The notes under the pieces: generated by a model
The model's database searches: none
Told to the model about the DNA's origin: nothing
Seen by the model: only the letters and a program-made list of their open reading frames with translations
Part shown: positions 1 to 64,000 of the stretch, piece by piece
Position numbering within the stretch: the stretch's first letter is position 1
How the letters are laid out: the number at the start of each line of letters is the position of its first letter
Assembly (NCBI RefSeq): GCF_964204645.1
Contig: NC_134034.1
Location: forward strand, 11,804,462 to 11,868,461
Direction: 5' to 3'
Source of the DNA: Tubulanus polymorphus
Lineage: Eukaryota; Nemertea; Palaeonemertea; Tubulaniformes; Tubulanidae
DNA length: 64,000 bases
Position numbers and translations under genes: made by a program

Positions 1-19
1 CACACGGAGATGATTTGGC

Positions 20-230
20 CCGGGCCAAATTGGCACGGATCAGGCGCTCTCGGGCCAAATTTGGCCCGTGCCTAATTAGAGAGCGCGCTCACACGCAAAC
101 CATTCAAACGCAATCATTTGTCTGGTGCTAAAATTTGGCTCGGGCCTGGTCCGACGTTTTTGGTCGGGCCAAATTTGGCACCCGTGTGAATAGTTGTTCC
201 GGGCCAAATTTGGCACGGGCCAAAAATGTT
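20..230. repeat. Cluster of GGGCCAAATTTGGC motifs
   Basis: The palindromic motif GGGCCAAATTTGGCCC and close variants occur at least five times in 210 bp in both orientations, in otherwise GC-richer DNA ending near AGCCGCGATCACACGAAC. It looks like part of a fold-back element whose borders I cannot set. It lies in the intron after exon 87. Confidence 0.55.
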
Positions 231-282
231 CGTGTGATCGCGGCTTTAGTATATATGGAAAGAACGGAAACTGAAAACTTAC

Positions 283-378
283 AAACGGGAGTCGTGGGCG
301 GTCCTGATGGTGTAGCGAATGGTGTCGTCGGCGGGGGTATAGTTGTTGTTAGAACCTCTTCGCAGATGAACTGCGGGC
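283..378 (-). CDS. Exon 87: PTS linker, last exon seen
   Basis: A 96-nt phase 1-1 exon encodes [20 protein letters not shown] and further Pro/Thr, and ends at GTAAGT. No stop codon follows in the window, so the gene continues to the left. Confidence 0.72.
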
Positions 379-3300
379 CTGTTAAAGACAAAAATCCATA
401 CATTTACTACATATGAAATACGCGGAACAAAATAATGGAATCGAATTAAATGAGGGGCTTCTCCCTTTTAGTATGATTAGTAAGCGTACTAGTCCACGGT
501 TTGGTTATACTTACTTGGTTGTGTACCGTCAGTGCAGTTCTTTACCAAAATCTTACAGCATGGTTTTTCCGGATCTTGAGTTAGATATTCTCCCTAAAAT
601 GACGAAAAACGTAGAGAGATCATTGGCATGAGAAGAACGCATAATAGCTAATCTGCTTCCACCGCCAACCGGTCGGTAAGGTACCGTTCCGAGGAGGAGG
701 CGTTCTCTCTTTCCAGCCGGACGTCGGCGCAACCGCCAACAATCTAGAATGGTATCTGGAAACAAAGATATCGACGGCACTGAACAAGATCTAGACAAAC
801 AGATAATCAGATATGATTACCTTTTCTGGATCTGGTGTTGGCAGCTGTGGACACGTGGATGCGTTGTTCTTCGTTATGATTTTACCGTCCTTGCAGAAGC
901 GGTAGGTACATTCCGTCAACGAGTCGATGATCTTATTTGCTTCGTGAGTTGTGTTGGTTTCCGGATCGACACACTTACATTCAGTTCGGTGAATACAAGT
1001 CGTGCCATCGTATACTTTTCCACCATCGCATTCGCAGCATCTTCCGTCGGGAGAGGTTACGCAGTCTCCCGTTTCCAGGAGTCCCGGACACACGTGTTTT
1101 CTGCAACATTCTTTAGTCGGTATGTCGACCTTACGTTCGTTAGTGTCGCAGACTACAAATCAGAAAATAAGGGGATATGAATAGAATACAAAATCATTGT
1201 GACAAGAGAAATCGAAGTTTAAAAAGACACAATGTTTCGGATTCTATCAATATAGGTCATCGCACAATTTTGAGGAGGACTGCTTTCTACTACCACCAGG
1301 ATTCAAACACATGAATCCTGGATTGATGAGAGACCAGTGAAAGACTGACTGCCTGCTACCACCAGGATTCAATCACATGAAACCTGGATTGATGAGAGAC
1401 CAGTGAAAGACTGACTGACTGCTACCACCAGGATTCAATCACATGAAACCTGGATTGATGAGAGACCAGTGAAAGACTGACTGCCTGCTACCACCAGGAT
1501 TCAAACACATGAATCCTGGATTGATGAGAGACCAGTGAAAGACTGACTGACTGCTACCACCAGGATTCAATCACATGAAACCTGGATTGATGAGAGACCA
1601 GTGAAAGACTGACTGACTGCTACCACCAGGATTCAATCACATGAACCCCGGATTGATGAGGACTGAGCAGGAATAATTCTTTAAACTTACCGCATCGAGT
1701 GTTGCAACAATCCGTTGCGTTGTATAGGCTGTAACGTTCTGGAAGTAGGATCGTTTCACCTAAGTCGCAATTCAAAACCGGACAAGTTTCGTTATTACAC
1801 TTCAGATTATTCGGACTTTCACAAATGCACCTCGAGCAAGAATCTGCTTTGACCGTTTCATTTACCTACAAAACAATAGTTTATCGGAATCAGAATATTT
1901 ACGGCGGCGTTTGTTTTAATAAATCGGAGCATTGGACAGGTCTCAGGTAAGCTTTGATTATTTAGGCGCAGGCGTCTATAATCAACTAATCAGTAAGAAA
2001 TCTGTTACGTACTTTGATGCATGCACCGTTTTCCAGCAGGCAACCGCTACAAGGTGGCACTGTAGTACTGACGGTGGTTAAAACTGGAGTGGTGGTCAGA
2101 ATAACGGTGCTCGAGGCAAACGATGTAACTGTCGTGTGAACTATTGTAGTTATTGTCGTAACGCTGAAATATAGTGCAATAATGAACAATCAACAGAGAT
2201 ATACCTATATACCTGTCCGTCAACTTCTAAAGTGCTATCAAATTCATTCCTGGCATCTTCCACGAATTACGTTTTCGGACATGGCTTATTGCAGCGACTC
2301 CCGTAGCGCGACGGAAACCCGGCTGGGCGCGTTATTAACTCACTTGTAGCCGAAAGGAGTCTGATTTTGAAAGTGTGATGCGCAGATATTGCCATTCGAG
2401 TTGAAAATGATCGGAATTTAACTTTTGCGAGAGGTTCGAACCCTCCTTCCCGATTACTATTTACTCGTGTGTAATAATCGAATTCGCAGAGGGTCACGAA
2501 AGTTGAGGCGAATGTATATAATTTCCAGTTGATGTAGTTCGGAAAGATATATCGAACGAAATACTTACCAACCGGTTGAGGTAGTATCCAAACCGCATTT
2601 TATACTGAGATCTTGCATGCATTCACATGTTCGGCACGGAATCTGTTTGTTGTCTGGTCCAATTTCAGGGAATATCGTTCCGACCTGACGGGGAAAAATG
2701 GCATCCATTCTTTGAACTATTCGTCCGATCAATGAAGATAATCATATACGATAAACGAACATAGGTGCGGCAAGGTGACGGGTAGAAATATACAATAGAA
2801 ATTGTTTTAAAAAAATGTGGAGGAAAAGATCATCAATTTATTAGCAGTTATATTATGCCCATTCCTACAGAATACATCAAATAAAACATTGCACAAAGAA
2901 GTCAGACATTAGTTCATTGACAAAGATGTTTGTGTAACTGTTGATGAGATGAATTGAAGCCGCACGCTGAGGCGTAGGCTGACCATTATGTATGCCCGAA
3001 CTTAGTGTAGAGAATGCGACCTCGGTATCTTCTTTGGAAATTTGCCCAAGTGCGAGTTCTGCTGTTTACACAACACAGGCATCGGTGATTCGTGAGATTA
3101 TTTCAGTGTATAACTGTTCCTGTTATGTTTTGTTTTTGTTTTAAAAACATGCTTTGTGTCTTTATTGCAACTGCTGCATTTGCTCTCTGTTTGTTCGCAT
3201 CTCGTCTGCATTCCTCTTTATCTCTGCTCTTATTTGCATATCCACCTCTTCTCTCATTAGCACTATCTGGTTTGTTCTGGTTGGTGTTCATTTTTTCTCT

Positions 3301-6300
3301 ATCCGCTCTTTTCTGGTTTGTATACGCTCCCCTAGTGTTTTGTATCTTGAAGCATGTGATATATCAGTTTGTTAGCACATCGTTTGATACGTATAATCAG
3401 TTCCTCATTCGTATTTATGTTTCTGATAATGAGTACAATATTGTGCTGTGTTTTATGCTTGTTTTAGTTCCGCTTGTGTCTTGAGTGAATGTAGTAAGTA
3501 ATACGTCTGGTATTTCGGTGTACTTGCCACACTACTATCACAAACAACTTACAACATGGGTATTTCCGTTTTTCATGCAGCGGCGTTCGCATTTCTTCCC
3601 GCCGCTGTGAACGTTGCAAAGATACGTGTCACCGTATTGCGCTGACGTGATGGTTTTCTCATAGTATTGTCCCGGTAGACATCTTTGAGTCACGTCACTG
3701 ATGCATTGGCTTAGCTGCTCATTTTTTACAGTAGCGGTGCCATCTTGGATGAAACCGGACGAATATTCACAAGTCATCACTTTCACGGGAGCGTCGCAAG
3801 GGAAAGTGCACGTTCTACGGGCGCACGATTTTTCTGTAACATTCAATTTCTTCCGTTTTATTCGAGTTTACTTCATTCTCTTGTCGATTTACATCAAAAA
3901 AGCAGTGGATACATCAATGAAAAGATTGGATACAATCTACCGGTGGACGAATGCCATTTCGATTTTCGCTGGCATTTATACACCAGGGGCCGGTTCCATA
4001 GTCGAGACTTAAGACCAAAATTGGTCTTAAATTTTATAACTTGTCTTTAGTTGTTAGATTGGGTATGGAACTAAGTTGGTGTTAGAACGGTCTTAAGTCT
4101 AAGCCCTTACTATGTAACTGGCCCCAGTTACTTACGATCGCAACTATTCAGCCACTGGCTCCCGGATTATCAAGTGCACAATATAAACAATGCGGTACAT
4201 AAAATCGTTATATTCAAGGAACGAAATAATCATGGACACAAAAAAACACAAATTTTTTTGTCGTTGATCGAAAATATTTGTACGAAGAAAGTTTCGATTG
4301 CATGGAGTGAATGAGTTGTATTGATATAAATATGACATGCCGGAAATCATCGTAATAAACAGGTTTCGTGTTGAACCTAATCGTATTGACAAGGTTCAAA
4401 TGTAAAAGCATCCGAATCATCGACAGTTTGTGTGTACTTACGAGATGTGTACTTTGTGTGTTGTTGTCTGTGCATACTTCCGTAGGTGGACAGGTATTTT
4501 GTTTTTGACAGAAAAGACGATTCGTTTTACCAACTGCCCGTATGCCTTCAGATACCTCGTCCGGGTTGCATTGCGCATCGCAACGAGACGGTCGAAAATC
4601 GAAGTTACCGATAAGTTTAGCTCGAAGGTCTTTATTGAGAAGAGCGTCGTAGCACGTGAACTTTTGTTCATTCGGCTTAAAGCATGGGAGCTTGCAACTG
4701 ATGACACCGTAGGTGCCCGTGGGACATGCTGAAAAGTATATAGTGTGTATGTAATGAAATGTTGTTCTGTATAGTACGAAGTAATCGTGGTTGATTCATA
4801 GATTAGGCTGACTAAGGGGGTGCTTGGGAGCCCTGCCTTCCCATAGAGGTTTGCCATTATCGTCAAAGACCTGGAAATTTGACTCCAGTCCCATCGAAAA
4901 TTTCATCCTTTCGGAATATCAGTTCAGGTGCTAAGACAACTGCTATCAATCCATGGTCACGTTAAGGATTAAATGGAATCTACCATATGCTGTGTACGTC
5001 TCAACAGCCTTATTTTAAATATCATTTCTGATATCAATTACATCTGATGTTTCAGGTTCAGAATGAACTTTCGTAACGGATTGTAATCTAATCATCCCGC
5101 GAGCTAAGAGGAAAAGTTTATCTATGGACGGATTCAAGTGTTATTTAGTTTACGAAAAGTATGGACTTTGTGAATGGACCTTCCAGATTTTCAGCGTATT
5201 CGGGTACCGGCACACGAGCTATTCCGTCAGGCCATCACTTAAGCTTCAGGCGTATGTTCTAATCCAAAATAAGAACAAAACTAGCGACACCTGGTTGATT
5301 CCGGAGGAATTTCGCCTGCTGCAGTAGCGTTGCGAGTAGCCCCAATTCAAATAAGTAATGTTTGAAACGGTTGATAACTAGCATGACTTGTAAGGTCATC
5401 AAGTCATGTTCAATTAAGGGTTGTTTGCTATGTAGCAGTTATGTTTGATTGAGGGTTATTTGCAATGTAGCAGTTATGTTCAATTAAGGGTTATTTGCAA
5501 ATGTAGCAGTTATGTTCAATAAAGGATTATTTGCTGTTTAGTAGTTACGTATTTTTCACTTACGCTTAGTAGTTGTTTGTGGAGGATTCGTCGGTGGAGA
5601 GTAGCAATCACAACATCCGGTAACATTATTCACTGTGTAATGATGCTGAAAAACGAGCAAAGAAAATTTCAAAATTCAAATTCCCAGTTCATTTTGGTTA
5701 CTCTTAAGGGATCTAGTATTTTTTTAACATCCATTCGGTTGACTAATAGTATATAAGTCGTGCCACTCGGTCATGTCGGTTTACCGATTCTGCCAAACTC
5801 TTTCAGTATATCGATCTATTCTGATGGTCTTTATTTCCAATTTTGCCAACTGAAGTGAAGTCTGTAGTCTTTGATGATGCAGTAGACACGTGTTTGCCTC
5901 GGGACCAGAAAGTTTTGCGAATTCCAGGGCAGTCGGAGTAGGGACGGGTCGCTAACACGATGAATTGGAGTATATGACAATTTGTAATTTATTATCCAGA
6001 GTACGCGATATTCCGAGGCAATCGACTCCAGGATAAAACGAAATCTATAATTTTGATTTACCTGAGCACATTCTATAGCACAGAATGATTCGTTTGCTAA
6101 CGTAGCCTTATTTCCTAATGTTCCATCAGGCAGACATTGTTGCTGGGAACAGCAGTGAGTGCTCGGGGTGCCTCCTGATGTACATTTTACTATAAGCTCT
6201 CCGGTAGTGTACGATTTTCCGTCAATTACGCATTCTATTTGAATTACGAAACAAGAATAAAGCATTTTGAATTATAAGAGAAGGTCTAATGATTGTTGAT

Positions 6301-9300
6301 GGACATTTAGTGCCAATCCGTTACGAACACCGGATATAACGTTTCAAAAAGGCTGACTTACGGTTCACGTTTATTGTAGAAGTACCTAGATCAAAAAATA
6401 TATGATCGCGTTGAAATGGCAATTTATTCAACCACTCTTAACAATTTGACTTATAGCTTTTGAAATTCGAATGTAATTTCATTCGTCTTGAACAGGAGTT
6501 GTGAGATGTTTATTCTAAATTGTAGATAATGTAATGACCAAGTCTTACCAGTTGGCGGAGTTGTTCCTGGCGCCGGTGTTCCTGGAGAGGTTGTTCCAGG
6601 CGGAGTTGTACTAGGTGTGGCTGTTACTGGAGTAGTTCCAACTGCAAGTGAAAATTGGATTTTATGGAGTTGATTGAAATGAAATATTCATCGATATATC
6701 AGAAGATTATCAGTGAATCAAACCTTGTTTTTCGTAACACGCTTTCACTGTAGTTTCAGATACTTCTGGGGTATTTCCTGTTTTAGACGGCGTTATGGTT
6801 ATTCGAATGTATGAACCAGGTACGCCATCTGGTGTCATCGTAGTTGTGTAATCTAGCTCAACTGGGCTTGATGTGTTTGGATCGGTTGGTGTGGTGACCT
6901 ATATTAAAAGAAAATGGGTGAAAATTGGGTTGATTTCCATTCAAACGAACTTAGCATAAGATAGAGAGCAATTCAAGTCTAAAGTCAATACACGTTCGCT
7001 TCAACATACCTTCCTGTTTTTCCAAGTCGTTTTATCAAGACTCGTTTCGACGACAACTTCATCAACATTCTTTACAACAACCGAAACATTGACAATTGTA
7101 ATCGGAGTACCAGGCTTGTTTTCAATCTCCAATGTTACGGTTGGTTTTTTATCAGCAGGTGTTGGTGACCAGACTTTTGGGCTTTTCTCAAAAACATCAG
7201 TTGATGTTTGTTGATTCGATGTTGTTGTCACTTTGACATCAGGACTGTTTGCATCGATGACAGTTTTCGTACAACGTTTTGCTAGATTGAGAACATTTTC
7301 AATTAGTTTTGATACAACTATTTTCTCTTATTTGTTGTTTGTACTCAATTGTCAATGTGCAAAGCTTACGTGTAGTTGTTGCTGGGGTTGAACCTGGAGG
7401 GGTTGTCCCTGGTGGGGTAGTCCCTGGTAGAGTAGTCCCTGGTGGGGTCGTTCCTGGTGAGGTAGTCCCTGGTGGGATTGTCCCTGGTGGGGTTGTCCCT
7501 GGAGGTGTTGTGCCTGGACTAGTTCCAACTGCAAGTGAGAATGAAGACACCACACAGTGGATTTAATGGTGTGGATGGGGATGAAATATTCAATATCAGA
7601 TAAATGTCAGTGAATCAAACCTTGTTTTTCGTAACACGCTTTCACTGTAGTTTCAGATACTTCTGGGGTATTTCCTGTTTTAGACGGCGTTATGGTTATT
7701 CGAATGTATGAACCAGGTACGCCATCTGGTGTCATCGTAGTTGTGTAATCTAGCTCAACTGGGCTTGATGTGTTTGGATCGGTTGGTGTGGTGACCTATA
7801 TTAAAAGAAAATGGGTGAAAATTGGGTTGATTTCCATTCAAACGAACTTAGCATAAGATAGAGAGCAATTCAAGTCTAAAGTCAATACACGTTCGCTTCA
7901 ACATACCTTCCTGTTTTTCCAAGTCGTTTTATCAACACTCGTTTCGACGACAACTTCATCAACATTCTTTACAACAACCGAAACATTGACAATTGTAATC
8001 GGAGTACCAGGCTTGTTTTCAATCTCCAATGTTACGGTTGGTGTTTTATCAGCAGGTGTTGGTGACCAGACTTTTGGACTTTTCTCAAAAACATCAGTTG
8101 ATGTTTGTTGATTCGATGTTGTTGTCACTTTGACATCAGGACTGTTTGCATCGATGACAGTTTTCGTACAACGTTTTGCTAGATTGAGAACATTTTCAAT
8201 TAGTTTTGATACAACTATTTTCTCTTATTTGTTGTTTGTACTCAATTGTCAATGTGCAAAGCTTACGTGTTGTTGTTGCTGGGGTTGAACCTGGAGGGGT
8301 TGTCCCTGGTGGGGTAGTCCCTGGTAGAGTAGTCCCTGGTGGGGTCGTTCCTGGTGAGGTAGTCCCTGGTGGGATTGTCCCTGGTGGGGTTGTCCCTGGA
8401 GGTGTTGTGCCTGGACTAGTTCCAACTGCAAGTGAGAATGAAGACACCACACAGTGGATTTAATGGTGTGGATGGGGATGAAATATTCAATATCAGATAA
8501 ATGTCAGTGAATCAAACCTTGTTTTTCGTAACACGCTTTCACTGTAGTTTCAGATACTTCTGGGGTATTTCCTGTTTTAGACGGCGTTATGGTTATTCGA
8601 ATGTATGAACCAGGTACGCCATCTGGTGTCATCGTAGTTGTGTAATCTAGCTCAACTGGGCTTGATGTGTTTGGATCGGTTGGTGTGGTGACCTATATTA
8701 AAAGAAAATTGGGTTGATTTCCATTCAAACGAACTTAGCATAAGATAGAGAGCAATTCAAGTCTAAAGTCAACACACGTTCGCTTCAACATACCTTCCTG
8801 TTTTTCCAAGTCGTTTTATCAAGACTCGTTTCGACGACAACTTCATCAACATTCTTTACAACAACCGAAACATTGACAATTGTAATCGGAGTACCAGGCT
8901 TGTTTTCAATCTCCAATGTTACGGTTGGTTTTTTATCAGCCGGTGTTGGTGACCAGACTTTTGGGCTTTTCTCAAAAACATCAGTTGATGTTTGTTGATT
9001 CGATGTTGTTGTCACTTTGACATCAGGACTGTTTGCATCGATGACAGTTTTCGTACAACGTTTTGCTAGATTGAGAACATTTTCAATTAGTAATGATTCA
9101 ATTCGCCGCTCTTATCTGGTTCCTATATTCAATTGACATTTTGCAAAGCTTACGCTGTGTTGTTGCTGGAGTTGAACTTGGAATAGTGGTTCCAGGCGTG
9201 GTTGTCCCTTGTGGGGTTGTTCCTGGAGTAGTTCCAACTGCAATTTAGAATGAATAGACCACACCGCGTAATATTTTATATCGATGATTGGAATTAAATA

Positions 9301-12300
9301 TTCATTGATATATCAGAAAAATGTCCGTAAATCAAACCTTGTTTTTCGTAACACGCTTTCACTGTAGTTTCAGATACTTCTGGTGTATTTCCTGTTTTAG
9401 ACGGCGTTATGGTTATTCGAATGTATGAACCGGTTTCGCCATCTGGTGGTGAAGTAGATCCATAACCAACGTCAACTGTGTTTGATGTGGTTGAATCTGT
9501 AGGTGTGACGACCTACATTAAAACAGATAGGTGAAAATTAGGTTAATTTTTATTTTAACGAACTTAGATTAAGATAGAGAGTAATTTATGTCTAAAGTCA
9601 GTGAAAGTTCGCTTCAAAATACCTTCTTGTTTTTCCAATTCAATCCATCAGGACTCGTTTCGACTACAACTTCATCAACATTCTTTACAACAACCGAAAC
9701 CTTGACAACTTTTACCGGAGTACCAGGCTTGTTTTGAATTTCCAATATTACGGTTGGTTTTGTATCAGCAGGTGTTGGGGACCAGACTTTTGGGCTTTTC
9801 TCAAAAACATCGGTTGAATTTGGTGAATTCGATGATGTTTCAACTTTGACATCAGTACTGGTAGCATCGATAACAGTGTGTTTACAATGTAATGCTAGAT
9901 TTAGAATATTTTCAATTAGTTTTGATACAACTATTTTCTCTTATTTGTTGTTTGTACTCAATTGTCAATGTGCAAAGCTTACGTGTTGTTGTTGCTGGGG
10001 TTGAACCTGGAGGGGTTGTCCCTGGTGGGGTAGTCCCTGGTAGAGTAGTCCCTGGTGGGGTCGTTCCTGGTGAGGTAGTCCCTGGTGGGATTGTCCCTGG
10101 TGGGGTTGTCCTTGGAGGTGTTGTGCCTGGACTAGTTCCAACTGCAAGTGAGAATGAAGACACCACACAGTGGATTTAATGGTGTGGATGGGGATGAAAT
10201 ATTCAATATCAGATAAATGTTAGTGAATCAAACCTTGTTTTTCGTAACACGCTTTCACTGTAGTTTCAGATACTTCTGGGGTATTTCCTGTTTTAGACGG
10301 CGTTATGGTTATTCGAATGTATGAACCAGGTACGCCATCTGGTGTCATCGTAGTTGTGTAATCTAGCTCAACTGGGCTTGATGTGTTTGGATCGGTTGGT
10401 GTGGTGACCTATATTAAAAGAAAATGGGTGAAAATTGGGTTGATTTCCATTCAAACGAACTTAGCATAAGATAGAGAGCAATTCAAGTCTAAAGTCAATA
10501 CACGTTCGCTTCAACATACCTTCCTGTTTTTCCAAGTCGTTTTATCAACACTCGTTTCGACGACAACTTCATCAACATTCTTTACAACAACCGAAACATT
10601 GACAATTGTAATCGGAGTACCAGGCTTGTTTTCAATCTCCAATGTTACGGTTGGTTTTTTATCAGCAGGTGTTGGTGACCAGACTTTTGGGCTTTTCTCA
10701 AAAACATCAGTTGATGTTTGTTGATTCGATGTTGTTGTCACTTTGACATCAGGACTGTTTGCATCGATGACAGTTTTCGTACAACGTTTTGCTAGATTGA
10801 GAACATTTTCAATTAGTTTTGATACAACTATTTTCTCTTATTTGTTGTTTGTACTCAATTGTCAATGTGCAAAGCTTACGTGTAGTTGTTGCTGGGGTTG
10901 AACCTGGAGGGGTTGTCCCTGGTGGGGTAGTCCCTGGTAGAGTAGTCCCTGGTGGGGTCGTTCCTGGTGAGGTAGTCCCTGGTGGGATTGTCCCTGGTGG
11001 GGTTGTCCCTGGAGGTGTTGTGCCTGGACTAGTTCCAACTGCAAGTGAGAATGAAGACACCACACAGTGGATTTAATGGTGTGGATGGGGATGAAATATT
11101 CAATATCAGATAAATGTCAGTGAATCAAACCTTGTTTTTCGTAACACGCTTTCACTGTAGTTTCAGATACTTCTGGGGTATTTCCTGTTTTAGACGGCGT
11201 TATGGTTATTCGAATGTATGAACCAGGTACGCCATCTGGTGTCATCGTAGTTGTGTAATCTAGCTCAACTGGGCTTGATGTGTTTGGATCGGTTGGTGTG
11301 GTGACCTATATTAAAAGAAAATGGGTGAAAATTGGGTTGATTTCCATTCAAACGAACTTAGCATAAGATAGAGAGCAATTCAAGTCTAAAGTCAATACAC
11401 GTTCGCTTCAACATACCTTCCTGTTTTTCCAAGTCGTTTTATCAACACTCGTTTCGACGACAACTTCATCAACATTCTTTACAACAACCGAAACATTGAC
11501 AATTGTAATCGGAGTACCAGGCTTGTTTTCAATCTCCAATGTTACGGTTGGTGTTTTATCAGCAGGTGTTGGTGACCAGACTTTTGGACTTTTCTCAAAA
11601 ACATCAGTTGATGTTTGTTGATTCGATGTTGTTGTCACTTTGACATCAGGACTGTTTGCATCGATGACAGTTTTCGTACAACGTTTTGCTAGATTGAGAA
11701 CATTTTCAATTAGTTTTGATACAACTATTTTCTCTTATTTGTTGTTTGTACTCAATTGTCAATGTGCAAAGCTTACGTGTTGTTGTTGCTGGGGTTGAAC
11801 CTGGAGGGGTTGTCCCTGGTGGGGTCGTTCCTGGTGAGGTAGTCCCTGGTGGGGTTGTCCCTGGTGGGGTTGTCCCTGGAGGAGTTGTGCCTGGAGTAGT
11901 TCCAACTGCAAGTGAGAATGAAGACACCACACAGTGGATTTAATGGTGTGGATGGGGATGAAATATTCAATATCAGATAAATGTCAGTGAATCAAACCTT
12001 GTTTTTCGTAACACGCTTTCACTGTAGTTTCAGATACTTCTGGGGTATTTCCTGTTTTAGAAGGCGTTATGGTTATTCGAATGTATGAACCAGGTACGCC
12101 ATCTGGTGTGATCGTAGTTGTGTAATCTAGCTCAACTGGGCTTGATGTGTTTGGATCGGTTGGTGTGGTGACCTATATTAAAAGAAAATGGGTGAAAATT
12201 GGGTTGATTTCCATTCAAACGAACTTAGCATAAGATAGAGAGCAATTCAAGTCTAAAGTCAATACACGTTCGCTTCAACATACCTTCCTGTTTTTCCAAG

Positions 12301-15300
12301 TCGTTTTATCAAGACTCGTTTCGACGACAACTTCATCAACATTCTTTACAACAACCGAAACATTGACAATTGTAATCGGAGTACCAGGCTTGTTTTCAAT
12401 CTCCAATGTTACGGTTGGTGTTTTATCAGCAGGTGTTGGTGACCAGACTTTTGGACTTTTCTCAAAAACATCAGTTGATGTTTGTTGATTCGATGTTGTT
12501 GTCACTTTGACATCAGGACTGTTTGCATCGATGACAGTTTTCGTACAACGTTTTGCTAGATTGAGAACATTTTCAATTAGTTATGATTCAATCATTTTCT
12601 CTTATTTGCTTTATAGATTTAACTGTTAATGTGCAAAGCTTACGTGTTGTTGTTGCTGGAGTTGAACGAGGAGGAGTTGTCCCTGGTGGGGTTGTCCCTC
12701 GAGGTGTTGTGCCTGGAGTAGTTCCAACTGCAAGTGAGAATGAAGACACCACACAGTGGATTTAATGGTGTGGATGGGGATGAAATATTCAATATCAGAT
12801 AAATGTCAGTGAATCAAACCTTGTTTTTCGTAACACGCTTTCACTGTAGTTTCAGATACTTCTGGGGTATTTCCTGTTTTAGACGGCGTTATGGTTATTC
12901 GAATGTATGAACCAGGTACGCCATCTGGTGTCATCGTAGTTGTGTAATCTAGCTCAACTGGGCTTGATGTGTTTGGATCGGTTGGTGTGGTGACCTATAT
13001 TAAAAGAAAATGGGTGAAAATTGGGTTGATTTCCATTCAAACGAACTTAGCATAAGATAGAGAGCAATTCAAGTCTAAAGTCAATACACGTTCGCTTCAA
13101 CATACCTTCCTGTTTTTCCAAGTCGTTTTATCAACACTCGTTTCGACGACAACTTCATCAACATTCTTTACAACAACCGAAACATTGACAATTGTAATCG
13201 GAGTACCAGGCTTGTTTTCAATCTCCAATGTTACGGTTGGTTTTTTATCAGCCGGTGTTGGTGACCAGACTTTTGGGCTTTTCTCAAAAACATCAGTTGA
13301 TGTTTGTTGATTCGATGTTGTTGTCACTTTGACATCAGGACTGTTTGCATCGATGACAGTTTTCGTACAACGTTTTGCTAGATTGAGAACATTTTCAATT
13401 AGTTTTGATACAACTATTTTCTCTTATTTGTTGTTTGTACTCAATTGTCAATGTGCAAAGCTTACGTGTAGTTGTTGCTGGGGTTGAACCTGGAGGGGTT
13501 GTCCCTGGTGGGGTAGTCCCTGGTAGAGTAGTCCCTGGTGGGGTCGTTCCTGGTGAGGTAGTCCCTGGTGGGGTTGTCCCTGGTGGGGTTGTCCCTGGAG
13601 GTGTTGTGCCTGGACTAGTTCCAACTGCAAGTGAGAATGAAGACACCACACAGTGGATTTAATGGTGTGGATGGGGATGAAATATTCAATATCAGATAAA
13701 TGTCAGTGAATCAAACCTTGTTTTTCGTAACACGCTTTCACTGTAGTTTCAGATACTTCTGGGGTATTTCCTGTTTTAGACGGCGTTATGGTTATTCGAA
13801 TGTATGAACCAGGTACGCCATCTGGTGTCATCGTAGTTGTGTAATCTAGCTCAACTGGGCTTGATGTGTTTGGATCGGTTGGTGTGGTGACCTATATTAA
13901 AAGAAAATGGGTGAAAATTGGGTTGATTTCCATTCAAACGAACTTAGCATAAGATAGAGAGCAATTCAAGTCTAAAGTCAATACACGTTCGCTTCAACAT
14001 ACCTTCCTGTTTTTCCAAGTCGTTTTATCAACACTCGTTTCGACGACAACTTCATCAACATTCTTTACAACAACCGAAACATTGACAATTGTAATCGGAG
14101 TACCAGGCTTGTTTTCAATCTCCAATGTTACGGTTGGTTTTTTATCAGCAGGTGTTGGTGACCAGACTTTTGGACTTTTCTCAAAAACATCAGTTGATGT
14201 TTGTTGATTCGATGTTGTTGTCACTTTGACATCAGGACTGTTTGCATCGATGACAGTTTTCGTACAACGTTTTGCTAGATTTAAAGAATATTTTGTGTTA
14301 AATCAATTTCAACCTAAACGTAATTCCATAATTACTGCAAAAATTCGTACGCGCTGTTGTTGCTGGCGTTGTTACTGAAGGAGTGGTCCCAGGAGGACTT
14401 GTTCCAGGGCGAGTTGTTCCGGGAGACGTCGTTCCTGGAGGTGTCACAGATGGTCCTGGAGAACCACTTGTTGCTGGAAGATTTAAATGGTGATACATTA
14501 GAACAAAACTAATTATCTATTTCAGGATGTAATCTTTGTGCTAAAACGATAGGATATCAAAAATGGAAAATACCCATGCTAAAATGTATCCACACACCAT
14601 AAAAATACGAATTCTGAAAATTTGCAGTCCACCTAAACATCCGATATGCTGTTTCGATGGATGATATACAACAATGTACGGTGAAAAAATACGAAACCAC
14701 GAAAATAAATACGGTTCAGGTTATCAGTTTATGGACAACCATTATATGCAATGAGACGGGTAAGGGCTATGTAGAGTAAGTGATGGTGCGTTATACCAAA
14801 TGGTACTTACGACGCTCGAATATGCAAGCCCAAACATACGCTTGAAGGTTCCAAGCACTGATGCCGAAATAGAACCTACGAGCCAGGAATCGAACCTTAC
14901 TCGCACGAGTCTCCGGACTAAAATGTACTGTATTCGATACTTCCGTGTCGATCGATTTCACTAGATTCCATGACTTTGTGTCGACATCAAACCGTTCGAT
15001 ATCGATTAGTTTTGCACTAGTGTCTATTTGAAGTTTCACAACACCGGGTATTTCAGAAGTGGTATTGCTAAGGTCAATAGTAATAGATGGATGGACTGGA
15101 CCCACCTGACTCAAAGGAATGCTAAAGGGAGCTGAACCGCGACCTAGGGCATTTGATGCACGAACTGTATCGATATTAGGATTCGACGTTATAGCTGAAT
15201 CGGGAACAAGGTCTTTCCTATCATTGATTAACACCGTTTTGTCATTGCATTCTGAAGTTGTGGCAGATGGCGATGTGTTTTGTAAAGTTACTAAAACTGA

Positions 15301-18300
15301 ACCTACTGTTGATGGATTTTTAATAGTGCTACTGACCAAATCTAAGGTTGCTGAGGTGTAGGCATTTGTAATGCTGGAAGCACTATTTGTTGTTGATTCT
15401 TGGTCATGTCCAATCGTACTTGAAGTAATCGATGGGGTTGGCAGGGACGCAGATGAACTTACAAATATTGATCCATGTGCACCAATAGTAGTGGGAGTAC
15501 CTTGGGAATGAGGAGACGGAGTAAATATAATCCTTGGTGTAGACGGACCAGAAAATGAACTTCCTGGTAAGTTGGGTTGCGGCAATGAAGTTGAACCAGT
15601 TACCGATGGTTCACCAGTTACAGATGTGACTGGCGTTGTTCCGCCTGGTGTATTTCTAACAGGGATTATAGTACCAGGAGATGTAGTAACAGATATAACT
15701 GGTGGTGTTGTGCTTGCTGTAGTACTAACAGTGGATAAAGTTAAACCGGATTCAGTAGTTACTGATGGTTCACTAGGAGGTGTAGTTACAGATGTAACTG
15801 GCGGTGTTGTACCCGGTGTACCACTTACAGTGGATGGAGTTGAACTAGATTCAGTAGTTACTGATGGTTCACTAGATGTATTTACCGATGTGACTGGTGG
15901 TGTTGTGCCTGGTGTACTACTAACAGGGGGTAAAGTTGAACCAGATTCAGTAGTTACTGATGGTTTACCAGGATGTGTAGTAACAGATATAACTGGTGGT
16001 GTTGTGCCTGGTGTACCACTAACAGTGGATAAAGTTGAACCGAACTCAGTAGTTACTGATGGTTCCCTAGGAGGTGTAGTAACAGATATAACTGGTGATG
16101 TTGTGCTTGCTGTAGTACTAACAGTGGATAAAGTTGAACCAGATTCAGGAGTTACCGATGGTTCGGCAGGAGATGTAGTTGGAGATGTGATTGGTGGTGT
16201 TGTGCCTGGTGTACCATTCACAGTGGAGTGAGTTGAACTAGATTCAGTGGTTACCGATGGTTCGAAAGGAGATGTAGTTGCAGATATAACTAGTGGTGTT
16301 GTGGTTACTGTAGTACTAACAGTGGATAAAGTTGAAACGGATTCAGTAGTTACTGATGGTTCACTAGATGTAGTTACAGATGTAACTGGTGGTGTTCTGC
16401 CTGGTGTGCCAGTAACAATGGGTATAGTTGAACTAGATTTAGTACTTACTGACGGTTCACTAGAAGGTGTAGTTACAGATGTAACTGGTGGTGTTGTACC
16501 CGGTGTACTACTAACAGTGTATTGAGTTAAACTTGATTCAGTAGTTACTGATGGTTCGCTTGGAGCTGTAGTAACTAGTGGTGTTATGCCTGGTGTACTA
16601 CCAGCAGTGGGCAAAGTTGAACCAGTATCAGAAGTTATTGATGGTGCACTAGGAGATGTATTTACAGATGTAACCGGTGTTGTTGTGCCCGATGTTCTAT
16701 TAACAGTGGATAAAGTTGAACCATATTCAGTAGTAACTGGTGGTTCGCTAGGAGCTGTAGTAACCGATGTCACTGGTGGTGTTGTGCCTGGTGTACTTAA
16801 AACAGTGGGAGAAGTTAAAACAGATCCAGTAGTTACTGATGGTTCACTAAGAGCTGTAGTAACCGATGTAACTAGTGGTGTTGTGCCTGGTGTTCCACTA
16901 GCAGTGGGTAAAGTTGAACTAGATTCAGTAGTTACTGATGGTTCACTAGGAGATGTAGTTACAGATGTGACTGGTGTTGTTGTGCCTGGTGTACCTCTAA
17001 TAGTAGATGAAGTTGAACCGGAAACAGTAGTTACTGCCAGTGGTGTCGTTGTGTCAGGGGTGTAAGTAACGGTTGGTACTTTTTTCATAATGCTGGTTGG
17101 TGTAACTTTAAGTGAAGAAGTGCCTGTAACTGCACCCACTGGAGTCGATACTACTCTAGGTATAGAGGTTATGGCTGGCGATCCACTAAGAGTGGGTCCT
17201 GTTGTGGTAATACTGGGTACATTTTTCCATGTAGTCCAAGCAATAAATGTTGGTCTAGACAGATGAACAGTTGATTCCGATGGAACGGATGTCTTTGGAA
17301 TCGTAGTCTTATGTCGTGTTTCTGTCCCGATGGAGATAGTTGTGGCCGTGGTTGTTGTTGGTAAGCTAGGATATGTCACTCTTTTCAGATCTATACAAGC
17401 CTTAATTTCCGCAACAAGATGTTGCTCGTCATTATCGAGGAATGCAACTGGTATGAGTCGTATTTTAGATGTCGTCAACTCCGGTTGAAATGTTGCCACT
17501 TTATCGATGGTTACGTTGACGGTTTTTGCAACTTTCCATACGTTATTTGATGGATCGAGGTATTCTATATGTACAAGTCTGGCATTCGTATCTATTTTGA
17601 CTTCAGTTATTCCCGGGATACTTGCCGCATTATATCCGATATGTATTTCTACAAAACTTCTCTTTGTCCCAACTTTGTTCGTCCATGGACCAATGTCGCC
17701 TCGACTCAGCACACCTATTGCCCTGTGGCTGGTTGGATAGGAGTATATTGCACAATCGGGCACCAAATCACGTCTTTCGTTGATCAAGACAGATTTTTCA
17801 ATACAGTTTTTTAATTTGTTTGGTGTCTCAGTCGACGAAGGAATGGTAGGTGCGGTTGAGGTTGTTTTTGCTATTGTGGTTGGTACATCGGTTATTTCAG
17901 GTCTGTTTGGACTGTAAGTGATAGCTTTCTGCGTAATAGTTGGTTGTATGGTAGGTGGAGATTTCGTTAGACGAGTAGCTAGCTTTGAGCTGTATGGTGT
18001 AATCCTTACTGTGGGAATAGTTGAACCGGCTAGACTGCTTTCTGGCAACTCACTGCTGGTTGGTAATGTTGAACCGGATACAGTAGTTACTGATGGTACA
18101 CTAGGAGGTGTAGTTACAGGTGTAACAGGTGTTGCACCTGGTGAACCGCTATCACTAGGTAAAGTTGAACTAGATTCAGTTGTTACTGATGTTTCACCAG
18201 CAGATGTGGTAAGAGATGGAACTGATGGTTTTGTGCCTGGTGTACCACTAGTGGATTCAGTTGAACCGGGTTCAGTAGTAACTGATGGTTCACTAGATGT

Positions 18301-21300
18301 AATTATAGATGTAAGCGGTGTTGTTGCAGCTGGTGTACCACTAACTGTGGATGGAGTTGAACCAGATTCAAAAGATACTGATGGTTCACCAGGAGATGTA
18401 GTTAGAGATGTGACTGGTGGTGTTGTGCCTGGTGTGCCACTAACAATGGGTAAAGTTGATCCAGATTCAGTAGTTACTGATGGCACAATAGGAGCAGAGG
18501 TTACAGATGTAATGGGTGATGTTGTGCCTGGTGTATGTCTAACAGTGGATTGAGTTGAACCGGAAACAGTAGTTACAGATGGTTTACCAGGAGGTGTAGT
18601 TACAGATGTTACTGGTGATGCTGTGCCTGGTGTATTTCTAACAGTGGATTGAGTTGGACTTGATTCAGTAGTGACTGATGGTTCACTAGATGTAGTTATA
18701 GATGTTATTTGTGGTGTTGTGCCTGGTGTACCACTAATAGTGGGTAAAGTTGACCTGGAAATAGTAGTTACTGACAGTGGTTTTGTTGTGCCAGGTGTGT
18801 TGGCAACGGTTGGTAATATTTTCATAGTGCTGGCGGATGTAACTTCAAGTGATGAAGTCATTGTTACTATACCCACTGGAGACGTTACAAATGTAGATAT
18901 AGAAGTGATAGCTGGTGATCCACTTATAGTGGGTTCTGCTGTCGCAGATGAACCGGGTGTATTTGTCCATGTAGTCCTTGCTGCAAATGTTGGTTTAGAA
19001 CGGCGAACAGTAGTTTCTGGTGCAACGGATGTCTTTGGAATCGTACTTGTATGTTGTGTTTCTGTCCCAGTGGTGGTTGTTGTCGCTGTGCTTGGTAAAC
19101 TAGGATATGTTACTCTTTTCAGATCTATACAAGCCTTGATTTCCGCAACAAGATGTTGCTCGTCATTATCGAGGAATGCAACTGGTATGAGCCGTATTTT
19201 AGATGTCGTCAACTCCGGTTGAAACGTTGCCACTGTATCGATAGTTTTGTTGACAGTCTCTGCAACTTTCCATACGTTATTTGATGGATCGAGGTATTCT
19301 ATATGTACAAGTCCGGCATTCGTATCTATTTTGACTTCAGTTATTCCCGGGATACTTGCCGCATTATATCCGATATCTATTTCTACAAAACTTCTCTTTG
19401 TCCCAACTTTGTTCGTCCATGGACCAATGTCGTCTCGACTCAGCACACCTATTGCCGTGAGACTGGGTGGATAAGAGTTTATTGCAGAATCGGGCACCAA
19501 ATCACGTCTTGCGTTGATCAAGACAGATTTTTCAATACAGTTCATCAATTTGCTTGGTGTCCCAGTCGAAGGAAGAATGGTAGGTGCGGGTGATATGGTT
19601 GTCGCTATTGTAGTTGGTACGTCAGTTATTTCAGGTCTGTTTGTACTAAGAGTGGTAGCTTTTCGGTTACTAGTTGGTATCATGGTAGTGGGAGGTTTAG
19701 TTAAATGAGTAGCTAGCTTTGAGCTGTATGGTGAGATCCAAACAGTGGGAATGGTTGAAACAGCAAGACTGCCTTCTGGTGTATCACTAACAGTTGGTGA
19801 AGTTGAACTAGATTCAGTAATTACTGTTGGATTACTAGATGAAGTTACAGATGTAACTGGTGGTGTTGTGCTTGGTCTACCACTAACACTGGGTAAAGTT
19901 GAACCGGGTTCGGTAGATATCAATGGTTCACTAGGAGATGTAGTCACATATGTAACTAGTTGTGTTGTGCCCAATGTACCACTAACACTGGGTAAAGTTG
20001 AACTAGATTCGGTAGTTACTAATGGTTCGCTAGGAGCTGTAGTAACTAGTGGTGTTGTGCCTGGTGTACCACTAACACTGGGTAAAGTTGAACCGGATAC
20101 AGTAGTTACTGACGGTTCACTAGGAGATGTAGTTACAGATGTAACCGGTGGTGTTGCGCCTGGTGTACCACTATCAGTGGATAAGCTTGAACTAGATTCA
20201 GTCGTTACTGACGGTTCACCAGGAGGTGTAGCAACAGATGTTACTGGTGGTGTTGTGCCTGGTGTACCACTAGCAGTGGGTAAAGTTGAACTAGATTCAG
20301 TAGTTACTGGTGGTCCACCAGGAGATGTAGGTACAGATGTAACTGGTGTTTTTGTACCTGGGTAACTGCCAGCAGTAGGTAATTTTGAACTAGATTCAGT
20401 AGTTACTGATGGTTCACTAGATGTAGTTACAGATGTAACTAGTTGTGTTGTGCCTGGTGTACCACTAGCAGTGGGTAAAGTTGAACTAGATTCAGTAGTT
20501 ACTGATGGTTCACTAGATGTAGTTACAGATGTAACTGGTGGTGTTGCGCTTGGGGTACCACTAATACTGGGTGAACTTGACCTAGATTCAGTAGTTACTG
20601 ATGGTTCACTAGGAGGTGTAGCAACAGATGTTACTGGTGGTGTTGAGCCTGGTGTACCACTATCGGTGGATAAAGTTGAACCAGAATCAGTAGTTATTGA
20701 TGGTTTACCAGGAGATGTAGTTGCAGATGTAACTAGTTGTGTTGTGCCTGGTGTACCACTAGCAGTGGGTAAAGTTGAACCAGAATCAGTAGTTATTGAT
20801 GGTACACTAGGAGATGTAGTTGCAGATGTAACTGGTGGAGTTGTGCCTGGTTTACTACTAACACTGGGTAAAGTTGAACTAGATTCAGTAGTTATTGATG
20901 GTTCACTAGGAGATGTAGTTACAGATGTAACTGGTGGTGTTGCGCCTGGTGTACCACTATCAGTGGATAAGCTTGAACTAGATTCAGTCATTACTGACGG
21001 TTCACTAGATGTAGTTACAGATGTAACTGGTGGTGTTGCGCCTGGTTTACCACTATCAGTGGATAAGCTTGAACTAGATTCAGTCGTTACTGATGGTACA
21101 CTAGGTGAAGGTACAGATGTAACTGGTGGTGTTCTGCCTGGTGTACCACTATCAGTGGATAAGCTTGAACTAGATTCAGTCGTTACTGACGGTTCACTGG
21201 GAGAGGTATTTACAGATGTTACTGGTGGTGTTGTGCCTGGTGTACCACTAGCAGTGGGTAAAGTTGAACTAGATTCAGTAGTTACTGGTGGTGCACTAGG

Positions 21301-24300
21301 AGATGTAGTCACAGATGTTACTGGTGGTGTTGCGCCTGGGGTACCACTAACACTGGGTGAACTTGACCTAGATTCAGTAGTTACTGATGGTTCACTAGGA
21401 GGTGTAGTAACAGATGTTACTGGTGGTGTTGTGCTTTCTGTCGTACTAACAGTGGATAAAGTTGAAACGGATTCAGTAGTTACTGATGGTTCACTAGGAG
21501 GTGTAGTAACAGATGTTACTGGTGGTGTTCTGCCTGGTGTACCACTATCAGTGGATAAAGTTGAACCAGAATCAGTAGTTATTGATGGTTTACCAGGAGA
21601 TGTAGTTGCAGATGTAACTAGTGGTGTTGTGCCTGGTTTACTACTAACACTGGGTAAAGTTGAACCAGAATCAGTAGTTATTGATGGTACACTAGGAGAT
21701 GTAGTTGCAGATGTAACTGGTGGTGTTGTGCCTGGTGTACCACTATCAGTGGGTAAAGTTGAACCAGAATCAGTAGTTATTGATGGTTTACCAGGAGATG
21801 TAGTTGCAGATGTAACTGGTGGTGTTGTGCCTGGTGTACCACTAGCAGTGGGTAAAGTTGAACTAGATTCAGTAGTTACTGGTGGTGCACTAGGAGATGT
21901 AGTTACAGATGTAACTGGTGGTGTTGTGCCTGGTTTACTACTAACACTGGGTAAAGTTGAACTAGATTCAGTAGTTACTGATTGTTCACTAGGAGATGTA
22001 GTTACAGATGTAACTGGTGGTGTTGTGCCTGGTTTACTACTAACACTGGGTAAAGTTGAACTAGATTCAGTAGTTATTGATGGTTCACTAGGAGATGTAG
22101 TCACAGATGTAACTGGTGGTGTTGCGCCTGGTGTACCACTATCAGTGGGTAAAGTTGAACTAGATTCAGTAGTTACTGGTGGTGCACTAGGAGATGTAGT
22201 TACAGATGTAACTGGTGGTGTTGTGCCTGGTGTACCACTGGCAGTGGGTAAAGTTGAACTAGATTCAGTAGTTACTGATGGTTCACTAGATGTAGGTACA
22301 GATGTAACTGGTGGTGTTGCGCCTGGTGTACCACTAACACTGGGTGAACTTGACCTAGATTCAGTAGTTACTAATGGTTCACTAGGAGATGTAGTAACAG
22401 ATGTTACTGGTGGTGTTGTGCCTGGTGTACCACTATCAGTGGATAAAGTTGACCTAGATTCAGTAGTTACTGATGGTTCACTAGGAGATGTAGTAACAGA
22501 TGTTACTGGTGGTGTTGTGCCTGGTGTACCACTATCAGTGGATAAGCTTGAACTAGATTCAGTCGTTACTGACGGTTCACTGGGAGATGTATTTACAGAT
22601 GTTACTGGTGGTGTTGTGCCTGGTGTACCACTAGCAGTGGGTAAAGTTGAACTAGATTCAGTAGTTAATGGTGGTGCACTAGGAGATGTAGTTACAGATG
22701 TAACTGGTGGTGTTGTGCCTGGTGTACCACTAACAGTGGATAAACTTGAACTAGATTCAGTAGTTACTGATGGTACACTAGGTGAAGGTACAGATGTTAC
22801 TGTTGGTGTTGTGCCTGGTGTACCACTAACAGTGGATAAACTTAAACTAGATTCATATGTTACTGATGGTTCACTAGGAGATGTAGGAGATGTGACTGGC
22901 GGTGTTGAACGTGGTGGACCACTAACACTGGGTATGGTTGAACTGGTTTCAGTAGTTACTGATGGTTTACTAGGAGATGTAGTTACATATACAACTGACG
23001 GTGTTGTGACTAGTTTGCCACTAAGGGTTGTTGTAACTTGTGGCGTAGAAGGTGCCGTAGTGGTTGTTTGAGCTGCTGGAAAAAAATACATTAAAACAAA
23101 ATCATTATGGCATAAAAATATTCTTTATCTAGTCACGAGGAATGTAAATACACAATGTATGAAGTGAATTAATTAGGGAATGAATTCTACGATGTTTTGT
23201 TAAACCTACGGTCGTAAATTATATATTCAAATGGCAACCAGGGTGCCGAACTTTTTCTTCTTTATGAGATAACAGGTTTTAATTCATAGATATTACGGTA
23301 AAAACTTTGATATTCCATAAGTATGAAAAAGGTTTGGTTTAAAACTGGTTAAAGCTAAGTAGCTTACTTTTGTATAATTGTCGTTGCAGAGGGTGGAAGG
23401 TGTGTAGTTGTGTGAAGCTGTGTCATTGTGGAGGTCAAAGGGTGGGTTGGTGCGGGTTGGTTTAATCGCGAGGGTTGGTGGAGTACAGGATCGGTATTAC
23501 CAACTGGTGTCATCTTCTGATATTTCTTCTCCCAAATAACTGCTCTCGATATAGATAAAGCTCTTTGAACAAGCATCACAGCAGGATTTGCAGACAAAGT
23601 AAAACGAATTGTTGAAATATGAATGAATCAAACTGATACAAGATGAGAAAGTACATGACCACCAGAATCATCAAATATGAACTCAAAACTGAGGCAATAA
23701 GAACCGATGACATGCTGGTTTTAGTTGACAGGCATGCTTGAGTTTCGAATAGGTTCACGGCTGTTGGCATCTAGAGTGAAACGGGTAAACCCTCAAAAAA
23801 GTGGAAGGCTTTAAACAAAAAGTTCGTCATAGGAACGAACACAATAGGGAATAAGCCTCGCGATATTAGGTCTGTTAATAGGTTGGTAGAAAAACATCTC
23901 GGAAAAATCAAATAAGTAATTCATTTCATGGGCATTGGCAATAAAGCAGCATTTGAGAGGATTGGATCATTCGTGAATGAACAAAAACTGGAAACAAGAT
24001 GCAAAAACGGGTTGTTAGGAATTATAGGATTGGCATTCGTGTGTAAAACTTACGGGGCTCGATGCATGCCCAGATTTTAGCCGTCAGGTACACTTTCGTA
24101 GCCGATGGGTCAATCGTGTCTTTAGCAACTAACCGAAACTTGGGCCCATCAACGCCATCGCCTAGATCGATTTTGCCGCCGTTGTTTTCGGTCGAAACAG
24201 TTTTCGCGACTTTCCACTTATTTGTGGCTGTGTCGTAAACCTCGACGTCGATAGTTTTAATGTTTGTATCGACTTCTAGTTTGGTTAATTTCGGTATCGA

Positions 24301-27300
24301 CGCGCTATTGGCGGTAAGATCTAGTGTCAATGCGGCGGGCTTATCGCCGGTTTTGGGCTTCAAGATAACCCACTGGGTCGCGTTTCCTCGATTCAAAGCG
24401 CCCAGTACAGACGTTAGTGACTCGGGTGACCCATCGGCCGGCGTAGCTGACACCTGACTATCGGAAACTAATCCTGGCTTATCGTTTATAAGAACAGCTT
24501 CTTCCTTGCAAGTTTCTGTAAATCATAATACACGTAGAACGTCATATGTGTCGTTCATAATTCTTCAATCTCAATCATTAACGACATTAATGAATAGATT
24601 CGCAAAACTTTGCGATAAGTATTTGTCAATACCACTTTTAGAATTCTGTGAAATTCCGCCGATACTGAGGTGATATTTTACCGGATTCACGTTAACCAAA
24701 AAATCACAAGCAGTTATAACTCTGTGGCAACCAATATTTCCTGAATTCAACTCTTTCAGACTAGGAATGACCTATGAATCAGTAGAAACTTACTTTGTGG
24801 TGGAGTCGACACTGTAGTTGATGCTAAAATGGAAAATAGAAAGTAGATGTACTTGACATATAGAGATATACGATGATGGTTGAGTTTATAGATAAGCAAT
24901 GGGTGAGGCAACAATCACATATAGCATCTGCAACTTCCCCTTCATTTTAAAGCGACCTAAAATGCGTCTAAAAGCAGGATAAATGTTACATTAATATCAA
25001 CAAATGAACGCTGTAAGTAGTCACTGGAATTCTGCAAGGAGAAAAGACAAACATAGGATTAAAGCCTTTGTCCGACAGAGACAATTACTAGTACACACTA
25101 CTGCGATAAGTTGGGACGAACAATTATTGCAGAAGCGCTACAAATACTTTTGCTAACTCTAAAAGCTGTCCATGTACCTAGAAGCAAAGGCATATAATTT
25201 CTCCGGACAATTCCAGGTTACAACATAGCGACTGGAATCCCCGTATCCTGAATCCGTGTTCACTGCTCTAAATTTGATGCAAGACTTGTCTGTTCGCTAT
25301 CCAATCAAACATTATGTCACTGTAGCCTAGCCGGCGACTTCACAGTCTGGATTTCCCCGAACCAGAAATTTGGGGTTAAGCTCCGTGTGATTTTATTGAA
25401 ACCGTTAGCTATACCAGGTTTAAGGTGATACCATTGCATGCAAAATGGGTCTGCGAAACTGCACTAGATAGCGATAACATTTTTCTGTTCTAATCATTCC
25501 GCACTCACTTGGTTCAATGCATGCGAACACTTGGATTTTCACTTCATACGCATCGATGACGTTAATTGGATATTGTCTAAGATTCTTTGCGATAAGTCGG
25601 AACTTCGTCGCAGGCAGTGTTGGCCGAAACAGTAGCGAAGTACGTAAAGTGCCGATCGGCTTCCATTTGCCGACATTGTCGATAATTTCAACATCGAATG
25701 CTTCGATGCCTTTCGTACTGGCAGCAAGTGCGAAAAGTTGTGGAACTCCGGCTGCTTTTTTCGCCAAGTCGAATGTAAAAATTGGATCTTTGCCAGCTGT
25801 ATCATTTTGTGAGAATGTCAACATATTTTGTCCCCCTCGTCCGAGGATGCTATATGGTTTTGCCACGGACGGGTTTTCTGTCGTGATCTGATCGTTGCCG
25901 AATAGATCGGTTCTATCGTTGATTTGGACTACATTTTTTGAACTACAGGCTGAAATTCAAATATCGTAAAAAGCTGATGACAATGAAAGCTCATGTTGAA
26001 AAGGCACGTACAGATATATACACACGCAAGCATACGACGCGTGAACTAGATCTTACATCATTCTCTATCGAGAGATGGAGAGAAATGTGTATCTAGAGAT
26101 TGAAAGCGGTGATAGCATTTACATCCATTCCTTTAAAGAAGTCTTCGTTTAATGATATTATTGGCATGAAATAATTCATTATGTGTATATTGAAAAAGCT
26201 ACCCCAATCAGGAAGCGCGTCTAGAACTTTTTTTTCCAGTTCACTTACTCGGCGGTGTCGTTGTCGCCAGTGTGGACGGTCCTGGTGTTGTTGTGAGAAT
26301 TGTTGTAGTTGGAATTGTAGTTGGTTTTGAAGTAGCTGAAAAAACCGAACTATATTGGTAAAAGTTGTTTTCCTTCCTTTTGCGCGTGCTCATCATATAA
26401 GTCAAGAGCAATTTATGAAAACAGAGCGTTGATCATAGATTATATCATCATCTGCCTCGTTTAGCTGGAATGTTTGGAAATTATTTATTTACTGCTTTAT
26501 TGGACCTACACTCGATGATATTCTAGGTTCTGTTTATTGAACTCACCCGGTTCCATACAGACAGAAATCTGTACCGTTATGTGTATAATCGAGTTCTCGA
26601 GATCTATTGGAAGCTCAGTTGCGATCAACCGAAATTTCGTTGTCGCTACTGCTGGTTCAAACAGGGCTTCGTCATTTTTGATATTAGAATCTGGTACTTT
26701 GACCCATTCGCCGTTGTTTCCAACGACCTCTAATGCGAATTTCCTTATATTTGTGTCGACCATAATGTGAACAAGTTGTGGAACTCCGGTCGCTTTTTTC
26801 GCCAAGTCGAACGTGAAAATTGGACCTTTGCCAGATACACTTCGTTGTGGAAACGCCAACATTGTTTTTCCTCCTCGTCCGATGATGTTGTACGGTTCTG
26901 ACACAGACGGGTTTTCTGTCGTGACCTGATCGTTGCCGAATAAATCAGGCCGGGCGTTGATAACGATAGCGTCCGCTCGTTTGCAGGAGGGCTGAGCTGA
27001 AATTCATAACAACCGACGATATGTGTATGTGTGCTGCGTGTTATAGGGGCTAAAACTGTCTCTACAATCGTGTGCACAACTTAATGTCATAAACTGCACT
27101 TCGATTTAAACCAACAACTTCGGAATCAAAACATATATCAGACAAAATACAAAATTGGTTTCATCATTTCTATCCGAAAGTACATCTACGCCTGATTTCC
27201 AGTGCACTTACTAGGTGGCGCTGTTGTCACCGTTGTGGATGGTGCTGGGGTTGTGGCAACTATTGTCGTAGTTGGAATTGTAGTTGGTTTCGATGTAGCT

Positions 27301-30300
27301 GGAAAAAACCGAACTATATTGGAAGAAATTCCTTCCTTTTGTATTCATCAGATTGAAAGCATCGTCTGAACATCGTAATAGAACGATTTGTGAAAATGGG
27401 GTGGAGGTCATCAAAATGAAATCGTGGTCAAAAGCTTAGGTTGAACAGATTCTTTCACGAGAAGATTCGTAGAATAGCCGTGTTAACCGGGTGTAGAATA
27501 AATAATTAAACGAGTAGTATTATGTATTTGACGAACGAGCTTTCACTGCTAATGTATACATTAGCTTCATCGGTCGAATGAGTATAGTACATAGGCCTAC
27601 TACTCGTCTCGATATAGATTTTATCATGTGCCCAGTGTACTGAATTAGCATATTTCCTATCATGGACGCTTGTGAAAATATTCAACTGCTTTGATGACCT
27701 CCACCCGACGATATCCTAGGTTCTGTTTGATGAACTCACCAAGTTCCATACAGACAAAAACTTGTACCCCTATGTTTATAATTGGAGACTCTGGTAGCTT
27801 AGTTGCGATCAACCGAAATTTCGTTGTCGCTATTGCTGGTCCAGACAGGGCTTCATACTTCTTTATACTAAAATTTGGTACTTTGACCCATTCGCCGTTA
27901 TTTCCAACGACCTCTAATGCTAATTTCTGTATATTCGTGTAGACCTCAAGGTCCTCAAGTTGTGGCACTCCGGCCGCTTTTTTCGCCAAGTCGAAAGTAA
28001 AAATTGGATCTTTGCCGGATGTTTCGCTTCTTTGAAAGATCAACGACGCTACTCCTTCTCCTCGACCGATGATGTTGTACGGTTCTGACACAGACAGGTT
28101 TTCTGTCGTGACCTGATCGTTGCCGAACATAGCAGGCCAGTTGTTGATGCGGATAGCATTCGCTCGATTACAGGTGGGCTGAGCTGAAATTCATAATGGC
28201 CCACAATTGGTGTATGTACGATGGTGTGGAACAACTTAAGAATCAGTTGAAATCTGTCCACGTCATGGTCAGATGCAAAATTATAACGATTTGAAATTTC
28301 GATTGTAACCCACGAATTCGGAATTGATATTCAATTGGAACGGTTTAATAGTTTCAAACTCTCGAATTTTCACCGAAGATTCATTATTTTACACGCGATT
28401 TTTTCGTTCATTAAACGCGCATTTTCTGGCAAAAGTATCGAGCTCTTTCTCTATCAATCAGATCGGAGCCATTGGCATTGTTTCAAATATTGCTTAAACC
28501 AAGTGCCGAACGAAATACAGAACAAGTTTCAGATATTCATATCCGAAAGTATATCTTGGGAGAGTTTTCCTGGGCACTTACTAGGTGGCACTGTTGTCGC
28601 CGTTGTGGATGATGCTGGGGTTGTGGCAGCTATTGTTGTAGTTGATGGAGTAGTTGGTTTTATGGTTGCTGGAAAAAAATCGGAACATTTTCGTGCGAAT
28701 TCATCGATCAAAGAGATGATTTTGACGACTAAGAGTTAAATAAACAAGCAGTGAAGTAGATTGAATTGAAGTCGACTTCAATTGGAGGACTTCTTCATCG
28801 TGCAAACGTTCTCTCTGAAATTCAAAACATCTGACGAAAATCATCAAAATTGTCCTCAGAAAAAGTTGTTACAAAAAATTCAATCAGTCAACTGAAAATG
28901 AGTATACTAATAATGAAATTGGACCCGGTTCCAAAAGATGGTTGAAAATGCTTTTGAAATCGTATAAATCTTAACCAAATACAGTGAATTTAGATTCGTG
29001 AGCCCTAACGAAAAACCCCATCGGCAGTCTAAGCGTCAGATTAAACCAATTCTCACGGAACCAGATCCTGGGACTTTACTCGTTAACATTTATTGAAATG
29101 ACGAATAAAAAGTTTGTTTTTTATCATGGAAAATAATAAAAAATATAGCGCACACTCACTTGATGGTACAGGTGTCGTGGGTGTTGGTCCCGTAGTTGTA
29201 GGTGTTAGTGTTGATGAGCCTGAAATGTTGTTTTTGTTTATATACTAGAGGTATGTGTCGTCGTGTTTCAGTGGGTTTATATGTATATGAATGTGAAAAA
29301 CGAATTCGTGATTGCATTTTACGCGGCACGGTTGCTCTATAAGTTGAATTATGTTGACTTCGAGCACTGCTAGAAACCAATCTCGATCAGGTTTCTTTGC
29401 GAAGTACTCAGAGTTCGATTTTATTTATATACTTTCATAGAAAAAAGTTCTTTTTAAAGAAGTGTTAGGATGATCTGTAAATGAAGTATGCTTTCGGGCT
29501 CTGAAGGCTTTAACTGAGGACAGAGTCACCCGGATCCAGTTCCACAGTTGTGAGTTTGAGTTTACTCTCCAGATAGAATAAGTTCATCTTCGATGAATTA
29601 ACACTTAAAAAAACCTTTAAACTCAGTACCGTACCGTGAAACGGGTTCCAGACGATGACGTTAAGCTTGTTGTATGTTTAACTCAATTGGTTAACATAAA
29701 ATCCAATACTTACTCGGCGGTCGGCAGACACAACATCCAGTCGACGGCGAGATATCTTTCACAAGTCCCTGATTTAAGAAATATCGAGAAAACAGAGTTA
29801 AGATATCGTCGTAACGAATTCGAATGCCTTATATTAAAAATACATGTATTGTTGCTAATATGTAATCTGATTATATCAAAACTATAACAAAGCATCTTAT
29901 GATAGCAAAGCGCAAATCATCAGCTAAAATCAAATTAACGAATCGTCCTGTTGCTTGTAATTTCAACTATGTTTTGACGAGGCCGCGTTAATAACGTTGT
30001 AATATATGAGTCAGTTGCATAAGTCATGGCTTAGGTTAAGCTCATCTTGGTTTTGACAAGCAGCGCAACACCAGTCTATGGCCATCTCAGTTCAGCCAGG
30101 GAAGTGTGACTTCCCCGGTTCAGCTAACAATCATTTCACGTCGGTTTTATTAACAGCGAAAGACATTTCCCTATTCCGTAAGTCATATGTCGTATGTCAT
30201 ATGCTGTTGAATGTACTTACGGGGCTACACTGTTCTGTATTGCAGTCTTTACCGCACGTTACTGATCCGTTTATACATGTACATTCGATGCATTTCGTTT

Positions 30301-33300
30301 TGTTCCAAACATCACCGTCCTATCAATAGAAAACACGAACACATATATTCATATATTACTGAAGATGGATATTATAAATAATAATCAAAACGTTGATCGA
30401 ATGTTAAGCCCAATGAAATTCGGATTTCTTTTTTACTTTGCTTTGTGTAGGATTCAATGTTATTCAATGACAAGACCATATCCAAAACAATATTTGAACA
30501 ACTGGTCGATTTGCTCATGAATTGCTACGACGTTCTAGGTGCCTGTTGGAGTAATCATTTGGGAGCAATCAAATGATTACAATGATTTACTCAAATGATT
30601 ACTCCACGGTTTGACGTCTAGAGCTGATGACATTACTCTCGTAGATGAAATCTTGTTCATACTTACAGCACGTTCAACTGGCGGTTTACCAGGTACGGTA
30701 GACTGTTCCAAGCAAGGGCAATTCCGTTCATCCGACCCGTCCGCGCAGTCGATTTTCTTGTTACATTTATCAACCTTTTTAAAGCACTGTTTACAATCAT
30801 CGCACCGCATGTACGTGCTGTCTGCGCACTCGACGCAAGGCGAGGTTGTTGGCGAGCTCGGTGGGACTACTGGAGTTGTCGCAGTTGAAGCTGGACTACT
30901 GACGGGAGTGGTTGTGTGCGGCACTGTAGTGGTTATCGGGGGCGTAGTCGGAACTAGAACAAAAAGCCAAATACATCGTTATATGTTATATCATCTTTAT
31001 GTATTACCAGGGCGATAATATTGCGGAAAATGTATGTACAACGCGTTGAAAGGTGACAAAATCCTAAATTTCCAAATGACCGAGGAAAGATTATGTAAGA
31101 TTTCTACATATCTAGTTACATAGATGTACATAAAAAATGTATTCTACACGGTTTATTTTTCTCGAATATTTCTTAATTGTAATCATTCCAATAATCTAAT
31201 CATTGCGGATGAATAAAGAACATATTTTGAACTGAATTCGAATGAATTATCAACATAAATATAAGACATCCGGATAGAGAGACCTCAACTATATCATATT
31301 CAACTTACGTTTCTTGCAGTGACAACAGTCATTTGGATTATTCACCAATGTTGTCTAAAACAAAACAAAAAAAAACAATTTCAATCAGTGATATTATACA
31401 CTGATTACAAAGGTTCGAGGAAGGCCTAATCTTTTCTTGGCCCAGACGACAACAGATACTATACTAACCCCTGTTCTACAAGTAATTGAACAGATTATCG
31501 TGCATTTGAGCGTGCACCCTAGATCGTACGTGCATGTTTCGTCACAGGTCACTGTGCCATTATATTTCCTCGTGAACGGCTTGCCGATCTACGAAACAAT
31601 ATCATGCGTATCATTTATTACATCGTATCATTATTAACCATTATTAGAACAACAGCAATAACAATAACAATAACAATAACAATAACAATAACAATAACAA
31701 TAACAATAACAATAACAATAATAATAATAATAATGATGATAATAAAATGCTAGTGAAATTTACATCAAACATTTGCAGTTGTCAAGAAGCACCAAATCTT
31801 TTTTTCAATATCAGCATCATGATACATAGATCAATATAGAAAACCATCTTGAAAATAAGGTCCAAAAATTGCAAATTGAGATGATTCAAAATTCAAAGGT
31901 TTTCACGAGAACGAACATGATTCTTACCGGGTACGTATCGTTGCCTTGTCCACATACACAATCGGTATGGTTGACACATTTTCCTTGGTCATCGACGACC
32001 ATATCAGTGGGACACATGCAGCATTTACCTGCACGAAAAAATAAAACAATATTCCTATGGCAATTGGATATTTCTGGAGATTATTAAACGAAAATAGAAA
32101 TAATCTCATCGCGACCTCGGTATAGCTGCACTGAAATATTACTGACTTATATCGGCCGAATAATCGTAGATAAGAAAATGTCCCTACTGATGTTATTACT
32201 TCACCGCCTATAAACATCTTGAAGTATTTCGTAAAAATTAACTAATCAATAAATTACATTTTATCTACCGAAATATTTCTCTCATTAGTATGTTCGTAGT
32301 TACTCTTGTTATTTCTATTTTTTATCTAAATCAGTTATATCGTAGTATATCGCGTTTTTGAATTTGTAATTTTTCTACTGTGTTGTTATGAATATAAATG
32401 TAAATTGTGTGTTGTCCGGGTTTCAGTGTAAATGAAACAAATAAAACTTAAAAGACGTCGACTTCCGACGTACCGAATTTATCGGGAGTCTTATCCGTGC
32501 ACACGGTCGATGCTTGTCGATTATTCAGGACGTCCTGACACGTTCGTTCGCAACCGCAGCTTTCATACTGTTTACCATCGGTACACGGTGGAGTGGTCGG
32601 TGGTATCGTTGTCGGTTGAGGCGAAGTTGTAGGCACGGTTTTCGGGGATGTCGTCGGTATCGGGGAGGAGCATTCGTTGATATCGATGCACTCGAGGACT
32701 TCGATCTTTATGTTCGCCAGGTATTGGTTATTCGGATCCTTAGCTAGGTAAATCGTTAATTTCTTCGCTGATACAGGTTCGTTGACCAGTGTATTACTCG
32801 GTGTGAAAACCTACGTAAGACAATTTCATAATCGTTATTATCATTATTATTGACATTTTGGCGTCCTATTTAGTGTTATGCACTGCTCACGGGTTCTTAC
32901 GTCATCTAGAAAGTACATTTAGCAATCATGCAGGTAGCTGGAGTAAACTTTGTCAATTTAGAATACGGGTACATGTAATATGAAATTTGAAAATCTTCAA
33001 ATCTAGAAACCACATGGTGAAATAGCCCGTACACTCGTCCAAGGAGAAAAAAGATTATAATCGATATCTATTTATCGAGAATGAATAAAATCAAAAAGAC
33101 AAGACGAACTCCCCACTTTTCGTGTAGAAACGATTGTCGAACATTTTTTGGGAATAAACGCTACCTGTTTATTTCCGTTAATGTCTTTTACTGGTGCCAT
33201 TGTATTTCTGGCCATCATCGAGTTGGAATATTCTGCGGTCCATTCGTACCCGTTTATGACTTTGATATTGTGAATAACAAGAGGCCGTTCCCCGATTCCG

Positions 33301-36300
33301 GCTAGAGTCAGTTCGATGTGTGGGTTCGAACTGAGTCCGTAATTCAACGTCCAACCTTTACCGTCCGTCTTAACGATATCTCCCGATCTGCTGAGCGCGC
33401 CGCCATTTATGAACAGCCGGATCTTCGAAGCGGCGATATCCTTCATGACGTTAGTGCACACCGATTTAATGCAACCTATGAAAAAACGCGACACAGATTC
33501 GTGTTAGTTCGCAATGAGACATCTAATACAGGGCAGGCACGGATCCAGAGGGGGGTTTCAGGGGTCGTGACCCCCTGCTCAGCTACCAAAAAAATTTCTT
33601 AATCGTTTTTTTGAAGGAATATACTCAAGACAAAGCGGCCGAACAGTACTATATAATCGGTACCATATCATTTTATGTTTGGCCATACAATATCCCGTTA
33701 AGGGTCCCTATCAGAGATTTTAGTCGGTGGTTTGACATTAACTTTCATTAACACCCTCCTGGAAAAAATCTTGGATCCGCACCTGCAGGGGCTGCAGTTG
33801 TCCGAAAGAAAACCAACGGATAAATACCATAGCAACAATGAACATTTAACTATCGCTATGTCAACTATCCACTACTCAACTCGATCCAACTTTTGAGCAA
33901 CTGACCCCAGCACGTGTATCGATCGAGTCGGTTTAACGAAAATAAAGTGTAGTTCAAGTAGAACTAGTGGAGACTGATGGCTGACAATGGCCATTACGCG
34001 ATACAGCCGAAACGTTGTTGAAATAACATATCCATTTACGGAAGAACTTTCTTTTTCCGGACTTATTACTTTAATGTAGGATTGTTGACAACAAAGACAA
34101 GTTCCCCTATGTAAGATGCTAGAACATCGAGTAGTGGACCGATGTCGGACTCGTCATCAATACTTTCAGTGTAAGATGATTTGAAGAATATTGTATGTGC
34201 GTATATATTACCGGGTGATGTAGTTGAAGAGATTGGTCCGGAAGCTGTAGTGATCGGGGGTGGTACTGTCGATGCGCACGACGGGCAACACTCTCCTTCT
34301 ACGTGGACGGCCGACAATCCCTGAAAATGATGACGTAATTTCTTTTTCCAAACACAGCAAAAAGTAAATGAAATCAGTTCGGGTGAATTAAATTCAAAAA
34401 CGAGCGATTCATGAATGTGTCGGAAATACAGTAAACCTGGCCTTTCTCTGACATGGCCAACTGAGACCTTTGTCAAAATCATTTTTCTGATTAACATATT
34501 TTCGTATCGTTTACGCGTACTAGTTCACAGTAAGGCGAAGTTTACTCTAAATCGAACCTCAAACCGATGTTGTTTACTTACCGCTTTTTCGCAGAGAAGT
34601 TGCGCACATTGAACGCCGCACGATATCGTCCCGTTTAGACATGTACACGTTTTGCAGCCTTTCTTCCAAGTTTCGCCAGGCTATGCAAAAAAATATTAAT
34701 GAAAATAGTCATTTCACGCGAAACACTTATATTTTAGCAGTTACATCGGAGTAAACCGGCATTAAAAGTTTTTTTTTCGTGTTTTCAAAAAGAGTTCGCC
34801 GTTTTGGAAATTATTTGCACGGGATACTTAGATCTACGACCATTCTTATACCACGGAAAATACTTAGATTTTAGATCACTCGAAGGTCATGTTAGTTCGA
34901 TTTCCAATCTTAAGGCCGGTCTAATGAATGATTTAAGACAATTTCGGTCACGACCGTAGAAGTAGAATAGTTGTGATAACAATCAAATCTATCAATCTAT
35001 CATATATATGTAAGATATAGTCCGTAACTTTACCCGAGCTTATGATTCATTTGAAAATTCCACTAAGAGCTAATAGTCATCTTCGGGTTCCCAAAGATGA
35101 CACGGATGACTATTATGACAAAACTTCGAACGAAACTTTGCTCGAATAAGATTTTCGGACTCGTTTCATTTTTGGGATTGTATCAACGAATATCAACAAG
35201 GTTCAAGTCATTCTAACGTACTTTGTGAGTGGAATTGGTTTCTGGGTCCTTGCATTGACACTCTTCTTTTAATACACAATCGATTCCGTCCAAAAGGAGA
35301 GGGCTGCTGCCATTCATCGGCTTTGCGCATATGCATCCTGGGACGCAGTCGGCTTGTTGTCTGTTGCATTGAACGAACGTACCGTTCTTCTGGTAGGTGC
35401 ACATGTGATCGCAGGGGGTAAAGCAATCGGTCGGTTCCTTACCGGGCGGGCAGGCTAGCGAAGAGAACGATGGTAAATGTAAATTTTGAGATATTCAAAT
35501 ATATTTTCGTCGTAATAAATCTAAACACCACACGAATGCGTAAACAAATTCGAATTAGGGTTCAAAAACGTCCAACCACAATGAAACATTCGAAATCGTG
35601 TCTTATGGAGGAATAAATGAATATCAAACTCAAGCACACGCGGAGGTACGAAGGCTGCTTACTAATTGTGGTAGTTGGTGGTACGCTAACGGTAGTGCTT
35701 GTAACAGGTGTTGTCAGTGGAGACGTGGAACCTAATTAGAAAAAAAAACATAACATGTTAACATGCTTTTTGTGTAAACGGACGAATTGGAGCGCGGTAT
35801 GGAACTCCGACGGCCAATATGACGCGCTGTAACGTGTATACATAGATATTATTTGTTTTTAGTCTCTCTTACCGCTGGAAGGTGGCGTTGTTGACGTCGA
35901 GCAGAGAGTCTCGGTGCATTCGAAAACACCGTCTTCACAAATGCTGAAATTCACAAAAGCAATAAACGTTGAAACGTTGCAAATAATGCTCGCTTCTCGT
36001 CCGTCTCCGGTTCAATATCCCGGGCGGTGCTTACCATTCTTTACAGTTCAACAGTAATTTATATCCTGGTGGATAAACTTCGGATGGGTTTTCCGGGTTG
36101 GCGCACTCACAGTTTTCTGGCTCGACGCATCGCCCTGGAGTAAAAGAAAACAATGATATGAAATAATGTTGTTTGACTTCACCGCCGATCCAGACAGGAG
36201 CACAAGCATCACGTGCCGGCGCCGTAATGTTCCCATGCCCTTTTGAAAATACAAAGGCAACATTTTTCAGCGCCGGTTTCTACCCACAACGATGGAACTA

Positions 36301-39300
36301 TATTGACCTATTCTGGATTTGAACCGCTTATATTCTCTTAGATAACTATGAACAAAAAAGGGTTCGGGAATTTCTAAATTTTCCAGACTCTTGTTTTGGC
36401 TTGGCACTCGGTCTGCGTGGAAACCTGGCCTTTCTAGAGGTGGATTTGAAAGTTTTCATGTTTCTGTCGTTAAGGTACCGCGTCACCTTCACATCGAAGA
36501 GTACTAAGTGATCAGGACTCGACTGGTGTTCTTACCTTGGCTGTCCAAATAAGTGCCATTTGGACAACAACATCCTTCCGAACAGGGTAACTTGCAATCC
36601 ATCGATTGGCCATTGTTTCTTATGGACAAATCGATGCATCTTTTCGGACAGTGATCACAGCATTCGGAATACGTTTGTGGGAACGGAATGACATTTTTTC
36701 CTGTCGAGTTGTTGATAAATGGTTCTGTATTTCCGTTGGAACACTGTAGACCTATTCACAGGAAAGAGAACGCTTTTTTAAAACAATTTTTTACAACTTA
36801 AGCATGAAGCGACAACGCGCTTTTGAAAAGGTCTTAACGTGAACTTAAAGACGTCGCAGTGAGATCTTCGGTAGGTACCATCTCCACACGGAGGCCATAG
36901 TTAATATACAGAATATCTATATGAATGCGAGTTTGCTTACCGCATAATCCATCGTGTCTCCAGCGGATTGAGATGCCTTTTTCCGCGGAGCAGGCGTCGG
37001 CGTAAGCAGCAATAGCAGTACACGCGCATTCACAATCGCCACCTCTATCACACCCACAAGCATCGTCCATACAATATGTAAAATAGACCTCAACAGGGAT
37101 CTGTGACGACGATATAAAAAAATACGTATGTACAAACGTGACAATACAGATTATACATCCATGATTAAACTGGGACTAGGTCCACAGTCAAATACAGATT
37201 ATACGTCCATGATTAAACTGGGACTAGGTCCACAGTCAAATACAGATTATACGTCCATGATTAAACTGGGACTAGGTCCACAGTCAAATTAAACATACAC
37301 AATAAGGGTTATAGGCCTAACGTTCGTTACCGGAAGTAGGTATCAGTTTTCGCGTCAGCCAACTACATTTCAATGAAAATCGTCGGTTCAAGTTTCCAGA
37401 AAGCATTTTCTCAAAAACTATACACGCACTCACCTTTTCCAAGATTTCCCACTTTTTTGAAAGAAAATGCTTACTGGAAACTTGAATCGACGGATTTTCA
37501 TTGAACTGTAGTTGGCTGACGCGAAAACTGATACCTACTTCCGGTAACGAACGTTAGGCCTATAACCCGTATTGTGGAACTGGGTCCACAGTCAAATTAG
37601 ACCCACACATCTATGGAACTGGGTCCACAGTCGAACTAAACATGTACAACTGTGGAACTGGGTCCACAGTCAAATCAAACCCACACAACTGTGAAGCTGG
37701 GTCTAGAATAAAAACAAACCCCACACAATTAGAGGGTGTTATAGCTCACAGTCAAATTAAATTCAACAACAACCTGTAGGAGACTCATAGCTTACCGTGC
37801 AAGCTTGGAACGGTGGAGTTTTGAGTACACCACACACTGTTGACGCCCAGTGTTTTCGGTGCGGATTTAAATCACACGGCTTCGGTTCGGGGTTCCTCTC
37901 CTTCGGGCAATTCTGCGCCTTCCACGAATTACCGAACGCCCGAGCTGTATTTTCCAGACCGCCCGACGGAGTCGTAAAATCATCGGTCTGATCCTGATTG
38001 AAGGTTCCACAAAGCCCGCAAACTTTGTTTACATATTTGGGCCCTAGCCACACCGTCACGGACATAGCGTGATCCCATTCAATGTAAATACCTACAAAAA
38101 GAATTTGATATTCTAGACACCGTGCGGAACCCAGTTGTGAATTAAGATCCAACTCATTGAAAATGAACGTATTGGAACTTCAAGATCGAAGAGTTAACTT
38201 TGACTCACAACTGTGAAACTGGATTCACAACTGTGAAACTGGATTCTGATCTAGTCAATAGTTAGGAATCTTGAATAGTTGTAGCTTCAGACCAGTCCCC
38301 CCTCACCCCTCCGCCAGTACTAGCTGGGGATCCTCAAAGCCTAAAAACCCGTTACCGTGAATCCACAACGGTAATACCCATCGCCCAACGCAAGGAAACA
38401 TAGAAACAGGAGACAGAAACATGTTTCCGAGCGTTTCCATGCGTCGTGTGCGTTGGGCTTTATGGGCTCGGGGGATTTCCTTTCATTGAGGACAAATTGA
38501 ATATCATTTCATTCTGAAAAAAAAAGATAAATCTACGAGAAAGAATATAAAAACGTTACGTGCCATCGGAGAGCGTTATGCCCATTCTGAGTCCCGAGGG
38601 ATCGCTGATCTGGAATGATCTATCTTCCAGCGAAAATTGGAGATCATCGTAGATAATCGGGTCGGCGCCTCGCACCAGTGTGATCACGTGTTTGTAGTAA
38701 TGAATACGGATGCCCTTCGTACAGGACATTCCCGTTTCACCGCAAGCGATGTTCGACACTACGATTTTGAACGTCGACGCGCCACCATTGCAGCCATCTC
38801 TGGTCAGAGTGTAGGAACAGTCGCCCATGAATGAGAAGTATTTTCCGTCATATGTTCGGTAATGCGGGTCACCCCACGCTTTGCAATAACTTGGGCACAC
38901 TTTTTTCGCGCAATCCCAGGTACCAGTTGTGCATTTACTGAAAATATAGATAGATTTCATAGATTATTTCTATTTACTATATATATTCACAATACATTAA
39001 TTACATATACATTTCTCACACCTGACGATGATCTCTAGGGTGAACTCGAAACGTCGTGTATTTCATTTTAGATTTTTTGAATAAATAAATTCTCGATTTT
39101 AAAATTCATCTAATTTGTACTTAGTGGATTTTTAACTTATTATCCGTTATAAAAAATTTCTGGTTTCGATACGAGGAAGAACCCCGGTTTGCCAATCAGG
39201 GGCGTAACAAGGATTTTTAACAGTTTTAGCTACGGATATATGAAGTACATGTATATGCCAGTGTATATATCATTTTGTTATTACTTTTAAACACATTAGA

Positions 39301-42300
39301 AACATGAAAAGCTAATATGCGTTATCAATCTGGCCTCTTAAACATGTTCGACGAGAGTGTGAAAAAAATGATGGATTTTGAAAGAAAACAAATGCAACGC
39401 GTATTAATTGTCATACCATTGATTACACGAGTCTGACTTCATCGTTTCGCCTTCATTGTAACTCCTGCCGGCATGGAAACACGGGCATTCCAGTTCTTTG
39501 ATACACGTGCCCGTGCTATCCTTGGCATAGGTATCTCTACACACACAGCCATCGGTAGCACATTCCACATTCCTTCCGATGCCTTGGTGCATTGTTGCGC
39601 AACTTCTATCATCATGTTCATAGCATGTCGACCACTTCATGTTCGCCGGACAGTAATCACCCTCGACGCATTTTTTCTCCGTACACGCCCACACACCGTT
39701 TGTGCATGTACTGAAATAATAAATTTTATTCGTTATACTCGCGATAACGGGTTTTCTGCCAGTGAATTTCATTCATAATAATGTAATATTTCTATCGATG
39801 AAATTTAAGAGGAAATACAAATCAAAATCCTTAATGATAACACTTATCTTCATCTAAATATTGCCTTCTTGGAAAAGTGCCGTTTGAGGTGTTAAAAGTT
39901 CAGGTCCTGGTACACAGAACTGCTGAGGGTATTGGGTTTGAGGTCATGTTACAAGTGACTAAAATTGTCACCATAAAACAGCCGGGGTGTACGGTTTAAC
40001 TCAGTTGGAAGTGACTTAATATTTTCCGACATCAAAGTGCCATGTGACAGGTACTACAAAATTAGCCTCTGGATCTACCCCTCAGTCGCGTATTCAGACA
40101 TTCAATTTCTTCTGTATTTTTTTCTGTTCAACTCACCAAGTGTTGCAACGATCTTTACGGGTTGCTCCGGGACCATGAGGAAAGCCTCTGTATTGGCAAG
40201 TGCATGAGGCGATCGATGTACAGCCTTTTCGTTCTATGTCATATCGTTGACCCTGTGTTTGAAAAAAAATAACATAATTGGAACAGGAAAAATGTATTCA
40301 TTCATGGGAACAATTCGAAATAACTCGAAAAATCTCGAAAAAATTTGTCCGACACGAAAATTTGGATAACTCACATCTGGGCATTGGCAGCCAGCTATGC
40401 ATTCTTTTGAACAATTAGCTGGCTTCACATCACCGCATTGGAAATCGCAATTTGTCCCGCATTCTTTGTAGACCATACCGCTTTTACAAGTAATATCTGA
40501 AAAAAAATTGAATTTTCAAAAGTTACCGGTTGCAAAAAACACAATGATATCTGATTTTCTCGATAGACCAACATATATGATTATATTACGTACGTATCAT
40601 CTTCACGCTCGAGATCGTTAAAGCCTCATATCGTGTTATATATAAACACCCCACAATATGTGTGTGTGATTGTGGGGCGTATATATTCAACTTCTCGTTG
40701 CGCGAATCGTCATCAATTAGTTAAACTTACCGCATTTCAATTCGGTTCTCCAATCCGAGACAGTTACTTCGTGTGTGGCACAAATACGAGCGAAAGCGCT
40801 GTAGGCGGCACAGTGTGCGCTCTCCGGTTCTGTCGTAGCGGTGCACACGTCTGATTTACACTGCTTGACGAAAGCATCGCGCACGTCTTCGCTCACTTTT
40901 TTGTTACACGCCTTGAAGGCTGCATCGAAAAAAGAAAAAAACAAAGAACGATTTTATTTATAACCATCGTCATCATTATTGTCATCGTTATCATTATTAT
41001 CAAAGGGCCGTTGAAGACATTTCTGTTCAAGTCATCGCGTGTTTCTGGAGAGCAACTTCTATTTTACGAGGTGCTCTACAAATTCATAATCCATAATACT
41101 ATCATCAGGACCAAGTTCAACAGTTCTGTGTTAAGATTTCACGAGGAGTTGCCTCACTAGAAATGAACTAATTCTAACTCAGAGTTAACACTAACTCACA
41201 ACTGTGGAACCGAGTCCAGATTTCGGCAAGGAGCCATTTGACTGTGTGCCTAGACTCTCCTTAATGGATAGGCGTTACATATATTTTGTTGCAGATTCCT
41301 CATTAAAAAAGCGTCAAATATATCGGTAAAATTGGTAGAAACATTTAACCCATAACGTAATTGTAACAGATTTCGTCGTCAATCTTACACTGTGGGGCGT
41401 GTTATATATATTTCTTCAATATTGCGGGGCGCTTTATATTAACTTTTCGAAATGTATTTTCCATTCTTATCGCGGGACTTTGAGCTCGTACTGACCTGCT
41501 ATACTATCGAAATTGGGGCAGTTGGCCGTTGACATCGCATCTCGTTGAAGGTTGAAAGTGCATTTGTCTTGGGGTTGTTCGATGGTACATTTATCCGAAT
41601 TCAAGAATCCTTTTACGAATCGTGTTTTATTCGTAGCTATGTCCGACCCGTAGGTTTTGAAATCATCGTCCGGGCTGAAGACGAAACGAAATCGAACGAA
41701 AAATCGATTAAACAACAAGACGAAACGTCAATGAATAAAAAAAAACGACCTAAGAATTTATCTTTCATGCGGGATACATGAAATAAAATATATCAAATAA
41801 TGATTAAAAAGATAATCCATATTCTTATATAGCGCTCTCCTACAAATTGTAATCAATGCGCTTTACACCGGTATGAAATAAACGTGAGCTACTGTGGTAA
41901 TCGAGGATTCCACTTATGGTAAGCGAGGATCCGCCAGGTGCGTTAGTAGTTTCTTGGTCTATCGCGTTCAATTTCTACTACTTTCCAGTAAAAACTGAAT
42001 GAACTTTTCTCTAGAATAATTCAATCGTTAATGAAAACTATACAAAAAAAACTGAATAGCGAAATGAACGTAATGTGTAATGTGTATTTGGTTCAGTGAT
42101 AATTTAACGGTATCGGGAGCCTGGAAATTCAGCTCAAAGTTCATCAGAAATGAACTAATTTTTGAAAAATCTACGATTACGATTACGATTACGATTTATT
42201 TACACTCCAACCATTTCCATGGTATATGGAGGAAAACTATTACACATGTATATACAAATAACAAAACAACACTGAAGTGATTAAAATTTAGATAATGAAA

Positions 42301-45300
42301 ACGTAATAAAATATATATACATCAATTATTTACAATACTATATATACTATTGGAGGGATCTATATACATCTAAGCCGGTCTTAATGAATTTAGCTAAGTT
42401 GACCGTTGGGTTTTTCAGAATATCAAGGGTATTAAAGGTATTCAAATTCAAAAAGTTTTTGCGTTGTTCGTTAAGTAAGGTACAGTCAAACAGAAAATGG
42501 GATCCGTCACCTAAAGTATTACAAGTGGGGCATTGCTCATCACGCCATCTGGTGGTATAACCGGTGTTGTAGCTCCCCATTATGATCCTACTGTATGATT
42601 TTAATCAATATACGGGAGTAAATTAACTCGGTGATTTATACATACTTGTTGTTGTAGGTACCGCAGAGACCGATAGTTTTGTCCTTGAAATTAGAACTGA
42701 TCGCCAATTCCATAAATGCGTCTCCGTCAAACAACATGGAAAAATCGTAATTCGTATTTTCATACTTGATGTACTGCGTTGACACTTCTCGAATGAACAC
42801 GCCATCTTTCTCGTACGGCAAGTTTAAAATCGTCCTTCTGTTCAAAGTTTGCATATGCGCAGTGAATCCACCACTGACCTGGCCTCCGATGCGGCTGATC
42901 CTAAAAAGATAGTTTTGGATTTGAATATATATCGATAATTGAATTGAATTAAACGGCAATCAGTCGAGCTCGATATATTGATGACCTAGTGCACATCCAC
43001 TCGGAAAGTAATTATTAGAATTAATCAAAAATAAAATAAGAGTTATGAAATATATTTGATGACAGAATAAACGCCAAAATTCATAATTGTAATTGTTAGT
43101 TTGAACCGCCAATATTGATGACGTAGTGCACATCGACTCACACAGAACGCCTTACATAACGCATACTAGGTATCAATGTATATAAACATCAATTGTAACG
43201 GTTTGTACGGCGAAAAAAATACCGATTAGTGATGTTAAAAATGGATATATACACTTGCTCGACAAGAATTTTTTTTTCAAAACACTTACTCATAGGTGAC
43301 CAACTTCTCGCCGATACCGGTAGAAATCATCAGTTTCTTTACTTCGCTTTCCAGAGGCTGGACGAGCGAGTTCTCGACAGCAATACTGATCGGAATGCTG
43401 ATTGATTCTTTTCCCGAGGTCGTCTGACTGGGCATCATCAGGTAATAACTACAGCCGGGTCCCTCGAACGAGTAACGTCTTCCGTCGAATGTCGTGAAAT
43501 GCGGCAACGCAATTTGACACCGGGCCATACAGTTTGGCTTTGATTTTCGATCCCATTTACCGAACTGTTTACATGTTCTGTCGGAAGAAGACATTTAAAA
43601 TCAGCAAGCGCTGGTTCAAAGTCATGAGTACAGTACACAGTCATGGGGTCTTAAATCTTAAGACTGGTCTTTAAGTTGTTAGATTGGCTATAGAACCAAA
43701 ACGAGCTTAGACTGGCCCCAATTAAGTTGTTGGATTGGCTATAGAACCAAAACGAGCTTAGACTGGCCCCAATTAAGTTGTTGGATTTGGATTGGCTATA
43801 GAACCAAAACGAGCTTAGACTGGCCCTTATTAAGTTAGAACCAAAACGAGCTTAGACTAGCCTAAAGTTGTTAGATTAGCTATAGAACCGAAATGAGTTC
43901 AGACTGGTCTTAAGATGTTATAGAACCAAAATGAGCTTGGTCTCAGGTTATTTGATTGGCTATAGGTATAATTTGGTCTTAGGGGGGTCTTAAAGCAAAG
44001 CCATGATTGTGCAACTGGTTCTGCAGCGGGGATCCAGAGGATCTTACGAGACATTCGCAAGATCTTCACTTTTTTGAAAACATAAAGGTACTTCGTCAAA
44101 AAGGGCAAAATCTTGTCGGAAAAAATCCTAAAAACGGCAATTTCTGTAAGACTTGTTATATAATTGCCACGTGATCAACCATGATGACACGTCATGAATG
44201 GATGAATGCTTACATTTGAATACAGCCGGAGGTATATTCGTAACCTTGAGGGTAGAATGTATCGTCGTCATCCGGTCGGCGACATGCGCACTGCTTCTCG
44301 TCGACGCACGTGTCTTTCGACAGTTTTTGATTGTTCGGACAGTAACAGCCGTCTAGACATCCAGACGCGCAGCTCGACGTCGAGCCGCAAACTTGATTGC
44401 ACGATTTTCCACATTCCTTCCATACTTGCCCGCTAGGACAGACGTTGGCGCCGACTTCTGCAATGAAAATCAGACAAAATTATGATCATTGCGCTTTATT
44501 TGCACCTAGTGGTCGAAAAAGCTTTTTGACGCCGTAAAAACCGTTCCAATAATGTTTATACACATTGATACCTAGTACGCGTTATTTAAGGGCGGTTCTT
44601 TGCGAGTCGATGCGCACTACGTCATCAATATTGGCGTTTCGAAATAACAAATTCAATTGTGAATTTTGGCCTTTATCTTGTAATTGAATATATTTCATGA
44701 CTCCTATTGTATTTTTGATCGATGGTAATTGTTCTAATGATATTTTGATTATGAGATTTTAAGATAACTATTATAATATTTTAGTAGCTTTTAGTGATTA
44801 CTTTTGCCAGGATGTGCACTGCGTCATCGATATATCGGGACTAGACTGGTGGCCGGTCATTTCAATTTATCATCTTTTATTATTATCATACTTTATTCGC
44901 GAATCAAATTTACATTAGAAAATTACAGGTGATAATATGGTAATGTAATTTAAGTCGATGGATACCGGGAGCAATTAAAAACAAATCCAAAATAACTCCT
45001 TATCAACCTATATGTTATATGATTTAAATCATAATATTTTTGAGGTCGACAATACGGGTACGAAGCAATATATGTGTTACTCTTTCGAGGCGTCGATAAA
45101 CTTTCAAGTTAGATTTCTTGTTGCCAACTCACCGCAATTCATCGGTGTTCTCCATTGGGAGAATACGACACCTTTGTGTGAACAGACACGACTATATTCC
45201 TGGAACGCTACACATCGCGAACTGAGGTCCTCTTTGCCGTCGACTACATGGGCGCAAATGTCAAACATACATGCCTCGTAGTAACCTGCAGGGTCGACTT

Positions 45301-48300
45301 TCGAGTGACAGGCTTGGAATGTAGAATCGTTCAACGGCTTGCATTGCTGTTTGACTGTGTCGTACTGTTTGTAAATAGAAAAAAAATAGGATCGTCCGAA
45401 AAACGTCCGTTTGTGATAGAAATAATGTTGCCAATTAAGGAGAAGTAACACCCGAGCTGCTACTAGGCCAGGTACGCATTTATTCATGGGTGGAGGGAGG
45501 CAATACAGCAAAGTACGGGATTCGAAACCCGCTACGCTCTAACCACTCGGCCACACCGCTCATCTGAAGGCCGTCCTTATAGCCGACAAACGTACATTCT
45601 CGATAAAACGTTCCAACGAACTTCGGGAGACCAGAAAATCTGTTCGTCATAACCGATAGTTCGTTATATCCAGTGTGAAATTAAATTATCAAAATTGTCC
45701 CAATTGCGAGGAAATTCTAGGTTTGTAAGAACCGATAAATCGTTATATCTGTTTCATTGTTACAACGAGGTTCTAGCTCAAGGAAACATTCCCCAGACTC
45801 GTTCTTCGTTTGTATTGTGAGATTTCAACGTATCATCGAGAATATATGCAAATTAGTCAATGCCCGTTGTATAAATTATGCAAATTTCTTACCATTTCTC
45901 GTTTTTGATTTTGCAATGTGACGCACGGATGTATAATGGCGTTCATAGGTCCTCCACTCGAACTTTGAAGCCACGACTGCATGAACTGCGACACGTCGGT
46001 GGTGATTGTTCCAGCCTGGGTGCGGAAATCGTTTCCTTTGTTACCATCGTATAAGCCGCACAGACCGCATAAACTGTTTTTCAAATTTTTCGCGGCGTAA
46101 ACGTAGACTCCGTTCTCTCCGTCGAAGTAGACGTACACATCTATTCAGTTAGATAGAGAAATTAGAGGATATCGTCGTGACCGTTTTTAAAATACCCCGA
46201 TAGTTAGGTTTCAATGAGGCTTACAAGTCGAGGGATGTTTGAGATTAGGGCAGTGATGTATGTTGGACCTAGCCCTCCCTCCTGTCCAGAACAAATTCAC
46301 ATACTTACTTTCTATTCTCAAAGCGACCTTTGTGTAGATGCCGTCGTGCATTATGGAAACACTTTGTGTGATTACTGGTAAATCTACTGGCACATTTTTC
46401 GAAGTGACGACCTTTCCTCCCTGTTCGATCGTGTAGCTGTCTGACCCAGCCATGATCTGCGAACCGAAGTTTTAAAACGAATTATTTCATACTGATTTTC
46501 AGGGGGGGGGGGGATTCACGGGCAGACTTTTGACCCGAGCGCGAAGAAACGAAAAAGATACGTATAGTGTCATGGCAGCAAAAAATTGGGTCTGGAACAT
46601 TTTGACATTGCAGCATATTTTCTGACGCAATTTCCAGATGCTTGAGTGACATTTAAACGAAAATTAGTGTATATGTCCAGCTCAGAGGACTGTCCTTTTA
46701 TTAGTTATGGGTGGAAAATTGCCGTTGTCTTTCAAAAGGGTACAGGGAAATTGAAGCACGTTCCCGTGAGAGTCGCTGATAGAGTTCAAACGTAAATTTG
46801 AAGAAAGTAACGAGAGCGTTCGAGTTCTGAAATTAACGGATTATACGTACCATCAATGATGGTGTGCAGGCGTAATTGTTTGTCGTACAGCCCGTTGTAT
46901 ATTGCACTGACCAGGTATTCTTGTTGCAATCCTGAACTAACGTGTAACGACCGGTGGCCATTTGATTGTACGCGACTCCGTCAAATGTGATGAAATGTTT
47001 GCCTTCTAATGCGTTACACTCGGCGTGTTCGGGGTGGAGAGCGGTTGCGGACGTTGCTTCAAGATAAAATCAGTTTAATCCTATTAGAAAACGTCATGTT
47101 TTTCATAGAAATAGGGAACCTCCAACGCTACTGTGGCAATTGGGGATTCCGCTTATGGCAAGCGAGGGTTCACCAGGCGGCGCTTGCGATTACTCGGTCT
47201 TTCGCATTCAATTTTAGTAAAAGGAACTTTTCTATAACCAATCGCTGAGTAGAAAATGAATTCTGAGTATATTTTGTTGGGCCTGTGATAATGTTCGGAT
47301 TCGGGAGCCTAAAGATCAGTTCAAACTTGATCGATAATAAACCAATTTTGACTACGTAGATCGAAGACATCGCATCTTGTCATGGGGAGAAAACTGGTTT
47401 ACCGGTCGCTATTGTACTCAGTACAGATGGCCGAATTAGGAACAAAATTATTATCTGTGTTCTTACACACGGCAGTTTATCATAAACTCACCAGATAGCG
47501 CATTAACCTGTCTTGCTATTCTGATATCTGAAATAAAGTAATCGTTAAACATTGATTATATTCACAGCAGTAGAAACAAATCTATCCGTAAATGAAGAAA
47601 ATTGAATTCATCTCAAATTCATAACTGCTATGGGCTCAGGGAACATAGACTTATTCTAACTGCACAGTGAAAATATACAACTGATATCAGATTCAAGTTG
47701 CTCGATTTATTACTTTGTTTGAATCAGTTCAATTTTGATTTTCACTTAGCCCAACTGGGCTAGCTCCATAAACTGGATCCTAGAACAAATTCCACAGTTG
47801 TGAGTTTCATGACGAAAATGAATTAATTTCAACTCGGAGCTAACTCTAACTCTGAACTGTGGAGCTGAATGCTGGAGTATAAAAGTCGGTGAATTTTTCT
47901 ATCATTTTGATTCGCCAGTTTTAAATGTCGGGTCCTACTTACAGGATGGAACGTGTTCTTCGCATTTCCTTCCTTGATATTCCGTATGACAAGTGCAGCG
48001 ATCTGGACCGACGCAGAATCCGCCGTGTTGACATGGTGGGTCGCAAATAGCTACAAAAACAAGTCGATTCGTGATTCCCTTTAACAAAGCCATCAATTTG
48101 TATTCAACTGGATAAATGAATACCTTGTTTTTCGTGTAAACTCATAACTAGAGAACTCATTCCTAAGTTTCTCCATTTGTTCAACTTATATATTATTAAT
48201 TTCTGTTCGAGGCCCTATTTCGGTATCAGACCCATTTTTAAGATCATACCCTCCTCTTAAGCCTTGTAATATAATGATCATTGTAATATAATCATCACTG

Positions 48301-51300
48301 GAATGATCATTCTAGACTTACGTTCGCAGTAGTTGGATTCGTTGTAACCTTGTGCGCAGATACAGGACAGGGTAGTCCTATCACAGCCCAGGTATCCCGG
48401 GGAATGCATACAATCAGTACACGGACCTAAAATACAATCACGCATTTAATTACATGAAAAAAAAACACCATTTCAAATTTTTTGAAAGATTATTATTTTG
48501 AATTTTTCGTCTGAATTGTCAGCGTTGTTGGAGAAATTTCAATTAAAAAACGTTGTAACATATTCAAATATGTTTGTATGAAACCGAATTATATTTCGTG
48601 AATCCAGAATGAATGCCTATTCATACGTAGTTGAAAATGAAACATTGAAATTCGTTAGATTTTTATCGTACAAAACCTCTAAAGGTCTACCTCGAGGACT
48701 ATACCCGAAGAATCCAGCGCTGAAAACGTCCTTTTAGCGAGAAATAAACAGCAAATTTTCGGCTGTTGCCATCAGAAATCTTACCGTAGAATGTTTCACA
48801 TTTGTCTCCTTTGTAATCTGGGTGGCATTCGCATTTGCCCGGCGCTAGACACTTGTGGGGGTCGGTACAGTGCGCTCCGCAACTAAACTCGCTACAGTCG
48901 TCTCCGAAATAACCTGGATGGCATTGGCATTTGTTCGGACCGACGCAGTTTCCGTACTTACAGCTCGGACAGGATGCTGCAACACATTGAATACGCGTTA
49001 TATGTTGATTTCTATATCGCTGATTCGATGATGAAATGATTCGAGTTGGCTTTTAAAGTAATTAATTTCTTATTAAATTTTCAGTCTTGTGATTAAGTGT
49101 TAGGATTGATCTTTATCATACAGTCAACCTAGCCTTACTGAGACGTGGCAGACCTTTGACTAAGTCGAACAAAAACATAATCATTTTCTAATTTCCGTAT
49201 TTAGCCAGTCCCAATTTGTCGTAGTTAAGCGAGGTTTACTATTATTCACGGATCACGGTACTATTTCGATTATTCGTTAAGAAGAGGTCGATGAAGTTGC
49301 TATTTTGAGGTTTCGGTTTTTCATTACCTTCTAAACACGCGTTTCCTTTGTAGCCGGTGCCGGAACAGTCGCACGTATCAGGAGCGATGCACTGACCTCC
49401 GTGATGACACGGATGACTGCAAACAGCTGTTCAAACAAACGAAAATCATTTCAGAAATAGAAATAATACTACACGTCAAATTTCATGTCCCTTATAATCA
49501 TAATCACACTCATTATTTTACGCGAATTCTTTTTATGCTTGAATAACTTGAATAACGAATTTTTTTCAAAGAAAATAAGATGGGAGGGCGAAGGTAGAAA
49601 TTAGAAAATTAAAAAAAAAAATCTTATAATAGGCGTTTTGAAATGGAACGGAACATTAAAAAAAGCAAAAATAGAAACTATTTTATCATTCGAGTATTTT
49701 CCACATGAAACCTCGGAAGTACTGAAGAAAAAGAAATTTCAAAGGCGTGAAAATTGTGATGAATTTGATTCAAATGATGGTCGATTGAAAAAAAAAACAA
49801 ATTCGTGAGAAAATCGTGAGATTGAAAATTGAGATGAACATAACTTTCACAAGTTACTAGATTGAAAATAAAGACGGACATATCAAAATCAAATTTGTTT
49901 TATTAAAAATTGTGAAAAAACACAGAGGAGGACTGGAAATAAATTTTCCGAATTCTGGGAGGCGGTGCTCCAAGTAATTAAAAAAGGCCTATGTAAGAAT
50001 TGGAGTTGTAGTTGGAGAGGGCAACAGAATAAATGAGAATATACCGAACCGTCCGCCGTACGATGTATTACCTTTATCACAGTGTTCGCCGGTCCAGCCT
50101 TCACAACAGTGGTTAATCTTAATCTTACGGTTATTGAACCGAATTTCAGGTCTTGTCACCGTCCTAGAATAAAACACACACAAATTACGTGAGAAATTAA
50201 CGATTTACGATGCGAACAAGTAATCTATGTGGAAGGACCCGAAAAAAAATGCAAATGAATTTCTATTTGAATTGAAAATGAAACATTTATATATGGAAGG
50301 AGCGAAAAATCAATTTTCTATCAAAATTGAAAATGGATTTTATTTTTAAAGTTTTTACCAAAAAAAATCTTTAAAAAAATCTATTTGTTCGTTCCAATCT
50401 TTTGTAAACAAGGGGCCGTTTTTAAACTTACATCATACGTACTTGTATGGAAGGAGCGAAAATCCATTTTCGATCGCGAATTTTATTTAGAGATATATTT
50501 ACCAAAAAAAGACCATAATTTTGTAGATTATTTCGTAGATAAGGGCCATTCTTTAGACGCAGCTAGCTACATATAACACCAATCAATAAAACTGATCCCT
50601 GAATCTAATTTAGCATGAATAAAAAGATGAAAAAAATAAAAGTTAATCATTTCATTAGATCATACGTACTGTTGTACTGTGCAGAGCTTCCGCCCGGAAT
50701 CCCAGATGATCTGGAATTTTTCCGGGGTTCTTTTGGCCCGTTCACAATTGAAGTACTCCATCAGTTCCTTGTGTTCGACGTCTTTTCGTTCGCGCACGAG
50801 CATCGTTTTGTATTTCGGACAAAAATGGCCGCTCCTTATCGGGATCTGATCGGCTTCAATTTTGTGCGCTAGAATTGAGTCGTCTCTGAAAGACACGGAG
50901 AGATCGTGGGATTTAGACGGGGAAGTCTAGAAATGTTGAACAAAAATAAAAACTACCGAACAGACGCCACCGTCGGATGCAAATATAAGTTATTGTACAA
51001 AACAGGCTGTAATTGGACAGTTTTCCCAATGATGCGGGACAATAGGTTTTAGAAACAGGTGCCATTCTATCTAGACTTAATCATTTGTCAAATTACTCCA
51101 AGATCTTGACAAGCGGCCCGATGAAAATAGAATAACATAAGGGCGGGGTCGAAACAAAGTGATATCATTATTTGTTGCATTTGAAGGCTCAAAGCTTTGC
51201 TGATATGGATGATGTTGGAAATCACTGTTGAGTCCAAAGCCTTTAGGGCAAGTTTTTAAAGACCAGTTTCAACTTAAACCCAGTGCGCTAACTCAATTGG

Positions 51301-53573
51301 GTTAACCTCCTCGATCCAGTTCCACTTTTCGGCTTAAGAGTTAACTCATCGAAAATGAACTGAATTTGTGGAACTGATCCTGGGGCCGGTTTTATAGACT
51401 GGGGTTAACTTTTTTAACCCAGGCGCGTTCATTTTCAATTGAGTTAACCCCGGGATTAAAGCTGATACCAGTCTATAAAACCGACCCCGGCTTAAGGTTG
51501 ATACTAGGCTATGAAAACGCCCCGTATTTTCCGGAAGGTTACGAAACTGTTGAAGTGAAACAGTCGAAGAAGACTGGATCAACACTGTTGATAATAATAA
51601 ATAACGTTACGAATTCCACATTTCACTTCTACAGAACAAAAATTGGTTTCGATCAAAAATAATATCATTTTTATACATATATATTTTCCGATGAAGTATT
51701 AGTTCAAAATTTGTGGCGACATATGTTCGAAATCTGAAACGTTTAATTGTAATTAGATGCCGTTGAGTTTTTTTCGTCTGCAACATGTGACCGAAGTAAA
51801 AACATGTGCTAAAACGTATTGTATAGGAAAGAAATCAGCGCTTAAACACATCGGGTGAACACTCAGTTAATACGGTACGTGAGCGTGTTTGCAGAATTGT
51901 TATTGATTGAAAAAGTCCTACGCTCTAAAAAAAAAAAAACATTGAATGATTTCAAAATTTCCTCCGATATAAGATATAAGAACCAACTATACAAATTAAA
52001 ACCGTTATTAAAACTGAAAAAAAACTGATATATTTTCAAATCTTTAATCATCGTAGGTGAATTCAAAGTTGGGTTTGTGTGAATCGGTGTGCGCTGGGGG
52101 ATCACAGATTTTATAAGCCTTCATTAGCTTCATCTAATCTCCTGCACCCAGTTCCACAGTTGTGAGTTAGAGTTAACTCTGAGTTAAAGTTAGTTCATTT
52201 TCAATGTTTTAACCCAGGGTCAAATCTTAACTCAGAACTGTGGAACTGGACCCAGCACATTATATTCAAATATTTCATATGTGTATATTCTCGTATATCT
52301 CTGGTAATTTACGACGTAATGTTGTAATTTATTGTGGAAATAAAATTATTATTGAATTATCATTATTAATTGTTATAATATAGAAAGTGATTATTTTAAA
52401 ACTGATTATGGCTCACGCTAGTTACGCCGGTATACGTGCGACGTGACGTCGAATGCCACTCTAAACAATATCATTTTGATTGATAATAATAACGGTGTTG
52501 TCTATTGTCCTCCGAAGGTCCATTTCTATATAGAAGACTGACTTGACCCGAATCGTATTCAGAGAACAGATAGATATATATATTGAAAGGGCGACATCCG
52601 TTTATCGCCCGTGTATGTCATAGTAGAATAAAGAAAAAACAATTTAATTTTTTAAAAGATGAAGTATATACTTTATGAAGGCGTTTGAAACCATTAAGAC
52701 GGTAAAAGTAATTTATAACGCCACTGTTGAGACAGATGAAACGGTGTTTTCATTGAATTTGAGTAAGATTGTGCAAATCTGTTCTCTAAAAAACTGTTTT
52801 CGCGTTAAAAGAGCGGCGCATTTAGAAGTCCCGTTATTTGATTACGTAACAGACGGGGTGGAGTAAGTTCTAACCTTGGACCCGATAAACGAAAATTTTA
52901 GATTGCAGCTCCTGGTGTTGAACCCGACTGGCTCAATTCGACTCTAATTCAGGCAAACGCCTAGGGTAAAGTTAATAATGCCAATCTATAAAACTAGCCC
53001 CACAAGTTCAACCGAGATATAGTAACTGTTTACAATGTTGGAATACTTTTAAATGATTTATAAAAATTCGCTTGAAGAATAACGAACAAAAAAACGAATC
53101 CATTTCTACGTGAGAGTCTTTCATCGATGGTTGATAACCCGAGGAAACATTTCGAATTTAAATTCTATTCTCGGTGAAGGATTTTTTTAGATAATTGTTT
53201 AGGGACTAAATCGTAGTATGATCGTAGTATTATAATATAATAATAGAAGCCCATGCTCTTAGACGAGAAGAATAGAATACGTAATAAGATAATGATAGAA
53301 TGAAACCCGCTATCACACCTGACACCCGGAGAAGTCCAAAAACTTCTTTCGATTTCAATTCTTCGTAGAAAAGTTTCGTTTTCGATCTATTTTGAATTTA
53401 GTGGGTTTCAATCTTATATATTCACGTTCTTATCGCTAGATTTAATCGCCGTCTTACCCTTTGATAGCGTTATCTGAGTCCATATCCATGTCGAGCACGT
53501 TACCATTAGTCCGTTGAAGGACGAACAAAGCGAGTAGAATAGCCCGCATGAGCGGGTTACAGGCGTTAGCCAT
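283..53573 (-). CDS. Giant secreted mucin/SCO-spondin-like multidomain protein (87 exons, 3' end outside window)
   Basis: This gene was assembled by hand from splice sites. Every junction keeps frame, and the coding sum is about 24,103 nt (about 8,034 residues) without a stop. The order is signal peptide, EMI-like, five EGF-like, three VWD-C8-TIL assemblies (with a D' region between the second and third), PTS linkers with TIL/VWC/LDLa, 17 copies of an unrecognised two-Cys domain alternating with PTS, then VWC/TIL-like modules. Proteins with VWD-C8-TIL plus PTS are secreted, disulfide-linked and form gels or matrices. An N-terminal EMI with LDLa is reminiscent of SCO-spondin, while the long PTS regions are mucin-like. 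Most module-bounding introns are phase 1. The 3' end lies left of position 283. Orthology to a named gene is not claimed. Exon borders are predictions and one junction (38564/38091) needs a GC donor. Confidence 0.9.
515..1152 (-). CDS. Exons 85-86: TIL-like and VWC-like modules
   Basis: Exon 85 (821-1152) has 14 cysteines, including [20 protein letters not shown] and [16 protein letters not shown]. The latter strongly resembles the [13 protein letters not shown] end of exon 28, so this TIL-VWC cassette is a duplicate of the one near 35.4 kb. Exon 86 (515-593) closes a VWC-like module with [10 protein letters not shown]. The junction is phase 0. Confidence 0.78.
1280..1665. repeat. 66-bp tandem repeat carrying a hairpin, about six copies
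   Basis: TACCACCAGGATTC starts at 1291, 1357, 1423, 1489, 1555 and 1621, an exact 66-bp period. Two copies have a perfect inverted repeat, CAGGATTCA-n6-TGAATCCTG; others have one arm changed (AAACCTG). It lies in the intron between exons 84 and 85. Confidence 0.9.
1691..2163 (-). CDS. Exons 83-84: PTS linker and VWC module
   Basis: Exon 83 (2013-2163) encodes a Thr/Val-rich PTS stretch, then [13 protein letters not shown]. Exon 84 (1691-1865) encodes [17 protein letters not shown] to DCCNTRC, with the CC-x-x-x-C ending of a VWC domain and several N-glycosylation motifs (NET, NAT). It ends in phase 1 at GTAAGT. Confidence 0.75.
2569..2684 (-). CDS. Exon 82: VWC core
   Basis: A 116-nt exon (phase 0-2) encodes [20 protein letters not shown] and KCGLD, the C-x-x-C-x-C core of a VWC module. 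It joins exon 83 in phase 2, which completes a Cys codon (TG + C). Confidence 0.72.
3553..3833 (-). CDS. Exon 81: Cys-rich module
   Basis: A 281-nt exon (phase 1-0) encodes about 94 residues with ten cysteines ([20 protein letters not shown] ... [15 protein letters not shown]). The N-terminal SC-x3-TC-x3-C pattern has the look of a VWC/TIL-type knot, but I cannot assign it. It continues into exon 82. Confidence 0.68.
3987..4128. mobile_element. Fold-back element with GGGGCC termini
   Basis: A segment of about 142 bp begins GGGGCCGGTTCCATAGTC and ends TACTATGTAACTGGCCCC, with internal AAGACC/GGTCTTAA inverted repeats. It ends about eight bases from the predicted micro-exon at 4136. Confidence 0.6.
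4136..4154 (-). CDS. Exon 80: predicted 19-nt micro-exon
   Basis: The exon before ends in phase 0 and the one after begins in phase 1, so something must supply one extra base. A 19-nt segment with a CCAG acceptor and a perfect GTAAGT donor, coding W-L-N-S-C-D, does this exactly. A fold-back repeat sits about ten bases downstream. The evidence is frame logic only. Confidence 0.5.
4442..4728 (-). CDS. Exon 79: Cys-rich module of unknown type
   Basis: A 287-nt exon (phase 1-0) encodes about 95 residues with nine cysteines ([15 protein letters not shown], then C at [21 protein letters not shown]). I recognise no family in it. It carries a possible N-glycosylation site near its end (DNNTQS). The reverse-strand frame over the same bases is a shadow. 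Confidence 0.65.
5403..5547. repeat. ~44-bp tandem repeat, four copies
   Basis: GTTATGTTCAATTAAGGGTT...TGTAGCA recurs four times with small changes, in the intron between exons 78 and 79. Confidence 0.75.
5564..6234 (-). CDS. Exons 77-78: VWC-like module
   Basis: Exon 77 (6062-6234) encodes [18 protein letters not shown] and CCSQQQC. Exon 78 (5564-5645) closes with [10 protein letters not shown] and a short PTS tail. The closing CC-x-C and the internal phase-0 intron match the other split VWC modules of the gene. The first half is atypical, so VWC is the best but not the only reading. Confidence 0.7.
6549..6641 (-). CDS. Exon 76: PTS linker after the array
   Basis: A 93-nt phase 1-1 exon encodes [20 protein letters not shown] and similar residues. 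It closes the mucin part and leads to the C-terminal Cys-rich modules. Confidence 0.78.
6724..7528 (-). CDS. Array unit 1: exons 73-75, PTS linker and two-Cys domain
   Basis: The PTS exon is 7370-7528 (53 codons), exon A 7010-7281 and exon B 6724-6898. This is the last copy of the two-Cys domain in protein order. It carries the ETSLDKTTW and ADKKPT variants. Confidence 0.87.
7621..8425 (-). CDS. Array unit 2: exons 70-72, PTS linker and two-Cys domain
   Basis: The PTS exon is 8267-8425, exon A 7907-8178 and exon B 7621-7795. It carries the ETSVDKTTW and ADKTPT variants, as unit 6 does. Frame is kept throughout. Confidence 0.87.
8518..9237 (-). CDS. Array unit 3: exons 67-69, short PTS linker and two-Cys domain
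   Basis: The PTS exon is 9154-9237 (84 nt, a diverged linker), exon A 8794-9065 and exon B 8518-8692. The intron between A and B is 10 bp shorter than in the other units, which shifts the spacing to 887 bp. Confidence 0.86.
9338..10141 (-). CDS. Array unit 4: exons 64-66, diverged two-Cys domain
   Basis: The PTS exon is 9983-10141 and is like the others, but exon A (9623-9894) and exon B (9338-9512) are the most diverged of the array ([39 protein letters not shown]). The exon A donor is GTATTT. Lengths and phases are unchanged, so it looks functional and older than its neighbours. Confidence 0.86.
10234..11038 (-). CDS. Array unit 5: exons 61-63, PTS linker and two-Cys domain
   Basis: The PTS exon is 10880-11038 (159 nt), exon A 10520-10791 and exon B 10234-10408. 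It is almost identical to unit 1, including the introns, except for a Leu-to-Val change in ETS[L/V]DKTTW. Confidence 0.87.
11131..11905 (-). CDS. Array unit 6: exons 58-60, PTS linker and two-Cys domain
   Basis: The PTS exon is 11777-11905 (129 nt, two pentapeptide pairs fewer than the long form), exon A 11417-11688 and exon B 11131-11305. The domain carries the ETSVDKTTW and ADKTPT variants, as unit 2 does. Confidence 0.87.
11998..12727 (-). CDS. Array unit 7: exons 55-57, short PTS linker and two-Cys domain
   Basis: The PTS exon is only 84 nt (12644-12727), exon A is 12284-12555 and exon B is 11998-12172. The short linker lacks several 15-bp repeats found in neighbours. The domain carries the ETSLDKTTW and ADKTPT variants. 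Confidence 0.86.
12820..13624 (-). CDS. Array unit 8: exons 52-54, PTS linker and two-Cys domain
   Basis: The PTS exon is 13466-13624 (53 codons of P-G-T-T-P repeats), exon A 13106-13377 and exon B 12820-12994. The protein is nearly the same as unit 9 ([15 protein letters not shown] variants). All three exons keep frame. Confidence 0.87.
13717..14274 (-). CDS. Array unit 9: exons 50-51, two-Cys domain
   Basis: Exon A is 14003-14274 and exon B is 13717-13891. The domain runs 142 residues from [15 protein letters not shown] to [10 protein letters not shown]. Shared features are [19 protein letters not shown], a Val-rich strand [23 protein letters not shown] at the exon A end (GTATGT donor) and [14 protein letters not shown] in exon B (GTTTGA donor). 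Confidence 0.87.
14351..14473 (-). CDS. Exon 49: PTS linker with P-G-T-T-P repeats
   Basis: A 123-nt phase 1-1 exon encodes [20 protein letters not shown] and similar pentapeptides. It opens the nine-unit array and has a GTACGA donor. It shares the five-residue repeat of the other array linkers but is more diverged. Confidence 0.75.
14811..23075 (-). CDS. Exon 48: giant 8.27-kb mucin exon with three two-Cys domains
   Basis: One open exon of 2,755 codons is bounded by phase-1 splice sites (acceptor CCAG at 23076-23079, with a tandem CAG three bases on; donor GTAAGT at 14805-14810). It holds three PTS blocks (about 23075-19545, 19100-17815 and 17360-15255) and three copies of the two-Cys domain. 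The first block is built from a 33-residue (99-bp) repeat of the type [20 protein letters not shown], with about 30 degenerate copies. Ser, Thr and Pro dominate, so dense O-glycosylation is expected. The opposite strand is also open over long stretches because of the repeat, not because it codes. Confidence 0.92.
14824..15249 (-). other. Two-Cys domain copy 8, at the end of the giant exon
   Basis: This copy has 142 residues from [20 protein letters not shown] to YVWACIFER. Motifs are [30 protein letters not shown] and [11 protein letters not shown]. It is more diverged than copies 6 and 7 and contains an N-glycosylation motif (SNTT). The exon ends five codons after the last Cys, so the domain abuts the splice donor. 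Confidence 0.83.
17395..17805 (-). other. Two-Cys domain copy 7, inside the giant exon
   Basis: This copy has 137 residues from [19 protein letters not shown] to KACIDLK. It carries an extra Cys near the start (VPDCAIYSY where copy 6 has Ser). It is otherwise nearly identical to copy 6 and is followed by a similar PTS lead-in (TYPSLP, then TTTIPKTSV-like residues). Confidence 0.85.
19129..19539 (-). other. Two-Cys domain copy 6, inside the giant exon
   Basis: Coordinates run from the codon of the first Cys ([18 protein letters not shown]) to that of the last (AEIKACIDL), 137 residues. Motifs are [49 protein letters not shown] and [13 protein letters not shown]. It is about 90% identical to copy 7, so the two arose by a recent duplication of domain plus PTS. 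Confidence 0.85.
23368..23503 (-). other. Orphan PTS-like reading frame, probably not a constitutive exon
   Basis: An open frame of about 45 residues rich in Pro/Thr/His ends at a good-looking GTAAGC donor. An in-phase acceptor exists (ACACCAG), but the end is phase 2, while the next exon needs phase 1. Including it would therefore break the frame. It may be a decayed linker exon or chance. Confidence 0.3.
24054..24515 (-). CDS. Exon 47: copy 5 of the unrecognised two-Cys domain
   Basis: A 462-nt phase 1-1 exon encodes the longest copy, 149 residues from [12 protein letters not shown] to KIWACIEP. Its motifs ([52 protein letters not shown]) bridge the exon 41/43/45 type and the giant-exon type. 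It joins in frame directly to the giant exon. Confidence 0.83.
24794..24823 (-). CDS. Exon 46: 30-nt PTS mini-exon
   Basis: A ten-codon phase 1-1 exon ([10 protein letters not shown]) has an AG acceptor and a GTAAGT donor. It is supported by sharing the linker composition and phase of exons 40, 42 and 44 and by lying between copies 4 and 5, where a linker is expected. Confidence 0.62.
25509..25949 (-). CDS. Exon 45: copy 4 of the unrecognised two-Cys domain
   Basis: A 441-nt phase 1-1 exon encodes 143 residues between its terminal cysteines ([12 protein letters not shown] to VFACIEPS). Shared motifs are [42 protein letters not shown] and [11 protein letters not shown]. The start [10 protein letters not shown] links it to the VLIN-x-R-x-DLV start of the copies in the giant exon. 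Confidence 0.82.
26249..26335 (-). CDS. Exon 44: 87-nt PTS linker
   Basis: This phase 1-1 exon encodes [20 protein letters not shown] and more Thr/Pro. It is a near duplicate of exon 42 and joins copies 3 and 4 of the two-Cys domain. Confidence 0.78.
26547..26996 (-). CDS. Exon 43: copy 3 of the unrecognised two-Cys domain
   Basis: A 450-nt phase 1-1 exon encodes 143 residues from PSCKRAD to SVCMEPG. It is close to copy 2 ([57 protein letters not shown]). The ends of the exon coincide with the ends of the domain, so it is a portable one-exon module. Confidence 0.82.
27212..27298 (-). CDS. Exon 42: 87-nt PTS linker
   Basis: This symmetrical phase 1-1 exon encodes 29 residues such as [20 protein letters not shown]. 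It is very similar to exons 40 and 44, so it descends from the same duplicated linker. It lies between domain copies 2 and 3. Confidence 0.78.
27740..28183 (-). CDS. Exon 41: copy 2 of the unrecognised two-Cys domain
   Basis: A single 444-nt phase 1-1 exon encodes 141 residues from the first Cys (PTCNRAN) to the last (VFVCMEL). Shared motifs with exons 43 and 45 include [36 protein letters not shown], a Trp in N-G-E-W-V-K-V and [12 protein letters not shown]. The flanks are 87-nt PTS exons, so domain and linker alternate. There is no intron at the site where copy 1 and the array copies are split. Confidence 0.82.
28582..29219 (-). CDS. Exons 39-40: short PTS exons
   Basis: Exon 39 (29160-29219, 60 nt) and exon 40 (28582-28668, 87 nt) encode almost pure Thr/Pro/Ser/Ala, for example [15 protein letters not shown]. 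Both are symmetrical phase 1-1 with good acceptors and GTGAGT/GTAAGT donors. Exon 40 has the same length as, and similar sequence to, exons 42 and 44, so the three are duplicates of one linker exon. Dense O-glycosylation is expected. Confidence 0.75.
29714..30319 (-). CDS. Exons 37-38: VWC module
   Basis: Exon 37 (30221-30319) encodes [18 protein letters not shown], the core of a VWC domain. Exon 38 (29714-29768) gives its CC-x-C ending (TGCCVCRPP). The intron inside the domain is phase 0, as in the other split VWC modules of this gene. The first exon contains an N-glycosylation motif (NGS). Confidence 0.83.
30667..30953 (-). CDS. Exon 36: PTS linker and LDL-receptor class A module
   Basis: The exon starts with about 45 Thr/Pro/Ser residues. 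It then encodes an LDLa module with the calcium-binding signature: [17 protein letters not shown] followed by [13 protein letters not shown]. The acidic D-C-x-D-G-S-D-E motif is intact, so calcium binding is likely. LDLa modules in secreted matrix proteins usually mediate protein or lipid binding, and SCO-spondin has a cluster of them. Here there is only one. It is followed by a VWC module in exons 37-38. Confidence 0.88.
31309..32028 (-). CDS. Exons 33-35: end of TIL-like module and a VWC module
   Basis: Exon 33 (31928-32028) completes the TIL-like module begun in exon 32 ([16 protein letters not shown]). Exon 34 (31469-31588) and exon 35 (31309-31354) form a Cys-rich VWC-like module ending in CCHCKK. 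The exon 34 donor is not clear-cut: GTTAGT (after ACAGGG) is the choice that keeps frame into exon 35, and a second in-frame choice (GTATCT) lies a few bases further. An AACAAT microsatellite sits in the intron between exons 33 and 34. Confidence 0.68.
31656..31733. repeat. AACAAT microsatellite
   Basis: A run of about twelve AACAAT units is followed by AAT and GAT units, in the intron between exons 33 and 34. Confidence 0.9.
32474..33475 (-). CDS. Exons 31-32: copy 1 of the unrecognised two-Cys domain, plus PTS and TIL start
   Basis: Exon 31 (33165-33475) and exon 32 (32474-32810) encode 144 residues from a first Cys (GCIKS) to a last Cys (VLECID). They share the pattern of the other 16 copies: hydrophobic strands, a central Trp (GYEWTAEY), F/V-x-P, then K-K-L-T-I-Y and a terminal I-K-I-E-V-L-E-C. 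The two exons meet in phase 0 exactly before V-F-T-P, the same place as the V-T-T-P junction in the nine array units. Exon 32 continues into a PTS stretch and the start of a TIL-like module. I do not recognise the domain; a divergent F5/8C-type sandwich is possible. Confidence 0.75.
33534..33785. mobile_element. MITE related to the GGATCC family
   Basis: A 252-bp segment begins CAGGCACGGATCCAGAGG and ends TTGGATCCGCACCTG. The termini match those of the 54.4-kb element with a few changes. It lies just upstream (in gene direction) of exon 31. Confidence 0.55.
34212..35731 (-). CDS. Exons 27-30: PTS linker, TIL and VWC modules
   Basis: Exon 27 (35663-35731) is a 23-residue Thr/Pro/Ser linker (phase 1-1). 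Exon 28 (35222-35454) is a TIL-like module ending [13 protein letters not shown]. Exons 29 and 30 (34582-34680, 34212-34320) together form a VWC module, with [13 protein letters not shown] in the first and the closing CCPSC in the second, followed by a short PTS tail. The TIL-then-VWC pairing with an intron inside the VWC recurs several times downstream, so it looks like a duplicated cassette. Confidence 0.82.
35873..38937 (-). CDS. Exons 21-26: third VWD-C8-TIL assembly (D3)
   Basis: Exons 21-22 (38564-38937, 37796-38091) encode the best-preserved VWD domain: [19 protein letters not shown] near the start and [11 protein letters not shown] near the end. Exon 23 (36941-37100) is a classical C8 with [17 protein letters not shown]. 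Exons 24-26 (36536-36751, 36035-36134, 35873-35943) are a Cys-rich TIL region followed by the first Ser/Thr/Pro residues. The exon 21-22 junction keeps frame only if exon 21 ends at a GC donor (GATG|GCACGT); the nearby GT donor four bases further would shift the frame and hit a stop. Confidence 0.87.
37145..37288. repeat. 48-bp tandem repeat, three copies
   Basis: Copies start at 37145, 37193 and 37241 and are nearly identical (TACAGATTATAC...GGTCCACAGTCAAA). The right part matches the degenerate repeat at 37576-37760, so the fold-back element next door was inserted into this array. Confidence 0.85.
37298..37575. mobile_element. Long inverted-repeat (fold-back) element
   Basis: Two arms of about 113 bp (37298-37410 and 37463-37575) are near-perfect reverse complements around a 52-bp spacer. 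The outer end is CACAATA-GGGTTATAGGCC. It sits inside a local tandem repeat of the host intron. A transcript through it would form a very stable hairpin. Confidence 0.85.
37576..37760. repeat. Degenerate ~38-bp tandem repeat
   Basis: At least four diverged copies of GAACTGGGTCCACAGTCAAA plus a short spacer occur. The unit resembles one end of the dispersed fold-back family (see 52145-52256). Confidence 0.6.
38383..38458. repeat. 76-bp palindromic element
   Basis: The termini GCCCAACGCA and TGCGTTGGGC are perfect inverted repeats, and the inside has further GGAAAC/GTTTCC symmetry. It looks like a small MITE or fold-back element in the intron between exons 21 and 22. Confidence 0.6.
39417..40252 (-). 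CDS. Exons 19-20: D'-like Cys-rich region between D2 and D3
   Basis: Exon 19 (40137-40252) and exon 20 (39417-39710) encode a short VWC-like part followed by a TIL-like module, [18 protein letters not shown]...[17 protein letters not shown]. In VWF and mucins this place between D2 and D3 is the D' (TIL'-E') region. The Cys count and the E-x-x-C-x-C ending fit that reading. Exon 20 is symmetrical, phase 2-2. Confidence 0.8.
40375..43577 (-). CDS. Exons 14-18: second VWD-C8-TIL assembly (D2)
   Basis: Exons 14-16 (43290-43577, 42646-42900, 41496-41674) encode a VWD domain starting [20 protein letters not shown]. Exon 17 (40731-40919) is C8 with V-S-D-W-R-T-E...C. Exon 18 (40375-40496) is TIL ([18 protein letters not shown]...). 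The position that reads CGLCG in the first and third assemblies reads CGTYN here, so the vicinal Cys pair is lost in this copy. A LINE fragment and a SINE-like repeat lie in the intron between exons 15 and 16. Confidence 0.9.
41889..42165 (+). repeat. Dispersed ~250-bp repeat, copy 1
   Basis: This segment and 47127-47357 share a series of blocks in the same order (CTACTGTGG, GGATTCC-CTTATGG-AAGCGAGG, TTCAATTT, GAACTTTTCT, TCGGGAGCCT, TTCAGCTCAAA-like). It ends next to the LINE fragment. Its class is unknown. Confidence 0.55.
42172..42580 (-). mobile_element. 3' fragment of a LINE retrotransposon in an intron
   Basis: A minus-strand frame of 77 codons (42347-42580) contains [20 protein letters not shown] followed by L-L-N-E-Q-R. 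This is the C-x-x-C...H-F-L-x-x-C zinc-finger-like end found after the reverse transcriptase of many LINE families. About 150 bases further the copy ends in a short tandem tail (TCGTAA-type, 42172-42197), as CR1/L2-like elements do. It is 5' truncated and lies in the same orientation as the host gene, in the intron between exons 15 and 16. Confidence 0.7.
42957..43195 (-). repeat. Dispersed repeat, inverted partner of 44550-44850
   Basis: TTGATGACGTAGTGCACATC, then GACTCACACAGAACG and CATACTAGGTATCAATGTAT reappear as the reverse complement at 44552-44635. Both lie in introns that flank exons 13 and 14. Confidence 0.6.
43650..43985. repeat. 51-bp tandem repeat, decaying
   Basis: Two or three good copies of TTAAGTTGTTGGATTGGCTA...GACTGGCCCC are flanked by more diverged ones. 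The GGCCCC end and the AAGACC motif link it to the fold-back element at 3987-4128. Confidence 0.7.
44214..47527 (-). CDS. Exons 8-13: first VWD-C8-TIL assembly (D1)
   Basis: Exon 8 (47492-47527) is a 36-nt linker. Exons 9-11 (46851-47056, 46309-46456, 45893-46140) encode a VWD domain that begins [17 protein letters not shown] and contains the vicinal CGLCG motif in [17 protein letters not shown]. Exon 12 (45133-45364) is the C8 domain, with the terminal S-Q-W-R-T-P...C signature. Exon 13 (44214-44457) is a canonical TIL domain ([18 protein letters not shown]...). In VWF and gel-forming mucins the CGLC motif of such D domains is tied to disulfide assembly of multimers. All junctions keep frame. 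Confidence 0.9.
44550..44850 (+). repeat. Dispersed repeat, inverted partner of 42957-43195
   Basis: ACATTGATACCTAGTACGCG ... GATGCGCACTACGTCATCAA matches the reverse complement of the element at 42957-43195, and a second GTGCACTGCGTCATCGATAT block lies near 44813. The class is unknown. Confidence 0.6.
45511..45563 (-). mobile_element. tRNA-like (SINE-type) remnant
   Basis: On the minus strand, GTGTGGCCGAGTGGTTAGAG (an A-box and D-arm like those of tRNA-Ser/Leu) is followed after a few bases by GGGTTTCGAATCCC (a B-box with one extra T). The anticodon arm is missing, so this is not a functional tRNA but a truncated tRNA-derived sequence. Confidence 0.6.
47127..47357 (+). repeat. Dispersed ~250-bp repeat, copy 2
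   Basis: This is the second copy of the repeat at 41889-42165, also in an intron of the giant gene (between exons 8 and 9) and in the same orientation. Confidence 0.55.
47943..49426 (-). CDS. Exons 4-7: five EGF-like modules
   Basis: Exon 4 (49328-49426), exon 5 (48785-48976), exon 6 (48322-48426) and exon 7 (47943-48050) encode five EGF-like modules, two of them in exon 5. Each has the six-Cys spacing with C-x-C pairs, for example [20 protein letters not shown]. Exon 6 is the most divergent. All four exons are symmetrical phase 1-1, the arrangement expected from exon shuffling. EGF modules between an EMI domain and VWD domains probably act as a spacer or a protein-binding stalk. I see no clear calcium-binding D-x-D/N-E signature. 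Confidence 0.85.
50072..50885 (-). CDS. Exons 2-3: EMI-like domain
   Basis: Exon 2 (50670-50885, 216 nt) and exon 3 (50072-50163, 92 nt) encode about 100 residues that start at GHFCPKY and close with [13 protein letters not shown]. The CC-x-G-W-x-G-x-x-C ending is the hallmark of an EMI domain, a small Cys-rich module found near the N terminus of SCO-spondin, emilins and multimerins. The middle is Lys/Glu-rich and less typical. The donors are GTACGT and GTAATA. Exon 3 ends in phase 1, which starts the long run of phase-1 modules. Confidence 0.75.
51384..51491. repeat. Fold-back element with CCGGTTTTATAGACTGG termini
   Basis: The segment opens GGGGCCGGTTTTATAGACTGG-like and closes with CCAGTCTATAAAACCG-like sequence, a long inverted repeat around the shared GTTCATTTTCAATTGAG core. 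It is adjacent to a copy of the dispersed fold-back family. Confidence 0.6.
52145..52256. repeat. Dispersed fold-back repeat family, clearest copy
   Basis: The copy runs from CACCCAGTTCCACAGTTGTG to GAACTGTGGAACTGGACCC, with GAGTTAACTCTGAGTTA inside, so the two halves are inverted repeats around a TTAGTTCATTTTCAAT core. Diverged copies are at about 29525-29590, 41108-41220, 47775-47880, 51308-51384, 57370-57477 and 60786-60898. Confidence 0.7.
53458..53573 (-). CDS. Exon 1: start codon and signal peptide
   Basis: The first coding exon encodes [20 protein letters not shown] followed by RTNGNVLD, a typical short N-region, a hydrophobic core (AILLALFVL) and a plausible signal-peptidase site near TNG. 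It ends in phase 2 at a GTAAGAC donor, which joins correctly to the next exon (GG + A gives Gly). A second in-frame Met nine residues in could also serve as start, but the first gives the better N-region. The following intron is 2.6 kb. Confidence 0.85.
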
Positions 53574-53727
53574 CGGACAGAGCGTTTTGATTTTCGTTTC
53601 TTGATTCACTATTCGAGCGTTTTATGTATTTTTCCGATGGAATAGACCAAAAATTATTTCAATAATGCTCTATCCTCGTTCGGCTTCCTCTTCGACGAGG
53701 TTGACAGTCGAGGTTCGGGCACGGGCC

Positions 53728-53762
53728 GTTTATATACACGCGACGGACGGTGACTCGATTGG
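53728..53762 (-). promoter_or_regulatory. Likely TATA-box promoter of the giant gene
   Basis: Read on the minus strand, a TATATAAAC box (53728-53736) lies about 155 nt upstream of the start codon at 53573, with an inverted CCAAT motif at 53758-53762 just upstream of it. A start site about 30 nt downstream of the box would give a 5' UTR of about 125 nt. The surrounding 53690-53830 is clearly more GC-rich than the neighbouring intergenic DNA. This is inferred from motifs and position only. Confidence 0.5.
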
Positions 53763-54397
53763 TCGCGAGCGATGCCGTACGGCCAATCAACGACGGAGTT
53801 TAGGCTGTCGTCATTGTTCGGCTGCCCGATCTACAGCTGTTCAGATCGGATTTTGTGGAAACGCGATGATTGACTTGTGTAACGGAATCAATGTTTCGTA
53901 TCGGATTCGTTTGCGCTGACCGGGTATTGTTTTCCGCCAAATATAAAACCACATTCTATAATGTACGAATGAACTCGGCCCGATCGATCGATCAGATCGG
54001 CTTTTTATATAATATTTGAATTACCAATTTGAAAAAGTGTTGCAGCTATGAATTCGGTAATTCGAGGGGAGGAGTATCTTTGTGGAACTGTTTGGATTCA
54101 GAGATTTAGAAAATTGATGATCTGAAAATATATAAACATAATCTGAAACATCAGTTTCTGTAAAGCGTATAGATAATTGTAGAAGCAGTTTTTCATGAAC
54201 ATTTCTTGAATGAAAATGGCGTCAGAAACATTTCAGATTATTATTATGATTATCATGATTATTATTATTATTATCGTGCAGCGAGTAAGGCGTGGAATGT
54301 GCAAAAAGAAACTAAAGATTTCATAAATTCCTCGTTTATAGTTTCTTTTTACCTTTATGGAATTAACGAAATTATCGTAGCAATTACAATCAAAAAC

Positions 54398-54678
54398 CAG
54401 GGGCGGATCCAGGTTGCCTTCCATGCCTTCCGGAAGGCAGTCAAAATTTTTAGGTTCCCTCAAAAATCAAAGTAATAAATTTTTCTTTCAACTCTGAGAA
54501 AAAAATTGCCCCTGGCATGCTTTCAAAAACGAAGTGGTGGTTTTCCGATGGAATTAGGGCGTCGCCGCTGCGCGGCTCGCTCGCTGACTCAAGTGCAGAC
54601 AATTTCTCTTATGATTACAATAATATGCCCTATTAAATCTAGGAAGGCAATCAAGTTTGCCCTCTGGATCCGCCCCTG
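54398..54678. mobile_element. MITE with CAGGGGCGGATCC termini
   Basis: A 281-bp segment begins CAGGGGCGGATCCAGG and ends CTGGATCCGCCCCTG, nearly perfect inverted termini of about 15 bp. A related element lies at 33534-33785. The termini resemble those of hAT-type MITEs, but I could not define a clean 8-bp duplication. Confidence 0.65.
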
Positions 54679-55247
54679 AAAACCTTAATAATAATGATAA
54701 CAATAATGATAAATAACTAATTATATATTTTGTTTCTTGAAGGTGGGTTCTCTGCACTGGCGGCTATTTCTAAAATCAATTCTGATTTGAACATTTTCGA
54801 AGAATTGCATTCGTAATTTTTTAAGAAACGCTAGCTGCATATACAGTGATATGTACACTTTGTAAGTCGGAAAACATGTCTAATAAATCGATCCCGGCTT
54901 GTCTTGTGTTTCTAGGAAGCTCGTTCATTGTTTGAAAAATCTGTAGTGCGAAATACGAACCGTTTCGAATCGGTTTACTTCGCGCGTCAAAACTCGCCGG
55001 ATCAATCCGACCGCGTGAAAATACTGAATTTATGCCGACGCAGCAGTTCGGGGGATTCGTTACAAAATCGGGCTAATTGGACTTTGACAGCTGCTAGACG
55101 CGCACGTCTGAGATGGATCGGCCTCCTCAACGTAAACGGGTTTTGATTTCATTTCGACTTTTTCAACCTCAACCCACTAGGCGCCACGCACGGTGTTGCT
55201 AGTGGGCTCGAGAGACCAGAAAAAATCGTCGCGCTCGACTAATAAAA

Positions 55248-55320
55248 GATCTGTTGCCATCATGATTCGAACCCATAACCCTTGGATTAACAAAACCGGT
55301 GGCGGCAACGGGTGGGATTC
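55248..55320 (-). mobile_element. tRNA-derived SINE remnant
   Basis: On the minus strand, TTTTGTTAATCCAAGGGTTA and TGGGTTCGAATCATGATGG look like an anticodon arm plus a T-arm with a good B-box. No A-box is evident. This matches a decayed 5' part of a tRNA-derived SINE. Confidence 0.5.
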
Positions 55321-56052
55321 CAAGACGTCGAAATTCACACCTCCGTTCATAACGATTGTATAAGTCATTAATTGTCTGCTTAATCACAAATTTCTTTCTT
55401 TTTAAATTTTGCAGCCCATCCATCTTCCCAGCGCCCTTCTCAAAGAATCTCCCGAAGCCAAATATGATCTTGAAATGATCTTAAATCGAAATATAGATTA
55501 AGCATGATAACTATAATCATTTATGGAATGTCGAATAAGCAAGATAAATAAATAAATATAAGGATATTTAACTTTTCAAAGTTTCTTCTAAAAGCAATTA
55601 TATACAATTTACAAGAATGAATAGATGGGCTTTTCGGATATTTTTAGTGATAGAATTCCAGGAGCTGAGATTGCAGGAATTTGGCCCAGAACTTTTTCCT
55701 GCCTTTTCTTTTGGTATATACACTTTTCTATTAACTGTTAAAAGCGGTGCGACGAAAATTTAATGTAGGCATCAGTTATAGAAAAGTCGTGATTTGGAAC
55801 ATGTAATCGACGCGCACGCACACGCGAGTCAAGCATACGACTCCTCCACACACAGTTCATACTGTGTTGATTTATCGTTTAAAATGTGCACCTGTTTATT
55901 GCGTACAGACTGCGAATCGATTCGAACCTTTTGTCGAATGTCGTTAAAACTAACATCAGGCCCTGTTCACGTGATTATTATAGAAACGCGCTCTTTTCGC
56001 AGTGGTGTTCATTGACGCGCAAAACCCGTTATTCCCGATTCGGATTCAACGG

Positions 56053-56285
56053 ATTTTCTGGTCTCCTGAAGTTCGTTGTAACGAGGTTCCACTGTATTTA
56101 GAACTGTCGGCTATCATGAACATATTTTCTGGTCTCCTGAAGTTCGCTGTAACGAGGTTCCACTGTATTTAGAAGTGTCGGCTATCATGGACAGATTTTC
56201 TGGTCTCCTGAAGTTCGCTGTAACGAGGTTCCACTGTATTAAGAACTGTCGGTTATAATGGACAGATTCTCCTGAAGTTCGTACT
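56053..56285. repeat. 71-bp tandem repeat, three to four copies
   Basis: ATTTTCTGGTCTCCTGAAGT starts at 56053, 56124 and 56195, with a partial fourth copy. Inverted relatives (CTTCGGGAGACCAGAAAATC) occur near 45618, so the unit derives from a dispersed element. Confidence 0.8.
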
Positions 56286-57835
56286 ATACTTTATTGAGGT
56301 ACCAGTAGTCATTTTGCTAACTTTTTGCTAACATTTTGCTACTTTTGATAACTCAGCTACACCGGCGAAGGCAACATTCCTCGATCTATCATCATGCGGC
56401 GAAAAACCAAAATTCAAACTTGGACAAAACATCGTTTGCGATTTTAACAAACTTCATTTTTTACTCCTCATTTATATTTTATTTATCACTCAACATCTTA
56501 TGAAGCTCACACAACGCTAAACGGATTAACCATTATCAATAACTAATTAACTAGTAGTTGGAAGCTAGTTAGCTTATAATAATCTGCTAATAAATCAATT
56601 GTTTTAACTAACTTTCTTCGTCGCTAGAATTCTATTCAATTAAACTTATCGAATATTGTATCGTAAATTTTGACTGCGAAAATCACTTCAATTAAAACAA
56701 TTCGTTAAAGAATCATATTTTCATTTGTAACAACAATTAACAACGACTTAAAATCATTATTTTACAAACTGTTCATCGTTTTATTTATGAGTGAAAAGAA
56801 AAACTGGCACATACGTGGCTATTTACGCGAACACGAATATTGTATGCAAAAGCTGCCGTAGTCATTCGAATTCAAATATTCTAAAATAATAAAATTCGAT
56901 CATTTAAATATTTACAATTGATCGATAATTATTTACAAAAAGTATCATTTACAAATGTATAGCGTTACGGCTAATAGAGGGCGGCCTTACGCGTAATTAA
57001 TAACTTAACGTAAGAAAACTACTTATTTATAAGCCAAAAGATGGCGCCCTTGTAGACCAATATATACATTAAGTTCAAAAGGTGGCGCCCTCACAGAAAA
57101 CATAATAAGATAGAAAATTTGAACATTGAAAATATCAATAAATCATAAAAATATGATGGGTTGGGTAGGGGTGCCTCGCAGGGGGGGGGGGGTAGGGGTA
57201 GACATGGTGGCGCACTCACAGAAATTACAACCATGAATCATCCTGCAACTATATACAATAGATCAGCAATATACATTAATATATATATATACAGTTAATA
57301 TACATTACAAATAAATATATAACTGCCATAGAGTTTTACTGGCAAAATTATGTTCTACGGAGTCAAGAAACGCAGTTCCGCAGTTAAGAGTTGAAGTTGA
57401 ATTAGTTCATTGACAATTTAGGAAGTAAACTGTAAGAGCTTAGAGTCAACTTCAACTCAGAAGTGTGAAACTAAACGCTTCATTCATCTTACTAAACACA
57501 AACCCCGAGCTCTGAATCGCAGAGTTCCGATGAAACCAAGATTATCTTACCGACTAGTAACTTTATCGATAGTCAACATCGACGATAGCTACGGTATATT
57601 TGGCGGCGAAATCTAGGGAAAAAATTCCCAAATCAAAAGTTAATTAACATCATACAGCAGCAGAATTCATCATCGTTAATGATAATACATGTTATTTTGG
57701 TTTATATATACACGCAGAGGCGAAGCACCATTTTACAAACATTTTTCAATGAAAATATCATTTTTTATTCCGCTGCCAAATTCGTTACGATGCCATGGGA
57801 TCATTCATTTATTAGGTACGCGTTTAATTTGATTT

Positions 57836-58124
57836 TTAACCCTTTCAGCGCGTCTACACCGCAGTGTGGTGTATAAATCAGTGATAGATTTTGCGAGTAC
57901 ATCGCAACGCGGTGTATTGATGTAATTAGTAATTATCCCTCATGAAAAATGGCAGCACGTGTCAAACATAGTAAAATACTAGTAACTAACGATACACCGC
58001 GCCGCGGTGTAGACGCACTATAGTGGTATTCCCGTTGTTCAACACACTAGGGTGGAATTTTTTAGAATTTTCAAATTATCTCCAGCACTATAGGGTATTA
58101 ATTAGTCAGCACTGAAAGGGTTAA
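57836..58124. mobile_element. piggyBac-like MITE with TTAA duplications
   Basis: A 281-bp element (57840-58120) begins CCCTTTCAGCGC and ends GCACTGAAAGGG, inverted repeats of 12 bp with one mismatch. It is flanked on both sides by TTAA (57836-57839 and 58121-58124). TTAA target duplication with CCC-starting termini is diagnostic of the piggyBac superfamily. There is no transposase, so it is non-autonomous. The inside carries several copies of CACCGC-GGTGTA-type short palindromes. Confidence 0.85.
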
Positions 58125-58659
58125 GTATTACAGCATACAATTGTACTTGAGCCCTCCTCAAATGCGTACGTAATAAATGAATGACTCCCATATTTGGCAT
58201 CAATCCTAACGGCAGCATTATAAAGGACTTTTTCTGTAGAAACATTTACACGGGCTAACATTGAAAACATCCGGATATTTACATTTCACTGACTTAGAGA
58301 TGGTTATATTTGAGGTATTGAATACGTGGGGGTCAGCTGAATTCATTTTGACCATTTACAAATAGTTTTATGAATACGGTCGAACTAAGACGTTATTTGG
58401 ATAAGTCTTCGTCACACAACACTTAAGTTTCCTCTATTTTTTAATATCAATTTGTATTTCAAATTCAATCTACTAAGTGTAAGTCATCACATAAGTCATC
58501 AACGCAATGAGTGTCACGATTGTGACGAATTAAGTTTCACTGTTAAAAAGATTTTGATGATCTCATAACAAAAATTGAGTAAAAAGAGGCTATTAAAGAG
58601 GGTGAATTCTACAAACAAGCAGGTTGCACTTTACTTAGCACTTCTGAAACAAGACCCAC

Positions 58660-58709
58660 CCTCTCCACCCTCTCTCTCTCTCTCCCTCTCTCTCTCTTTC
58701 TCCCTCTCG
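58660..58709. repeat. CT-rich microsatellite
   Basis: A nearly pure run of CT/CCCT units of about 50 bp. Confidence 0.85.
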
Positions 58710-58937
58710 TTCAGATGTTTTATCTGAAAATGCATAAATATTGAATTTTCAATTATTAAAAACAACACACTTTGTTTCGTGTTCAGTGCAAATTCAATAC
58801 TAGTTCACGTTTCAAACTGTTGAGGAACATATGTTTAACTGTGATACACTGATACATACAATACACATTGAAAGCAAACATCCCTCTCTCCCTAAACGAA
58901 CAATTCATAGACCGTTTGTTCGTGAAATGACTGTCGG

Positions 58938-59193
58938 CTCCATAAATCACCCTATGACATCATAAGTTCAAGTGATTTGAACTACAGACAGTCTAGAAAA
59001 GAAGGTTGTTTCAATAAACCACCCTATGACATCATTAGTTCAAGCGATTTGAACTACAGACAGTCTAGAAAAGAAGGTTGTTTCAATAAACCACCCTATG
59101 ACATCATTAGTTCATGTGATTTGAACTACAGACACTTCTAGAAAAGATGGTTGTTTCAATGAATCACCCTATGACATCATCAGTTCATCAAGT
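58938..59193. repeat. 72-bp minisatellite, about four copies
   Basis: CACCCTATGACATCA recurs at 58948, 59020, 59092 and 59165. The unit also contains a short inverted repeat around TTCAAGTGATTTGAA. It lies within or just beyond the 3' UTR of the unrecognised gene. Confidence 0.85.
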
Positions 59194-59195
59194 GA

Positions 59196-59201
59196 TTTAT
59201 T
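59196..59201 (-). terminator. Polyadenylation signal AATAAA
   Basis: Read on the minus strand, AATAAA lies about 57 nt downstream of the stop codon of the unrecognised gene. It is at the edge of a 72-bp minisatellite. Other AATAAA hexamers lie further on, so this is the nearest candidate rather than a proven site. Confidence 0.45.
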
Positions 59202-59257
59202 CTATACAATAGAAATGGCTACACAAATCAATCGATCAATCAAATTTCATTGATTGA

Positions 59258-59637
59258 TCAACTGCGCCTATAACCGGTCGCCGAAGTTTGATTGATAGGT
59301 TGTAGTTCTATATCTTGAGGAGACAACGGTCGAGGGGGCGGAGTCGGGAAACTCGAGGGCGGAGCTTCGTTGTCCGAGCTACTGTCGTCGCTGTGGTAAC
59401 TGTGGTAACTGTCTCCCAGTAACCGCGTGTCATCCTCCTCTCCGATGCTGGGTAAAGCGACGACAGCTGGACCAGCGCTCTGATGCTGCTGATGCTGCTG
59501 CTGATGCTGTTGCCACAGTAACCGCGCGCGTTGATCTTCGACCTCGTGATACGACGATTGAACGACGCGTTGATGGTGAATCTCGTGAAGATAGAGGGCG
59601 CTCAAACTCATTTCGGCCGACATCAATTCCAGAGTGC
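59258..59637 (-). CDS. Unrecognised gene, last coding exon
   Basis: The exon starts with a short helical-looking segment (LYLHEIHHQRVVQSSYHEVE), followed by a Gln/His run, a mixed acidic-Ser patch and a Pro-rich stretch, and ends GYRRS-stop. The CAG/CTG-rich repeats that encode the Gln run make length variation likely. Confidence 0.78.
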
Positions 59638-61233
59638 CTAAAATTGGAAAAATAACAATTACTGATTTGACAGTCGAGATAAAGATGGCGCTGAAATCAT
59701 TCTGTAGATGATCGAACTAATGAAGAGTCAACAGAATCCATTTCAATAAATGTTATTTCGTGATTCATCGGTCAGTTGATCAGTTGTCGCAAAGTTACAT
59801 CAATTTGGATAAATACCATAGTACCATTAAAATTGCTTTGTTATTATGGTATCTGACCACCAGGTAACTTCAACAAACTTTTAACCAACTTACTTTCTTA
59901 GAATTGCATACAATTCGTCAAGGGGAAAGACGACATTGTGAGCATATGTACAGGGTCGAGTTTCAAATTGAAGTTTTTCAACTCTTTTCTTTTTAATCAG
60001 CGGAAATCTAAAACAATTCCGTTTCGTGAAAGCGACCGTAGTCGGTTTCGCGACGACGATGACAGATGTTGACCAGAGTTATATAAAAGTCGAGCAGGTG
60101 TTAAAGACACCGAGACTCATATTGACTCGATCATCAATACACGCGCGTTCAATATTGACTCAAAATGACTGACCTGGGAAACTATTCAAATACTACGCCT
60201 CATTATGTAAGCCATGTAAAGCTGACTGAATTGCACTTTCTATCAAATTTACTTTAAAAACACTAACTACTGTATTTGTACGTTGCATTTGTTCCATAGG
60301 CTTTGATTTAATTGAATCACACCTGTCATCGGTGCCCAAAATACTACGATCGGATGTCTACCTCTAAAAGTCTCCCAATGACATCATCGAATTACCGGGT
60401 ACATATCTAGTGATTCGATATCTTAACTTTAAGATGCAGATAGTTGTTTGATGATGACGACATTGAGATATTTTATGCATTAGTATTGGAATGGTGTATT
60501 GATTATTGCATCACTACGTAATTTGATGACGTCATATGGGGATTTTACGGAGGCGGGCATATTTTCTTTCCTTCAATCTAGCATTTTTACTACACTGCAG
60601 TATCAAAAGACAAGAACCGAAACAGTCTAAAGTCTTCTCTCTGACATCTAAAGTCTGATCCAAACAATTCCAAAATAGTTGTTTAACAGGGATGTTTTAA
60701 CCCTATCTATATATGAACCATACAACTCAGACATCACTCTTGAATTTTCATAATCCCAAAACATCAAAGTCGACCGGAGTCTACTGGACCCAGTAGTTCA
60801 ACCACAGTTACGATTTTATATTCATCTCATTGAAAATGAATTAAAAAATTTTACTCAAAAGTCTGCTCTAACCCACAGCCGTGGAAATGCATCCTGTATT
60901 AAAGTTTACATGGCCTTAGCTATTAGACTTCAGAAATAACAAATGCCTGACTGTTTATTATTTATTATTTTAATTATTAACAGATTTCAGTTAAGAATCA
61001 ATTCCTACAACCGCAACTGAAGTGTTACACGAGGTCTAACCAAGCCGGCTCTAAAACGGAAAGTTAAACACACTTTTAGATAGCCCTAATACAAGACAAG
61101 ACTTGTCCGAATACCGGTTTGCGAAAACAACGTTCCTCGATGCGCTAATCGCGCCGCGCGTACGTGCAATTAAAAAGTTTACTTCCTGATTTATCAAACA
61201 TTTCGAGAACGCAGTCTAAACATCACTGGCGTA

Positions 61234-61274
<41 letters not shown>

Positions 61275-63088
61275 TACACGTCGATATTCGGCATATGTTG
61301 AAGTTTTACAAAACACGCGCGGAGAAAATCAATCTCAGATTCTCGTTCTGCCGCCGACATCTAATTATCGGTTATACGCCAGCTGACGCACGTGAATAGG
61401 GAGTGAATAGGGAGTGAATAGGCTGTGAGCGTCGGTTTCATTCACATATTCAACACCAATGAATAAATATTGTTTAATATATTTTTGTTTACGTTTGACG
61501 GTGAATGTAAAACTCCGGTCCAGATATAAATTCAGTAGTTAACTGTACAACTACAAACTAGACAGAACTTTCTAATCGCCTATTTCTCAAATTAAAAGAG
61601 TTTTAAAGGAGTTTCTGGTATTTTGCTCAATTAAAAGAGTTTCAAGCACCTTAAAAAGCATTTTCCGTTTTGAAGGAGTTTTCAAAGTATTCAAGGGGTC
61701 GTAGGGACCCTGTTTAAAACATACAATAAAAAAATTTGCAATAGAAAGAAATATCAATTTTTATACAAACCTTCTTCGTAGTTTTGTCTAGGAGATATGC
61801 AGGAAGTGGTTAGACCTACGAGACTAGGAGTCTGACCACCACCTATCGGCGATAGGTCGAGATGATGGTTACTATGGATACTAGTAACTAGTCCGTTATC
61901 GGTGCCGGTGATTGGTCCCTCAGTGTTAGAAATGGCTCCGCGTAACGGGTATTGACTGCGCTGATTAACGGGCACCTCCGAGCCGGGCACGTTCATTCTT
62001 AATAGACTCGGATTTACTATACTTGACATCATACTAGAATACTGAAAATACACAATACGTAACAAAGACTCAACCTCTGAAAAGTTCTATCAGTAAAATG
62101 CAGAATTTTTTCAGTGACATTTCTTTGAAATATTTAAGAAAATGTTCAAATTAATCAGTAATCAATGGGGGTAAGACCCTCACTAACATCTTTCGTATTT
62201 CTGTTCAAATGAATCAGTAATCAACAGTAAGACCCTCAGTAACATCTTTCATATTTCTGTTCAAATTAATCAGTAATCAACAGTAAGACCCTCGCTAACA
62301 TCTTTCATATTTCTGTTCAAATGAATCAGTAATCAACAGTAAGACCCTCAGTAACATCTTTCATATTTCTGTTCAAATTAATCAGTAATCAACAGTAAGA
62401 CCCCCTCAGTAACATCTTTCATATTTCTGTTCAAATTAATCAGTAATCAACAGTAAGACCCTCACTAACATCTTTCATATTTCTGTTCAAATTAATCAGT
62501 AATCAACAGTAAGACCCTCACTAACATCTTTCATATTTCTGTTCAAATTAATCAGTAATCAACAGTAAGACCCTCAGTAACATCTTTCATATTTCTGTTC
62601 AAATTAATCAGTAATCAACAGTAAGACCCTCAGTAACATCTTTCATATTTCTGTTCAAATTAATCAGTAATCAACAGTAAGACCCCCTCAGTAACATCTT
62701 TCATATTTCTGTTCAAATTAATCAGTAATCAACAGTAAGACCCTCAGTAACATCTTTCATATTTCCGTTCAAATCTATCAGTAATCAAGGGGGTTAAGAC
62801 CCTCAGTAACGTCTTTCATATGTTTCATATTTGCATCAAACAAATCAAATCGGTATTTCTCACTATAGATTAGTTACAAATACTGAAAATCAGGAAGAAA
62901 TGGCAGCTGTGAGTCATCCATCGTGGGTGCTTATTTATTGACTTCGTAGTGGCCCAAACCCTGTGGAAGTGTGTACTGGCTGTACTACTGCAGACTTACC
63001 CCTGGACCGTTGGAAGACAATGTATTAATAGAATTAAACAATGCGTTCTCTTGTAAAGGACCCAACGTATTAGACGCATCTCTTTGAG
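59258..63088 (-). CDS. 3' end of an unrecognised gene (three coding exons, 5' part outside window)
   Basis: Three exons chain in frame on the minus strand: 63000-63088 (phase 1-0), 61771-62041 (phase 0-1) and 59258-59637 (phase 1 to a TGA stop at 59258-59260), giving about 246 C-terminal residues. I do not recognise the product. The region has no transmembrane segment, no Cys pattern and no known fold. It is low in complexity, with a Gln/His run, an acidic Ser/Asp-rich patch (SDDSSSDNEAPPSS) and a Pro-rich stretch (PTPPPRPLSP). This would suit an intracellular tail of a receptor or channel, or a regulatory protein, but that is a guess. The gene continues right of 63088. Confidence 0.7.
61238..61274. 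repeat. AT dinucleotide microsatellite
   Basis: An uninterrupted TA/AT run of about 33 bp, followed by a short AC run, in the last intron of the unrecognised gene. Confidence 0.9.
61771..62041 (-). CDS. Unrecognised gene, penultimate exon
   Basis: A 271-nt exon encodes a Ser/Pro/Gly/Asn-rich segment (YSSMMSSIVNPSLLRMNVPG ... SPRQNYEE) without recognisable motifs. The donor is the weaker GTTTGT. It joins the last exon in phase 1. Confidence 0.7.
62155..62825. repeat. 56-bp tandem repeat, about eleven copies
   Basis: AACATCTTTCATATTTCTGT followed by TCAAATTAATCAGTAATCAACAGTAAGACC repeats with a 56-58 bp period and very few changes, which points to recent amplification. It lies in the intron between the first two exons seen of the unrecognised gene. 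Confidence 0.92.
63000..63088 (-). CDS. Unrecognised gene, antepenultimate exon
   Basis: An 89-nt exon has a strong polypyrimidine tract and CAG acceptor, and a GTAAGT donor. It encodes QRDASNTLGPLQENALFNSI and NTLSSNGPG. It joins the next exon in phase 0. Confidence 0.65.
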
Positions 63089-64000
63089 CTGAAAAAAATT
63101 ACAATCATCAAAAAAAGAAGATTAATAATGATAATAATGATAATCTATTTACTTAATATCTACAGGGTAATATCTGCACTTAACATAAAATGAGAAAATA
63201 AATGAAATACTCGACATTAACAATACGAATAATTGTCAATTTGTTAAAAACATTAAGACAAATAAACAAATTAACATTTAACTTGACAGTGAGAGTAGAA
63301 ATAGAACACCATATGCATCTAGACCTCAATTGATGAAACGTTTTACAGCGCAAAATCATTTGTTTTCATCTTAAAAAATTCATCAGAACCCTAGGTCTAT
63401 TTCCAAGAGATAATTCAAGCTCGAAATCGGGCTAATCAGGATTAGGAATTTTTGGATGATCCCGATCTAAATGCGGTCACAGGCGCGAATATGCATACCA
63501 TGATTTTTTGAAACTGACACAGGAGATGCCTGGGTTGAATATAAAGAACAATTAGTTCAAGGTGTCACGCGCACGTGTGCAGCTCAACAGGGTAATTAAA
63601 ATCATACTCGTCTAAAACGTGGATAAAAACAATGCTGTAAATTACAGCAGTAATCATCGAATATCTACGAAATGACAATTCAATCTGGCCGACGAAATAA
63701 TCGATTCGAAGCGGTATATTTTTGGAATCGGGAAAAATTTAACCGGATAACTATTCTACCAACTGTTGTATTTTATACTCGCGAGGCAGGATCATCCATT
63801 CATTATCATATTGTGCGCAAATTCCCCTGAATTTTCATTTTACCGCCTTTCTTATTCTAGAGCCCCCTCTCCCTATGCAGACCCTACTCCTGTATATATC
63901 CACTATCCTCTCAACATGTAGGCTCTCTATCCTTTTCACCTTAGACTAATTGTTCTTTATATTCAAGCTAAGAGTCTACAGGCTCCATACCCTTGTACAG

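Follow-up and report, generated by a model that had tools for sequence, protein, structure and literature searches.

A window of 64,000 nucleotides from Tubulanus polymorphus contains a mucin-like gene in which a compact unit with a cysteine at each end recurs between linkers rich in proline, threonine and serine (PTS). What is this unit, and what might it do in a mucin? The initial annotation had described 17 Cys-to-Cys units of 137-149 residues, had likened them to an F5/8C (discoidin) sandwich, and had put them forward as an undescribed domain. We recovered all 17 units, here called beads, in the window; their gene runs on the minus strand, which corrects the earlier description.

The beads and their mucin setting

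The terminal cysteine pair is present in all 17 copies, as described before, and each copy has a tryptophan, which lies between residues 76 and 102 of the excised unit; copy 17805 has one extra internal cysteine. Three bead types can be told apart: seven single-exon copies (type I), nine two-exon copies (type II), eight of them nearly identical to one another, and the first unit. A phase-0 intron splits 10 of the 17, namely the nine two-exon copies and the first unit. The earlier consensus merges types: VLIN-x-R-x-DLV is restricted to single-exon copies and W-K-N-R-K to two-exon copies. Across types only the cysteine pair is invariant, while the tryptophan and some hydrophobic positions are mostly retained. 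Representatives along the locus are highly divergent: compared with the first row of profile A10, their identity is 13-27%.

Table 1. Positions of the beads and of other parts of the gene within the window.
Feature	Position	Strand	Remarks
Bead 1 (first unit)	32682..33458	-	two exons 33458-33165, 32810-32682
Bead 1 intron		-	354 bp, phase-0, at INGNKQ/VFTPSN (boundary at slash)
Bead 2	27744..28181	-	single exon, type I
Bead 3	26551..26994	-	single exon, type I
Bead 4	25513..25956	-	single exon, type I
Bead 5	24058..24519	-	single exon, type I
Bead 6	19123..19548	-	single exon, type I; within long PTS frame 14794-23124
Bead 7	17389..17814	-	single exon, type I; within long PTS frame 14794-23124
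Bead 8	14818..15258	-	single exon, type I; copy used for structure prediction
Bead 9	13718..14269	-	type II; exon A 14269-14003, exon B 13891-13718
Bead 10	12821..13372	-	type II; exon A 13372-13106, exon B 12994-12821
Bead 11	11999..12550	-	type II; exon A 12550-12284, exon B 12172-11999
Bead 12	11132..11683	-	type II; exon A 11683-11417, exon B 11305-11132
Bead 13	10235..10786	-	type II; exon A 10786-10520, exon B 10408-10235
Bead 14	9339..9889	-	divergent type II; exon A 9889-9623, exon B 9512-9339
Bead 15	8519..9060	-	type II; exon A 9060-8794, exon B 8692-8519
Bead 16	7622..8173	-	type II; exon A 8173-7907, exon B 7795-7622
Bead 17	6725..7276	-	type II; exon A 7276-7010, exon B 6898-6725
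Open frame, 2777 codons	14794..23124	-	PTS stretches around beads 6, 7, 8
Three VWD regions	37961..47018	-	matches 46007-47018, 42645-42860, 37961-38885
C8	in 45107-45538	-	within VWD part
TIL	in 44213-44479	-	within VWD part
EGF-like exons	47938..50204	-	upstream of VWD part; exon in 48702-49052 scanned against Pfam
LDL-receptor class A module	30580..30978	-	follows PTS stretch; 20.9 bits, below Pfam 24.1

The upstream part of the gene resembles gel-forming mucins, which likewise have EGF and VWD-C8-TIL modules ahead of their PTS regions. VWD, C8, TIL and EGF all exceed their Pfam cut-offs (VWD, 1.4e-8 and 3.3e-16; C8, 9.8e-20; TIL, 3e-7), VWD being matched at three places. Three PTS segments of 1170, 425 and 703 residues contain 45-50% serine plus threonine and 14-17% proline. 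To the left lie Cys-rich exons, some of them TIL-like under the cut-off.

Seventeen is the count for the window only, and the bead series runs on to the left. Searching the adjoining 68 kb with a profile of 14 representatives gave 12 further beads, all on the same strand; seven of them belong to the profile's own training set. Four more matches lie beyond the 68 kb, again on the same strand. The same profile gave no matches on the plus strand at E < 1 and one match, at E 0.66, on reversed sequences. Pairwise genome searches with two window units (5 and 18 matches) and two left-flank units (8 and 6 matches) found this locus only among the matches listed.

Kinship among the types was assessed by a hold-out test, in which each group was removed together with its close relatives and scored against the rest and against 1000 shuffles. 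With window copies alone, the scores were 6.1 and 5.0 bits for the two-exon type and 4.6 bits for the first unit, none of them above the 1000 shuffles. When seven left-flank beads were added as intermediates, 15 of 17 sequences exceeded all shuffles and the types were linked; for the remaining two (28172 and 25947) the link comes from within the single-exon type, with window copies. In this test, bead 8 and the other six single-exon copies proved clearly related in sequence.

Tandem duplication of the two-exon cassettes

In eight of the nine two-exon copies, exon A is at least 98.5% identical at the DNA level and the intron at least 99.0%; mean identities for these eight are 99.8% for introns and 99.2 and 99.7% for exons. 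As the introns are as alike as the exons, the two-exon part is a young tandem array. In the nine two-exon copies, bead-plus-linker cassettes multiply by tandem duplication. Such high identity in eight copies could also be produced if part of the array were an assembly artefact, a false duplication of a cassette of about 0.9 kb. However, the stretches between cassettes are unequal (270-345 bp), bead 14 has only 76% amino acid identity to bead 9, and the single-exon copies are distinct. We consider an artefact highly unlikely.

Open frames and both cysteines are intact in all 17, and splice sites are intact in all 10 split copies. The ratio dN/dS was below 1 in the four computable pairs (0.39-0.78), and a fifth pair was saturated.

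Fold and ancestry of the beads

The initial annotation had proposed that one copy be modelled and compared with discoidin folds. AlphaFold2 gave a model of bead 8 (pLDDT 89.0, pTM 0.84), and Foldseek matched this model to 75 PDB entries at E <= 0.001 (E from 2e-6), the best being factor VIII C2, neuropilin (Nrp2; also b1), CBM32 NanJ and DDR2. In a second structure comparison, the best 50 rows had Z 12.3-13.2 and rmsd 2.6-3.5 over 117-137 aligned residues. Discoidin and CBM32 chains dominate both lists. When exon A of the two-exon type was modelled alone, the result reached pLDDT 50 and was unusable; therefore the models cover none of the ten split copies.

Profile comparisons point in part in the same direction. 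Profile A2 (10 representatives) ranked 4bxs, a factor V-like protein, first in the PDB with E 1.1e-5 for the whole chain, where both the C1 and C2 regions were covered and the better region alone gave E 0.015; a reversed six-sequence decoy reached E 0.11 at best, without F5/8C. Against the genome's own F5/8C profile, hhalign gave P = 1.8e-4 for A10, 1.3e-4 for the first unit alone and 0.73 for a reversed decoy, but only 0.067 for the single-exon profile by itself and 0.083 for the two-exon type, which speaks against the assignment. Three of the five PDB matches of A10 were F5/8C-type proteins (E 0.05-0.11); its best E was 0.05, and 4bxs was absent from the matches listed. The first unit alone retrieved no F5/8C chain from the PDB, its best match being eosinophil cationic protein (E 0.076).

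The intron position links the split beads to canonical domains. Seven canonical F5/8C domains of this genome, picked from matches ending mid-domain, were checked on both sides: a phase-0 intron lies immediately before [VIK]F-x-G-N in four and five residues earlier in a fifth (L003), and two are without a resolved boundary. At a related locus, where the comparison concerns the acceptor side only, six of seven repeated exon Bs begin on a codon boundary with AG immediately before [EI]F-x-x-N, and the seventh begins at N-F-S-G-N. Ten of the 17 beads have an exon boundary at the equivalent position; the other seven are intronless. In sum, the proposed discoidin sandwich is supported for the single-exon copies by the predicted structure of one and the sequence kinship of the other six. 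For the ten split copies the support comes from the intron position, the first unit's F5/8C match and the left-flank intermediates.

Pfam does not recognize the scanned beads at its cut-off. The F5/8C cut-off (PF00754, 28.2 bits) was reached by none of nine window units, a set that leaves out 17805 and seven near-identical two-exon copies, and by none of eight left-flank sequences; the best score was 17.8 bits. Bead 14 was the sole copy of the nine reported by the F5/8C model, at E 0.011 and under the cut-off. All five spliced canonical F5/8C domains from this genome score above it, having originally been found with that model. A genome search with it gave 60 matches, none inside the window among those listed. 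CysD (PF13330, Mucin2_WxxW) was not reported for any of the nine units, and the seven genome matches listed all fall at a related locus (C10:10.662-10.674 Mb) and none at this one. Thus, the statement that the unit is not CysD, SEA or VWC stands against Pfam for the nine copies scanned, and a match to a named domain, which would have told against novelty, was not found above cut-off in them. The description of the domain as undescribed survives in part: no scanned copy reaches a curated cut-off, but the fold is known and so, very probably, is the ancestry. We conclude that the beads are very probably a divergent branch of the known F5/8C fold that is unlisted in Pfam.

Several other names came up in these searches. 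The single-exon profile A3 matched Kelch proteins, designed and natural, ahead of all others (best E 2.2e-13) over a segment of 20-30 residues; the targets repeat the motif, and in the strong rows no individual stretch passes alone. The predicted discoidin sandwich is the reason for rejecting Kelch. Two other entries in the A3 list, clostridial neurotoxin chains (E 0.16) and CBM32 4a42 (E 0.36), were taken as weak or chance matches. Also taken as chance were the sub-cut-off names PrgU, Kelch_1, HMA, GLD-3 KH, PH_27, DUF6140, Asp, DUF5091 and HCP in the bead scans, and MglB, CsoZ and UspF among further Pfam/NCBIfam names.

A model for the bead-bearing mucin and comparison with known systems

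With somewhat better than even confidence, we propose that much of a gene for a giant secreted protein of gel-forming-mucin type lies in the window, and that diverged F5/8C beads act in its PTS brush as CysD does elsewhere. If vertebrate mucins and VWF are a guide, disulfide-linked polymers would form through the EGF part and the three VWD regions with C8 and TIL. The central part would be a PTS brush, presumably O-glycosylated and broken up by the 17 beads and, if a single transcript is assumed, by no fewer than 12 others lined up on the same strand. The predicted fold of one copy, the cysteine positions and the intron position suggest that each bead is a strongly diverged F5/8C beta-sandwich, probably closed by a disulfide bond between its terminal cysteines. 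The beads would then most likely serve as compact nodes making weak, reversible contacts with glycans, with one another or with other mucus proteins, and such contacts would tune the stiffness and stickiness of the gel. PMC6861317 offers CysD in mucins as a precedent for this role.

Other readings have to be weighed against this model. Rather unlikely, in our judgement, is that each bead works as a separate binding head for glycans or lipids on a mucin stalk, used for defence or adhesion, with types diversified to grip different surfaces (microbes, substrate) as in the temporary adhesives of animals. The fold is shared by CBM32 galactose binders and by phosphatidylserine- and collagen-binding discoidins, the beads diverge strongly along the locus (as given above for A10), and VWD-C8-TIL proteins recur in aquatic adhesives (PMC8621496, PMC7333891). 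However, hypervariable loops were not seen. Entropy is 2.29 in loops and 2.25 in strands, so the loops are not more variable and the variation shows no sign of ligand-binding loops; gaps concentrate outside strands. The dN/dS values below 1 also speak against this reading.

It is more doubtful still that discoidin binding has been lost and the beads are kept as compact breaks in the PTS brush, with near-neutral divergence and copying. This would fit the invariance of the cysteine pair alone across types, and also the young copies, whose introns are as alike as their exons, so that their identity reflects recent copying and not selection. The preserved frames, cysteines and splice sites and the dN/dS below 1 oppose it weakly, because such conservation is a constraint on folding, not on binding. 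Very improbable is a fold without F5/8C descent, a convergent beta-sandwich or a Kelch-like domain, which would make the beads a new family. The scanned copies do lie under Pfam cut-offs and the single-exon profile has local Kelch-like matches, but discoidin and CBM32 dominate the structure lists, the phase-0 intron position is shared with the genome's F5/8C domains, A2, A10 and the first unit match F5/8C by profile, and in the strong Kelch matches no single short segment passes alone.

Returning to the mucin with CysD-like discoidin beads, we tentatively suggest, at rather less than even confidence, that gel-forming mucins include a separate class whose CysD role passed to a fast-evolving lineage of discoidin domains. 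The locus would span about 120 kb and carry more than 30 beads of several types, tunable cross-linkers or glycan readers, and would have arisen within a single-chromosome family in which the other members retain recognizable F5/8C and CysD beads. Should the beads be cross-linkers built on discoidin, CysD is not the only bead chemistry in mucus gels, and profile libraries overlook a divergent discoidin branch. As profile annotation finds no bead above cut-off, such a gene would appear as PTS-rich repeats behind a VWD head. A literature search of titles and abstract openings, with most subscription papers outside its coverage, found no discoidin beads in a gel-forming mucin.

The beads resemble F5/8C (PF00754) and CBM32 domains in predicted fold, size, end cysteines and central W segment, and the split beads also in the phase-0 intron ahead of V-F-x-G-N. 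They differ in very low sequence similarity, in falling under the Pfam cut-off in the copies scanned, and in being set in dozens between PTS linkers. SCO-spondin and hemolectin/hemocytin share with this locus VWD, C8, TIL and LDLa in a large secreted protein; they have F5/8C domains, though few, and are not known to have a long PTS-bead array. A limpet SCO-spondin/hemolectin-like mucus protein has vWFD, C8, TIL and LDLrA, according to PMC7333891. Sea-star Sfp1 and flatworm adhesive proteins have VWD-C8-TIL and EGF, as here, and a discoidin/PTS bead array is not mentioned for them in the sections of PMC8621496 covered.

A parallel in arrangement is the CysD of MUC2/MUC5AC, a compact module repeated among the PTS stretches of vertebrate VWD mucins, although its sequence and fold class differ from those of the discoidin beads. 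Related loci on the same chromosome combine VWD, canonical F5/8C and PTS, and one has CysD and F5/8C together. These loci offer, on one chromosome, a series from recognizable F5/8C beads to unrecognizable ones, useful for studying how mucins swap their bead modules.

Bead units and their relatedness

Reading stop-to-stop frames and splice sites along the window's minus strand yielded 17 units with a single Cys at either boundary, a Cys-to-Cys span of 137-149 residues and a central Trp in every unit (17/17). The initial annotation had described just such an array, and this description was borne out. The units fall into three types (see table). Three single-exon units (19539, 17805 and 15249) are located within one Pro/Thr/Ser-rich (PTS) frame of 2777 codons. 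The two-exon cassettes have a period of about 0.9 kb and short linkers made of 15-bp repeats. In two cassettes examined base by base, phase-1 introns flank the domain and a phase-0 intron splits it internally.

Features of the window and of related loci (C10, chromosome carrying the window)
Feature	Position	Strand	Remarks
Single-exon units (7)	window 28172, 26985, 25947, 24510, 19539, 17805, 15249	minus	
Two-exon units (9)	window 14269 to 6725	minus	exon A + exon B
First unit	window 33458-33165 and 32810-32682	minus	likewise split
Tandem array, 56-bp unit	window 62143-62821		outside bead region
Tandem array, 72-bp unit	window 58942-59187		outside bead region
Tandem array, 71-bp unit	window 56052-56268		outside bead region
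Tandem array, 66-bp unit	window 1290-1660		outside bead region
Left-flank bead/PTS array (L001, L018-L023)	window -1805 to -66976	minus	at least 67 kb; additional bead types; PTS-rich frames up to about 1480 codons
Related locus	C10:10.66-10.69 Mb		VWD, canonical F5/8C (1e-22), CysD (1e-21), PTS
CysD matches (L024, L025)	C10:10656000-10675999		every listed genome CysD (Mucin2_WxxW) match (7/7), beside canonical F5/8C and PTS stretches
Related locus	C10:11.42-11.45 Mb		VWD, F5/8C, PTS
Frames in related locus (L026)	C10:11434766-11436820		by eye, resemble reverse transcriptase and tyrosine recombinase
Related locus	C5:4.107-4.118 Mb		matches to VWD and F5/8C
VWD stretch	C4:20458813-20932837		many near-equal-score VWD matches (PF00094) over ~0.5 Mb

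Eight of the nine two-exon cassettes are nearly identical (introns 99.8%, exons 99.2 and 99.7%), and the stretches between cassettes differ in length. This near-identity reflects recent tandem copying or homogenisation; it is possible that the assembly affects the exact cassette number. Four bead pairs gave dN/dS values of 0.39-0.78, and a fifth gave no computable value.

A profile of all 17 units re-found the 17 in a six-frame search of the window, as expected of a self-trained profile, with no other positive-score match below E 10. In a stricter test, each unit was held out together with its close relatives and scored against 1000 shuffles. The seven single-exon copies recovered one another (30.6-87.6 bits versus at most 12.7 for shuffles), but among window copies neither the two-exon type nor the first unit scored above shuffles. 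When seven beads from the left flank were added and each sequence was scored with a model of the other types, 15 of 17 tested sequences exceeded every one of the 1000 shuffles, E1 narrowly (12.7 versus 12.1). Even then 28172 and 25947 did not; the hold-out test links these two within the single-exon type. Judged by sequence, the left-flank beads are intermediates joining the bead types.

The final profile found 12 beads in the adjoining 68 kb besides the 17 in the window; seven of the 12 were training sequences. Its matches below E 1 were all on the minus strand, and the reversed-sequence control gave one match (E 0.66). Further left, four more matches (C10:11.7316-11.7351 Mb) are 33-40% identical to the queries. 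Because the matches listed for the left 68 kb include no additional VWD, the left beads may be part of the same gene as the window beads.

Predicted discoidin fold and intron position

The initial annotation had likened the beads to the F5/8C (discoidin) sandwich, and this was a good guess. An AlphaFold2 model of copy 15249, from an alignment of nine rows all taken from the window, had pLDDT 89.0 and pTM 0.84. Its best Foldseek matches in the PDB, at E 2e-6 to 3.4e-6, were factor VIII C2, neuropilin-2, the CBM32 of NanJ and DDR2; APC10, BIRC6 and IFT chains came next. VIA-align gave Z 12.3-13.2 among the 50 matches listed; most of these were discoidin domains, and a few glycosidases, CBM32s and IFT-complex chains also occurred.

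Support from sequence is weaker than support from structure. Against the PDB, a profile of 10 bead representatives (A2) placed the factor V-like 4bxs on top (E 1.1e-5 over the whole chain, 0.015 for its better region by itself). The larger profile A10 matched F5/8C-type proteins at E 0.05-0.11, 4bxs being absent from its matches; the first unit alone found no F5/8C-type protein in the PDB, and the single-exon profile alone matched Kelch proteins. In hhalign against 11 F5/8C sequences of the same genome, the first unit gave P 1.3e-4 (probability 54%), A10 P 1.8e-4 (49%), the single-exon and two-exon types alone P 0.067 and 0.083, and reversed decoys P 0.73. Of 17 sequences from the window and left flank scanned with Pfam, 4 gave an F5/8C match, each under the cut-off (E 0.0038-0.058).

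Intron position bears on whether the beads descend from F5/8C or merely share its fold. We took F5/8C matches elsewhere in the genome; their scores mostly end near mid-domain, so the set is pre-selected for an intron there, and among the seven checked on both sides a phase-0 intron immediately precedes [VIK]F-x-G-N in four (L006, L008, L015, L017), lies five residues earlier in one (L003) and is unassigned in L010 and L012. For several other matches only the donor was seen. The related locus at C10:11.43-11.45 Mb has seven repeated exon Bs. Six begin at a codon boundary, with an AG immediately preceding [EI]F-x-x-N; in the other, N-F-S-G-N follows the AG. We looked for their donors without finding any, and a 48-residue exon B from this set, scanned by itself, had no Pfam match. 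The beads have phase-0 boundaries at INGNKQ|VFTPSN (first unit) and WKN(R/K)K|V(T/V)TPTD (the nine two-exon copies). As intron place and phase are common to the split beads and F5/8C domains of the genome, this argues for descent from F5/8C, beyond mere fold similarity.

The bead array is real, but its fold is already known. The beads are an unlisted, divergent discoidin branch serving as mucin beads, below the Pfam F5/8C cut-off in the sequences scanned.

Protein architecture and comparison with known mucins

EGF-like exons and three VWD regions, the latter with C8 and TIL, precede the beads upstream; next come TIL-, VWC- and LDLa-like exons scoring just under their respective cut-offs. Ser and Thr make up 45-50% of the measured linkers. 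Each of the three loci with VWD and F5/8C, two on C10 and one on C5, would be one gene. The L026 frames are probably a retroelement in an intron, and the C4 stretch is perhaps a separate expanded VWD family.

The analysis itself established the order of modules, the fold predicted for one bead, the cysteines, the introns and the copying. By comparison with known families, we propose that the VWD domains would drive polymerisation, that the PTS stretches would be O-glycosylated, and that the two bead cysteines would be bonded to each other. Proteins with VWD-C8-TIL occur in animal adhesives (PMC8621496, PMC7333891), and the main text of a sea-anemone mucin survey lacks the words discoidin and FA58C (PMC9080433). 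Least certain is what the beads do: they might be weak cross-linkers or glycan binders, a role for which the CysD domain would be the analogue. An added poly-CYS protein has been described as tightening mucus (PMC6861317).
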